From Lyophyllum atratum (taxonomy: Eukaryota > Basidiomycota > Agaricomycetes > Agaricales > Lyophyllaceae): a DNA stretch of 64,000 nucleotides. Of this stretch, positions 1 to 64,000 are shown piece after piece (positions within the stretch are counted from its first letter, which is position 1; every line of letters starts with the position of its first letter). The notes beneath the pieces are model-generated. The model ran no database searches, was not told the origin of the DNA, and saw nothing but the letters and a program-made list of their open reading frames with translations. The stretch is taken from positions 4,588,001-4,652,000 of the forward strand of contig JACGCN010000001.1 in NCBI GenBank assembly GCA_014905825.1. Reading direction: 5' to 3'. The position numbers and the translations under genes are program-made.

Positions 1-1062
1 CTGCTTGGGCCTCGGTGATCGCGGGAATGGTCTTCGACCTTGGTAGACCAAGGAAGCCTGTAAAGTACCGACGGGCATATTGGATGATTATCTTCCCGCC
101 AAGATGATACAGGAGTGGGCGCAATGTGTATGGCTGGTCATCACTCCATCTGAAACAATACGAGTCCGTCATCGCAGGACCCAACCCGTGCCAAAGAGTG
201 TACATACTCGTCAACCGCCCAAGGTTCCGACAAGGTCTTGATAAGATCAGGTCGCGTTTCCGCCAGCTTATTGTAGACGCGCCAGCTACTGCTAATTCGC
301 GAAACCCCTCTTTCTGCAGCAGTCTCCAAGGCGAAAAGCGAAACGATATCAGAACCCTGGTCCGTGTGGAACACCTGCTTGTCGGTGGTATAGGCAGGCC
401 CTCCAATGGAGCCAGCATGTGTAGACGTGAGGTCTTTGATGTGAGAGAGTACCCCTCCGTTCTTGTCTTGGAGCCCGCGTGAGGTGGCGATGTAGGACGA
501 GACACCAGCGTAAATCAAGACGTTATCGGCACGCGAGTAAGACGATACGGGAATGGTACGCAAGACGACAAAGCCACGTCCGGAGTGCAGGTCCTGAGCC
601 AATTTCGTGAGCGCAGGGCCCAGGGTGGGTAATGGGAAGGTAGACTTCGAGATGTGGCCGAAGTGAAGATTTAGCCCTGTGATTACAGAGCTTAGATTTC
701 GAGGATCATGAGCGGAATTGCAAGAACGGAGACTAACCATGGAAGTGCTGGACGGCGTCGTTGATCTCCTTCAGTTCCTCTGCACTTAGTTCATATACCC
801 ACTGCTTTTCATCCTGCCAATCTTTGCCTTCCCAGACCAGTGGAGACTCGAGTTTCTTCGGAAATCCTGCAGGAAGCTCGATAGTTGGAAGAAATGGGTC
901 TTCTTTAATTCGACGTGCAGTCCGAGCATGCCACTTGTCACGATCAGGGTGGTATGTGATATCAGGTTGTGACGGAACTGAAATCCTGACGGGCTCCTGC
1001 CTGAGAAGATCGACTTTCTCTTCTGGGAGGCCAGGAGCTTGCGATACGGCGACCGCAGCCAT
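1..1062 (-). CDS. TauD/TfdA-type Fe(II)/2-oxoglutarate dioxygenase (partial, 3' end outside window)
   Basis: Spliced on the minus strand from ATG at 1062 (MAAVAVSQAPGLPEE...). Exon 1 ends ...AVQHFHG at about 737; a 50-nt intron (gttagt..cacag) leads to exon 2 (LNLHFGHISKSTFPLP...). The iron-binding H-x-D is visible in KQVFHTDQGSDIVSLFALE. A second intron of about 55 nt after ...SEPWAVDE (gtatgt..tttcag) joins WSDDQPYTLRPLLYHLGGK and then IIIQYARRYFTGFLGLPR. The frame is open to base 1, so the last exons lie outside the window. Family knowledge: such enzymes hydroxylate or desulfonate small substrates using 2-oxoglutarate; the substrate here cannot be read. A decayed copy follows immediately upstream. 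The transporter and hydrolase 2.4 kb away could be functional partners, but that is inference. Confidence 0.85.
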
Positions 1063-1312
1063 CCTGGTACGTGGTGATGAGTAGATTAGAAGCTCCGGCC
1101 TTCTTGAGCTTTAATTTTATACCGCACATCCATGCGTGCACTGCTGATGATGCAATCTTGGTCGCGATTCGCACCTGCTTGTGAGACATTGGCCACGTGG
1201 CGTTGCTGGCTGGCCCGTGGGGGCACAGTGGCCGAGAGCTGGACGACGGCGAGAGAAGCAGAGGGAAGGGAGGACTTCGTATTAATACAGATGTTACACT
1301 TCGTCTGGATAC

Positions 1313-2190
1313 TTAAGCGTATCTAACACCCTTGTCCTTCGATTTCTTCCGGACATCAGGTTCCAGTGGGAACATCTGCTCGTCGGGAGTCGTCATATCC
1401 TAAAGCCTCTTCCAGAGCGTCTCAAGCTCTGTCAAAGTCTTCCAGGTCAGCTCCTCATTGCGGAGCCGAAGTCGAAGCAGATGGCGGCTATCGTTAGAAA
1501 CTTATTAGTGGTGGGTATATAAGAAGAGGTATGACACGTACAACTTCTCCGAAGTATCAAGGAAAGCATCTTGCGCATGGAAGACACTCAAGTTGTTGGT
1601 GTACTGGTGTCGCCCTTCTGGAAGCTGAGGCCGAGATTATACTTCTTGCCTAAGAAGTGAAGGGCATCGAGCGCCTCCGCCTGCGCTTCCGTAATCGCAG
1701 GGATGTCGATTGAACGTGGCAAGGCGAGGAAGCCGGTGAAGAACCTTCGAGAATATTGGATGATGATCTTCGAATCGTGGTGATACAAAAGTGTACGTAA
1801 AGTATACGCTGGCGTTCCACGAAGCTGAAGATGGACTTAGGTGTGAGAGTCGACACGACATCGATGATTGGATGCTCACCCATCAGACGGCCAAGGCTCA
1901 GAAAGAGTCTTGATCAAGTCGGGTCTCGTTTCGGCAAGCTCGTTGTAGGCCTTCCAAGTGCTGCTGATCCTCGATGTACCGCCCTTTGCAGCCGTTTCCA
2001 AGGCGAACCGAGCGATGATGTCCTTGAAATCGGTGTGGAAGACTTGTTTATCGGTTGTGTAAGCTGGAGCGCCGATGGTTTCTCTTGAAGGCGGGTCTTG
2101 AAGGCGGGGTTCTGCTGTATACTGAGAAATACCCAAGGGTATTCTCGAAGAGGTCAGTGACTTGCTGAACTGCGATAGCGACCATGGCAA
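1313..2190 (-). pseudogene. Decayed tandem copy of the TauD-type dioxygenase
   Basis: The minus strand carries the same protein in broken frames: IGAPAYTTDKQVFHTDFKD, then KAYNELAETRPDLIKTLSEP, then SKIIIQYSRRFFTGFLALPR, then TEAQAEALDALHFLGKKYN and, after another intron, RHLLRLRLRNEELTWKTL and TTPDEQMFPLEPDVRKK. The first exon (about 180 residues in the neighbour) is missing and the start of the similarity is internally deleted. A one-base deletion near 1615 shifts the frame between FQKGDT and QYTNNLSVFHA. An in-frame TAG follows LETLWKRL near 1400. The final TAA is at 1313-1315. This is a tandem duplicate that has lost its 5' end and reading frame; no function is expected. Confidence 0.8.
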
Positions 2191-3429
2191 GATAACAGAA
2201 GGAAGTAAGGCATCTAATGGGCCGCTCGAGATGTAAAGGAAGACCCTTTGCGCAAGAATGAGATTGTATGATGTGAGACGACGTGCATGATCATTAATTG
2301 ATTAACCATCCGATGTCGGAGAATGGACACGTGCAGAATCCGTATCTCAGCGATGAACCTGAATGCCATCTTGGTAACAAAACAAACAAGAACCGCCTGG
2401 GCCTAAGCCATTGACGCAACCCTACTCGGATTTAGGTCGCAAGACGTGTCAACAGAGATAGAACAGAAGAGTTACCCAAAGTTATCCAGTCAATTATCGG
2501 CCATTAAAGACGACGCGTACGAGTCATAAAGCTCGATCATGCGATGTAAGGAAGAGTAAGAGGGAATAGTCGGCTGTGGATGGTATTTTCCATCAGACGC
2601 GATGCGGTAAATCACAGTAGATGAGGCGTACCATACATAAACTTCCATGAGCCGCGAAGGAGAAGATGCGTCCTAACCAGAGCAGGCGAAGGTAGGATGT
2701 GTACAATGCTTGGAAGTTTACGAAGGGAGGAACGACGTATTATAAGGCTGAAGATATGAAAGCCTGCTTCGAATGAGTCGAGATATATGTGCGGTTTTGC
2801 GTACCATTGGATGTTGATACCCCGGTACTCCTATTTGCCGCTCCTCGTAACACTGAGGTTCTCGCGATGCTAAGGCTGGTACGTATCATGGTCGGAGCGC
2901 TCGATTACCGGAGAATGACGTCTGCCGCCAAACCTAGGCGTCACAAGCAGTTGAGATAATCGAGCAGACTATTCTCCTTCGAACGTTGATCCAGCAGAAG
3001 CGTTGTGCCATGATTTTTGACGAAATCTGACCTGACCTAACGATTCTCTCAGAGAGCTAGGGGAGTGGAATAAAGGAAATATCAAACTACATCAGACTGT
3101 CACATATCTTGGAGTTGGAAGCAGGTGCGATGATGGTGGTCCAGAAACAAAGGGATAAGCTGGTAATTTCAAAGGAATTTCTTTACCGAGCACGTGACTA
3201 TCGTCCGGAAACCGGAGATGCCGGAGGAACGCCACCATGACTCCTTCAACTTGGACGTCCACCATTGAGCCAACAGTCTCGAATACCGAAGTCGAAGCAT
3301 CGTTACCACCGACGCGCTTATAAGTGGAGTATGCCGCAGAGTAACCGTACACCTTACAGCGCCTCCCCAGCTTGAAGTCTACCTACCGCAATCGAGTCTC
3401 GTTCTCCATCCCTTGAACTATATTCTGCG
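2191..3429. other. Intergenic, no gene seen
   Basis: I see no spliced coding pattern, repeat or RNA gene here. A short minus-strand reading frame at 3092-3352 has no recognisable motif and ends next to the promoter of the hydrolase gene, so it was not called. Confidence 0.5.
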
Positions 3430-4779
3430 ATGGCGCTCCAATCGGATTACCTCGTACTAGATGGTGCTACTGGAGATGCTACACTAGGTCATAGTCTCAA
3501 AATGACTGCAAAATGTTACACGGTGGGCGACTCGTCCAAGAACGCGGCGGGGTTAACGTTGCTGCTTACACATTGCATTGGCTCACGTACGTCTCCAGAA
3601 ATGTAGTCGAAATCTGTTTGGTCTAACTGGGCCATCGCTTAATTAGACAAAGAACAATGGGAGCCTACGATACAGCGTATGTTCCAGGTGCAGCAGGCCA
3701 AGGATGAGAGTTATCGTATTCGCGAAGCCTGGTCGTTTGACTGGCAGAATCACGGAGACGCAGCGGTCTTGAATCGCGACGCCCTAATAAGTCGTCCCGG
3801 TGGGGTTTGTGAGTCGCCAAATAAAGCCCTCATGGATTTTTCTGACAGAAAACAAGCGGTGTATGAGTGGGCATCCGCGATCACCGCTTTCGTGCGTTCC
3901 CCAAGGATGAAAGGTCATCGTTTAGTCGGTTTGGGTCATTCGGCCGGCACAGGAGCTTTGTCAGTACTATCTTGACATTTTTTCACTCGTCTCACAAATG
4001 CTGCTCCAGGATGCTGACGACCAAGGATTTTCCACTGTCCAGGCTCCCATACGCCGCTATAGTTCTGATCGAACCCGCTATGATAACGAGAAAGCTTTTC
4101 AACGCGCATCTGGAAGACAGAATGGAAACCATGAACTTTGCTGTCAGCGCGACTTCCGTTCGCCGTGACACCTGGGATTCTCGAGATATGGCATTGAGAT
4201 GGTTCAGCAAACGGTTTCCATGGAATTCTTGGGATCCTCGGGTTGTCCGTATATTGGCTGTCAGTTTCCTTCTCTCTGATATTCATATCTGCTGGACCTT
4301 GTTGACGATATCTTACAGGAGTATGGGCTCCGAGATGTACCACCTGTTGTTGCCCTCAAATGCGACCGGAAGCAAGAGGCAGTATCCTATCCGGATAAAG
4401 AAGGTCATTTCGAGTCTATGACGCTCCTAGGTCGTATCTGTCACGAGCTTCCGATACACGTAGTTTGGGGGACGCGGAACGACCTGATGTAAGCAGGACC
4501 ATCGATTTCATCCCGTTTTCTTCGACTTCTAAGATGCTATACAGACCACAATTCATACAAGATTCATTATGCGATACGACTGAAGGACGCTTCGTCAAAT
4601 CCGTGACAAAGGTGAAAGGGGCTGGACATATGGTATGGTTTCTGCTTGTGGTGTGACGTCTGTCATAAACTTCGTTCTTGTTGCAGATCGTTCAAGAGCA
4701 ACCGGAACGCCTCGCTCGAGCGCTCTGTGAGATTCTAGACTCTATACATATCCAGCCATCTACACGTTCAAGGCTCTAG
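3430..4779 (+). CDS. Alpha/beta hydrolase
   Basis: Seven exons can be joined with good splice sites and continuous frame: 3430-3586, 3647-3808, 3857-3959, 4010-4259, 4319-4488, 4545-4632, 4687-4779 (TAG). The product starts MALQSDYLVLDGATGDATLG and contains HKEQWEPTIQRMFQVQQ, then AWSFDWQNHGDAAVLNRDAL. The nucleophile elbow is GLGHSAG (Ser). The acid is probably the Asp in VVWGTRNDLI and the base His the one in VKGAGHM, so the catalytic triad appears complete. At about 340 residues it has the usual length of a single-domain alpha/beta hydrolase. The substrate is unknown. It ends 115 bp before the start of an MFS transporter on the same strand, so hydrolysis and transport of a carboxylate or ester is a reasonable but unproven pairing. 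Confidence 0.85.
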
Positions 4780-4894
4780 CGATGTTAGGACACCACGCTC
4801 TCCGGAACATATAGTTTTACAACCAAGAGTATTATGAGCTATCCATGTACACCTTATGGGACCATGATTAGGATCTTAGCACGGAAAAGTCGTC

Positions 4895-6631
4895 ATGGGA
4901 GGCCCGTGCTCCCCGCATATTGATATCAAGGCTCAAAACATGCCCACACAAACTGCGCCTTTTCTGACTCCATCAAATGTGTCCGAATTTAACATGGCGA
5001 CTACTACCGACCACAGGAGCAGACCGGAAACTCACCCTTTGAATTTCCTTGTCGATGCAACCACAGCTGACGATGAGGATCCGCCAGCCATCGCAGGTGC
5101 TGAACCTGTCAATGTCCGACCAGCTGTTCTGACACGGCCGACCAGGCAATACCAAATGCTCCTACTGCTTTCGGGTTTCTTCATGACTTTCAACGTCATC
5201 GGGATTAACTTCGTGTTTGCGATCTTTCAGGTGAGAGATGATTTCTAAGGATGAGCAGCTCGCTTTATTAGGGCAAGCATCCAGGAACTTTACACTTCGC
5301 CGGAATCCACCATCATAGACGCGCAGCAGCGGGACTCTTTAGTCTCCCTCGTGGGGACAATTGGTAGCGGCCTTACCTGGAGTGGAAGTATCTTTGTCAA
5401 TCCCCTTGTCGCTCGCGTCGAGAACCTGAAAATAATCACGTTGACTGGGGTTATTATCATGAGCCTCGGACTCGTCCTTGCCAGCTTCGCCACGCGGGTA
5501 CGTTTCGCTTCTGTCTTATGTACATCCTCGACAATTGACGCTCGGCTTCAGCTTTGGCATTTATATCTCACACAAGCGCTTCTTTACGGAATTGGATCAT
5601 CGATGTATTACTTCCCAATCATGTCCATCACCCCCATATACTTCGATAAACACCGCGGTTTTGCTATGGGTGTCATCCTCGCTGGAAGTGGTGTCGGGGG
5701 GCTCGTTATCGCGCCTGTCCTTCAGATTTTGCTTGACAAGTACGGTGTCCATTGGGCGCTCCGGATACTCGGAGCATGGAACATGCTTATAGGGATACCG
5801 GTTGCCTGCGTGGTCCGACATCGCGCCGGCTTTGGAAGTCGTGGGCGTACAAGGATGAATATGGGCCTTGTCAAACGTGGAACGTTTTTATACCAGGTGA
5901 GTTCTTCTCCCCATGCCCATGTGGTATAGAGTTCAATTATCTTTCCAGGCTTCGGGGGCTTTCTTGCAGGCTGCTGGGAACGTCATTCCCACAATATACC
6001 TCACATCGTATTCTATTTCCGTACTTGACTACTCGAGATCCACAGGAAGTCTGCTGTTGGCCGTTAATAGCGGCGTGAATAGCCTTTCCAGAATAGCTAT
6101 GGGAACTCTCGCAGACAGCGTCGGAAGACAGAATACGATGATCGGCAGTGTGAGTCTCTTTCACAAGTCTTCCCATGCTGTGCCCCGCAGCGCACCACTT
6201 ACAGTTTTTCCAATCCGTAGGTATTTCTTTCAGGCCTGTCCGTCTTCGCTCTTTGGTATGACGCACAACGAGCGAGGTTCATTGCATTTGTAGTCCTCTA
6301 TGCGATATACGCGGGAGGCTATAATGCTTTGCTTCCCACTACGATTACCGAGATCTATGGCGTGGAGAACTACGCCAGCGTCAATGGCTTCGTTTATTTC
6401 ATCCGGGGCTTGGGTTCGGTGTTTGGAGCGCCGCTCGCAGGGGTTATATTGGGCACTTACAAGAGAAATGGGGACACATCAGTCGTTCCCGGCGGAACGA
6501 GTGTGCTTCAAAGCCGTTTTAACGAAGTCGCTATCTACTCGGGGATACTACTCATCGGTGCAGGAATTTGCGTTAGTTATGTTCGGTGGTTAGATGCCAG
6601 AGACAAAGGACGTTGGGCGTGGAAGGCATGA
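4895..6631 (+). CDS. MFS transporter, monocarboxylate-transporter (MCT) type
   Basis: Five exons: 4895-5230, 5285-5497, 5552-5896, 5949-6149, 6221-6631, giving about 501 residues, normal for fungal MCT-like carriers. The cytosolic N terminus is long and polar. Hydrophobic segments include MLLLLSGFFMTFNVIGINFV, NLKIITLTGVIIMSLGLVLA, GFAMGVILAGSGVGGLVIAP, then TGSLLLAVNSGVNSLSRIAM followed by GTLADSVGRQN, the typical MFS loop after TM8. Near the end: VNGFVYFIRGLGSVFGAPLA and GVILGTYKRNG. The organisation is 12 transmembrane helices in the plasma membrane. In-frame ATGs at 4940 and 4994 are alternative starts; the 5'-most is given. The likely cargo is a small carboxylate, but MCT-like fungal proteins have diverse substrates. 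Confidence 0.9.
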
Positions 6632-6819
6632 CCAAGGGATTTAAGTATGTGATAAGCAGATGATTGGACGTACAGATACATGTTGAAAGGGGTATACCAT
6701 TATCGATACAAATAACAGGGGGCGATTCAATTCCTACTCGCATGCAACGATCCACTGGTGTCATAGGTTATGCTTTTTTCGACGTTAATTTGAACATGCT
6801 GGAGCTGTATTTCCGAATC

Positions 6820-8697
6820 CTACAGTCTCGTCAAACTGTGAATAGACGAGGGAGATGTTTTAACTCCTACCAAGAACGAGTTATGGAAGAATCCGTCTGG
6901 GCGACGAGGACCATCCAAAGCGGCGATCATGGTGTCACGCAAAGAATGCCGTTGACGCCGAAGGTCGTGGCGAGTGTTCAATCTGTGGACAGTGTTAGAA
7001 AAGAGGAGCCTTTTTAAACCATGATAAAGGCCCATACGAGGCAAGCAGGGAGTTGGCGTATACTATGACAATTGTTAGTCAGAAATGGAACTAGCAGAGA
7101 GGGACAGCACGTACATTTTCCGATCACAAAATGAAGACCCATGAAAATCAGGTTATCGTTCATTGTCAACCACTACACCGTCAACATCAACATTTGAAAT
7201 GATGTTCGCCGACTCTAGACGTACACAGATCATAGATACTATCGTCCCAGCACTGAATAGAGGTTAGTGGAGAGACGCTGGGAACCGGACGACACGGACC
7301 ATGTCAGGGAGCCCATTTCGAATGTGTACAAAATCAGGGAGTCAATGATATGGTTTAAGCTATGTTTTCGCTATTTAAGAAGCTCGATTGAATCCACTGC
7401 ATATGCTTACCTCAGGGACCTTGACCGACTATTCTGAAGCAATGCAAACAGTGAAAGTGTGACCACAATATCCACAATCGATGACATCGCAAGGCCCATG
7501 GAAAATAACCACTGAAGACAGTGAAAGTCAGGATTAAGTATTAGTTATAGAATCCCACTCACGCGGAACTGAGCTTTGAATAAAGTGAACATTTGAAGTC
7601 GAATCCTAGCGGAGAGAAGAATCATGAGGTCAAGAGAACGATGATTTGATGAAGACTGACATCTCGGCGCTAGTGGCTGAAGAATCATAAGGGAGATGGC
7701 GTCGTAAACGGATGACGACTACGATGATATACAACGTACCAGATGCCGAACCTTAAAACGAGAAGCTATTGAGTAATTAATGGACAAAAACATGACGGTT
7801 TGGGACCCACAGAGCCGACAGGTCGCGAGGAAGACCTGTAATGGGCGATTACCGGGACAAATTAGAAACATCTATCTAGGCCAACTTCTTGCAAGCTCAC
7901 TATAGGTAACGTTAGGTACCAGTTTCTTTTGCTCACTTAGGGGTGCTGTCAGATTGTTGCGATGATGCGCGGTTGCCTTGGACTTACGGAGGAATATCCG
8001 GTGTGCGAAAAAGCTTTGGGAAATGTTGAGGCCGAATGACCCTCAGGAGTGCGAAAAAACGCCGTACCAATGAACGAAGAAAGTAAGAATTGCCTGCGAG
8101 GCGGCTATTTAATGGCGGATGAACAGTACCAGGAAGAAGACTGACCGTGAAAACGATCGTGAGCTGTTCGTTCTGTGGGTCAGCCCCCACAAAAACGTCG
8201 CAACGAAGATACACACGGATAGAGTCCTGGTATCATGACGCATGTCAGCACTAACACGAGCTGAAGGTCTTCGTCAAGACCTACAGAGGGATAATGTTGA
8301 TATCTTCTGCGCGCCCGAAGTGTTGAATGAGATAATTCCATATCGCCGCACATGCAAGGCCACTATGAGTCAGGTCAAGGCTCCTACGAGTTTTTCAGCC
8401 ATGATACCCCTACCGAGGAGTTACCCACTTGCCATATAATAAGAACCTAAGGCGTTTACAAAAATTAGTGGCCACTGAAGAAAGAAAAGGGTCAGGACAT
8501 GCCAAGACTTTAAGGATAGGCGAATCCAAGGGATAAAGTTTGAAATACAGGATTGCTTGCACCGTGACGATTCCGGAGAGTCTACTCTCTTCGTATCAGT
8601 ACACAGAACCTGCGCTGACTGCACAAAAAGCAACTGACCCTGCCGCAATTAACCCGCCTATCAAGAGTGCACCCTGGTTTCGCGCGATATCGACCAT
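6820..8697 (-). CDS. DUF6534-type multi-pass membrane protein, tandem copy A
   Basis: Starts MVDIARNQGALLIGGLIAAG (ATG at 8697) and splices through more than ten introns of 40-75 nt. Recovered segments: LSGIVTVQAILYFKLYPLD, LATNFWSLDLTHSGLACAA, IWNYLIQHFGRAEDINIIPL, TLSLTIVFTAILTFFVH, CFFAHRIFLLSKRNWYLTLP, then RWLFSMGLAMSSIVDIVVTL, SLNHIIDSLILYTFEMGSL and HFVIGKLYANSLLASLNTRH. The last pair is the DUF6534 signature block (helix, SLN/D..ID.LI.YT..., K.YANSLLA.LN). About seven transmembrane helices are expected, with a polar C-terminal tail of about 60 residues ending at 6820. The function of the family is unknown; it is expanded in Agaricomycetes. Copies B and C lie directly upstream on the same strand with the same intron plan. 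Confidence 0.8.
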
Positions 8698-9930
8698 GTC
8701 TGAATGTCTCTGCGACAGCGGTTGTCGTGGTTAACTCCAGGACGAAGGCGGTTATAATTGGTGGGTGATGTACATTTCGCGACTGAAAACCTGCCCGTGT
8801 AGACTCTATCCAGAAATAACATGACCTATCGCGATAGGCTGGGAGAATTTAGCCTAGTCTGGCATCGGCGGTGTGAAAGCGGCGCTGTGGGCGTCAGTCA
8901 GCGGTGTGGGTCTTCAATCGAAGCCTAGGGGTTCCTCACCTTGGAAAGACTGGAGTGAGAGGATGTTGGGTACATCGTTGGCGTCCAGGAGGTTCATGTG
9001 GTTCTACCTGGAAAAACTACGGACGTTAGAAGAAGGCGTGATGTGGGATAGGAGGTAAACTACGGTACTCGCAGACTCGACGGTCCCTTTCGGCAACTCG
9101 GTTCTCAGTGGGAAGGATATGTCGTTGCAGTGAAGCTAACTGTCAAGCATGACAGAGAAGACTCTTTCTAGGAATAGAAAGATGTTCTCTGCCAGAAGAG
9201 GGAATTCAATTGTGCCCCTTTGGGGGTATATCTCACTTACTTCGCAAGCTACGTTTGAAGTGCAGCTAGAATACTACAATTGTCTTGCTGGTGATGAATC
9301 ATTTGTAGGCAAAAACTGGGACAACACGGTGGCATAGTCGTCCGACGGCTATTTCCGGCTCCGTTTGAAAGTAACATGCCTCAAAAGGCAGACAACCATC
9401 GCCCGAAGCCCAACCCAACCGTGCGCAATCCTTGTTTCTCCCTTTCTCTGTCACGATACCTCCCAGATACTGCAAGACTGTATTTCTTTCTTTGCCCCCG
9501 ATCCGCGAATCGACGTTTACCGGGTATGCGATCTTCAATCCTATGAGTGAGTGTACACAAGACTAGTCGATCACTCTAGAATCCGTGTGTTAAAAAGCTC
9601 TGGGCTCGCCGCCGCTCGCTCGCTGAATCCAGATGGGAACTGAAGGGCTTCCCAGGAGCTCGAAAATCGGGGAACTCGAAGAACTCGGCATAGCCATGCT
9701 TTGCCCATCATGCTTACAGTCTCTCCAGGCCGTTACCAGCCCATAGAAAGCGCAGATGAAATTATATGTAACGACGCCGAGCATCGGATGCGCCACCCTT
9801 ACAATACATAGTACACCGAAACCGTGTTTATACATCACATAGGCCCCGTAGTACTCGTTGTGAATATGATATGGCTCAAGCCAGAATTAAGAGTGACAAA
9901 GGGTACAAGGCGCTCCGTTGATGTGAATAT
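8698..9930. other. Intergenic between DUF6534 copies A and B
   Basis: About 1.2 kb with no spliced coding signal that I recognise. It must hold the promoter of copy A and the 3' end of copy B. Short open frames (8873-9058, 9149-9337) have no motif and no splice continuation. Confidence 0.45.
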
Positions 9931-11963
9931 CTAGCTCTTCCCACTTAGGGATCGCGAACGTTCAGTGTCGTAAGTAACACTCTTCTCCACGTTGATGTGG
10001 ACGCGCTGCAACTGGACGTCGGAGGATTCCTGCTGTTCAGTGCCATCAGCCTGCAGATTATGGCGTTGAGAAACGCTAGTCCGTACGAAATTGTTGCTGA
10101 ACTGGACTGTGTCGTGGCGGCGAGTGGTATCCAGGCCCAAGTTCATCACGTCATGTGACGATTGACGGCTACGTCGGAGCTCTTGCCGGGAGTTCAGTCT
10201 GCAGAGACGACATCAGAACCTCGTTTGAGAAGGACTAGGAAATTCATGTACGATGCGAGCAGCGAGTTAGCGTATACTGTGAAGAGAATTTTAGCCAAGA
10301 CAGGCAAATAGAATGACAAGGACGAACATTTTGCAATTAAAACGTGGAGGCCCATGAATACTAGACTCGTCTCCAAGGCAAGCCACTATACTACAATTTG
10401 AGCTGACGAGCACTGTGAAGGAGAGGGCAAAGACGTACACAAATAAGGGAAATAACCGTCCCAGCGCTGGATGTCCTGCGTTAGCCAAGAGATGTAACAA
10501 TGACGGGCAGCACGTCGCACCATGTTAATGTACCGATTTCGAATGTGTACAAAATCAGCGAGTCGATGACATGATTCAAGCTATCCATGAGTGGGAACAT
10601 CAGGTCAAAAATTCGAAGCTCGGATTTTTAACGCCTACCTGAGTGACCGCGAGCGACTCTTTCGCAGCATGAAAAACATGCACAGTGTGATGAGGATATC
10701 GACGACCGATGACAGCGTGAGGCCCATAGTGAATAGCCACTGCATGTTTGCATCCAGTCAATAGGCGTGCAGCAATGTCAATTAAATCACGATACGCACA
10801 CCGTACTTCTCTTTATATTGGAATAATGACTGAAGCTCAATCCTATTGAAATTGTGAGTATGAAGTTATTCATGGACGAGAAAGTGGGCACCGACAGTTC
10901 GGCGCATGTGGCTGCACAGTTTGTAGCGTGTAGTGAGGATCGAGGCGTTTGATCAGGAATTCAGCCAACGTACCAGCTGCAGCACCTACGATAGTAGTTT
11001 CTTGAGTATGAGAAATGCAGTGGACGAGTGTAAATACTGACCGACACGGGCGGTTACTAGTACGAGCTAGTTATTGGTTCATGTAAGTGATGATGTCATA
11101 TGGTGGAGACAATTACTTACGAAGGGGACGGCCAGATACCAGTTCTTCTGGCTCACTGTTGCATTCCATGCGTTTAGCGGATACAGGCCACAATGATATC
11201 GGTCGACTCACGAAGCCAGATGCGATGTACGAAGAAACTGGGTATATTACAGATGACACGTCAATGGGGAGACTTGCTAGCGTATATTGACGCACATATG
11301 TACGAAGAAAGTCGTTATCGCCTGCACAGTCACGGGTCAACAGGGGTCGAAGAGAAAGAAGAAATAAGACGTACCGTGAATACAATAGTGAGCTGGATAT
11401 ACCGCAAATCTCAGCGACGATACAAAATTACGAAAGAGGGAGACGTACAGAGAGCGTCCTGCATTCGAACAGCAAGTCAGTCAAGGCAGCAGGTGGAGTG
11501 AAATACCACTCACATGGGAATGACATCAATAAACTCTGGTCGTCCATATTGCTCAATAAGATAGTCCCATATTGCGGCACACGACAAGCAGCTATGCGAG
11601 AAATCGAGAACCCTAACGCCCCCGTATGTGTGAGCTAAATGATTATGTGCAGTGGGCAGCGCCGAGACCGGCCGCCAATAGCCTCACCAGATAAGCAAAA
11701 CCTGATATCATTAGGACGTTAGCTAAGTGCGAGGCAGAGCCATTATAAAACCAACCGTACCAATCCTTTGAGAAACCGCGGGTCCATGGGGTACATCTTG
11801 AAATACAGAATCGTCTGGACCGCTACTATTCCTGAAAGCCTGTACCATGACGGAAGATTCAGCGCTGTGGAAGATGGGAACGAAGGCTAAGTAAGACTCA
11901 CCCCGTGGCCACGAACCCACCCACTAAAAGGGACCCCTGGTTCCGCCCAATAGCAGACTCCAT
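9931..11963 (-). CDS. DUF6534-type multi-pass membrane protein, tandem copy B
   Basis: Starts MESAIGRNQGSLLVGGFVAT (ATG at 11963). Splicing gives LSGIVAVQTILYFKMYPMDP, then LLIWVLDFSHSCLSCAAIW, DYLIEQYGRPEFIDVIPM, TLSLTIVFTAITTFFVHIF, FVHRIWLLSQKNWYLAVPF, LVLVTARVGAAA, IELQSLFQYKEKYGWLFTMG, LTLSSVVDILITLCMFFMLR, SLNHVIDSLILYTFEIGTL, then WLALETSLVFMGLHVLIAKL and YANSLLASLNSRQELRR. The C-terminal tail is polar and ends ...SRSLSGKS at 9931. Every exon could be joined in frame, so the copy appears intact. Residues, intron positions and phases correspond one-to-one with copies A and C, showing tandem duplication with selection on the membrane domain and faster change in the tail. Function unknown. 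Confidence 0.8.
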
Positions 11964-13088
11964 CGATGTAGCTTCGCGCTATTGCCCAGGTTGGTGTAGC
12001 CTCGCGCTAATGTCCAGGTTGGCGTCGCTGTGGTCGCGATTGGGGACAACAGCAGCGAGAGTAAAAGCGAAAGGCAACGTCAAATAGACTGTTATATCGA
12101 CGAACAAACCTGAACTCTTCCTATGTTGGTCATATTATCATGAAGAAATTTGCAAATGGGAGGACGCCGATATAACCGAGTCGGCTGTCAAAGCCCCCTG
12201 AGTCCAGTGTGGAGAAGGATGCATTTGGGATGCATATCAAGATCCGGGGCTGGAAAGTTCGAAGGGCAAAAATGTTTAAACTGCCCTAGGCGATAATTGA
12301 CCGAATATCTCACCGAAACCTAATCTAACTCAGCATTGATCAATGCTTGCCGACATAACTTGGTCGAAGGCGCCTGTCAGGTGTGCAACAATTTGCTCGA
12401 TGGTAGCGGGATGAAAACAATCTTGGTCTATTGGAAACGTGATCAGCACTGGCTTCTGACTCCTCCACTCACACGCTTCATCTGGGGTAAAGGCTGCAAG
12501 CAAATCGTAGGTATGCGTGACGAAAGCGTGAGTGGGAGATGCAGTCTACCGTGCAAATCGGAGAACCTGGCCAACAAAACTGTGGGAAACAGATCTGATG
12601 CGATCCATGGGCGATTAGCGAACTTGACCAAAAATAGATGGTTATTCGCCGCATCCATGTGGACAAGATATACGCGCTATCGAACCTATCTCGCGTACCC
12701 TCAAGGTCAGGGTCGTTCTTAGGCGTCGGGGCCCGAGCTCATCGAACCACCGACTCCAGTGCGACTGCTCGGCTCTGCCAAGCCTAAATCAACTGGTCAT
12801 GAAGGTCATCATCACATGGGAAGGACCCTTTGGGAGTTGACTAGATGACCGGGCATACCAACGATGTCGTTAAGAGGTATGACGCTGACACTCTTTTCAT
12901 ATATCAACCAACGCCACCCAACGCGTCTATCGGTATGTATTACATAGTGTAAATCAGTCTAAGATAACAGAAGGACAAGTCGTTCCGAATCCCTGCAAGC
13001 CTCCTGAGTCCTGGATGATCGATCATGATGTCTTGAGCACCACCACCTGCTCGGTCCCGCCTAAGCCCTTGAACGCATAGGCCAGCGA
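11964..13088. other. Intergenic between DUF6534 copies B and C, with a short tandem repeat
   Basis: No gene recognised. Just upstream of copy B (about 11969-12030) a unit of roughly 27 bp, containing cgcgctattgcccaggttgg, is repeated with a few differences. An open frame at 12336-12722 on the plus strand shows no family motif and was not called. Confidence 0.45.
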
Positions 13089-14996
13089 CTACCCCTTCTG
13101 GTCCACGGCTACACTCGGCGGGCGGGACGGGACCGACATACGAGTCGTCTCCTCCACGCGGATGTCCACATAATTCAGCGGGGTGTCGGTAGTGCGCGGC
13201 CTGTGCCGCAGCTCTTGCCGAGTGTTTAGCCTAGGAGGGATCTGCTCAGTGACGTGGGTGGGGTGGCGAAGTTCGGAAATGACATACGATGCGAGCAAGG
13301 AATTGGCGTACACTGTTGCGTAGATTTCATGTTGTTAGATCCAGATGATTTTAGGAGGTAATAGCCCGTGCCAGAACGTACGTTTTGCAACGATCAGGTG
13401 AAGGGCCATGAAGACCAGGTTTCCGCTCATCGCGAGCCACTGTTGAGAGATCATAGTAACTTGTAAGCCGACATGTGAAGAATTCCTAAGATATATCCAC
13501 GCACGCATATCATGGACACGGTCGTCCCGAAACTGTTGGTGGCATGAGTCCCGAGCCACCCCATGGTGAGCATGCATGCAATACGCACCATGTTAACGAC
13601 CCAGTTTCGAACGTATATAGGATTAGCGAGTCGATGATGTGGTCCAAGCTAAAAGCGTCACCTGTATGAGTAGTCGGGACGGAGGTCGGTGTAAGGGGGT
13701 TACCTTAACGAACGTGCACGACTGCGCTGCAGCAGAACAGACATGCAAAGAGTGATAATGATGTCAATTGCGCAAGAGAGCGCAAGGCCAGTCGAAAATA
13801 ACCACTGTCGGGAATGAAATTAGCGGGTCCATAGTATTAGGGAGAAATTGTGCGTACACCGAACCGGTCCTTGAATGCAGGAAATGTACGAAGCCGAATC
13901 CTGCGAGGAACGGCTGTGAGACGATGAAGGCCGAGGATAAAGAAGGCTCACAATTCGACGCTGGTTGCTGTTGAACGTGAATAATACGTTGAACACACGA
14001 GGAAGTGAGGGGAGTAGGAACACAACATACCAGTTGCGGAGGCTGAGATGACTTTATATGAGTTCTTAGTGTAAGGAAATCGTGACGGATCCCTCACCGA
14101 GACGCAGGGTTGCGAGAAGAATCTGTGGTGTTCATAACTGTCAGTGATTGCTGCAGACGCCGCTCGAACTGTTGATTCGGGTACTGACGATTGGGCCAGC
14201 GAGGTACCAGTTCCTCTTGCTCACTGGAATTACAAAGTTATCTCCGCGTAAACCGTAATCACCGCTGTCGATACTTACATAACAGAATTCGGTGAGCGTA
14301 GAACCTAAGACGAGAACTCGTTAGCACGCATGGAGGGTTGTCGTGGTGTTATCCACCGACCCCTGGACGAGAAAGGTGATCATCGCCTGAAAACAAAGCG
14401 TCAATATCGCATTGTAAGACCAAGTTGGCAACTGACCGTCAGCAAGATCGTCAGCTATTCCAATCGCAACGCCGGTCAACAAGGTGATAGAAATCGGAGA
14501 GCGTTACGTACAGAAAGTGTCCTGGGGAGAGGGGACATCAGTCACGCGACACAATAGACATAAGGTACCTGGACACGTACAACGGGATTTCTTCCATACG
14601 AACGACCCCAAAGCCATCGATGAGATAATTCCACAACGCTGCGCAGGTCAGACCTGTATGCGTGCCATCCAGTACACTAATCCATCTGTGTAAGCCCATA
14701 ATCCGCCCTCGACCTTGAATGGAACGGCCTCACCCGATGAGGAGTACCTGGAAAACTACAAATTATGGCGGAAGGCAGTGACGCATTTGTGGAGAGAACG
14801 CACCAGACCAGTGATGACTTTAGGATCCGCTGGCCAGTACATTCTGAAATACAGCAGGATCTGGATAGCGACGATGCCTGCGAGTCTAGTTCCTATTCAG
14901 CGGTGGGCCCGAGAGACGACGGCTTAGGACGTACGTGGCTGCCGCGTATCCACCTAATAAGAGGGCGCCTTGGTTGCTGGCAATATCCGACGCCAT
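13089..14996 (-). CDS. DUF6534-type multi-pass membrane protein, tandem copy C
   Basis: Starts MASDIASNQGALLLGGYAAA (ATG at 14996). An in-frame upstream ATG exists at 15143, but the family start is the one given. Exons give LAGIVAIQILLYFRMYWPAD, then a tiny exon (VLLIG) and WISVLDGTHTGLTCAALWNY, LTILLT, AMITFLVQGFYAHRILLLS, KRNWYLAGPI, WLFSTGLALSCAIDIIITLC, SLDHIIDSLILYTFETGSL, then WLAMSGNLVFMALHLIVAKL and YANSLLASLNTRQELRHRP. The tail ends ...SVAVDQKG at 13089 (TAG). The reading frame is less certain around 13860-13910, between the two central exons. Same architecture and intron phases as copies A and B. Membrane location is clear from the hydrophobic helices; biochemical role unknown. Confidence 0.78.
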
Positions 14997-15791
14997 ATTA
15001 GTGTATGTGGGTATATGAGGTTGTGGCGATAGCAGGCTCCGTGGTGGAGGGACAAGAGAGATGTTGCGGCTGCTGGGGCGGTACAGCTTATCGACGTCGA
15101 GAGAAGACCATGTTGGCAAAAAAGACACAAAATTCGGCACCAAGGCAGCGAGCGGAGTTATTGGAAATCAAGTGATTAATACGCACAGAATCACCCGAAG
15201 AATGAGGAAGAAAAAAAGTACTGTGGAGGTCCATGACATATGACACCTAAAAATAGCCACATGATAGGAGTTGATAATCGATCGAGCAACTGCTTAGAAC
15301 ACCGGAGCAGGATTGCTTCCAATGGAATTTGAGCCCATTAGGCGGGAACTCTGATAAGACGTTGGAATGAAGTATAGTAGATGTGAAATCGACACACGGC
15401 AGATAATTCCCCTGCTGTTCGATATCGATCCGAGGTCACTGCAGTCAGTTGTCGCGACGAAGCCTTCGACCCCAAACTGAGATTATCTGGAGGCGAGTAC
15501 TGCGCTTTTTGCGAAGCCACGCGAAGCCACACGACAGAGAGTTGCGATTCGGCTGAAGCAGAAGTGGTACCAGGTGGACCGTGGTACCGATCCAGACTTC
15601 CTGGACCCGCTACATTCCGATGGTGCAATAGCCTCCGAACCTAACATTGCCTAACATTGCTTCGCATCTTAGGCCGCATCAAAGCCGGCGACTAGAAGCA
15701 GCATGGTCGACGGTGAAGGACTGCGGGACGGCTTGTAAGTCGCAAACATCAACTACCGGCTTTTGATCTATCGGGTGAGGTACTTCGACGC
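14997..15791. other. Intergenic, no gene seen
   Basis: No spliced gene recognised. A 10-bp perfect tandem (ctaacattgc twice) sits near 15642-15661. A minus-strand frame at 15338-15628 has no motif. Confidence 0.4.
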
Positions 15792-16028
15792 TTGGCCTTC
15801 TCATATGCACAGAATACCAGTGTATACGGAGGCACGTTCACCAACGTTGACTTAACAGATATCGATCACCGTCTCGAAATCGCTGGTGAGGTGTCAGGAG
15901 ATGACTCGGATTCAGGTGAGCGGTTTTCTGTTATGTCTACTCTTTTAGACGATGAAGCTGCTCACGTTCCGGGATTCATGCTATGTGATGGGTTTATGCT
16001 GGAACCAAGAGATCAGCGGTACCAGTAG
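15792..16028 (+). CDS. Small ORF with 'GGTFTNV' motif, possible remnant of an immune-type protein
   Basis: An open frame of 78 codons begins MAFSYAQNTSVYGGTFTNVD and continues with an acidic tail (EVSGDDSDSGERF). The pattern 'S.A.N..V.GGTF.NV' near the N terminus is common at the start of Agaricomycete NACHT/NLR-like and related proteins; this is from memory and unchecked. No downstream NTPase exons are visible, so this is either a stand-alone small protein or a truncated remnant. The stretch lies just upstream of the HeLo-like genes at 18-23 kb. It was called only because of the motif; codon use gives no further support. Confidence 0.3.
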   Translation: MAFSYAQNTSVYGGTFTNVDLTDIDHRLEIAGEVSGDDSDSGERFSVMSTLLDDEAAHVPGFMLCDGFMLEPRDQRYQ

Positions 16029-18117
16029 GGTTCTTAACATGGCTGGTCCAAGCGCTCCGCCGCCAGCCTGACTAGCTGTCCGTGATATTACGAGGCATGC
16101 GTCCTATTCCTTCCGAACCCCTTCCAAAAGGCATTTGCTCACCTCTGCACGCATCTCCATCTCCATTCTATCCGTGACGCTTCGCGCATCTCTTCCATGC
16201 TCGCGGCATCTCTTCCATGCTCGCGGGCGCAACGACGATGCACCCTAATATTCCGCTTGTTGTGACACGAGATGCTACGACGATGCCCATGAAATTCTCA
16301 ATGAGACGCCAGGAGAAAACTGACTCACGTCTTACAACACATCCACAGCATCGTCACAAAGAAGAAGAAAAAAAGTGGGTAATTCAAGGCTCATCCTGGT
16401 GGAAGGATCGCGGCAGTCTGAAGAGGCGCCTACAGTGATGATTCGGCCTATCGAATCCACATTCTGTCCCCACCAGTACGCATCTCCTACTTGGAACACG
16501 TATGCGCACATGCAGCATGCTCAAGGACCTCATTTTCCATGTGGTTTCTGTGTTATGCTGCGATATCTCGCATGTCCGTACGGAGAAGAAGATCCTGCAT
16601 GGCATGTTATGATAGATGAAAATCCGCGGTCGGGATGTCGACCGTATCAGGGCGTCTGATGTTAGTCCCACCACTTCCCTACCGCTCATGAATGTGCGCA
16701 ACATTGTATTGCTCGTGCGGCGCTTGAGCTTCGCATATTCCCGAGCATGCCTGATGCTTTCCGAGTCGGCCGTAGCACCGTATGGATTGCTGGGCTACAG
16801 AGGGGCAGTCCCGTAGTTCTATGCAATGGCGTCTATCAATCGTCCCCGTGCGTTGATTGATTGATATATGAAGTACATACCATGATCTTCGATGGCTGCG
16901 AGATGTCACGTACACCAAACATTGGATAGGTATCGAAGGCATCGAGAAGTAGTAAACACAGTGTTCTCAATGTACCCGGGAGTCCTAGACACAAACACAT
17001 ATGTGTTTGCGGGCACCGCTTAGCCTATGGGGATGTGTATGGTCTATTACAAGTACTTTATGCATACGATGTGTATTGTGAGTACACAGGAGTGTCCCAG
17101 CCATTCAAGTCTACTGATATTAGCAACAATACCAGCTGTGACCCTTATAGGATCTTCCAAAACGCGGCCGCTTCAGAACACTCAATCGCGGTCTAGTTCA
17201 ACAGAAGGAGGACCAGGAAAGTAGGCGACAAATGGGTGGGTGTCCTCACCACCCCTCTCCGTGCTTTTCGATATAACTCATTTCATCTTAAAGAGAAGGC
17301 GCCGTCCTTGTCCTAAACTTCCTAAACACAATGCCTTTGTTATTTCCTGGCACGTCGAATCGTCCCCAACACTTCTCATTCCTTGCGTTTCGAAAACACA
17401 AGCTGGCTGTGGCGCCAAGGTATCGAGCTCTTCGGTTGCAGAGAATAGCAGTGGTCAAGAGCAATGCTACAGGAATGAGATTGCCACAGCGAGGAAATAC
17501 TTTTCTGGAGATGTCCCATGAAGCCGCGATGATGTTCATACATCATCATGTCTGAGTCTGGCGATTCTAGACTGCTTCAAGGAACGCGTTTGCGTATACT
17601 TATGAACTCCTCAGCTCTATCTCGGCATCTCTGACCTTTTGATTGCCGTGCGGCGGCCTTGGTACAGCGTTGCATACAGGGTTCGGTGGACCACACGCGT
17701 CTGTGTGGAAGAGCGCAACTTGGCCAATATCTATTTGAAGCAAGTCACTTTAACTCTATCGGCAGTCGTAATTCATCTGAACTCATTCCTACTTTTATGA
17801 TTGACGTCTTGCGACTGGCGCGGAGAACTCCTTAAAAAGATACATTACTGTGAAGTTGGCTTTGGGCGGACCCTTATTTTTTGTATCTGAAGACTACTGG
17901 GACGTTCGATCAAGCGTTATTTTCGGGCAAAGCATCACCAGGGGAGGTATACATGCTTCGTACATGCTCGGGATCCTCTACCTATAAAGGTGGAACGCGG
18001 GATGCCCTAAATTTAACTCTTATCTTTTGGACAACGAGAAAGGGGTCCCCATCGCCACACAACCTTAGAGTCACTCCAGAAGTTTCCGATCGAAGAGCGT
18101 CAAACGACCCTGCAGCT
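16029..18117. other. Intergenic, no gene recognised
   Basis: About 2 kb of short open frames in all phases (for example 16375-16659 and 17331-17555) without domains or convincing splice patterns. A 21-bp unit (catctcttccatgctcgcgg core) is tandemly duplicated at about 16188-16226. The upstream part of the HeLo-like gene at 18118 may begin in the last 200 bp. Confidence 0.4.
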
Positions 18118-19194
18118 ATGACTTCTATGCCCGATGTGCAGGATGCTGCCCGTATTGCTCAAAGAATCGAGCAACTATCCCAGGTTTGTGGCAAGGCTTC
18201 CGTCATTACCATTGATGTTCTGACCACCGTTTCCCGTACAGAACGTGAAATTCAACAAGAAAGCGTCTCGACGACTCGCGACAGACGCTCGCTCTGTAGT
18301 AGACATCTGCATCTTACTGTCCGAGTCCGGTGAATTCAACTCAGCCGACCACCTAGTCAACGTGGAAAATGTAGCACGGTGAGTAAAGAACATTTCAAGA
18401 ACTCCTTTATAGTACTTACCCATAATCTACGCTTCCAGTACTTTACAAGAGATCTGCGATTACACCGAACAGCAGGTGCTGAGGAACGTATGCGTTCTAC
18501 GATTTCGGCGCGAGACCGATGCGCGGCTAATACAGGAATACCGCCACCGGCTGCAACGTTTCATGTCTCATCTAAGCGTTAGTGTTCTACACTCTATAGT
18601 TGCTCAGCACTTTCAACATCAACATTGCAGCATACGTTATCATTGTTGAACGAAGCTTTATCCGTGTCTCTCCTGAATCATTTGGAACCTCAAGACAGAG
18701 ATGCGCACAACGCCCAGGCTCCAACGCAGCCCTCGAACGTTGACGAGGTAACGATCGATGAGGAGGTGACCCAGAGAGAACGTCGACAGACACGAGAGAT
18801 TTCTACTACCGTTCAAATACAGCAAGATGACCTTCCGGCCAGGTGGGCAGTACATGACCCCAGAGGGCTGCCCTTGTCCACGTCGAACCCATTTCGGCCG
18901 TCGGGAAGTCAGTTCGGGCCTCATGTATACTTCACACCTCCTAGCGCCTACTCGACGCCTCCTGGGCTATTCCTTCACCAGAGTTTCACTTCGGTCGCTG
19001 GCAGCCAGAACACCTATTCTCGTAGTGTCGTCAATACGAACTCTGGAAACACGACAACTCGCGTCATTACAAACTCGGGTAACAACACCTCTATGGTTGC
19101 CCAACACGGTGCGCCCATCGGGATCCAATCGGAGATATATTCGCTGACACCGTCCCGCAGGGAGAGGAAGATGAGGGTAGTTTTATTCCTCTAG
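18118..19194 (+). CDS. HeLo/MLKL_NTD-like helical-bundle protein with Asn/Ser-rich C-terminal motif (member i)
   Basis: Exons 18118-18183, 18242-18378, 18439-18577 and 18631-19194 join in frame (301 residues; intron phases 0, 2, 0). Helical segments: MTSMPDVQDAARIAQRIEQL, NVKFNKKASRRLATDARSVV, TLQEICDYTEQQVL and ARLIQEYRHRLQRFMSHLS. These align with the bundle of members iii-v. A disordered linker rich in T, S, P and R follows, with a charged stretch at about 145-180. The C-terminal motif is GSQNTYSRSVVNTNSGN followed by TTRVITNSGNNTS. The first exon is shorter than in iii-v: sequence equivalent to their first 30 residues is not obvious, so the true start may be upstream (the frame is open back to 17881). 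Family knowledge: HeLo-superfamily bundles permeabilise membranes when a C-terminal amyloid motif is triggered. That role here is inference. Confidence 0.65.
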
Positions 19195-19667
19195 TCCCTG
19201 GCCAGTATCTGCGCGGACTCCAAAGAGTCTTCCCTGGCATTCCATATCTCGCCCCGTTCCTAGTATTTATCTTATCTCGGACAGCTTTGGGGTTTGAATT
19301 ATACACAGCGCCTTTGACATCACCTGGCTCAGACTAATGCTTACTATACTTTGGAAGTCGCAATGATCTGTTCCTAGTCCGGCCTATGGATACGGGACAG
19401 AATATATTCACCGCGTTTCGTCATATCACCCTCCAGTGAAAATGGTCGCGTTATCAGGTTTGGTTTTCGAGTGTATGGTCTGCGAGTGTACATTAGCACA
19501 GCAAGACAGGGTATATACAAGGTAGCGTATAAGAACTTCGTAGAAAACGCCGGTATTGAAAGATAGGGACACGAGCAAATTCAGAGACAAGGCTTGCGAA
19601 GTCGTATGAGATACATCGTGAAACTAGATGCGAGAACAGTCCAGTGCAGCCACCAGCCAGTCGGGCA

Positions 19668-20712
19668 TCAATACCCGCGAATCTGAAGGCGCTGGTCTCT
19701 TCTCTCTCTCGCTACGGAAAGAGTCAGTCGAGATACTGTATTCCAGTAAGTAAAATACGAACTGTGATAAGTTCCGACAGACGAATCATTGTTCGAATCA
19801 GAGACGATACGAGTTATCGTATTGCCAGAGTTCGTACTGATGACGCTACCAGGATAGCTATTCTGGTTCCCCTGGACGGCGGTGAAAACGCCTTGCGGAG
19901 TTTGGGGCCCCGCAAATGTTGGATGGGAATCGAGAGGATTGAAGCGACGGCCAGAGGGGAATGAATGAAGGAACGGGTTGGTCTTGCGACCAAGGCTGGG
20001 TCTGTGTACTTCAGACGACCACACACTCGCTCCTTGTTCTGCGCTTCCCATCTGAGCCCTCTCCCCGAATGCCTCCTCGGAGGTCATCGATTTACCAGCG
20101 CCACCTCCTCAACTGTTTCTCTCATCGTATCACCCTCGCTCTGACCATGCTGCGTCGAGGCCGGTGGGTACGGTACTTCGTCATAAAGGGGCGGGCTTTC
20201 GTTCCGAGCATCCCATTTTGTGAGTGGGTCCGTGGTAGCCGCAACTTTATTGCCTGCGGACCTTGTCAAAATGAGGTGTGAGTGATTGGCATCAGAAATG
20301 GGTTACGAAGGTAAAATAAGATCGAACAGAGACTCCGGAGACATCCAAGGGAGGTTCTAAAGCGATCATGGCTTTCTCGAGTGATGCCGGCGGTAGCTTC
20401 GTTCTTAATCGTCTTCTTTAGCTTCAACAATAGCTTAGATACCTCGTACAAGTAGCTGTGAACGTAAGGTGTGGGTAAGTGCGGGGTGGTTTTAGAGGCG
20501 AGGGACCAACTCACCCATGTTCTAGTACGATAAATAGAAGGAGCGCGGCAGTACCCGTCGTGGTCTATGGGCTCCTGCGGGAGTGCACAGACTTCGTTTC
20601 CATCCCGGTTCCTGGATACAGGCACGGGAACATCATGTACATCGTGTGTTCTAGGGCAATAGACAAGGTTTAGTGCGGCCCATGTTGCGCAGAAAAGCGC
20701 TCCGAGCTCCAC
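19668..20712 (-). pseudogene. Diverged or broken member ii of the HeLo/MLKL_NTD-like family
   Basis: The C-terminal motif is clear on the minus strand: GNQNSYPGSVISTNSGNT, then ITRIVSDSNNDSSVG. Upstream, an exon YLYEVSKLLLKLKKTIKNEA followed by TRESHDRFRTSLGCL resembles the third bundle exon (EYRxRLxxSL at its end), but it is about 17 nt shorter than the invariant 139 nt seen in i, iii, iv and v. A linker (DPLTKWDARNESPPLYDEV) is in another frame and needs an unusual join to reach the motif exon at 20087. No equivalent of the first exon was found between 20712 and 21000. It faces member i tail-to-tail across about 470 bp. Most likely a pseudogene that keeps the motif. Confidence 0.5.
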
Positions 20713-20760
20713 GGCGGGGTGGGCGATCGCTTTCAGGGAATACTTAGTTTGAGATGCCGG

Positions 20761-22334
20761 ATGAGTCTATCTTCGAATGGTCATGATGTAGCATCGCCGG
20801 AAATCTTGTTTTAACGAAGAGTTGATGTGTATCGGATTAGCCCAACTTGATTTCTAAATGGGAATGTTATTGATAGATATTCAGGACAACGAATTGTACA
20901 GTCTCATACCACGCGCAGTGAGCATGTTCAGATGCGTGTCGCATTACCTTGGGACCATCTGTTATGACAAAGTTCTGTTGTCCTAGAAGGATAAACATCA
21001 GCGGGTACAAGGCGTTCATACGTTTGTGGGTCCATGATTGCGGAAGTTCTTCGGGATGATAAGTGTTCGGGCGCCATCGTCCAGTTCTAGATCTATTCGG
21101 GATATATCTGTCAGGCTGCTGTTTCATTGCATCAGGTCTGAATAGCAGTGAGCAATTGGTACACGAGAGTAGATACGGGAAGCAGAAATGAAGACGATGC
21201 AAGTTCAGGCGGAATGGCTCGAATGTCTTCGACAACGACAAGACACTAGCCTCTCTGGCGAGTCGGAGCAGAGGAACGTCTGAGTCGCACACATTTATAC
21301 CAGCATCAACACGTGGTTCTGTGGCCGTCATCCTCCAGCGCTGCCAGCAGTGCGGTTTGTCCATCCATTCATGCTGAGTCAACCTTAGAGGTCGAGCAAG
21401 CCCTTCTGTCAAGAAAGAGAGAGTTCCCGTTGTGATTAGCTGACTGTGCACCTCCCTCGGCAGTCGAGCCCTCGAATTACTTGTCTGTCTAACATTACAT
21501 AGGAATTCGACGAGACATGGCTTGCTAAGACATAGGGGACGTCATTTATGATGCCAGAGTGAAGAGCTCAAATATAACCCACAGATAATACCAGCCTCCC
21601 CCCTCCCGGAACCCGAGCGTCCATCCCAGCTTAGGTCCTCTATCAGCGCATGCCGTCCTTGGTCGATGCCCGATGCAGTCAAGCCAGATTCTTCATTTTG
21701 GTCCAAGTTGGGGGAAGGTAGGGGACTGTAGGGTCTAAAGTCCCATACAGAGGAGGAATCCAGAATTCGTATGACTCATGAATGGGATCTTCACTTGTCG
21801 GAATATGGTGGAAAGATAGTCGTCAGTTGGACTGACCACGATGCAAACCCTATGGGAAAATGTGACAGCCCGGTGTTCCTGTCACAGAGTAGGACAATCC
21901 TTCTTGACCCACGACTTCAGGCTCTTGGTACGCTTTTTTTTGACGAATTTTCGATGATATTTCCCGCGAGTGTTACATGTGGACATTTCTTCTAAGAGCC
22001 ACTCCGAGCTTGTCCTGTGGATCTGCCGTACCTAGGTTTGCATTGAAGTTTCTGACTCGGAACAGAGTGAGCGCCAACGAAGCGCCTGTGCATATATATC
22101 TACCTCGAGGCAAGATAAAGAGCACAGTACCACTTTCGTGCAAGTCGTGGGCAAACCTGGACGGACCGCACATCCGACGACGTCGATGAGGTGTCATTCT
22201 GTATGTAAACTAGCCTCTACCTGCGCTGGCGATTCGTCTTGGATCTTGATAACTTACGTTTATGCTTCACCTCCAGCAGGGTTCTCATGTTGGACAGAAA
22301 CCGCAGTCAGAAGCCCTACCTACAGCCCACCACG
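20761..22334. other. Intergenic, no gene recognised
   Basis: A long minus-strand open frame (20867-21451, 194 codons) shows no domain or splice continuation and could be chance. The last 100 bp before 22335 must contain the promoter of member iii. Confidence 0.4.
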
Positions 22335-23527
22335 ATGCGCAACCCAAAGACGAGGTCCAAGGATTCTCCAAAGCTCGGCACAGCGTTGGATTCATCGGAG
22401 GTCGTGCTGTCGACGCTCACGGAGGCTGCGGAATGGACGTCCTTGCCCTACTTGCAGGAAGTGGCTGGAGCGGCGCTGAGTCTCGTCAACATCGTCCAGG
22501 TATTTCGGCTCTTCCATTTGCTTTTCGAAATCTGGACCGCTTAAACTCGGACCTAGGATGTGAAAAGTAACAAGGAGGCTTTCAAACGGCTTGCGAACGA
22601 CGCATGTGCACTTGTGTATATTATCCTGTCGCGATATAAGGACGAAAACTCGAACAGCAAGGCGGCGGCTATGCCCGCCCATGTGACCCATGTAAAAGAT
22701 CTGGCTAGGTCAGTTTTCTTCACCGTTCGTTAAACATCGATCTCATTACTCCTCGATTAATTCGTTCAGAACGTTAGACGAGATATATAGATACGCTAGG
22801 TCCCAAGGGTCAAAGAATAAACTCGTCAAAATTATTCAGCACAAATCGGATGCCGGGGCGATACACGAATATCGCGAGCGATTGAGGCAATCCTTGGATG
22901 TTTTCAATGTCAGTATCTCTCTTCCTCGTCGCTTCGTAGCCTCTTTGACAACCATAGTCATAGGTCAAGTCAAGTATCTCTATACAAGACACCCTATCAT
23001 CGATTCAGGAGAAAATCACGCGCATGAACAGAGAACGTCCTGTACTTACATCACCAAAACAGCGCCCTCCACAGGCCGTTGCACATGAATCGGAACAGAA
23101 CAGAGTTGCGGAGAGCGTTGTTACTAAATCGGATTCAACGAGGGGTCTACATGGCGAAGTTCGCTCGAAAGGAGTCGTACCGATGTCGACGTCAAACGTA
23201 CCACACCTTCCTCAAAGTCCATCCCCCGGTCATGGCGTCGTGCCGTACGGTGTATACCCTTCCAGACCACAATCCATGTATCCGGGCCAACAACTGTCTC
23301 TGCCGTCTAATCTCCCAGCTATGTCTCCCTTTCATGCGAATCAACCTGGCTACTATGCACTACAGGGAGGTTCTAAACGAAGCATTGGTGGAGACCAAAA
23401 TACCTACAGCGGCAGCGTGATCAACACCAACTCGGGGAACGTGTCGACGCATATGGTCTCGAACTCCAACAACGATTCTTCGGTGAGAATAGGTAATGGT
23501 TCGTGCTCAATTTTCTACTCTTGTTGA
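22335..23527 (+). CDS. HeLo/MLKL_NTD-like helical-bundle protein with Asn/Ser-rich C-terminal motif (member iii)
   Basis: Four exons: 22335-22499 (165 nt), 22557-22708 (152), 22770-22908 (139), 22964-23527 (564), 339 residues, intron phases 0, 2, 0. Bundle: VVLSTLTEAAEWTSLPYLQE, VAGAALSLVNIVQ, DVKSNKEAFKRLANDACALV, TLDEIYRYARSQGSKNKLVK and GAIHEYRERLRQSLDVFN (residues 20-152). Exon 4 starts with the helix VKSSISIQDTLSSIQEKITR. A P/S/N-rich linker follows (about 175-300), with many Pro and Tyr. The C-terminal motif is GDQNTYSGSVINTNSGNV, then STHMVSNSNNDSSV. A GT at the SSV codon could be a splice donor into a further exon; if not used, translation stops at 23527. Fold assignment to the MLKL_NTD/HeLo group rests on the P.LQE.AG.AL....Q.VKSNK pattern and helical content. 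A membrane-disrupting role is inferred. Confidence 0.75.
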
Positions 23528-24449
23528 TGTTATAACTTAATCTTCTATGCAGGGACGAGACGACATAGATAGCGGAGACATGTACTGTTGGATGGGTTTC
23601 TTCGTGATGCGTACACCTACATGTCCTTTTGCATTCATTTTCCCTACATATACTTCGAGACAATATCGTGTACGCGCGCATTATCCCCGAATGTTAATGA
23701 GACTGACAGGGAACGGTCGTTTGTCCCGAGTTCCATGCTGCATCCGTGAGACCCCTTTCGTAAATATTTGAACACAGACTGCTTGGAATCCTCCCCGAAA
23801 AATGGATCTGATTCCGCGATTGAAAGTCGACAGCTTTCGCGATTGAAAGTCGACAGCTTTCACCATGCTCGAGTCATGCGTCTCCCCTCCATGTTTTCCC
23901 CTTTCCCCGAGCCTCGCACTTCTTTGTTCCTACGCATACCCATAATCCAACGACCCGCGGCGACGTCCACGACCCAGCACCCACACCAAGATGCTGAGCA
24001 CGACACGACACCAGCTTATTCCATGCTCCTCGTTCCTCACATGTACAGGGACCAACGGGGGTCGTTGCGCTGAAGGTACTTACCGCGCAGCCTCATGATA
24101 AACGCGCAATGGGACGCAGACTCGAAACCTTGACCGCAAGATTCGATAACATACGGAGCGTAGGCGTAATTCCCACATCGACCGATGCCGCTGACTTCCC
24201 CTGAAAACGAGAAACGTGCAAGAGTAGCCGAAGCCCATCACGCCACGTCTGCTACCACTCCCTTCCGCCACGGACAACTCCACTCCCATCCACCCCGCTT
24301 AAAAAGCGGCCGATACCCAATTCCACCCCTCCTCTTCAGCTTTCCCGACGGTGGTCGGTTCCTCGGTTTCCACCACCGAAGTCCGTGTTCGAGCACGACC
24401 AGGGCACAGGAATGACGCCGATTATTGGGGTAAGGCCCTCACGCTGAGC
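23528..24449. other. Intergenic, short tandem duplication inside
   Basis: No gene recognised. At about 23815-23862 a 23-bp unit (ttcgcgattgaaagtcgacag core) is duplicated head-to-tail. The frame following the possible alternative donor of member iii (RDDIDSGDMYCWMGFF at about 23554) is open for about 70 codons and could be an extra 3' exon. Confidence 0.35.
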
Positions 24450-25185
24450 GTCAACGTCTTGGAGAGTTGAGACCGTGATGATGGTATGGCCGTTCAATGT
24501 TTTGGGGCTTGAGGAGGAAAGCAGTCGGTGGGTGCGGAGGAAATGGCGAGGCTGTATCACGTGATCTAGGACAGGAGGAGAAGATGGTACTGCCACGAGT
24601 ACGAGCGGAAGGGGGAGTCGGAGAGGGGGAGGGAGTGAGGAGGTGTCTGTTACTGGGGACGTAGGCATGTGGGCTACAAGAGATGTGAACGCGTGTGCTG
24701 CCATCTCGGGTGGCAGGGGGCGATGGGTTAGTTTGGGTTTCCGCGCTCGTTCGAGGAGTGTGATATAACGGTGCCAATTGGAGTGGATCGTGAGAGAGGA
24801 GGTGGTGGTATAGAGGATGGCGCCAGGGAGGTTTGGCCCACACTCCGCTGATTGTGGTCCATCCGATTGAAACCAATGTATGGGCACCAACTCTAGTCCT
24901 GCTTCTCCTCACAAAGACTCTAGAGCCTCGGGAATCCCGTCTTGAATTCCATACACTGTTGCCCCGAAACGCCGATGCATGACGATCGGAGTAGGAAGAG
25001 GACCGTGTAACGGTCGTGAGCGATACGGGCGCTACGCAGCCATGAGTCCATGACACGCGGAAGAAGCGGAAGGAGATGGAAGAAGGTCTTCCAGGCTGCC
25101 GTTGTACATGTGCGGTGCTGTTGATATGCTCACTGAGATGTAGGGGGAAGGGAAGGAAACACGTACCATCGTCTTTTATCACCAC
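24450..25185 (-). repeat. Dispersed G/C-skewed repeat, copy R2
   Basis: The plus strand is G-rich and the minus strand is C/T-rich. Read on the minus strand from 25185, it shares blocks with the plus-strand segment 47940-48370: a start like gatggtacgt..., then catatcaacagcaccgcac, then gtaacagacacct and an atcacgtgat box, in the same order. The Pro/Ser-rich frames through it look like low-complexity read-through rather than a gene. Length and nature of the full repeat are unknown. Confidence 0.45.
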
Positions 25186-25439
25186 CTTGCCTTATCCGTA
25201 TACACCACCGAATGCTCATCCGAGGCAGCCACACCACCCCCATCGTCCTCCGCCATGCCAAATTCGCGCCCCGTTGAACAATATATAGCGAGTACGAGAA
25301 ACACGGGATGAAACAGCGACACCGAGCCTTGGAAGCCTTTCCTGGGTGGTGACGAAGTCGGGCCGGCATGGGGACGACCGAGCGCTGGGAATGGGGCGTC
25401 GGTTATCCAAGTTTTGAATCCCGTTGCTGAGCGATGAGG

Positions 25440-25975
25440 TAGGCGGAGGTCAGAACGATAGTCGTGGTATGGTCACACCGAGGTCCGAGGGCGAGGATGG
25501 CAAGACGATTCTGAACGGCGATATCGCATCATGTGATCTGGTACAGGAGGACTGCAAGGTTTGGGGCGGGATTCCGATAAGCGTGAGGGGGCGGGGGAGG
25601 CGTGGGCTGATGGTATGAGGGGGATTGCAAGAATGAAACACGTGGGACGGTGTATTCGGACTGAAGGATACCGGACGCGGGATGGGATCGAGTGGCTCCG
25701 GGGCTGCGAATGACAGCGGTACGAGCGGGGGTTTGGAAGAGCGGCCAGCGTAGCGAATCTGGCGGATGGGCAACCGCACCCCGATCGTTATCCATCTGAC
25801 GAAACCCAGATACCCGAACCAACACCTGCTCTGCTGCTGCTTAGGACGACTTCCTTCCCAATGCCGACGCACGGCGTTTGTGTCAGGGGATCCCGGTTTA
25901 CGCCAAGTGCTGTGGAATTGGACGACGCGGAGGGTCCAGGGTGGAAGAGGCTGAATCGGACTTCCTCGCAACACC
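25440..25975 (-). repeat. Dispersed G/C-skewed repeat, copy R1
   Basis: On the minus strand this segment begins with gaggaagtccgattcagcct, identical over 20 bp to plus-strand 47775-47794. It then shares lower-level similarity, including a box near 25530 (tcatgtgatctggtacagga) resembling the box in copy R2 near 24557. Together with R2 this gives two adjacent copies in the same orientation; R3 at 47.7 kb is inverted relative to them. No supported coding region. Confidence 0.4.
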
Positions 25976-27129
25976 TGGCCGAGCTGGGATGTCGATGTTT
26001 GGTCGGACGCTAGGCGTGGTCAGAGGCTGGTCATAATGCACAGATATGTGCGTGGGGTTCTAGACAACACGAATTAGCATCGAATGACGTGCGCGTGAAG
26101 ATGGAGTAGGACCGACCTTGGTAGCAGGACCGACCTGGAGCAAAATTACTCGGTCATCGACTATCGCGTCGCATGTAGGCGTCGAGTCGGAATCGCGCAG
26201 CTTTAGTAATAATCTTGAGCTTGGTTTGGCACGGCTGATATTAGCGACATTCTGCAATGGGTACGGTCTTGGAGACGGCGGGGAAACGGATATGGTGCAC
26301 GTGATGGTGGTTGAATGGGTTTTTGTTCCTTTGCCCCGCCGACGTTTGCCAAACAACCGCCCATCATCATTCAGATGCGATCCTGAGTCCCTTCCTTGTC
26401 CCTTCCCTCGTAAGGCTTCACACTAGTCAACTAGCAAACTGAATCTTGTATTCTTGACTGATCAAGTTACCACGTCAAGTCCTGTTGATCGGTGTTCAAA
26501 TTTCAAACGTTCAAGCTCTCAAGTTTCCTCAAATTATCTATAGTAAGTCGCGTTTGCTGACATATTGGTAAAGTATGTTGATCAGATCATCACTTGCCAT
26601 ATCGTGGACAGTCTGACATCTCCAATACCCATTTTGGTTGCCCCATCAGCCGTATAACGGTCCAAGACGAGGGGTCTTCTACCTCAATGTAAGTCGTCCT
26701 TACCGCTATCCTCAACCCAACTCAAACTGGCGAACAAGATGTAGGAAGTTACAGAAACGAAGGTCGAACGTTGAGCACCTATTACGGATTTCCCCCAATT
26801 CTTCAAGAACGTGCTCCTCTCTATCAATGACTGATCTTCGACTCCAAGTTCCCTACTACCTACTAGCTTTGGTTAGTCGCTCGGCCTGCTATTGTCGCAT
26901 TATCCTTGGACGAGTGCCCGACACGTTCACTACGCGTCACCTCATGGTCTCCGCAATGAGGACGCTGACGGCTGATCATTACGACAAGTGCTGTGCATTT
27001 CTCTGATGTCGAAGCATGTCGATCCTTCGTCCCATGGACTTCTCATCGAGTTGACGATATCAGCATCGCCAACTATGTTACGGACAGGCTCACAGGCCTC
27101 CTTTCAACCGAAGACTCGACGATCGAAGA
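25976..27129. other. Intergenic, possible gene fragments
   Basis: I cannot assign a gene. A plus-strand stretch at about 26990-27160 (frame beginning FSDVEACRSFVPWTSHRVDD and including DRLTGLLSTEDSTIEETKKT) looks protein-like but has no recognised domain and no clean exon borders. Confidence 0.3.
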
Positions 27130-27326
27130 AACGAAAAAAACCGCGCGTTTGGCAGCGTCGCACATTGCTTATCAGTGGTGTCTCTTGTCCTTTCCTCATC
27201 TGATCTTTGAGCCGCCGTTCTCTATATGAAGGGATTCGTACAGCTAGTACGTCGTGTGCTAATCCGGAACTGCGCATTCATTCCACCTTCAGCATCCAAC
27301 TCTGACGTGAAATTTGAATCGCCGAT

Positions 27327-28214
27327 ATGCTATTCGACACGAAAGCTTGGTACCCCGAATTCCCCTTTTCCATCAGCGTGCTAGCACTGGTCACTTCCAC
27401 TGTATTCTACGGTACGTCCTGCAGCTGCTTCCCAACCACTTAAAAAGCGCTAACGTGGGATTACCCCCCCTCCCTAGGAATCTTATTCTTCTCATTCTTC
27501 TTCGCCAAGTACCATTACTTGTACGCACAGCATCATGATTCAAAGTGCGAGCTCCCGACTCACGAGACCGCGCAGTAAATCAGGGCGCGAAAATCTATCA
27601 CCAGCAGCAAGGAACGTGTACTACATCGCGATCTGCAGTTTCCTGGTCCATATGATAAGTATATTGGACAACCCAAAGTCACGTTCTACGCGGTGCAAGC
27701 CCCGGCCGTCGACGGTGTCGGTGGTCCTTTTGGGCCGAGTTTTAGCAAGCGGGAACACCGAATTCGCGCTAATCACCATCTCAACAGTATTCGGATTTGC
27801 CGCAGCCCTTTTCGAAGGCCTTCCCGTCATAGGGCTTGTCTGCACCATACACCTGGGGCAGACGACGCTACGGGACAGGAACATACTTAAACTTTTGTTA
27901 GTCTACAAGAGCTACACATAGACAATAAGATAACCCAATTATTTAATTTTCACGTACGTAGAAAACTGAATAAGTTGCCATACTAACAAATAGTAGGTGC
28001 CAATGTACGTTCTTCAACTACGCGATTGTTTAAGAGACGACCGTTTATAATCAAACTACTTGAAATGCACGTAGTAGCACCTGCCCCAGGTGATATCCAA
28101 ACCGCGTCCGCGCAGCCGTGTGGGCTCATGGTTCGTAGACCCTCGTCATTCATCACTACTGAGAAGAGACAGCACTTCAGCGCGACGGAGCGCAAGAATC
28201 GGGCGAACATGTAG
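27327..28214 (+). pseudogene. Chimeric pseudogene: 5' half of the 44-kb membrane protein joined to the 3' end of the EI24-like gene
   Basis: From ATG 27327 the sequence reads WYPEFPFSISVLALVTSTVF, intron, ILFFSFFFAKYHYL, intron, then KSGRENLSPAARNVYYIAIC, closely matching the gene at 44119-45557; the match also extends about 200 bp into the upstream flank. From about 27760 the match switches to the EI24-like gene at 52728-54163: an intron end (..ctaatcaccatctcaacag), then VFGFAAALFEGLPVIGLVC, and at 28093-28214 the last exon (EKRQHFSATERKNRANM) plus 3' flank. A frameshift lies near 27650 (after SFLVHM), an extra base near 28100, and a 243-bp MITE interrupts the EI24 part. The two parent genes are not adjacent in this order anywhere else in the window. 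Not expected to be functional. Confidence 0.75.
27850..28092. mobile_element. 243-bp MITE with 12-bp TIRs and 3-bp target duplication
   Basis: The ends are perfect inverted repeats, CACCTGGGGCAG (27850-27861) and CTGCCCCAGGTG (28081-28092). They are flanked by the direct repeat ATA (27847-27849 and 28093-28095). The homologous EI24-like gene on the minus strand near 52870 is an uninterrupted 'empty' version of the target, so the insertion limits are exact. Terminal CAC and a 3-bp duplication point to a non-autonomous CACTA-type element (inference). The interior is AT-rich and non-coding. Confidence 0.85.
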
Positions 28215-28744
28215 ACGCTAGATGTATACCAGGAACGGACTTGTATGATGTTACCCCGTGGACTTTGAGTGTATATGTACATCACCTTCGTTAGAACGTT
28301 TCCGGTCACTACGTTCGCTGTTCTTCGTTTCGTATCCATTCGGAGACATTTCAGCACGCATCTGACTCTGAAAGGATACAAGAACGACAAATAGATTGAT
28401 AAATTACTGTCCGATATACAGGTTTCACAAGATCAACTCGATGGAGCCCCCGGTTCCCTAAGCCCAGCCTCACCACACAACAAACAACCGAATAAGTAGG
28501 TTATAAGTAGGTGTTATAATGAACCGAATGCAAATGAAAAGATACCCTCGCTATGTACTAACTGCGACGTATATGGGTCTATCGAGCACCGGGCGGCTCC
28601 AGCTCGCGCCAGCGAGGCCGCTGACAAGGTGGAATTGAGGGGAGAACCTATAGTGATGCCGCATAGTTTGCGCCTGAAGATTCACATGAAGAACATGTCT
28701 CGTTTCAAGAAGATAAGTACTCACAAGAATAAGTTAAGTCATTA

Positions 28745-29958
28745 TCACCGATAATTGTACGAATCGGAGACGACGTTAGTCGTCCTGTGGTTTGAATCAG
28801 TGTTGATGACACTGTTGATGTAGCTATAGTGAGGCGCACTGCTGGGATACGAGCAGCGCGGGCACGGAACTACGGAAAGGGTGCATGGTGAAGGATGGTA
28901 ACCCGTCGTAGAACAATGAGCGTCCCCTGATTGACTAGCAGAGCCAGAGTGAAGAGTAGAAGACGGGTGAGAATCAGATGAAAACGGATTTCTCCGACGG
29001 AAGTGATTGGACTGGGGCATCCGCAGCACCTCTGGAACGTGTGTTTCTCGGTGGGCACTTCGATTGGTCTCGGCAGCCCGAACCCATTCCGTCTGGAGTC
29101 GAGTTGGCTCTGGCATCTTCTCTTCGTGATCTGCTCTCCTAGCCATAGCGTTATCAGCATCTCCATCCTGGCCCCTGTCTTCCCCTTCCCTTGCGATATC
29201 CCCAGACATCGGCGAGTGGCCCTCCGCCCCCAGAGATGCCTGTCTTCGAGCCCTGCCCAAACGAAAATCCTTCGATAGAAGCTCGAATTTATGTTGAATA
29301 ACTGATACGAGTATACCTTGAATGGAAAGGGTTGGCTAGAACGATGCCGCCACTGCATCTTGAGAAGGGTCTGGAGAGATAAGGGCAGAGTACTGACATC
29401 GGACGGCCCCAAAGAATTCCTCAACCGATCGCGATACATTTGTATCGTTGCATCATCAGACTTGCGTTGCATCACTCGCGCAACGTTGCTCCTCGATGCG
29501 TGAGTTTTAGTATAATAGTGGATCTCGCGTATGGTCCTGGGAGGGGAGAAAATTAATGACCTACAGTGAAATACACATCCAGATTACAGACTCACTTGGC
29601 CAACGCTTCGTGATTATCGGTGTCCTTAGAGACCGCACTCGTCTTGTCCCTATACAGAAAGATGTATACCAGCGCGCAGACATCGTTCGCTAGTTCTTGA
29701 AACATGTCCCCCTTCAAACCATCTGGCTATTAGGACCGGAGAGTTAAGCATTATACTGATCGAACTTCGGCTTTCACATACCTGAATTTCAACCATTTCG
29801 TATAGACGCCGGGCTAATCCAGCGGCTTCCTGCATGCTCACGGTGGCATCGAGCCGTCCCGCAGTAGCATCTAGAGCCTCCAGCACAAAATGGGTCGTCC
29901 TTGAGGCAATTGCGAGCGTAGACGGCCCTTTTGACTTGCCCGTCGTCCTACATAACAT
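28745..29958 (-). CDS. HeLo/MLKL_NTD-like helical-bundle protein with Asn/Ser-rich C-terminal motif (member iv)
   Basis: Minus-strand exons: 29782-29958 (177 nt, ATG at 29958), 29596-29726 (131), 29398-29536 (139), then one or two short exons before the last, which ends at 28745. Bundle: HFVLEALDATAGRLDATVSM, QEAAGLARRLYEMVEIQ, DMFQELANDVCALVYIFLYR, TIREIHYYTKTHASRSNVAR and DATIQMYRDRLRNSL. Intron phases 0, 2, 0 and the 139-nt third exon match members i, iii and v. The linker is acidic and then S/H/P-rich. The C-terminal motif is shorter and diverged: PHYSYINSVINTDSNHRT, then NVVSDSYNYR as the last residues, so it lacks the GDQN start and the DSSV end. Function inferred as for member iii; the altered motif may change partner specificity or be decaying. 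Confidence 0.7.
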
Positions 29959-31178
29959 CGAATGAAGGGGAAGAGGGTCTTTGCAAGCTCTTCACGGCGA
30001 AGTGACCTCGACCATGTATTATAAACGGCCTGGCGCTTGATGGGGCAATAATTAATTGACGCCGTAATATTAGTAAATCAACGAAAGCACGCCTCTAGCC
30101 AGCTAGCACGTTTGCAGGTGCAGCAAACCTACCCCGAGGAGAAATGTTCCCCATATCGATGGTAAAATGACGAGTTTGTGAGTAATTCCACTGTTTCAAG
30201 CCAAGCCCTCTTACGTTAGAAGCCGTCCAGCTGGAAGCAACTAAGCATCTGTAACTAAATAGAATTGAGATCGCGAGGAAAAGGGGAGAAATAAAAATAG
30301 ACGTACATTAGCCATTTGATGCCAGCCCGTTCGCGAAGCCGTCATACGACGCCTCCTCCTCCATCCACGCAATTGTGGTTCCGACATATACGACACAATG
30401 ACTGGGCAACAAAAGACGGGATAACCGGCCTCGAGAGGCAAATATGCAACGTGGCCTGCGCTGTACCACACCGCGATCGATCCCCTCCCCGTCTCGTATG
30501 CGCTTTTAATAATTGCAAACCAAACAACGTTAACAGCCCCTAGTTTCAGACACAAATTACAGATTACCCTAGAACGCGTCCATTGTTAGAGCTCTTTGCG
30601 CCAGCTTCACAAGGAGAGTGGTGCTTACGGGTGGTCTCCCGAGCCTGACATCCCGACTCGTATCCTAGCTAAGGCACGATGCGATATCGAACAGCGAGGG
30701 GTTTGCGGAATCCTCACTCAACTGGTCGAACCGTCTCGCAAAACGATTTGATCAACGTACGCGGGTCCACTGCGAGAGCTCAGAGACGTCCTGCGCGCTG
30801 TATATCCTGATGTTGAGGCTGCATTACGGTGGTCCGGAAGACAGGCGCCGCAGTCGTAGTGTGGGAAAACGAATAGTCGGACGGAACCTACATGTCCAGT
30901 ATTTACTGGATTCCGTCGTCTGCATGAAGGACGCTCGCGTGAAACATGATGCTCAGCTATGGTGAGGTTGAAATGATAGGAAATGAGGAAAACGTGGTCC
31001 ATTGGCGTGACAACACGTTTTTCTTGCATGTTCAGCCAACGTTTGCCTTGCTCTGTGATGTTGCCAGTTCGAGGATAGTGTGTTGGTAAACGCCTGGCAG
31101 AAGGAAGAACCCCACGTCTGGACTTTGTTTATGTATGACCCGCTCGGAGTGGGAGTACGAAAAGCCTGACTGGCAGTG
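29959..31178. other. Intergenic
   Basis: It holds the upstream region of member iv (see the conserved block at 30044) and otherwise no recognisable gene. Short overlapping frames at 30241-30555 and 30718-31029 have no motif. Confidence 0.4.
30044..30063 (-). promoter_or_regulatory. Upstream block shared by HeLo-like genes iv and v
   Basis: GGCAATAATTAATTGACGCC (plus-strand reading) lies 86-105 bp upstream of the start of member iv. The same 20-mer with one change lies at 40764-40783 upstream of member v, in the same relation to the gene. It may be a shared regulatory site or simply residual similarity from duplication. Confidence 0.4.
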
Positions 31179-31333
31179 GGAAAGAAAACGCTTCGCGTCA
31201 CGATAACACGCGTGACGTGACACGACGACGTCTCTCCTCCACCACGACCATGGCCATCGCACCGCCAGCGACGACGAGGACCTCAACGATCCCCCGCTCA
31301 AACGTTCACGCCTTTCTTCATCCTCACCATCTC
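31179..31333 (+). repeat. Duplicate of the MAU2 promoter and first codons
   Basis: This segment matches 33427-33583: aaagaaaacgcttcgcgtca versus aaagaaaacgcgtcgcgtca, then acgcgtgacgtgacacg, then gacgacgaggacctcaacga and cgctcaaacgttcacgc. The ATG is present (31250), but a base is missing relative to MAU2 right after it, so the reading frame is lost. Similarity stops around 31333. Together with the true MAU2 5' end it brackets the GH62 gene as direct repeats about 2.25 kb apart. Confidence 0.8.
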
Positions 31334-31738
31334 GACTTAGGGCATCAAACGCAGGGTTGACACAGAGCACATGACAAGACGAGACGAAGTTAACCTTCTA
31401 TGACAATACCATGTACCGGGGGAGGCGGTAAGATCGCGGACGGAAGATGAGCAGGTGCGATGTCACATTCCGCAGTCATGTGGCCGGGGCGGAATGATAT
31501 AGCCTGATGTGGGGAGAAATAATGGAGACCGACGGATTTCCGAGGATGCCTACGATCGAGCTACGAATTCTCCGGCAGCCACCCTATGATCCCGCACTCG
31601 ACAGTAAGCAACCGTGATTCTCCCATGGCCCCGACATCCTCGTTCATCATTCCCCGCCATTTCTCCAGCAGCCTCCGTTGCAAGTTTAAAGGCGTATGAT
31701 AGACGACGAAATTCTCCTCAGCATCGGCATCGCCCACA

Positions 31739-33060
31739 ATGCTTCAAGCTCTTATAGTCCTTTCGATGACAATCTCGGTCGCTTTGGCCGGTGTACCGCT
31801 CTGGGGACAGTGCGGCGGCGTACGTATTGGATTATTGTCCATCGCACGCTCCTTGCTGACCGTCAGATCTATAGCAAGGCTACACGTATGGCTGATTTAT
31901 TTGCACGGTGATCACAGAGGTGACTGACCGTTCTCTTAGTGGCCCAACATCATGCGACGAGGGCATATATGCGGTTTCAAACCGTGAGTTACAGCTGTCG
32001 CGAGTTGCATTTAGTCATCGCTAAATCACATCCAGAATGGTACTCCCAATGTATTCCGGGCTCAGCCACGACGACGATGGCTACCACGACCACAACCACT
32101 GTGCCTAGCGGCAGCGCAAACCTTCCCACCAGCTACAAATGGAGCTCGAGCGGCCCACTCATTGGCCCTAAATCAGATGGCCGAAACATCGCTGCGCTGA
32201 AGGATCCCTCCGTCGTATACTATAACGGCAAATACCACGTCTTCGCCAGCACCGCGACCGCTGGAGGTTACAACATGGTCTACCTGAGCTTCACGGACTT
32301 CAATCAAGCAGGGTCAGCGACCTATTACTACCTCGACCAGACCCCGATCGGTTCGGGTTACCGTGCGGCCCCTCAGGTGTTCTTCATGGCGCCGCAGAAC
32401 AAGTGGTACCTCATCTACCAGAATGGTAATGCGGCGTACTCGACCAACTCGGACATCAGCAATCCAGCGGGTTGGACGGCGCCCAAGAACTTCTATAGTG
32501 GTGTGCCCGACATTGTTAAGAACAACATCGGCAGCGGCTACTGGGTCGATATGTGGGTCATTTGCGATTCGGCCAACTGCCACCTCTTTTCCTCCGACGA
32601 TAACGGGCACCTCTACCGCTCGCAGACGTCAGTCGGCAACTTCCCGAACGGGATGGGCGAACCGGTCATTGCGCTCCAGGACGCCAGGAACAACCTGTTT
32701 GAGGCGTCCAACGTCTACAAGGTTGGCGATACCTACCTCCTCGTCGTCGAGTGCATCGGCAGCGACGGGCGCAGATACTTCCGCTCCTGGAGCTCGAGCA
32801 GCCTCAGCGGCTCGTGGGCGCAGCTCGCTGCATCGCAGGCTAACCCGTTTGCGGGTGCTGCCAATGTTGCGTTCAGCGGTGGTTCCGCGTGGACGAAGGA
32901 TATAAGCCATGGGGAGCTGGTCCGCACGAATGTGGATCAGACGATGTCCGTTAGTGTGTGCGGTATGCGCTACCTGTACCAAGGTATCAGCCCCAGCGCG
33001 GGCGGGGACTACAACTTGCTCCCTTGGAAGCTCGCGCTCCTTACCCAGACCAGCTGCTAA
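31739..33060 (+). CDS. Secreted GH62 alpha-L-arabinofuranosidase with N-terminal CBM1
   Basis: Exons 31739-31819, 31875-31885 (11 nt), 31940-31983 and 32036-33060 give 386 residues. Signal peptide MLQALIVLSMTISVALAG. CBM1 cellulose-binding module VPLWGQCGGQGYTGPTSC ... QWYSQCIP, with the expected Cys and aromatic residues; its middle depends on the 11-nt exon. Thr/Ser linker, then the GH62 domain (about residues 75-386). GH62 residues visible: Asp in ALKDPSVVYYNGKYHVF, Asp in SGYWVDMWVICDSANCHLF, and Glu in ARNNLFEASNVYKVGD, the family's catalytic set. Family knowledge: releases L-arabinofuranosyl side chains from arabinoxylan, supporting plant cell-wall degradation. The mature protein is extracellular. 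Flanking direct repeats derive from MAU2. Confidence 0.93.
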
Positions 33061-33498
33061 CTGGTGATTCGGACGGATGTCGGTGGGGGATGTAATCTTT
33101 CTTCCGCGTTCTGCTATTTTATATCGTATCGAGTTGTCCTGGATGCGTCGAGGACTACGTACTAGATAAGAAGGCTGTAGCTCAATAGGAATGAGAGCCA
33201 GCTGTCGGTCGGACGAGCGATAAGCATACTGACAGTTTTCGTTGAGTTTTCGTTCATGCCACCTGCTTCGTGAGTGAAGCTAGTGAAGTCTGAAATTTAA
33301 AGAGCAGCGTGTCCACCTTGAGTCCTCATTTGTAGATTGCAGTTGTCAAATTTGCAAACGGTCCTGACGGCCGAGCTCTGCTTCAGTTGATTCCAGCCTG
33401 AGCAGAAAAGTCGGCCTGGCGGACTCGGAAAGAAAACGCGTCGCGTCACAATGACACGCGTGACGTGACACGTCGTCCTCTCTCCTCCCACCATCATT
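33061..33498. other. Intergenic between GH62 and MAU2; second copy of the duplicated segment
   Basis: Contains the GH62 3' flank and the MAU2 promoter. From 33427 it matches 31179-31333. A tRNA-like D-arm string (tgtagctcaataggaatgag) near 33176 has no matching T-arm and was rejected as a tRNA. Confidence 0.5.
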
Positions 33499-36301
33499 AT
33501 GCCCGTCCGCACCGCCAACAACGACGAGGACCTCAACGACCGCCCGCTCAAACGTTCACGCATTTCTTCGTCCTCATCCTCCCTATCCTCCTCTGGGCTC
33601 TCTTCTCCATCGTCTACTCAACGAAGCTCAACGCGCGCAACATCCGCGTCACCTTGCCTGCCACCGTCTGCGAACGATACCACACCCACGAAAGCAAATC
33701 CAGGAGGCGCGGCTCTCCAACGCCTCCCACCAGCGACACTCCTCCTTGCTCTGCCCTCGCTCCTCCTACACCCGCCGTCACACAAGCTACACCTTCAGAG
33801 CGTATCGCTGGCCCAACATGCCTTGCGGCGATGCCTAGCATTACCAGCACTCGAGCCAGCGGAGGAATGCCGTGCATGGACGGGGCTCGCTGAGCTCGGG
33901 ATGATGCGGCTTGAGGCGTTTGGAGACGGGGTGGGCATGGGAGACGTCGAGCAGGCGTTGACCAAAGCTGTTCGTACATTTTTTCTCTCTCTGACTCCAC
34001 GATTCTTTCAAACTCACATCGACTTCTTTATTCAGATGTTACTTTCCCAAAAGGTGTGTCTACCCGTCCCCAGCGCACTCGATCAGCTAATCTTATATAT
34101 CAACTCCACAGCACCCCGCCCTCCGCCTCTACACGCCCCATCTAACTATCCTATCAGCCCGCCTCGCCCAGCATCACCAGTCCAACTCCAAATTCGCCGC
34201 GCACACCCTCCGGCGTCTCCTCACATCCCTCGCACGTCCACCCCCGAACGTCGGTGTCACCCCCCCCCACGTACTATTCGGCGCCCATCTAGCGCTGGTA
34301 CATAGCTACTGGTGTGCTGCGGAGGACGAATCTATGGAGACCGGAGGGGGGAAGGGGAAAGGACCGGCCAACGCGAGAGAGGGGACGGCGGGGGGAGCAT
34401 TACTTAAGTGTCTAGGCGCCTTAGACGACATGCATAAGGCGGGACGGGCACTCCTTGGCACCGACGAAGAGGCTGAGGGGACCAATCTCCTGATTCTCCT
34501 GGTGCTCGTCGTCCGATTACAGCTGCTCGTCCGGCACGGGCTCTGGGCCAAGGTCCCCGAGGAGCTTACAGCTGCCGAGCTGGCGTTCAAGATGTACGAA
34601 GGAGTGGAAGACCGTCCAAGTGGTGCTGATAAGTCAGGCGAAAGGCCTGGTAGCCCGACTCCCACATCGCAGAGTCAACCGCCCGTGACGCGAGGGCTGA
34701 TACCTGATCAACATCCAATCCCGGCGCCGCTACGAGTGCACCTCCTCATGCTTGCTGTGTTGTTCCACACGTACGCGGGCGACGCGGGGGCTGCGTCGGA
34801 GCGGCTGCAGGCGCTACATGCGCTGCTCGATACTGGCGTTCTGGGGCTCGGTGGAAAAGGGGCAGAGGAGGGCCAGGGCCAGGACGGGGTCATCGAGGTA
34901 CATCCCTTCCCTTTCCCTTCCTTCCTTCCTTCCTTCCTTCTTTTCATTGGTAGCTAACGCGTACGCTCCCACAGATCCACTTCCCAACCCCTCATAACAC
35001 CCGCCCGCTCCTCGTTCGATGCACGCCGCCTCGGGTGTTGAATGCGCTGGCGTTTCTGCTTAGTGCGGTGGCGAAACGCGATGCGGTGGGGAGGGCGCCG
35101 AAGAAGGGGGTGTTTGCGAGGGCGGGGCTTGGGTTGAGGGAGTTTGGGGGGAGCGTGGCGGGTTTTGGTGGGCCGGAATGTGAGTACCCCCCACTCCTCC
35201 TACCTCCTTTTTGTGAGGGAAGTGGGTGTTGATGCGTTTTGGTGTGTAGGGACGTTGGGGGAGAGTGGGAGGGAGAGGGAGAGGGTGGGGGGGAGGATGG
35301 AGAGGGTGAAGGCGGATTTGATGGGGGAGGTTGTTGCGGTATGTCATGCTTCCCCGTTGCTGTTTCGTCGTTCTGACCTTGTGTCCTCCTCTACCATAGA
35401 TATCCATCATGCGATCTGAGTTCGCCGAGGCCCAACGCGCGGTAGACGAGTTGACGGCGCATACGAGGACGCATGGGCTGTTCCCTGCGTATGCGGCAAG
35501 GATAGCGCTGCAGCATGCGCAGCTGGCGCATGCGAGGGGCGATGCGGAAAGGGCGTTGAGGTGTTATGAGGTTGCTGCTTATGTAGCTGCCGGGACAGGA
35601 GAGGAGGGAGGGGAGGGAGGGGAACGAGACGAGTGGGTGCGTGTCGCGGCGAGGGCGGGGGAGGTGTGGGTCCGCGTTGGGCTCGTGCGTGCGCGGAGGA
35701 CGCATGGGGAGGAGCGAGAGGTGGAGTTGGAATTGGAGATGGAGATGGAGAGGCTGAGGAAGCGGGGTGGGGAGGTGGTGAGGGAGTGTGAAGGACTAGG
35801 TGGGACGCTTATGGCTGTCGGGGAGGTGCTCAGAGCGTGTCTGGCCGAAGAGGTTTTGGGTGCCAAGTTCGTTCCCTTTTCTTTCTCTCCGGGTTGGGGT
35901 TCGTACTGATGATGCATTGATGGTATAGGCAGCACCTAAGGCGCGCCCTGGATCTAGCGACTAGGGCACAGGATAATCATCTTCGGGCGCTGGTGCTGGC
36001 GCTTATTTCGGCGCATTATTTGCATACGGCGCGGGAGCATGCTATGACCATGCTTGGGACGTGTGGGCAGCTTGCTGCGGGGCTTGGGGCTGTTAAGAAG
36101 GCCGAGCCACTTGGGAAAGATGGTGGTGGGAAGGCTGGGAACGGGAAGACGGAGGTGGGGGTGGGGAATGCGCCGCTGAGGCTGTGGGTTGGGGAACGGG
36201 TGGGGGAGTTGAGGAGGTGGAAGGGGGAGGGGGGGATGGCGGAGGGGCAGGGGAGGGTGAATGGGAGGGTGAGGGAGGTTGTGCAGGCGGGGAGGAGGTG
36301 A
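33499..36301 (+). CDS. MAU2: MAU2/Scc4-type cohesin loading factor
   Basis: Start MPVRTANNDEDLNDRPLKRS. Ser-rich N terminus, then helical TPR-like repeats: SHKLHLQSVSLAQHALRRCL, GMGDVEQALTKA, a six-codon exon (MLLSQK), HPALRLYTPHLTILSARLAQ, TPPHVLFGAHLALVHSYWCA, VHLLMLAVLFHTYAGDAGAA, then SIMRSEFAEAQRAVDELTAH and YAARIALQHAQLAHARGDAE. C terminus: LVLALISAHYLHTAREHAM, TMLGTCGQLAAGLGAVKKAE and GNAPLRLWVGERVGELRRW, which are characteristic of fungal MAU2. The stop is at 36299-36301. At least seven short introns; exact borders of the small ones (near 33970-34110, 34900-34975 and 35180-35250) were not all fixed. Known role: partner of Scc2 in loading cohesin onto chromatin; nuclear. The single-copy housekeeping gene is strongly GC- and purine-rich, and low-complexity Gly/Glu loops are inserted between repeats. 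Confidence 0.85.
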
Positions 36302-37292
36302 TGGGGAGACTGGAATGATTGCTATCCGCGCGCTGGAAATGGACCCTAGCTTGCTCTGTGTTGTTTGTTTTGTTGTTGTTTTCGACGTTTTGAGGTCTAG
36401 TTTTTGTACGTGTTTTGTGGGATCGTTGCACTTATGTTGGGATTCGGATGTTAGTGTTATGGGTATGCCTGGACGTTCGAACTTCGCGCTTGGCTGGGCC
36501 TTTGGGCCATGCCTCGAGGAGGGTTGTTCGGATAAAATAACTGCAAACAAAATCGGCCTAAAAATCGGTCCGTTGGCCTCACGCTTTCAACATCGTGCCG
36601 CCGACGTCATCCCAGACGTGTCATGGTTATCCAGGTTCATGACAACATTGAGAACGCGCGCCATTTAAGAGTCAAAATGCCTCCAGCTCGTGGTCCATGG
36701 TACGCTTTCCCATACCTACCGATTCTCCTTCTCCTTCTCGAAGCCCTTAGACTTTCGATGGATGACACGATGAAGGCAGCGCACGGCCATCGCGCGATGT
36801 CTAAGGATGTGGAGACGTACAGATTCCTCTCTTCACTCTCTTGGCATGTCGAAACTGTCTGCATGCCGCGTGTGCCGTGCATCTCCGGACTTCCGGCTCT
36901 CATTCTCTAGTCACTGAAAATTTCGTTCATGACAGGTTACAGACATCCTCGAAGGACTGTGATGTACCTCTTGCATGGAATTCGAAGGATTGGAGTTCAT
37001 TACCGACGAAGGTGGAGTCGAGGACCGTACACGGGGCTGGGTATACGGCATTGGAATACCGTCGATGAAGGAACGCTGATGACGACGTCCTCATCCGATG
37101 TGCGAGTGATCCCCGCTGTACCCCTATTCCTTGGACTTCCTGACATTCTCAACCCAATAGGGCTTTAGACCCGCATCGATTACCATGATCAAGCTTGTTC
37201 AGGCATAGGAATGGTCGGCCTGGGCGGATATTACCTCGGGGTAGTGTATAAAACGACTTGGACTCATGGCATCTAGAGCTTGAAAATTATCA
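36302..37292. other. Intergenic, no gene recognised
   Basis: Contains the MAU2 3' flank (T/G-rich 36350-36430). Small frames at 36623-36910 and 36929-37168 have no domain. The last 60 bp, with a TATA-like gtgtataaaacg at 37246-37257, is the likely promoter of the secreted-protein gene. Confidence 0.4.
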
Positions 37293-38051
37293 ATGGCTTG
37301 TTTCGCGCGATTCTACGCTCTTCTGGCGACCTCGCTACTCGTACTAAAGGTGCGTGACGATTTAATAGCATATCTACCGATGATACTCATCTTTCTATCT
37401 CTTCACGTAGTTCACCTTTGCGCTCAGTCTCCAAAGTCATCAGGCCACCACATGCATACACTCCTCCGCCCCTGCATTCAGCCTCTTGGCGCGGTACAAG
37501 AACGCGCCTGCTTCAACGATCGCCCTTCACGTCATCGACGTCAACTCCATCCTCAAAGCCAGCTACGGCATCCTCTCCGTTCGTGCCCCCCTTCATTCAC
37601 TTAAAATATGTACATTACCTGATTTTATAAAAAGACATGCTCCGCCTGCACCGCGACGAACACCCTCGAAAATGGTGCCATCTTCCCAAAGTCTGCTTCC
37701 AACCCTAATCAACGCACGATCTCGTACTCCCTTGTCGAAGGCGATTCCCCAGTCTTTTTAAGCAGACAATTCCTGCCGCCTGCAACTCCGGTGTACTGTT
37801 TCACGGTTCGTCTTTCCCTTACGTTCCCTCTCATCTTTAGCGCTAACTGTTGCGGACACGGATGCTAGGATAACGTTGTGGATCCTGTTGCAGGCGCCCC
37901 GGTCTTAGCGGCCGGGGGCGATACGGAGCGGTGGGCGCTATGCTCGAACTCGACTGCAGGTGGACGCGTGGATGTCGTGTGGGCGCCGAGGGTGGGGAAT
38001 CCTCATTATATTAAGGATGGTTGCAACGAGGTGTATATCGAGCGGGTCTAG
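37293..38051 (+). CDS. Small secreted Cys-containing protein of unknown function
   Basis: Exons 37293-37349, 37411-37578, 37635-37805 and 37869-38051 give 192 residues. Signal-type N terminus MACFARFYALLATSLLVLK, then FTFALS. The body has regularly spaced Cys: HQATTCIHSSAPAF, KASYGILSTCSACTATN, then PPATPVYCF, ERWALCSNSTAG and NPHYIKDGCNEVYIERV at the C terminus. The pattern ALHVIDVNSILKASYG suggests a conserved basidiomycete secreted family, but I know no function for it. All joins keep frame and all introns have GT..AG. Intron 1 lies immediately after the signal peptide. It could be an extracellular binding or effector-like protein; this is only inference. Confidence 0.75.
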
Positions 38052-39121
38052 ATGTCGATGGGGGGATGCCTGGGGGACATGGTGGTAGTATTGAGAACTC
38101 GTGGTGGAGACGAGGTGATCGGTAACGTAATTTGCGCTCTTCTGTAATTCATCCGGAGAATGCATGACTTGATGATGTGAACCCTTTCAGGGGAATGATC
38201 TCACCTATTACAGCGCCTGTTTGACTTGCCTCTGAGTCATACCTCGAGGTAGATGGAAGGTGATGAGCACTTCGGTTACAGGACGCTATTCTAATATCCT
38301 TCCATCACTTCATAATTAGCCTCAGAACAGGTCATAACCCCAATAATGATATCCCATTACAGCGTCCACGGATATGAAAATCTCATCTTGATAAGCGCCG
38401 AGATACGAGATGGATATGCGAGCGGCATATAACCACGATATTGCTATGCCAATAGCCTCTCTGTACATCATACGGTGAAGAGAAGATATGCAGGCGGCCT
38501 TCTCTCTGTCCCAATTCCCGCTCCGCCTCCTGTTGCTCCCTCAGACGCTGTATCTCGGCGCGCAGCCTCATATTCTCCTGCTCAGACAAGATATTAGGTG
38601 CGCTCGGCGGACCCGCATCCAGCTGGAAATAAACGAGCCATCTTCCCCTCAAAGATTACATCGAGTCCGAATAGCAGTAGTTGTGATGTGTATCATATGT
38701 AGATACGTAAGTCGAAGTATAACGGGAATGTAACTCAACGTACACATCTCAGGCGGATAATCGCTACTGGGATAAACGACTGAGGGCTGAGGGACGAAAA
38801 CGGACGGGGAGTTGTGAGACGAAAGTACTCTAATTAATCATGTAAGTAAACCTAGGTAAATCGAGATATACGTAGCCTTGTAATTGATGCCGGAACGCGC
38901 ATGCATGGTGAGTACAATGAGTAGATATCTCCCGCTTGAATATGATACTTACAGTGACGAGGATAATCCAGCGTCCCTGATAGGACCGGAAAGGCATGAC
39001 ACGGGTGCGGTGATAGCCGCGCCATCCAAAAAGCCATCATTTCTTGAAAGCTGGCCTTCTTCCACGCGAAGATGGGCCGATCGAGTATGAAAAGACTATC
39101 TCCTCCGTCCTGGCCCTCTCC
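38052..39121. other. Intergenic, with a short coiled-coil frame
   Basis: A minus-strand frame at about 38383-38620 reads NILSEQENMRLRAEIQRLRE followed by QQEAERELGQREG, a typical coiled coil, bounded by a plausible acceptor at about 38622. It may be an extra 3' exon of member v or a remnant of another gene. I could not connect it. Confidence 0.35.
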
Positions 39122-40600
39122 CTAGGGACACAGTATGAGCAAAAGCGGCACGGGGAAGAAAGATGAACCCGAACCGTGATACATTCTCACTGAAGAATCA
39201 TTGTTCGAATCTGTCACGGTATGGCTACTCGTATTGCCAGAGTTGGTGTTGATTACGCTGTTGGAGTACCTGTTTTGGTCTCCACCGACAGACATGTAGC
39301 TACCATGCGCGGAATCAAGGCCAGGATTCGCAAAGTGTAGGCCAGGAATACCCGAGTAGAGACCAGGTGAGGATTGTATGCCTGGCGTGAACTGTAGACC
39401 AGGAATGGTCGGATTGCCTCCACGAGAAGTGGATTGCGATCCAGGAATAGGAGAGTGAGCACCTGATAGGGGTGGTTGCAGATTAGGATGGTTTGGCTGA
39501 AGGCTGGATGACGATGAATGTTGATCCTGGAAAAATGGGTTTTGCTGGCGGAATGGGTTTGAATCTGGTGTCGTGGCTGGAACAGAGTTTTTCTGGTGCA
39601 GCGCCATCCGCTCCTCGTCTCGAACACGAGCGCTCTCGGACCTTTCAGCTTCTAACCGAACTCGCTCTAGCCTCGACCGTTCGTCTCTCGCTCTCTCCGC
39701 CCTAGCTTGCTCGGTCAAGGCGTACCCGGCCCTCTCTTTCTCGGCCCTCTCCCTTTCTAACTTCTCAGTCTCAGCATACTTCTCCTTTAAGGCATTCTCC
39801 CTTTCTTCTGCAACTCTTGCCAGACGTTCAAATTCTCTCTCCGGAGCCTCGGTCTTTACTGATTCATGCCTCTGCTGCTCGTCTCGATGTAGCTCTTTGG
39901 CCTGATCGCCCATACGTGTGAGTTGCTCCTGGATGGATACCAGCGCGTCTTGTATGGAAAGAGAAGACTTGACCTGTGACGATTCGTATTAAACAGGTTC
40001 AAAGGAGAGCGACGTCGGAATACCAACGCTGAAGAGATCTAGGGAATGCTTCAGCCGATCACGGTATTCTTGCACCGTCCCAGCGTCGGATTTATACTGC
40101 AGCATCCGGAGAAGTCGGTTCCGCGATGCCTGCCTCTTAGTATAGTTGTAGATTTCGTGCAACGTTCTGACAGAGGATCAACGAGGTCAGAACTGGTAGA
40201 TGCATATGCGAAATTTTGGAAACAGACTCGGCCAAGTCTCTTGCGTGGTCGAGGTAGGCGGGTGTGACGGTTGCTACCCTGACTGCAGCTTTGTCTTCTC
40301 GGCACAGGATAATATACACCAGTGCACAGGCGTCATTGCCGAGGCGGTGGAATGAGCTTTTATTGCTTTTGACACCCTATTATATCGATGAGTCGTTCTT
40401 GGCGACGGTAAGAGTACTAGCTCACATACCTGTATCATGTTGATTATGCCGAGAGCTACTCCAGCTGCCTCTTGCAGGTAGGGCACTGGTGTCAGTCGCG
40501 CAGCATCAGCGAGCGTCGATAAAACCAATTCGGATGAGTCTAAGGCGATAGCGAACTTTGAAGGTTGCGGGGCGTCCTTCTCTCTCGCGAACCATGGCAT
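39122..40600 (-). CDS. HeLo/MLKL_NTD-like helical-bundle protein with coiled-coil linker and Asn/Ser-rich C-terminal motif (member v)
   Basis: Minus-strand exons 40430-40600 (171 nt), 40228-40376 (149), 40028-40166 (139), 39122-39973 (852) give 436 residues; phases 0, 2, 0. An in-frame ATG also exists at 40621. Bundle: LDSSELVLSTLADAARLTPV, PYLQEAAGVALGIINMIQ, GVKSNKSSFHRLGNDACALV, TLHEIYNYTKRQASRNRLLR and GTVQEYRDRLKHSLDLFS. Exon 4: VKSSLSIQDALVSIQEQLTR, then about 115 residues of E/R/K/A heptads (for example LKEKYAETEKLERERAEKE), a coiled coil absent from members i-iv. An N/P/G/S-rich stretch with repeated 'PGLxxxPG' units follows, and the C-terminal motif GDQNRYSNSVINTNSGNT, then SSHTVTDSNNDSSV. 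Suggested role: oligomerising, amyloid-triggered membrane disruptor (inference). Confidence 0.78.
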
Positions 40601-40763
40601 GATGAGTGAGAGCTGACGCATCGTTTGGGATATTTAGGCCTACATAACTCGTCCGCGTGGTCCATAGCATACGTACATCCGGCGTCACTACCGCGAATGA
40701 TTTGACGTGAAACCGTGAAGTATGTTCCGCGCTGCATTTGCGGTGACCCGTGGTGTAACATGC

Positions 40764-40783
40764 GGCAATAATTCATTGACGCC
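40764..40783 (-). promoter_or_regulatory. Upstream block shared by HeLo-like genes iv and v
   Basis: GGCAATAATTCATTGACGCC (plus-strand reading), 164-183 bp upstream of the ATG of member v. It differs at one position from the block upstream of member iv. No equivalent was noticed upstream of i or iii. Confidence 0.4.
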
Positions 40784-41279
40784 ACCATACATAGGACACG
40801 AGAGCGTAAACGGAGGGGGCAATTGATACTTAGGGACAAAGGGCCGTGTCGACTGTGATTTCCGTCGCGCATTAAGGAAACTAGCGCCCTGGCTTGCAGG
40901 TAAAACCCTGCACGACCAAGACACGGTTTTGCTCGGATGTTCTGATCCTGTTGTGGGTCGTTGAGATCCAATTTATGCCGACGTCGTTGGACCATTCCTC
41001 CAGCAATGGGCGAGATAAACGTGGCTATCCGCTCTTGCAAGTAGCTCAGACTTCCAGAAGCAATTAGACGATGATAGTGGACGCACCCTCTGCGTTCGTA
41101 TCTACCTCACAGTTGTGACTCACAGCAATTGCACGATGAGCGTTCGCAAATGGATTGCATGGCTATATAGCGCCGGCTGCAAGGACGCGGCACGGAAAGA
41201 TTGCTTCGAGTCCTAGCCTGAGCCACGAAGCATTTGATCGGGTTTGAAAAGGTAGTGGAGGAAGATGGGAATCACCCGG

Positions 41280-41577
41280 TAATTCATCAGCCAGTTGAAG
41301 ACCGTGATCACAGAGATAAAGGATGAAGAACGGGAGGGGGTATTGTTGATAATATGTGAGCAGCACTCCTACGAAGGATATAACGTAATGTATAGCAGAG
41401 GGTAGGGGGCGTTGGAGTCAGCCATCCTACCTGTAAAACCTGCGCCTCATGCCCGAATAAGGTTGGCACAAGTCGAGCCAAGCGAAGATCGAAGATAGGG
41501 TCAGTGACCATACCATGCTTCACGGATACGTTGGCGATTTCGGACTTGATGGCTCCGACTTGCTTGATGGGTGACAT
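41280..41577 (-). pseudogene. Possible 5' fragment of a DUF6533-like membrane protein gene
   Basis: From ATG 41577: MSPIKQVGAIKSEIANVSVK, then TDPIFDLRLARLVPTLFGHE. An intron with gtagga..ttcgtag-type ends leads to VLLTYYQQYPLPFFILYLCD followed by HGLQLADEL. The second exon fits the DUF6533 pattern (Y....L..ILxYDxxLxLxDE). The next expected exon (IRYIW...) is not found downstream, so this looks like a truncated gene. Assignment is weak. Confidence 0.25.
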
Positions 41578-44118
41578 GACTATTCGCTAGTCTATCAAGG
41601 ACATGCATTTCTTGCGACGTGCGAGGCAGAGTCAAACGTATCGTGGTAAGTCTATTTGAAATCGACTGTCTGAATATAGGCCGTTAACATAGAAAACCTT
41701 GATTAAGTAGTAAACCCGGCTAATATTGCGCACCGACGTTTATATGGCCATCCAGCGACCTTACAGGCCTCGTATTGGGTGGTAGTCTATGAGCAGAACG
41801 ACGGCACCAGAGTTCGATGGATAAGCTCTTGAGTTCCACCTCTGTGGTCAGGAAGTGCTCGTTGAGGTGTTGACTCCAGAATACATCTGTTGAGCCAGAA
41901 CGTCTAATAAGAAGTCATATCCGCAAGTAACAGCGAGGGAAGCTCTTGTTGAGAGTTCCGAAAGGGACATTGCATGCACGTGTATACCAGCGAGAACTAC
42001 GATGATAGCTTTGTAAACAAGCTATGGTCCCAGACGGGACACATCGGGAACCGTGCGTTCACCATGATAACAGGAAGGAGATTAGACGGGCCCCATGGGC
42101 GATGGACGACCATAGATGACGGCGTTAGGGTGAGATCCGCTTACGAACATCGCTCTTAAAAGGAAGGAACCATAGACTTCACCGTCGATAGTAAGCATGT
42201 TGGTCGAAGACTCAGCGGATTGTTTCCCTTTGCGAGAAGAAGCAGCAACAATTCTGCCGTTCGAGTCTGTAGCTCTTCCGTGAAGCTTAGAACACCTAAT
42301 GAGCGTCTACACTGCGCACACCCGTAAAGGTATGGCAGGGACTGAGTGGGTCATGCCGCAACCATAAAGCCAGCTGACGGTCGTTTCGAGCTAGGACGCA
42401 AAGGTTCTCTGTGGTCGTGGCCCATCGGGGCGTCTTATCGGGAAAAATAGGGAACATTGGTTGTCATTCCATGTAGCAGGGCGCTAGATAACGAGATCTG
42501 CTTGGATCCATATGAAGATGAGCTTCGGGGTCTCTGGATAAACTTGAAGAACTTCACACGTCACCGCGTTTTTCTTGTCTTCGCGGGCTGAATCCTCGCT
42601 TACAGTATCACAAGTGATTTTTGGCTCTCGAGGAGAGAAGACACGAAGCAGGAGTGTGAGCTGTCCGCACCTTGTGGTGAGTTGCTGAGTTCAACGACTT
42701 GGACTCGGAGGGTCTGTGGTCATCAAAGGTGGTCACATGTCATGGGCACGTCATGCAAATTTTTGCATGACGGTGACGCGTACGTTGCAACTTGCCATCT
42801 TGAGGTTTTTCTTTCAAGTCCCATGCAAGCGCTAACGGACCTCAAGGCTCCTATGCTGATGGGCTTATACATCGCTTCCCTTGTTTTGTCTATTCAGGCT
42901 CTCGGGCTCTGGGCCTATCATGACCAGCACGATTACTCAATCCCGTCTTCTACAAAGAACATTTTTTGAACATTTTTTGCACGCTGTACGCACTCCATTT
43001 TGATAAATAAAAATTTGATTCCACTCAGCGTTATGACAAATTCATTCTGTAATGTTAGAGAAACAGTCTAGGGGCTCAGGGGGGAACCGGGAATATCATC
43101 TCCTTGTAACACGTCGTCTGACATGCGCACCTCAGGCTTGTCGGAAACTCAATGAATGTTCACCACCACCGATCAAGGGAAGTACGATCGGCATCTATGT
43201 CTAATACCATAGGATTACTCTCCGCTTGTCTGGGAAACTTTCAAGATATCGCGCAACACTTGACGTATTATTTTGCGTCAAGCACCACTAGCTCCAATCT
43301 AGCTTGAGGTGGTCATGGGTTCGTATCCTTGCTCCTTATATATTCTGAACCAAATGACGCTTTCCGTTTACCCAGAGCCCCGACACATAAAGGAACCCTC
43401 CGGATTCTGTAGAACTGTCAATCGAACACCCCTATGCATCCAACACCGGCCTCGTGGGCAAGACATTTCATGCGTGAGTGGGGAGAAACTGCATGTATAT
43501 CACATCGGACATACGGACTGTCAATCTAGATTTTTCTCTCAGACTCGACTGACAACGAAGCACCGATGGCGCATGCTGTGGTGTCGTGTCATCCGTGATT
43601 CGATCGATGATACTGGAGCATCAACGAGGCTTCGATTCGGGATAAGATTAACAAAAGTCCGTGTCTTTTTGCTGTATTAAAGGCTGCTTCAAAGTTGGGG
43701 GGAGTCCGTATCCCCGCCCCTACCACGACAGCTAGAAGATTCCAATTTTTCCTGACAGTTCTTTATATCTCGTTCGACCGTCACATCATCGTTCTCATAC
43801 TAATAATTTCTCAGAAATTGAATAAGGTAGCTGACGAAACGTAGGCAGGATGGCCCCGAGTGCTTCTGATTCATTGGGCGCCTGATTTGTTTCTAGACCT
43901 CGGAGAGTGTGAGGAGAAACCAACAAGGAAGAGGAGTTGGTTCGAAAGCGCTAAATTGCACTTCAATGGAAACATCGATTCGGCCTACTGTTCGCGAGCG
44001 TATAGAGGCTTGTACAAATATGATCTAAACATAGGGAATAATTGGGAAAGCCGATTGATCCTGGGCTGACTGCAGACATGGAAAGCCCGTTCGATCCCAT
44101 GCACAACAAGCGCTACTC
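41578..44118. other. Intergenic, 2.5 kb with no gene recognised
   Basis: Only short frames without domains (for example 42682-42969 and 43309-43680). AT-rich stretch near 42960-43060. Confidence 0.4.
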
Positions 44119-45557
44119 TCAATTATTGGTGGGTTGTTTCGTGGATGATGGAGTGTCTGTCTGACTCGCTTCAGGGTCCTCATCTACTTGAGTCTGAGGT
44201 GAAACAGAGAGTGGCAGGTTTGTGACTGACTGATTTCGGACCATGAGAATGAGAACGATGGTTGGATACATGGCCTAGGTTTCAATACTATTAATGTCAT
44301 GGTATGCTAAAAGATTGTAGCGCTTACCGTGGTCAGAACAAAGCTTTCGACGACGAAGATGCTGAACCGATACTCTGGTGAGTCGTACCACATGCGCACT
44401 AAGCGTAAAGCCACTGCTAGAATCTATGAATATATAAGTTGGTAATTAGTAAATGACGAAAGAGAATGGAAGAGAGAGCATGCACTGACATGGTACACTA
44501 GATAAGCAGCACCCGACTCCACAGCGATACCGAGTGGATAAGCGATTCGACCTTTGTAAGGGTTCCAGCCTTTGCCATCGGTTCTAAGTACAGCAAATTA
44601 TTCAAAATTTCCGCATATGGAGGACAGACTCAACGCACCTCAGTTTGTATAGAATCATCGACGTGAATATTGCATTCGCAAGAACGGGTAAGATCAAGGC
44701 CGCGATATATGTTCCCTCAGTGGCTATCACTGGCGCAATGGTAATACCAAGATACGCAAAGTTCATCGCTAACAAAGCATTGCACCTATCAACATCCGCC
44801 AAGCGACACAGAAGTCAACACTGACCTGCCGCAGCGAGTAACACGAGGATTGGGCCGAAAAATTGCTCGGCTCGATTTTTGTTATAAAGCGACCATGCCA
44901 CCAAGAGTAGGCAGCAGTCACTCAAGATGGGCTTAATCATAGGTCAAAATCCACACAAAAAGGGAAGAAACAGCCGTACCAGGGTCCTTTCTGGCCATAA
45001 TATGATTTCTCCTAGAACGAGAAGATCATCGATAGACAAAAAGTCGGTCTCGTGGCCTCCTCCGGCTCCACCCCCTCCACCGCCGCTTCCTCCTCCGCCA
45101 CTTCCTCCTCCGCCACTCCCCCCGCTCCCGCCTACAGAGGACCCGTCGCCTCCTCCCGACCCTTTCTTGGGTTTGCGCCTGCTGATACCAGGACCGTGGA
45201 GAGTAGGGGCTTGCCCTGCATAGATTGCGACTTGGGTCGCCCAGTAAAGCGTAGCGACGAGGAAACTGAAGACCGCGATGTAGTACACATTCCTAGCTAC
45301 CGGTGATAGCTTGGCACGCTCCGATTTACTGCGGGTCTAGTGAGCAGGGTGCTCGCATGTTGAATGATCTACATACAAGTAACGGTTGTTCGCAAAGAAG
45401 AATGCGAAGAATAAGATTGCTAGGCGTTGGTGGTATTCGACGTGGGTGTTTTTTTTTAGGTTGAAAAGAGGCTGGAGAACGTACCGTAGAATACGGTCGA
45501 AGTGACCAGCGCTAACAGGCTGATAGAAAGTCGGAATTCGGGGTAGACTTTGGCCAT
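44119..45557 (-). CDS. Multi-pass membrane protein of unknown function with poly-Gly loop
   Basis: ATG at 45557. Spliced product: MAKVYPEFRLSISLLALVTS, then ILFFAFFFANNRYL, KSERAKLSPVARNVYYIAVF, SFLVATLYWATQVAIYAGQA, a loop of about 60 residues that is almost all G and S, then DDLLVLGEIILWPERTL, CCLLLVAWSLYNKNRAEQFF, GPILVLLAAAAMNFAYLGIT, then GTYIAALILPVLANAIFTSM, ILYKLR, GRIAYPLGIAVESGAAYLVY, and RFSIFVVESFVLTTAMYPTI followed by VLILMVRN. The cytosolic tail ends STKQPTNN. About seven transmembrane helices. The layout resembles the large group of Agaricomycete seven-helix proteins ('VESGA..Y' near helix 6), but I cannot name a family or ligand. Its 5' half is duplicated in the chimeric pseudogene at 27.3 kb. 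Confidence 0.7.
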
Positions 45558-47769
45558 TTCGCGTCGAAGTTGAATGCTGAATGTGAAATGTGCAGTTCCG
45601 GATGCACACAGTGTAGCTGTATGAGTCCCTTCATATAGGGAACGGCGGCTGGAAGATCAGATGAGGAAAGGTCAATAAGACACCACCGATCAGCCATGTG
45701 CGACACTGTGGATCAGGCGGTGAGCACGGCTGTGTGACCAAATGGCGAATTCAGTAGACCAGTCGCGCCTACTTCTGAATTCTTTAGTCGTCGAGTCTTC
45801 CGTTTAAAGAAGTGCTGTGAGCCTGTCGGTGATCGCGGTCGTTAGGCTGATGTTAATACACATACATGAGTTGACAGAACTCACCTTCCGTTGAGATGAA
45901 TCACCTTTTATTTCGTGATTTGGCTCTGTCATGTGTTACTTGAGATTAAGTTAGTGATAAAAGGATAGACTGATCATAAAGAAAGGGGTTTCTGGTTTAA
46001 AATAGACGGACCTAGTTGGCGATGCTGATCTCGACTCGACGAGAAGTTAACGGGACTCGGAAAAATCGACGTGACTCGGAGAATCGACATGCTTTCCCCC
46101 ACCACATCAAAGAATTTCACAGCAATTGTCGTAAAGACGATCGGCGGCCAGCGCGCTCACCGGAGAAAGAACGGGGCGATGCGTGATGAAGGTGTCGAAC
46201 AGTCGTCCAAGAAGAACGCGACAATCCCTCCACGACAAACACAACGAAATGTGGTGCTAAGCCGTCGATGGGAATACATACGCCACGCACGAAGAATGTT
46301 CTGTCCGGTATGGAGCGTTTCCATCACTTTGCTCGAGTGTGAAGAAAATCCCGCCTTAATGCCCATTTCCTCATGGCCACCTTTCATGCATGGTGCCTGT
46401 GCGCCAAATCGGGAACCACATCGGGACTAGTGGAAACTAGCTGGACACACATATAGACTCGAGGACGAGTGGTTCCAGTCAAAACTTGGCGGACATAGTT
46501 GGCAGGTGAACGACAGTCCAGTCTGAAGTCAACGGATCGATGCTGCCCGCGCAGCGGGCCGCAAACTCACAGCAGCTTTCAATTTCATGGTAAGTAGGAT
46601 CACAGGAATGAGCAGACATCAGCGCGGAGACATCGGGTGGTGCGTGAGTGAACTGTCGGACTTGTTCGAAAGGAATGCGACAACCTTTCCATGACGAGCA
46701 CGAGGTCCTCTAGTATTACGCCGTACATCACAGGCGGTTTCAAAAGAAAACAAGCCAGCTAAGAGGCGTGGAGAACGTTCCGCGAGTATGTACGTTGGCC
46801 GATTTCGAGGTGCGAGGCAAGGTGAAGCTTGGGGCCGCTTTGGGAAGGTGTCACTTGGAGCGTCTGGACACCGAAAGGGCGTGTGTTTCGATGATCTCTG
46901 TAACCCGCTCTAGAATTGCTTCGAAGATGAGGTGGCGGTTCCGTAAGGATTCGCGTGCATCAGGCCGAGAGACTAACCAAAGCTAGCAGGTAGTGAGGGA
47001 CTCGGAGTCGACGCGTCGTGATGTAGATTTGGGGAAGGCTGACTCGTCTGATCATCATAAGAGTCGCAGGTCAGGAAATTAAATCATTTGATAGAAAGTA
47101 CTCAGCAAGTTCTCGAAGAGTTTGGCGACATCCGTTACTCAACCTTCGGTTCTCTATCTTCCTAAGTTTGAGTTGAATTAAAGATAGGCTCCAAGCGACT
47201 TACATTAACATACAAGAGTCCTCGTCCCGGAGCGTGTTCAGTGATGGGACCACGAAGATGGATATTGGAGATGTCAGACTGCCAACGCTATGTGGACGAT
47301 AGTATGGCAAGTGGTGATCTACATCTTGATTCTGGATCAATACATTTCAGCGAAGATGTCAGAAACGCGCCTTCCTATAGGTAATTTGAGGGAATTGACT
47401 TCGTCGTAACCTGATCAGTCAGACAAGATTCAGTACTTCAGTTGCCGAGCGCTGCTGGGTGCATGATGGGCAGTTGTTTGGCAAACGTCGGAGAGGCAAA
47501 GTAACAAAAACCGACGCCGGGGTCTGTTGAACCACAGCCAGGATCTATTTTCTTGCGGTCAAGAATGTCGCTAATATCATCCGCCTAGGGTCCACCCCTA
47601 CACGACGCGATCGTTCGTCCTACTACAAGTATTAGAACTCTATCTTCACGCACAGGTCATTCGGTTCTAATTCAAGTTGTTTAGAACCTTATGAACATCC
47701 TCCTGCCGCCTCGTCTCGTCACACAACACTAGTGTTCGACCAAACTTCGTCATCGCAGCCAGGCCTAGA
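45558..47769. other. Intergenic, no gene recognised
   Basis: Two stretches (about 46060-46440 and 46470-46760) share loosely related blocks (gacaatccctccacgac versus gacaacctttccatgac), suggesting an old tandem duplication. The first 170 bp is the upstream region of the membrane-protein gene and is conserved at 27130-27326. Confidence 0.35.
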
Positions 47770-48370
47770 GTTCCGAGGAAGTCCGATTCAGCCTACAGCA
47801 CCTGCTTCCTCCGCAGTTGGCATGAACCGGGTACCCTGCCTTCGGCATTTGGGAGGACTTGCAGTTCGAATAAGGATCTGTGAGGCTCTGGACTTCGTTG
47901 CCACCTGCCAACCGCATCTGGGACTCGGGATCGGTGCTGGAAGATGAATGTACGTTCTTTTTTCTTTCAGCCTACATCTTTCAATGAACACATCAACAGC
48001 ACCGCACTTATCCCCGCAGTACTCGCGTCACAACTTATCCTCGCGTTCAACTCCGGTAACAGACACCTGCCCCCTCCTTCCCCCCTCTCCGCCTACTACT
48101 TCCAATCATCGTGGGACCACCCTGTCCTCCTGTCACGGATCACGTGATACATGCTTGTTCTTTCCCCTATATCATCCGTGGAGCCCGGCACACACTACGT
48201 CGCTGATACCATAGAAATCAGACCAGGAGGAAGAGGAGGAACAACATCAAACGTATCGTCGGGACGTTTGATAAGGGGTGGACGGTCGCGGAGTCGTTCG
48301 TGGTGGAAAGGAGTCGTAGCGGACGTTGGAGTGCTGTGCTTCGGCTGCTCTCCCGTGTTTCTCGGATCCT
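47770..48370 (+). repeat. Dispersed G/C-skewed repeat, copy R3
   Basis: Begins near gaggaagtccgattcagcct (47775-47794), identical to the start of R1 on the minus strand. From 47940 it follows R2: acatcaacagcaccgcac, then gtaacagacacctgc and a gatcacgtgat box at 48138-48148. Orientation is opposite to R1 and R2. No supported coding region. Confidence 0.45.
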
Positions 48371-48934
48371 AGGGGGTCAATGCCATTTGTCGATGTGTGG
48401 GTTACGCCTCCGAGCCGGGCGCTATGAATTCTTGCGGCCTGTGCGTGTGTAAAGGCTTTCGAGGCGGGGTGCTTATTTCGAGGCTCTGGGGGTTTCCTTA
48501 TTCATCCCATCGATGTTTCCAGAGCTTCGACGTGCGTGGGAGGTGGTGGTGTTGAGCTCAGAGCATTGGAGTGGGGCTGGGTTTTGGTCTTCGTTGGATC
48601 AGAGGTGTGCGTACGAACCAAAAACGAGGTTCGAGGCGCGGAATGGCGATGAGATGTAATGGCGTATTAGTAGTGAAAGTAGGGGAGGTTGTACATATAG
48701 GCGCCATCGCCGGTGTAGTTGCCACTTCCAATTGTGTATATGGACTCGGGAAGACATGGCGTCACGCAGGGGTTGTGAGTCATAAAGCTATGCATTTCCC
48801 TAGCATCGTCGCACACAGAATATATGTCGCACACTGAATACAGCACGGCAATGCCCTTCGAAATGATTATAGAACAATTGATTAGCAGGCGTAGCGCGTA
48901 CGAGAATCCTGACAAGGGTAAAGTAACTAACTAT

Positions 48935-48948
48935 TGGGTGGGCGCAAT
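48935..48948. repeat. Left terminal inverted repeat of the transposon
   Basis: TGGGTGGGCGCAAT, the exact reverse complement of 52596-52609, preceded by the target duplication TAACTAT (48928-48934). Confidence 0.9.
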
Positions 48949-49385
48949 CGTAGGGGGATTCAAACTCCGCCGCAATACCTTCCCAAAGCGGATGACCAGC
49001 CAAAATCGCGACCTCCCTCCGCGCGCACCATGAGAACGGGAACCAGACACGCAACCTATGCCATTCTTTCTCTGGAAAGCCAAAGTATTCCATTTTATTT
49101 GTAATAAACAGAAAAAAAACGCGAAAATCCGACTCCGAAATGTAGCTATACTCATGAACTTCGTGTTCCAATGCAAATTTTGGGAATTTTTTTTGTTAGT
49201 TACAAATCAAATACTAAAAGACGCGTAACCAGCCTATTACGGGGCTGTAATGGGTTCTGCGTCGCGTTGCTGACAATCGAATGGGCACCAGTGTGATGGC
49301 AGCGAAAAACAAATGTAAACAAGCGCGGCGCGTCCACTAATTGGCACATATTTCGCGTTTTCATCATCTCCTGGCCCTCCCAGAA

Positions 49386-52300
49386 ATGCCAAAATGTCAA
49401 GTACGACTTGAAAAAGCATTGCGCTTCTCAGGTGCCAAGAAAAATCGAAAAAGACACACGGACCGTCATGCACAAACTGCTGCTGCACGAGCATCGAGAA
49501 GTTCAGCATCCCAGAAGAACACGATGGCTGACGACGATCACGATTGCTATTCATCATCCTCGGATAAGGAGAATGACCTAGGCACCTGCTCCGAAACGCA
49601 AAAACTTCTGGTGAAGCAGAAACAGCGTGGTGATGATTTCAAGCAGGAACGGGACAAACAGGCCAAAAAAGCGAAGTATTGGCATGGGAAGTGCAAGTCC
49701 CTCGGGAGGACTGTCGAGGCAGCTGAAGAGAAAGGCCTGGAGCAGAAAAACGAGTTGAAGGAATGCCGAAGGGAGATACAGATGCGTCAAAAGGAGATTG
49801 CAGGCCTAGAGGACAAAAACAGCCGTCTTCAAGCAGACAAAGCGCGCTACCAAAAGGAGAACCACGGTCTGAAGGCCAGGGTGAATCGTATCCCTGATCG
49901 TCTCGCTACCGTCATGCGACGAGCCTCCCGTATGTTTGCGAAGCAATATGCTAGCCGCAGCACTTTCCACTTGAAGGAGGGCGGAGTGATCCCGGATGAA
50001 GCTCGGAATGTCCTGAACGAGCTGGTGGCATTGGACAGCGTTCCAGCAAAGAAGGTCGTTCAGGCATTCAAGCGGATTGCGTCCGCATTCGGCATAAGCG
50101 TCGAGGGGAATGTTTCGAAGAGGAGTGTCGGCCGCATCGTGAAGGAAGGCGGAAATGCGTCGAAGTTGCATTTTGCTTCAGAAATCAAAGGTGCTAGAGG
50201 TATATCTGAGAAGCCACCTACTAAACATTCTCACTGCTGATCTCGACGTGGTACAGGCATCACAATTAGTGGTGACGGAACTAGTCATAAAAACGAGACT
50301 TATGAGACGAAATTTGCCACCGTGATCAAGGACGACAACAGGAAGCTGCAGTTCTTTCTTGGTTTAAAGATGGCCGTCAATCACACTAGTGAAACACAGC
50401 TCGAGGGTTGGATTGAGCTTATTGAGGAGGTTTATCACCTTGCACGCGAGAGTGGCCTCTGTTCGGAGGATGATGCCCGCGAATTCTGGAATCTAGTAAC
50501 TGGATTCCACTCCGACCATGCTGAAGATCAGAAGAAGCTGTTCAGGCTGCTGAAGGAATGGAAGGAGCGCTGCGACCGAGAGAAGCGAGGGGAGAACACG
50601 GTGAAAAGTATGATCGGGCTCGAGCTCGTCACATTTCTTTTCAAGTGCAGCCAAAATGCCATTCGTAAAGCCGGCGGCCCATCCGCATGGGAGAAGTTAG
50701 CAGAGCAGGAGAAGCTGGCACGTTACAACGAGATGCGCATGCAGGTCATCCGCGACATAGGGCAAAGCGAGTTTGACAAGTTGACGGAGAAGGAGAGAGA
50801 GGATGTCGACTTCTTTCTTTGGGCAGGCTGTTGCATGCATAAGGAGATGAATGCGTTTAAGGGTGGGGTTTACGAGATGGAACAATTCTGGCCCACGCAC
50901 GGACTACCAGGCCCAAAAAAGCTCTATAACCGTGACAATGATGCAGCGGTTCAAAAGGCACCGAACACTGATGCGTCGAAACGGGCAGAAGAAATCACCA
51001 AGGGTGGTGCCGTCAAGCTAGCCAGCCTCTGCGGTGCTATCTTCCGGCACAAGGATCGTAAACGTGGCCAGCAAGACTCTCTACGATTTTTCTTTGACTT
51101 GGAACTCGGCTTCGTGATAAGCTTTCCTGATACAAACAATACTCGGTTTCAGTCGCACGCGGAGGCTTGTTCTGTTCTCATCACATACCTGGATCTGTTC
51201 ATCAAATTCCTGACATACGTCAAGGAGAATAAAGGAAGCCGAAAACTCAATCATATGGAGCAGAACGTCTGGGAGGGCCTTCACTGCATCGCGACACGCC
51301 ATGAAATTGTGGTAATCACGCTCTATTGGCTCGCAATCAGTGTTCCCTACATGCGGGAAGTCCGTGGACCGTTTAGAAAGCACGACAATGTCCTACAGCT
51401 TGGAGACCTTCACAAGCGCGTCATTTCTCATATTGACAAGCTGATCACAAGCCCTGAGCTTCTGATTGGGCTCGACACATCGTGGAAAGACGCCACCCTC
51501 GACGGACTGATGTGGGAGCGCCCGGAAGCATTCTACGGTGCCCAACGTTACGCACATGAGCTCCCTCACCTCAAGGAACTCATGGTTGCATTCTTGCGTG
51601 GTGCTCGCATCACTTGGCTTCGCTTCATGTCTGAATTTCGAGACGATGGGGCCCTTGCGAAAGCAAGTCCTGAGCAGGTCGAGCGTGCGTGGATGGAAAG
51701 CACAAATGACTTGTGCGAGTCGGCATTTGGAATGTTTCGTCAGGACTCCAAGATGAACCCGAGCATCTCCTTGGAGCAGTACAATGCTCGAAAGATGTTC
51801 AAGTTTAACAGGACCTCGGAGTTCCTGCGAAAACTGGGTCCCGAGATGCGACAATTCCTGCGCAAAGTTACACGCACACAGGATGAATCGGGCGCAAACC
51901 GGAAAACTAGAGTGACGCTGGCGAAGCACCGTCAAGAAACGGCAGAAACCAGGATCAAAAAAACCCAGGTACGCATGCAGAAGCAGACCGCCGCTGCTCA
52001 TGCTCTATCTCAGGTGGTACCAATCCTTACCGTCACTGAGCTTGAGTATGCATGCTCCCTTGCCCCTCGCACTGCCGGATACCTGACCGTTGACGCCATC
52101 GATCTCCAGCTGGACTGGCACATCCAGAAGGGTGCAATAGCTCCCATCCCGAAGAATAAAGGCGACACACTCGAGGAGTCGACATTGCCGGTCATTCCAA
52201 GGGGTAAACAAGCTCGAGGGAACCGGGAGGCCAAGTGTAACCTTCTACGGGCCGCTGTCGCATCCTACCTCGAGCACAAACATGTTGCTGACCCTGGAAC

Positions 52301-52418
52301 AGTTTCCCAAGGTTGTGGAGACGATAGGGAGCATGATGATGATGATGTCGAGTGCACATTAGAAGATCTTGAAGAGTATGATCATGATGTTGACTCCGAG
52401 GAAGAATATTATCAGTAA
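49386..52418 (+). CDS. DDE/RNase H-type transposase of the Agaricomycete 'GCCMHK' family
   Basis: Two exons: 49386-50199 and 50257-52418; 991 residues. The N terminus is basic (KKNRKRHTDRHAQ), followed by a long coiled coil (about residues 75-175, for example RREIQMRQKEIAGLEDKNSR). Proposed catalytic and structural motifs: GITISGDGTSHKNETYETK (first Asp), DVDFFLWAGCCMHKEMNAFK (Cys/His pocket), NTRFQSHAEA, YNRDNDAAV, and WMESTNDLCESAFGMFRQD (last Glu region). C terminus: LTVDAIDLQLDWHIQKG, which resembles a SAP-like helix pair, then an acidic tail. I recall this architecture from many Agaricomycete genomes, often unannotated. Expected to bind the 14-bp TIRs and catalyse cut-and-paste transposition. 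No internal stop or frameshift. Confidence 0.8.
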
Positions 52419-52595
52419 TTTATGTATATTGTTTGTAAAGTACTTGACTATTGGCATATTCAATGATCCTAGAAGGTTTGGTGTCGATTGGGGCAGGATA
52501 ACTGGTGTAACAATGAGAGGATGTAGAATGGACGGCCCAGCGCGGCGAAATTCGCGATTTGATGGCTTAGTCAGCTAACGATTTCGGGTTGCGGA

Positions 52596-52609
52596 ATTGC
52601 GCCCACCCA
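52596..52609. repeat. Right terminal inverted repeat of the transposon
   Basis: ATTGCGCCCACCCA, followed by the target duplication TAACTAT (52610-52616). Confidence 0.9.
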
Positions 52610-52616
52610 TAACTAT

Positions 52617-52706
52617 ACGCTCAGACGGGGTAACATCATACAAGTCCAAGGGTAAAGTAACTATCTATACACTCAAACGTCCGTGGGGTAACATCATACA
52701 AGTCCA
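52617..52706. repeat. Tandem repeat downstream of the EI24-like gene, first unit split by the transposon
   Basis: The segment agggtaaagtaactatctat ... ggggtaacatcatacaagtc (52649-52706) is repeated. The first unit consists of agggtaaagtaac at 48915-48927, left of the transposon, plus acgctcagacggggtaacat and onward at 52617-52648, right of it. Unit length is about 52-58 bp. Confidence 0.7.
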
Positions 52707-52727
52707 TTCCTGGTATACATCCAGGCT

Positions 52728-54163
52728 CTACATGTTTGCCCGGTTCTCGCGCTCCGTCGCAACGAAGTGCTGTCTCTTCTCGAGATCTGCCCCGAGAACA
52801 ATAGGAGTCAACAGTCAGAAGTAGGGATGAACGACGAGGGTCCACGTACCATGAGCCCACATGGCTGCGCCGACGCGGTTGGATATTGTGAAGACAAGCC
52901 CGATGATGGGAAGGCCTTCGAGGAGGGCTGCGGCGAAGCCAAATACTGTCAAAATGAGTATTAGCACGGATTACATCCCAAGGGACAAGTTTGATGGAGG
53001 CGAACGGGCAAATGATGCGAGCAGAGTTAAAAGGAAATATGGGCGAACAAAGCGGAAATAGGGGGTTTTGACGAGACTCATCTGGACATACATCGATAAT
53101 CCCATTTCCGCTCTTCCATGAACACGGATATTTGCTTATCATTCATCTTCTTCGACTCGAAATACTAAGGAGTCAAAGTATTCAGAACAAAAGCCAAGGA
53201 AATGACCAAGTGGTAACTGACTGGTCGGTGGAGGTTATGCGCCGTGCCGAGCGCCTTGAACGCCGCCGCGAAAAGTATACCGACGAGCGGGTAAAAATTG
53301 AACGGGAACAGAATGACTATCCATGAAGAACGACATTAGCGTCGATTGGAGGCCATACTCGTCGGAGAATCCGCACATACCGCGCTTGACAATGAAAAGC
53401 CCGACCCACCCCCCAAACCACCTCCTCACAAGCCTCTCCCACCCAGGTGGTCTCCTCACCGGTGGCGGAACGTCCCATTCCTCCACGTACGGCTGCCAGA
53501 ACCCGGGTCCCTTCCCTCTCGATGCGACGGTCTGGGTCCAGGCCCGGTCGCGTGCGATGCGGATGTTGCGGGAGAGGAAGAACCGTAAAATATATGTGAT
53601 TTGGGACCCGACGAGGAGGACGGCAGCGTCTGTGGTGGGGAAATGTGATATGTGTGGGAGGAGAGAGTTTAGAAGGTGGTTGGGTACGTACATGTGGGCA
53701 GACTGAATGGTGGCTTATATCCGAAGAAGCTTTCATTGGAAAGCCCAGTGACGCGTGGTGATCTGTGTAGAAGATAGTTAGAATGCTGTCGTCGATAAGA
53801 AACCGACCCACGGACTTTGCGAGGAAGATTTCGATGAACTTTCGTTGTAGACTGAATGTTAGAACGGCCTATATCCATACCAATTAAGCACAGCGATGCA
53901 AACCGAGAATTTGATACACGTACCCAAATAGCACCGAGGACCGCTCCTCTTACGGTCGCATGACGACATTTGTCCCATGCCGGCACGTACAACAACTTGT
54001 CGGTGAATAGCCGGTAGACTCCAACGATCACGTACGTCGGTGGGAACTGGAGGCGCAGAGTAGCGTGATGGAGGGCTGCTGGAACGCGCTCGAGAGGGCT
54101 GCTCTTGCTCGAGTCGGATTCGAAAAGACGGTCTTGTGCCTCGGGGCCCTGCGCAGTCGTCAT
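52728..54163 (-). CDS. EI24/RRT8-LDS-like multi-pass membrane protein
   Basis: ATG at 54163 (MTTAQGPEAQDRLF). Spliced segments: LQFPPTYVIVGVYRLFTDKL, CRHATVRGAVLGAIW, AVLTFSLQRKFIEIFLAK, SPRVTGLSNESFFGYKPPFS, YAAVLLVGSQITYILRFFLS, RNIRIARDRAWTQTVASRGK, GPGFWQPYVEEWDVPPPVRR, LILFPFNFYPLVGILFAAAF, KALGTAHNLHRP, YFESKKMNDKQISVFMEERK, VFGFAAALLEGLPIIGLVFT and ISNRVGAAMWAHDLEKRQHF. Ends ...RENRANM at 52728. The last block (LLEGLPIIG..F...N..GAA.WA) is the signature of the fungal RRT8/LDS group related to EI24, whose yeast members sit in lipid droplets and the outer spore wall. The start could be further upstream, as 54164-54293 is open in another frame. Its 3' exons were copied into the chimeric pseudogene at 27.8 kb. 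Confidence 0.75.
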
Positions 54164-54559
54164 ATAAGTCGAGGTCAACGTCCAGCCGCCCGGTTAAGAC
54201 TTTTGGTGCACGTGCTCCTGGCCATCGGGAGATGCCGAACTCTGATGAGGCGTCCTCTTCTGCGTTGCTTTCGCGTCCAAGTCTTGTCGCCACCGCCGAC
54301 GTTGCAAGAATGTCGACATCTCGAGCAGACGATTTTTTTTTTCGTGCCAGGCGTTATGGGAAGTATCTCTTTCGCTCTTTCAAACACCGCATTGACAACG
54401 TTACAAGCAGATGTTGGCTTTGAAATGAAGTCACGGCCATGGGACCACATGCAATACGTCTCAGCGAGTATTTGCAGCTCGCGCGTCTCTAGATTATGTT
54501 ACTAAAACATCCATAGTACATTTTCTAGTTTGGAACTCGTACTTGATCATTTCTATTTG

Positions 54560-55125
54560 ATGAACTCCACGACTTCTGCGTTAGCGACATATACCGCGGC
54601 GCCCTCTGAAGCTTCTCCGAAGGTGCTGATCGTCGGCGGCGCGTTGGGCGGTCTTGCCGTTGTACTGCTTGTTCTCCTTATTGCCACCTGCTTCGCAAAA
54701 CGCAAGCAAACACGCGCCTCCGATCCTGATGAAAGCCCTAATACTATACCGTTGATTTGCATTCGGTCGTTCACCCGTTCACGGAGATGCTGCCCTCGGC
54801 ATAGGCTGCTCATTATTCACCGAAACGCGAAATCTCCCTTCCTGCCATGACGCCACAGACATCACCAAATTACGCGACGACTTCCCACGTCGATTACGAT
54901 GTGGTCGATGATGTCGAAGTAGGAGGAGGGCATCGCCCGCCGTTTGTGGATGGGGGAAACGAGTCTGAAGTCATTACGAGTCGTCGGTCTGATGCGGCTC
55001 TGAGCATTGGAGTGCTGTCGTCCAAAAGTAGGCCACCCAGTTACGTTGCGCAGCGAATCTATAGCGTCGGACGGGGCTTAGGATCTCGATATATGTGCCC
55101 CATGCGACTATATTCTAACCTATAG
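54560..55125 (+). CDS. Single-pass membrane protein, gene model uncertain
   Basis: From ATG 54560: MNSTTSALATYTAAPSEASP, then a clear transmembrane helix (KVLIVGGALGGLAVVLLVLL IATCF with a KRK stop-transfer). The frame then runs out; a second frame from about 54823 (KREISLPAMTPQTSPNYATT, DYDVVDDVEVGGGHRPPFVD, SSKSRPPSYVA) looks like the cytosolic tail of the same protein type. Between them a join in correct phase was not found, so either an intron with unusual ends or a frameshift near 54750-54822 is present. Layout (short Ser/Thr ectodomain, one helix, acidic/Pro-rich tail) resembles fungal Mid2-like sensors, but there is no signal peptide. Divergent from the EI24-like gene with about 400 bp between starts. 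Confidence 0.4.
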
Positions 55126-55294
55126 GAGATTAAGGGAGACTCGGAACTCTCTTACCTGGACTTCCGATTGTTGTGCTGCATGCGTTCTGCATGCTGCGAA
55201 CAAAGTTATTTTTTGGACTTGGTTCGGACAAGCGCCTTAAGTATCATATATACTTTAATTTATCATTGTAGAAGAACAAAACCATCTCATACCT

Positions 55295-56411
55295 ATGAAC
55301 CCATTTCGACGTCGAGACATAGCTGCGTCTTTTATACCACGTGCTCGCGCTGCATCGGCGGCAATTTTGATTGCCGATTTACCTTTCCCACCAACCTCCA
55401 CGACGAACACCATAGACATGGAGATCCCAGACTCGGACACGATTTCTAGCGCTGCCAAGTTGGATGTTTTGAATGTGAACGGGGAGAAAGTGGCGTTTGG
55501 GACACTCTTTGAGAAACAGAAAACGATTGTTGTGTTCATCCGTGGGTAGAACTGTCCAGGGCCGACCTTTCACTCACCCTGTGATTCACCGCTCAGGGCA
55601 CTTTTTCTGCGGTGTACGCAATCCTTACCTCTCCTCTTCCTCCTTGAATAATCCTCTTTTCGTAGAGTTGCCAGGCATGCCTCCTCCATATCGATCTTGT
55701 CACCACCTTCTGAAGGCGGAAAATGCAGGCATACGTTGAAGGACTTGCCTCCGTTTCTAAGGAGGCCCTCCGCAGCGCTAACGTGAAGATTGTGGTCATA
55801 GGCTGCGGGGAGTGGAAGCCCATCCGCACATATGCAGGTATAGGCTTTCGTACACCTTTGATTTGTCGTGCGGTAAACCCAAGTCTCATCCTTTTCTAGA
55901 AAAGACGAATATGGTTGGCTCTATTTTTGCCGACCCGTCACGAGCCCTTTTCCATACATTGGGTATGAATATCGAGAATCTGGATGGCACGCCAGCGGGA
56001 CAAGATCGTCGCGGCTACCTCAAGCAGGCGCCTCTTTTGAACGCGATGCAAAGCATCTGGGTATGTTGGTCTATCCGTGTCTTACATCGACCTGCGCCTC
56101 CTGTTGACGTGCTTCTTCATGAAGAATGGACCTTTGAAGAATCCATCTCTCATCGGGAAACAGGGCAACATCTCTCAGCTTGGGGGTGAATTTATCTTCG
56201 GGCCAGGTGCATTTTCTATTCGTCCCCCACTCCCCTTCTTGGAATACCCTTCGCTGATTTATTTTTAGGCCTACAATGCAACTTCGCGGCACGTATGAAA
56301 CATACTGAAGATCGTGAGTATTACTTGTTTTCTCTGAGTCACTTTTGACAAATCATTCTTGTAGATATCGAGATACCAGATCTCCTGAAAGAAGCTGGAG
56401 TGGAGGCCTGA
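55295..56411 (+). CDS. AhpC/TSA-2 (PRXL2/AAED1-like) thioredoxin-fold protein
   Basis: Eight exons: 55295-55541, 55597-55613, 55666-55674, 55729-55837, 55900-56060, 56125-56206, 56269-56313, 56365-56411. Product: AKLDVLNVNGEKVAFGTLFE, KQKTIVVFIRHFFCGSCQAY, VEGLASVSKEALRSANVKIV, VIGCGEWKPIRTYAEKTNMV, GSIFADPSRALFHTLGMNIE, GQDRRGYLKQAPLLNAMQSI, NPSLIGKQGNISQLGGEFIF, CNFAARMKHTEDHIEIPDLL, KEAGVEA. CGSC forms the redox CxxC; its second Cys is encoded by the 9-nt exon 55666-55674. The intron after that exon begins gcatgc, a GC-AG intron. The family is thioredoxin-like with suspected peroxide or quinone reductase activity. The N-terminal about 45 residues are basic and Ala-rich, possibly a mitochondrial presequence. 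Confidence 0.82.
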
Positions 56412-57057
56412 AATATCTGGTCGTCTTGTCCTGCCACTATATCGCCCTGCATCTGCGCAGGAGTAGCGATTATTGTTTTGAAGTTAATGAAACTTGTCAC
56501 ACGTACAGATGTCCTGATGCACGATCGACCTATCCTGCCATAGGTATCTTAACAGGACATCTTGACGTTATCAACACCTGTGCCTGCTCGGGCATCTTGA
56601 CTTACGACTTGTTGACGAGGCAGCTATTATCCTCCGTGTCTGCGCTGACTTTCAAGGCAAACACTCAAGGTGCTTGATAATTTCAAGCCCGTTTCCGCCG
56701 TGATTCCGCAACCCTCGGGCCAGGGGCCCAATCTTGCACATAAAACATGACCCCGCAGACGATCTGTATATGATCTGCATAGCTATCCGTGCCTTGGGCT
56801 GCAGTCGCGCCCTCGTAGCACCTTCTCCGCCTACGCTGACTAAACGCAACGTGCTCGGCGATACGAACATGCGTGTACGCTACACTGCCGGCCATGGCTT
56901 CGGGACAAGAATTTCAGAATCAACTTGGAGTTTCGGCCATAAAGCACTGAGGCCTGACGATCGGGGTATATACGTGTACATGTTTTACTGGCTCGATTAC
57001 AGTGTATCTCAGTTCTGGAAATCGGTCTGCCCGTACATGAGGTCAAGTGTGTTACAA
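56412..57057. other. Intergenic between convergent genes
   Basis: No gene recognised. A plus-strand frame (56734-57135) overlaps the 3' end of the oxygenase on the other strand and has no motif. Confidence 0.4.
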
Positions 57058-58463
57058 CTAGATAGCAGCGGGGTTTGCCTCCGTCCCACGACTCGCCATC
57101 CAGGTTTCGGGTCCCTAGAAGTGTACGTCAAATAAGTCTACGCGCCCGAACCAGAGCAAGGCAAGATCCACACACCTTTCTATTATTGATGCGCTGGTTC
57201 CTTATGCGCCTCGCAAACCATTGGGATGAAGTTGATCCTGTTTCGAAATCCTTCTTTGGGTTCTTGGCGACCGCCTCCGTGATGACGGAGCTGTCCTCGA
57301 CCAAAGCGCGCAAGATGATACTGTCTCCAGGCCGGGTGAAGTAAACGAGAGACCATCGCTCAAGTGCGCGCTGGTATCCCGGAGGTGGTCTAAGTGAATT
57401 TGAGTGTCAGTCGATCGTTCGGAGCAAATGTAACAAAGATGCGAGTCTCACACTACACGATGAAGGTTGGAACGGAGGATCCCTCCACTGAATATAGATA
57501 ATGCATCGCCGACATTGCAGATGGCGTGACCGGGGAGCGGCTGTCATGGAATAGTATGAGTGATGCAAACATGGCATGGCGGGGAAGGTTCATTCGCCTT
57601 GACGTATTGCCACGTTTCCACTCCAGGTACGAGGACTTGAAGACCACCGAGGCGATTATGAAGGAAAGACTGTCAAGACCGAACCATAAATATCAGAATA
57701 TTCAATAAGATTTTCATAATGTACCAGCGATCCAAAGTCTGTGTGACTTCCAAGAGCGGGACTGTCCGGATCAGCCTTGCTAGGAGGAGTTCTGGTAACT
57801 CTCGCTTCGCTCCCACTATGTTCATCTATGCGATGCTTTGCCAGTAAAGCGCCAGACGGTAAGCCGAGCTTCTCGTTCAGGACCTCCAGCAAGACGATGT
57901 TGATATCCAACGATTTACGAACGAAAGGGGACACCGTTGACGCCATGCGCGCATTGATGGACGAGGGGTAAGCTCGATGAACTTGCCGAGGCCAGGCAAG
58001 AGCGTCGTCCTTGGCAACATTAATGAATTCCACGGCGTCCTTGGTCCCGGAGGCATCAACGGCATTTGCTCCCATGGACTTGTACCTGTTATCACCAATG
58101 AGTACCCTTACGATGTCGCCAACTACTTGAGACGTACCCAAATGAAACGCCGCCATCTCCCTGCTCAAACTTCATCTTCTCTTCCGTCGGCAAAGCCATA
58201 GTTTCTGCTCCAGCTGTGAACATCCCGTCCACCTCATCGTCCGCTCCGTGATTCTTCAAGCTAGATAGTACGAACCGGTATTCAGCACGTATAACAACTC
58301 CCTATGTGCCTGCCGCTTACTACCAGAATCCAAGCTTGGTAGCAGCCTCCCAGAGCTGATCTATCTCGGTCGGGTTGTGGACCTTGATTAACTCGTAGTC
58401 GATTACAAGAAGAGGGTGTGTCGGAATGTGTTCAGGAAATGCCGGGAAAGTGGTGGTAGACAT
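57058..58463 (-). CDS. 2-oxoglutarate/Fe(II)-dependent oxygenase (isopenicillin-N-synthase-like)
   Basis: ATG at 58463: MSTTTFPAFPEHIPTHPLLV, then YELIKVHNPTEIDQLWEAAT (DIOX_N region), YLKNHGADDEVDGMFTAGAE, then DALAWPRQVHRAYPSSINAR, VLLEVLNEKLGLPSGALLAK, SPALGSHTDFGSL with H-x-D, LGGLQVLVPGVETWQYVK, PLPGHAICNVGDALSIFSGG, ILRSNLHRVV (distal His), PPPGYQRALERWSLVYFTRP (Arg for 2-oxoglutarate), VITEAVAKNPKKDFETGSTS, then SQWFARRIRNQRINNRK and GPETWMASRGTEANPAAI. Stop at 57058-57060. All cofactor residues are present. Short GT..AG introns separate the blocks. Typical roles: hydroxylation or ring formation in secondary or hormone metabolism; substrate unknown. Confidence 0.85.
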
Positions 58464-59117
58464 GATGATCGAATGCTGGATAACGGTTGTATTGCTTTGA
58501 AACTGCGAGAGATCTGACCCTACTTATAGCCTGCCTGAGGAAGAGGCTGACGAGCGTCATCGACGCCTACCCCACTTGCCGGCTCAAAGATATACATGAA
58601 TGTCCCTCCAGAGTAGTGTGCGAGTGGAAGAAGGACGTGCGGTTGAAAGACACGACGAACAGCTTGTCGGATGCCAGGTCTGAAGGCGGCGTGACCAGAT
58701 GACCACAGATGAATGCCAGTTTACGTGACGACCGTCCGCATCCAAAGGGCACGGCCGACTTGACGTCGATGAGAGCGGGGGACGCGGCTAGAAATAGCTC
58801 TCTGGGAGCGTGATTGCATAATACAGGTGACCGCAGAAGCGACGCTGTGAATGAAACGCGGGTGTACATGTGAACGAACATGGTTTAGTATCAAGCATAG
58901 GTACGTGATGTATATGACCATCGAAAGGAAATAGAGGAGAGTGGGAAGTGATAGAGGATCGCAGCCACGGTGTCAGCGAATTTGGCGAAGCATGGGTTTA
59001 TGAGCTGATAATAGACGTATAAGGTACATGTATGAGGAACGGGCACTGATGCGACGTCAGCGGCTGCCGTCCTCTTTGCGCAAGGATCACTCACTATACA
59101 ATGCATAACCCGACCAC
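58464..59117. other. Intergenic, no gene seen
   Basis: Promoter side of the oxygenase gene and 3' side of the zinc-finger gene; nothing else recognised. Confidence 0.4.
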
Positions 59118-60844
59118 TCAAGGCCCCTGTTCAGGTGGCGGAGCGCGAGTAAGGGCCTTCGGGTGAACAGGCTTTCGCCGTCTCGTCCTCTTCCCACACG
59201 CCACGTTCGCCTCATGCCGCATCCGCGAATCCCCCCGCGAGAGGTCGTTTCCACACAACGAACAAATCACTTTCTCTCTATGTTCCCCCTCCGCCTTCCC
59301 CACGTGTATGCGAGACGTCAGCAGATGGCGCTTCAACTCGTAGTTGCTCCGGAACGTCGTAACGCACCACCACGCGGTACATCGAACTCGCTGTCCTTGC
59401 TTGCGGCGAGTAGCAGCAGCGGCGTTGGGTTGCGGTGGAGTTTTGGCCGGTGGTGAGGACGTAGCGCCTGGTTGGGGATTGAGAGTCAATGAAATGATAC
59501 GTTGCTTATGATCAGGTGACGCGCGCTTGTTATGGGTGGGGAGACGAATCGTATGCGCGGAGGCATCGAATACGTGCTCATGCTGCACCTCCTGGGGGAC
59601 CATAGTCAGCTTGATAGAGGACGACGTTCTCGAGCCCTCCTTCGCTACCGCTGGCTGTGGACCCTGAGAAGGTATCGTGGCACTACATGGCTCGGGAGAC
59701 ATCGACATCGACATCGACAATGGCGATGGGCCTGCACCGGGTGAATATACGTCTGATCCTGGAGAGCTGTATGCGGACGGGCCGGAAGTGTCTGATGAAC
59801 CGGAGGAGGAGCTCGTGGCGGAGAGGGAGGAATCCAACGACAGAGCCTGCACTTTCGAGAGCAGTTCGACGTTATGGTCGCCATCAGTAGGCGACGAATT
59901 CCGAGCTGAGTAGGCGTCACTCCCGGGAAAGGGATGCGGAAGTGTCGTGTATGGGGACTTGAGCGAGGAGTGGTGGAGCTGCGACTGTTTCTGCTAGACA
60001 AGTTTCAGGTACCGGGAACAGTGCGAATGATGAATATACATACTATGCGGGGGTCGGCCGAGGTAGGGATCCATTGAGCGTCGGCATTGGATGGACGTGG
60101 AGCAAAACTTCTTGGAACGCCAAACCGAGGAGGAACAACAGGCGATTGCGTACCCATTCGCGCTGACGACTCCTTCGTCCATAGCCTGATCGACCGGTTT
60201 CGAGCCTGCCCCGTCTCAGGGATAAAGCCGGGCTGCTGCGGGTGCGTTGACGACGAGCCATAACGCGCGTGTTCGGATCGGGCGTCAAAAGGAGTTTTCC
60301 AGAAGGGCGACTCTTCCCTCCAAGGCATATATGGTTCATCACCCGCGTCGTGCTTCGGGACAGTCGGGCCCTCCATGGCTCCAAGCGTAACTACGGGAAT
60401 TCCATCATGATATTCGGAGAATTGGGTGAAGAGTCCGGTCTGGTGAGGGTCGAGGACGATTCTGGTCACAAAGTGGGTAAGCGACGAAAGTGGGGACGAG
60501 GAAAAGCTCACTCACTCCTCCTTCGTTCTGCCAAGGAAACCTTCTCTCTTTGGAGAAGGAGGCAGATCTGATGATTCCGGTGCTGTGACGTCCTTGCTCG
60601 CAGCCAGTATGCGAGAAAAATTGGGCGGCAAGATCCCAGGGGATGGGCTGCAAGAACAGGATTGGTAAGAGACATGTCCCGTATAAGACCTACGACGGAC
60701 GTACCGCTCCAGGATAACCGCAGGCTCGTCTTCGAGAGGTGCTCGGATCCCCACATCATCGCAGTTCTCGTCATCCATCGCCGCCATCGCAGATTGAAAG
60801 TGAACCATCGGTTTTGCGACTTCGTCTGGCCTATCCTGCGCCAT
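59118..60844 (-). CDS. C2H2 zinc-finger protein, putative transcription factor
   Basis: Minus strand, ATG 60844 (MAQDRPDEVAKPMVHFQSAM). Joined segments: DEPAVILE, RPSPGILPPNFSRILAASKD, SDLPPSPKREGFLGRTKEE, IVLDPHQTGLFTQFSEYHDG, HARYGSSSTHPQQPGFIPET, QKQSQLHHSSLKSPYTTLPH, then a Ser/Pro-rich stretch with 'SMSMSMS' and PQPNAAAATRRKQGQRVRC. Two fingers at the C terminus: C-x4-C-x12-H-x5-H in RCTAWWCVTTFRSNYELKRH LLTSRIH, and CSLCGNDLSRGDSRMRHEAN VACGK, whose last ligand is Cys rather than His. A basic tail follows (KRTRRRKPVHPK), ending at 59118. Probably nuclear and DNA-binding; target genes unknown. The N terminus may extend into an upstream exon. Confidence 0.7.
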
Positions 60845-60971
60845 CGGGGGCCTATCGGGTACAGCGGGGGGTATAGTTCTGGATGAACCAGCGAGGCGAT
60901 AGTGGGCGTATCAGCAGGAAAGCCATTGGTGGCGGGGGCTTCCTCGGGCCCCACACCGCTGGCAGCGTCGC

Positions 60972-61280
60972 GTGTTTCTTGAGAAACACCGGCAAAGAAA
61001 AATGATTTAGCTCTTAGATTAATGTACATTTAGAAACAATTTAAATATATTTTGATAACCACTTAACAAACACGCAACCTGTTTTCTAAGTGGTCCTCGA
61101 AAAGCACAAAGCGTGTATCACGAATGTTTCTTAAGAAACACTTAGAAACCACCTCATGTGGTTTCTTTGTGTTTCTTGAAAAATATTTTGTATTCATCGG
61201 AAGATGCACTGAACGAACTACTTAATATGTACTTTTTTGTGTTTCCCTATAAATAGTCATCGTGTTTCTGAAGAAACACG
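60972..61280. repeat. AT-rich block of related palindromes (GTGTTTCT..AGAAACAC)
   Basis: Inverted repeats with the same arms occur at 60972-60989 (GTGTTTCT tg AGAAACAC), 61125-61140 (perfect TGTTTCTTAAGAAACA), 61144-61166 (AGAAACCAC 5-nt loop GTGGTTTCT) and 61261-61280 (CGTGTTTCT ga AGAAACACG). Further single arms lie between and after them. No reading frame. It separates the zinc-finger gene from the TypA fragment. Confidence 0.75.
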
Positions 61281-61458
61281 CAAAGAAACACGAAAGATGT
61301 TTCTAAAAATACAGTCATTTATAAATATCTTACCTGGTTCTTAAGAAAGACTTGAATATACACTCATCGTGCCGCTCATCGACTCGATGAGCGGGCGCTC
61401 TGTGTGTCGCTCAGCGACGAGCTGAAACTCGCAGGATAATAAAGGCGTCAGGTTGCGG

Positions 61459-61498
61459 AGTAAATGTAAATTGCACGAGTACATAGATACAGTAAGTA
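61459..61498. repeat. Direct repeat, left copy, at the edge of the TypA fragment
   Basis: Segment agtaaatgtaaattgcacga ... cagtaagta matches 62388-62428 with about 85% identity by eye, in the same orientation. Confidence 0.6.
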
Positions 61499-62346
61499 AC
61501 GACCTTCACCCACCCGATCTCATCCGCATCATAACTGTTCATCTCCCCCTTCCTCATCGTCAGCGTCTGCACCACCGATCCCGCGTACTCCTCCTTCATC
61601 AGCACCGTGCACTCCTCAATCGGCTCCAGCATCCTCCCTTTCGCCTCAGGGTCCGGATCGGGGATCATGACGGCCTTGGGCGCCCGACACCGAGCTGGAA
61701 GCCCTCGCGGCGGAGCGTTTCGAGGAGGACGCCGAGGTGCAGAACGCCGCGCCCGCGCAGCTCGAGGGACTCGGAGGTGGGGCCGGGGAGGACGTGAGGG
61801 CGACGTTGGTTTCGGCTTCTTTGTAGATGCGTTCCCGGATGAGTTGTAAGGTTAGCTGGGTGCCTTCTTGGCCGGCGAGGGGAGATTCGTTGGCGTGCAC
61901 GAATATGGAGATCGTGATTCGTAGGGGGGTCGATGGGTGTTGACTATAGTAGGAGTAGTTCGTTAGGGACCAACCGTTGCGCGAGAGGGGTAGGGAGAAC
62001 TCACTGGTAGGGGTTAAGGCCCGTCTTCGCTCCATCCTTCGGGGTGGACGAGTGTCACGTTGACTCCGCCGTTCTTGATACCAGCGATGCTGACGATTTC
62101 CTCTGCACCCGCCACATCCTTCTCCGTCCGATCCAACCCCTTCCGACCGTAGATCAGAGACCTAAATCCATGTCTCAAATGCGCTGGCTCCAGAACTCTA
62201 TCGAAACGTGGACGAACTTCAGAGGACTTGATGGCGGTGACATGGATAGACTGATCATAAGTAGGCGCTTGAGGCCTGTGCAGCGTGCTCGCCTCTCCCA
62301 CACACTCACGTGATCCTGGCGTTGGGCCGCCTGGAAAGACGCTCAA
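61498..62346 (-). pseudogene. Truncated TypA/BipA-type translational GTPase (middle domains only)
   Basis: Minus-strand segments: FPGGPTPGS, intron, HVTAIKSSE, then YGRKGLDRTEKDVAGAEEIV, SIAGIKNGGVNVTLVHPEGW; intron; ISIFVHANESPLAGQEGTQL, TLQLIRERIYKEAETNVALT, ESLELRGRGVLHLGVLLETL, RREGFQLGVGRPRAVMIPDP, KGRMLEPIEECTVLMKEEYA, GSVVQTLTMRKGEMNSYDAD and EIGWVKVV. These are domains II, III and part of the EF-G-like C-terminal region of TypA/BipA. The GTPase domain (upstream) and the rest of the C terminus are absent: the sequence ends abruptly at both sides within about 50 bp of a direct repeat. Frame changes within 61650-61850 need checking. The full gene, probably organellar, must lie elsewhere. 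Confidence 0.75.
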
Positions 62347-62387
62347 AGACGCTCAAAGACGCTCATCGTTCCCTCATTGTTTCGCGA

Positions 62388-62428
62388 AGTGAATGTAATT
62401 GCGCGAGCACACATATATGCAGTAAGTA
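62388..62428. repeat. Direct repeat, right copy, at the edge of the TypA fragment
   Basis: agtgaatgtaattgcgcgag ... cagtaagta; see 61459-61498. Next to it, 62338-62364 contains the decamer gctcaaagac in tandem. Confidence 0.6.
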
Positions 62429-62457
62429 CTCATGACTACAAGATCTGCGAGATTATA

Positions 62458-64000
62458 TCAGCGTGAGTAGAAAGCAACAAAGCATACAGAACTTACACGA
62501 GATAACGAAATGACGACGACTACGTCTTTACCCTCTTCCCATTGAGGCAATGCACACTTGGCAAAGTGCACATCAACATCGGAGAGCCTCTTGACTTTAA
62601 TCGCAGGATTGAGGCGACTGCTCCAAATTCGTGCTCTCAGATAGGGGTATTGCATGTACGGGTCGAAAGCGATGTTTGCAGACTCGTGAGGTCGTACAAC
62701 AAGCCAAGTTCCTTGCAATTTAGGATCCAAAGGAGGACCTTTCGAGCGGTCCTTGGGTTTCGAGAACTCGATGATTTTCTGGATCGAGTAGGGAAGATGG
62801 TCGTTCCTGAAGAACACACCACTGTTTCCTTCGTGTTTTGTATATGTTGAATAAACAAATCCGTGCTTTCGAACGTAGCTCCCGTATTTGGCACGATGCG
62901 GAATGGAAATCGAGGTCCCAAGGATCTGTTCAAAGGCAGCACGATGGTCCGAGTCAAGGTTTCGATCTGCCCCACGGAAGGCCTGGTCATCGTCATCCAA
63001 GTCCCAATCATCCGAGGCACCGTCGAGAGGCATGAGGGCGTCGGAAGCTAAGGAATTGCGGCCTTGCGGTCGTACCATATTTTCGAACACGCCTTGACAC
63101 ATGCGAATTGCCTCCGGTGTAGTATCTTTACGGAATAACGCCCTAAAGTTGCAAGATTTATGCCAACTACGTCCGATGGTTTCCTCATATTCCCCTATCT
63201 TTGGGTAAGGGAGGGTAAAACAACTATAGAATTTTGACTTACCAGGTTTATAGTTGGTTGAAAGCCGCTGGAGCATGCCAATTGTTCGTTCAAATGGGAA
63301 AGTCCACCATCCATAAGTAGGGCCATACATTATTAGGAATTCTTGGATGTGCATCGCCATGTGGTGATTCGGATGAGGCTTGTACTCCGGAAAGATTCTC
63401 GTCAGCTCCCGACGATATTCGGTGATCAGCTTTAGATACTCCTCGGCATGGGCGGATGACGTCGTTCGGCTGGTAGCTACGGCGACGGCAGAAGAAAGGA
63501 GCATGGTAAGGTGAAGCAGTTCACGGCGTCTACCGGCAGAGTTCTGATCAACCTTAGACCACAGCCGGATCAACGTCACTGGGAGGTAAACAGATGATAT
63601 GGTGCGCCACTGGTCCGACTTCAACTTTGGCCCCGAGGCCGCCAGAGTCGTCGTCACAGGGGAAACCCACGAGGGCTTGATTACTGACTTCAAATCGGCA
63701 TCAAGTTCGGCCAACTCCTGCTTGGTGAGAACACAGCCGGCCAACAGCTCAAACGGATCAGGGTCATCCGGTAACTGTTGAAGGCGCTGTGCCCGTGGTT
63801 AATGGAGGATTCCAGAGAAATTGATAATTGAACATACCCATGCCATTATGAACGATGCGATATCTGACTTCGTATGTTTCCCCTCCGGTGGAGGTGGTGG
63901 AAGGCAAGCGACGCCGCGAGCGATGTAGGACAGAGATGCGACGTGCCCTAAGTTTGCAAGGGACTCGACAGCCTTCTTGAAGTTGTCACCTTTGGGATTG
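62458..64000 (-). CDS. CACTA/EnSpm (TNP2-type) transposase, C-terminal part, runs off the right edge
   Basis: From the window edge: NPKGDNFKKAVESLANLGHV, SYIARGVACLPPPPPEGKHT, IASFIMAW; intron (gtatg..cttcaacag); then LPDDPDPFELLAGCVLTKQE, LAELDADLKSVIKPSWVSPV, SVYLPVTLIRLWSK, RRRELLHLTMLLSSAVAVAT, YLKLITEYRRELTRIFPEYK, HPNHHMAMHIQEFLIMYGPT, YGWWTFPFERTIGMLQRLST, NYKPGKSKFYSCF. The NHHMA.H..E....GP...WW.FPFER..G.LQ...TN pattern is typical of the region following the TNP2 transposase core in fungal CACTA elements. The C-terminal domain continues to about 62500 (DPYMQYPYLRARIWSSRLNP, VDVHFAKCALPQWEEGKDVV). The frame is open to 62458. The catalytic core lies outside the window, so activity cannot be judged. 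Confidence 0.75.

Follow-up and report, generated by a model that had tools for sequence, protein, structure and literature searches.

Does a cluster of genes on one contig of the Agaricomycete Lyophyllum atratum encode executors of cell death, and if so, what would switch them on? The window, by which we mean the whole 64,000-nucleotide stretch analysed (C1:4588001-4652000), belongs to a 64.8 Mb assembly of 151 contigs; the genes of this assembly contain introns, and paired places reveal two haplotypes for many of its regions. A first-pass annotation had proposed that five loci, i to v, share an MLKL-like N-terminal helical bundle, a disordered linker, and a C-terminal motif of about 33 residues. 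We found all five loci where they had been placed, and six-frame reading shows the motif core at each; the motif length proposed is also correct.

The family is real and its members are uneven, with two of the five (iii and v) intact. When the genome was searched with the bundle of v and 35 candidates were scored, all three bundle exons matched in v and iii. Gene iii (22335-23572, + strand) has bundle exons at 22335-22499, 22557-22708, and 22770-22908, a linker and motif exon that starts at 22964, and a last intron and short basic end that were placed by hand after the public protein P0001 (336 aa). Gene v (39122-40600, - strand) has exons 40600-40430, 40376-40228, 40166-40028, and 39973-39122 and corresponds to the public protein P0002 (436 aa); the models of both genes are consistent with these proteins. 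Gene i (18118-19194, + strand) is a diverged MLKL-like executor with a short first exon. Its four exons (18118-18183, 18242-18378, 18439-18577, 18631-19194) splice in frame at the intron places of other members, and the bundle query matched exon 3 only (E = 9.5e-4). Locus iv (28745-29958, - strand), an executor relative, was also matched by exon 3 only (E = 2.6e-8), and its motif, near 28747-28830, has decayed: the tail reads SVINTDSNHRTTNVVSDSYNYR, and the Ser-Gly turn is gone. At locus ii, frame reading gave an open frame with the motif (19668-20108, - strand), and the bundle query found no match there among the 35 scored candidates. The proposed three-part architecture is thus intact in iii and v; gene i is diverged, iv has a decayed motif, and ii has the motif and no recovered bundle. 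By eye, an exon-3-like remnant of ii can be seen in frame 20266-20766. Elsewhere in the genome, bundle-like places that two motif queries did not match (C65:25320-26708, C97:77313, C97:154896, C13:791443, and C46:84466) are possible tail-less executors or remnants.

Two protein searches, the second of which scored the best 8000 candidates, yielded 18 proteins; 16 were aligned, and the fragments P0017 and P0018 were kept out of all alignments. The executor architecture recurs elsewhere in the L. atratum genome and in Lyophyllum shimeji, Tephrocybe rancida, and Collybia nuda. Inspection by eye showed a clear motif in P0004, P0006, P0011 (L. shimeji), P0013 (T. rancida), and P0014 (C. nuda), a divergent one in P0015 (from a metagenome) and P0016 (from Collybiopsis confluens), and none in P0005, P0009, and P0010 among the 16 aligned relatives.

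The resemblance of the bundle to MLKL, as proposed in the first-pass annotation, has moderate support. The Pfam family MLKL_N matched two of the 16 relatives at E up to 1; the best match (E = 4.5e-5; 23.4 bits, below the cut-off of 27) is to P0009, a relative without the motif. MLKL_N gave no match to the unspliced genome, and none of the curated families reached its own cut-off. In the structural search, Foldseek returned no match under E = 0.001. A second look at its list, from which families that match may still be absent, placed five MLKL entries within the first 20 rows; designed helical proteins equal or outscore them, and among the best natural structural rows MLKL entries recur. Sequence searches of the PDB did not reach MLKL, and their best row (E = 4.5e-4) was set aside since its match falls in the linker region.

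We call the executor-side motif unit B and its counterpart on the NLR side unit A. A genome-wide query with the 41-residue unit B of v (39167-39289, - strand) at E up to 10 recovered four loci in the window: v itself (7.0e-20), iii (23384-23503, + strand; 3.2e-11), ii (19758-19877, - strand; 3.0e-8), and i (18994-19113, + strand; 4.5e-7). Locus iv was missed by this and by a second motif query. In all, the v motif matched 16 genome places, namely these four loci, ten further executor places (three in C65, two in C103, two in C97, and one each in C67, C108, and C71), and two weak matches, in C24 and C81. The second query gave 19 places (14 executor-type, with ii counted, and five small-gene), and a third gave ten (nine executor-type and one small gene). 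At the level of sequence, the motif is conserved above chance: it is found at 14 executor-type places of the two-haplotype assembly, three other species have it as well, and the linker beside it aligns poorly among distant paralogs, where the motif still aligns.

In the AlphaFold model of gene iii, two motif strands (residues 302-308 and 311-317) flank the Ser-Gly turn with pLDDT values of 48 and 50, compared to 32-43 in the linker (residues 181 to 300). These predicted strands are compatible with a beta-arch and are no proof of one. The linker between bundle and motif was proposed to be disordered, and our data support this. At E up to 10, five motif peptides matched no Pfam family in a search whose HMMER filters drop weak matches, so a Pfam-named prion domain was rejected with that reservation; this Pfam search also served as the comparison with the named motifs HRAM, PP, sigma, and PUASM. 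Beyond the last intron, most public models have a short basic end after the motif; TRRHR, RGPGRRR, RGRRR, RGPRKY, and RGRWK occur among P0001, P0003, P0004, P0011, and P0012. With the P0004 tail as query, only P0004 itself was found among ten candidates. NPF tripeptides, a pattern that EH domains bind in membrane traffic, are present by eye in eight of the 16 aligned relatives and lie in the linkers of genes i, iv, and v and of relatives.

The two weak matches, in C24 and C81, are N-terminal and lie in short frames that start with MPFFEKASDVNIYNGDFKDIAGSHNIYNG and continue with an executor-like half. The motif is therefore found in a second protein type, at the N-termini of small proteins, and the refutation that the first-pass annotation had set out, a motif seen in neither an NLR nor a second protein type and showing no amyloid propensity, does not arise. 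Querying the genome with a small-gene N-terminus gave 29 places, classed as 15 small genes, 11 executor-type places, and three places just upstream of NOD domains. Eight of the 15 small-gene places were read in sequence, and their gene models are candidates. The B half is clear in four of the eight (C24:1329, its C81 allele, C1:4574, and C24:1344) and weak in three (C1:4571, 4576, and 4580 kb); the eighth, in C108, has unit A only. Four of these candidates lie 7 to 16 kb beyond the left edge of the window, and among them only C1:4574 has a clear B half. The candidate genes end near NNPF (one of them), KDPF, NNPY, or KNPY.

Unit A marks a set of NLRs in the same genome. An NLR N-terminus used as query matched 12 places, 11 of which lie within 300 bases upstream of a NOD domain on the same strand; the twelfth is a small gene. 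By hand arithmetic, the chance that a random place lies in a zone of this kind is 1 to 2 in 10,000. Four further NLR places (C1:4513 kb, C65:178 kb, and one each in C68 and C71) bring the unit A NLRs to 15 places, with alleles counted separately, of which 13 were read in sequence. The underlying NOD list holds 66 places, with the partial NACHT place C1:683546 left off, and sequence was taken for 40 of them. The full executor motif was found at no NLR in the three genome-wide executor-motif queries. This weakens the expectation that NLR N-termini carry the motif; they have the neighbouring half, unit A. NLR and executor genes are not adjacent; the nearest unit A NLRs lie about 92 kb (C1) and 68 kb (C71) away.

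Profile comparisons link the small proteins to both sides, with E-values that are flattered because the rows of each profile were gathered by similarity. The executor profile (A5) holds 14 tails and omits P0015 and P0016, which are divergent, as well as locus iv, C65-iii, C65-i, C103a, C103b, and C71; only relatives that have the motif were eligible. The NLR profile (A6) holds nine N-termini and omits six of the 15 places (two unread, two near-identical alleles, and two found later). Against a small-gene profile of four rows, the executor profile aligned over 41 columns (positions 15-55, E = 1.6e-10) and the NLR profile over positions 1-27 (E = 3.2e-9); with six small-gene rows the E-values were 5.2e-11 and 6.6e-8, and reversed small genes, used as control, gave 0.067 and 0.078. 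Single pairs agree: C24:1344 and an executor tail share 12 of 21 residues (E = 3e-5), and the C71 NLR and C1:4574 share 12 of 26 (E = 4e-7). Directly compared, the NLR and executor profiles aligned over 11 columns with a probability of 12% (E = 0.0025). The small proteins, which are new here, thus combine a first N-terminal half that in sequence is like NLR N-termini with a second that is like the executor motif. Independent support for unit A on NLRs is its placement just before NOD domains.

We give an even chance to the reading that these genes encode Agaricomycete MLKL-like executors that are clustered via unit B and started by unit A NLRs, directly or through the small A-then-B proteins. 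A helical bundle of the MLKL kind would be held apart on the disordered linker, and the C-terminal unit B would bring executors together, probably in homotypic stacks of an amyloid-like kind. The signal that starts this would most likely come from NLRs of the same genome with unit A at the N-terminus, when these oligomerise. It could reach the executor by templating, either directly, through the 11 residues in which A and B overlap, or via the small proteins. Once clustered, the bundles would damage the membrane and cause cell death. The suggestion that i to v are parallel channels, compatible or incompatible with one another, is not supported, and we reject five equal channels: by hand count the motifs of iii and v are identical at 27 of 35 residues, the motif of iv has decayed, and ii has no recovered bundle. 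For the same reasons a single channel common to the family, which may include an ASC-like adaptor, is the simpler view.

In animals, ASC bridges receptor and effector. The corresponding relay here, with a signal passing from the NLR (A) through a small adaptor (A then B) to the MLKL-like executor (B), is unlikely in our estimate because only one of the four small genes beside the window has a clear B half. If true, such a relay would parallel the NLR-ASC-effector inflammasome with short motifs, and a single chromosome stretch would carry the genes for adaptor and executor as well as, about 92 kb off, a motif-bearing NLR. The NLR-ASC-caspase inflammasome likewise uses a small protein with one half receptor-like and the other effector-like; in contrast to it, short motifs replace death folds here, the effector is MLKL-like, and the bridging is putative. 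Weakness of the B half in three of those four genes, together with the C108 gene, which shows unit A only, would suit templating without any adaptor, a tentative alternative that we hold to be somewhat unlikely. In that case, A and B would be parts of one long motif of which NLRs and executors keep different stretches, and the two would meet through a core that both retain, G-x-[FY]-x-D-[IV]-x-G-[DN]-[HQ]-N. The small proteins would then act as decoys or regulators, or be what is left of NLRs or executors that have been lost. In P0014 from C. nuda, a single executor tail seems to contain both A and B, so that the two units may indeed be one long motif. The 11-column overlap of NLR and executor profiles points the same way, and direct NLR-executor pairing has been proposed for two other species (PMC9815663). 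However, the overlap match is weak, as its probability of 12% indicates, and the full executor motif was found at no NLR.

The motif might also be a non-amyloid element for oligomerisation or targeting, and the bundle a trafficking or scaffold module instead of a killer. The moderate MLKL resemblance, given that helical bundles match widely, would fit this alternative, as would the NPF tripeptides seen by eye in half of the 16 relatives and the pLDDT near 50 of the motif strands. Against this, the best natural matches in structure include MLKL entries repeatedly, and unit A occupies NLR N-termini, a site of fungal death-signalling motifs (PMC9815663); we regard this alternative as unlikely.

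The preferred reading, executors clustered via unit B and started by unit A NLRs, has close precedents. For Agaricomycetes, PMC9815663 has already proposed MLKL-like executors whose C-termini carry an amyloid-like motif; it defines BaMLKL and describes amyloid-like motifs in few executor tails only. It proposes pairs of executor tails and NLR N-termini in two species, from genes that are not co-localised, and describes gene adjacency as usual in Ascomycota and not in Basidiomycota. Our family shares with BaMLKL of Moniliophthora roreri and Fibularhizoctonia the putative MLKL-like bundle, an extra N-terminal helix ahead of the MLKL-like part, the C-terminal motif, a related motif at NLR N-termini of the same genome, and non-adjacent genes. 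It differs in that one motif is conserved across a family that extends to three further genera, that the NLRs carry a neighbouring unit and not the same one, and that small A+B proteins are present. The pairs HET-S/NWD2 and HELLP of Ascomycota (PMC9815663 and PMC12881547) are comparable: in them a membrane-attacking bundle carries a C-terminal motif and an NLR carries an N-terminal one; unlike in those pairs, no named prion-domain family was matched here, the NLR genes are distant, and the direct motif match is weak. Unit A fits the text description of the NLR05/08/22/29/44 motif group, which occurs in dozens of Agaricomycete NLRs (PMC9815663): a stretch of some 25 residues at the extreme N-terminus with G and then D or N at its end. 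Unit B falls outside that description. In PMC9815663 the word 'adaptor' occurs three times, all in the reference list, and our literature searches on Basidiomycetes and on comparable adaptors in fungi brought up nothing closer. NLR-to-executor amyloid signalling has been suggested for mushrooms, with motifs on the executor side described as rare (PMC9815663); we find a conserved one in several genera, and the small receptor-like/executor-tail-like proteins offer defined peptides for asking whether mushrooms signal in this way and whether an adaptor step takes part.

Comparison of window positions 16504-44811 with C65:37984-56423 revealed an inversion-like haplotype difference inside the executor cluster. 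The 37.5-44.8 kb and 16.5-26.8 kb parts of the window have C65 counterparts in opposite relative orientation, and the 27 to 37 kb part with locus iv has none within the part of C65 compared. Bases 19517-19820 also have no counterpart in the C65 haplotype, so the second half of the locus ii motif is gone there. These differences would be accounted for by immune genes being gained and lost (birth and death); assembly error is the alternative.

Other features of the window include a Glycosyl hydrolase family 62 gene (31924-33060, + strand; Pfam 1.3e-65), on either side of which lies a 172-base repeat with 84% identity (31159-31326 and 33405-33576). At 49341-52418 (+ strand), a long frame of 299 residues adjoins a second of 725; the second has no Pfam match and presumably resembles a transposase. 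Exons of a TauD-type dioxygenase (141-770, - strand; Pfam 1.2e-18) and of an MFS transporter (5255-5929, + strand; Pfam 3.3e-12) lie near the left edge.
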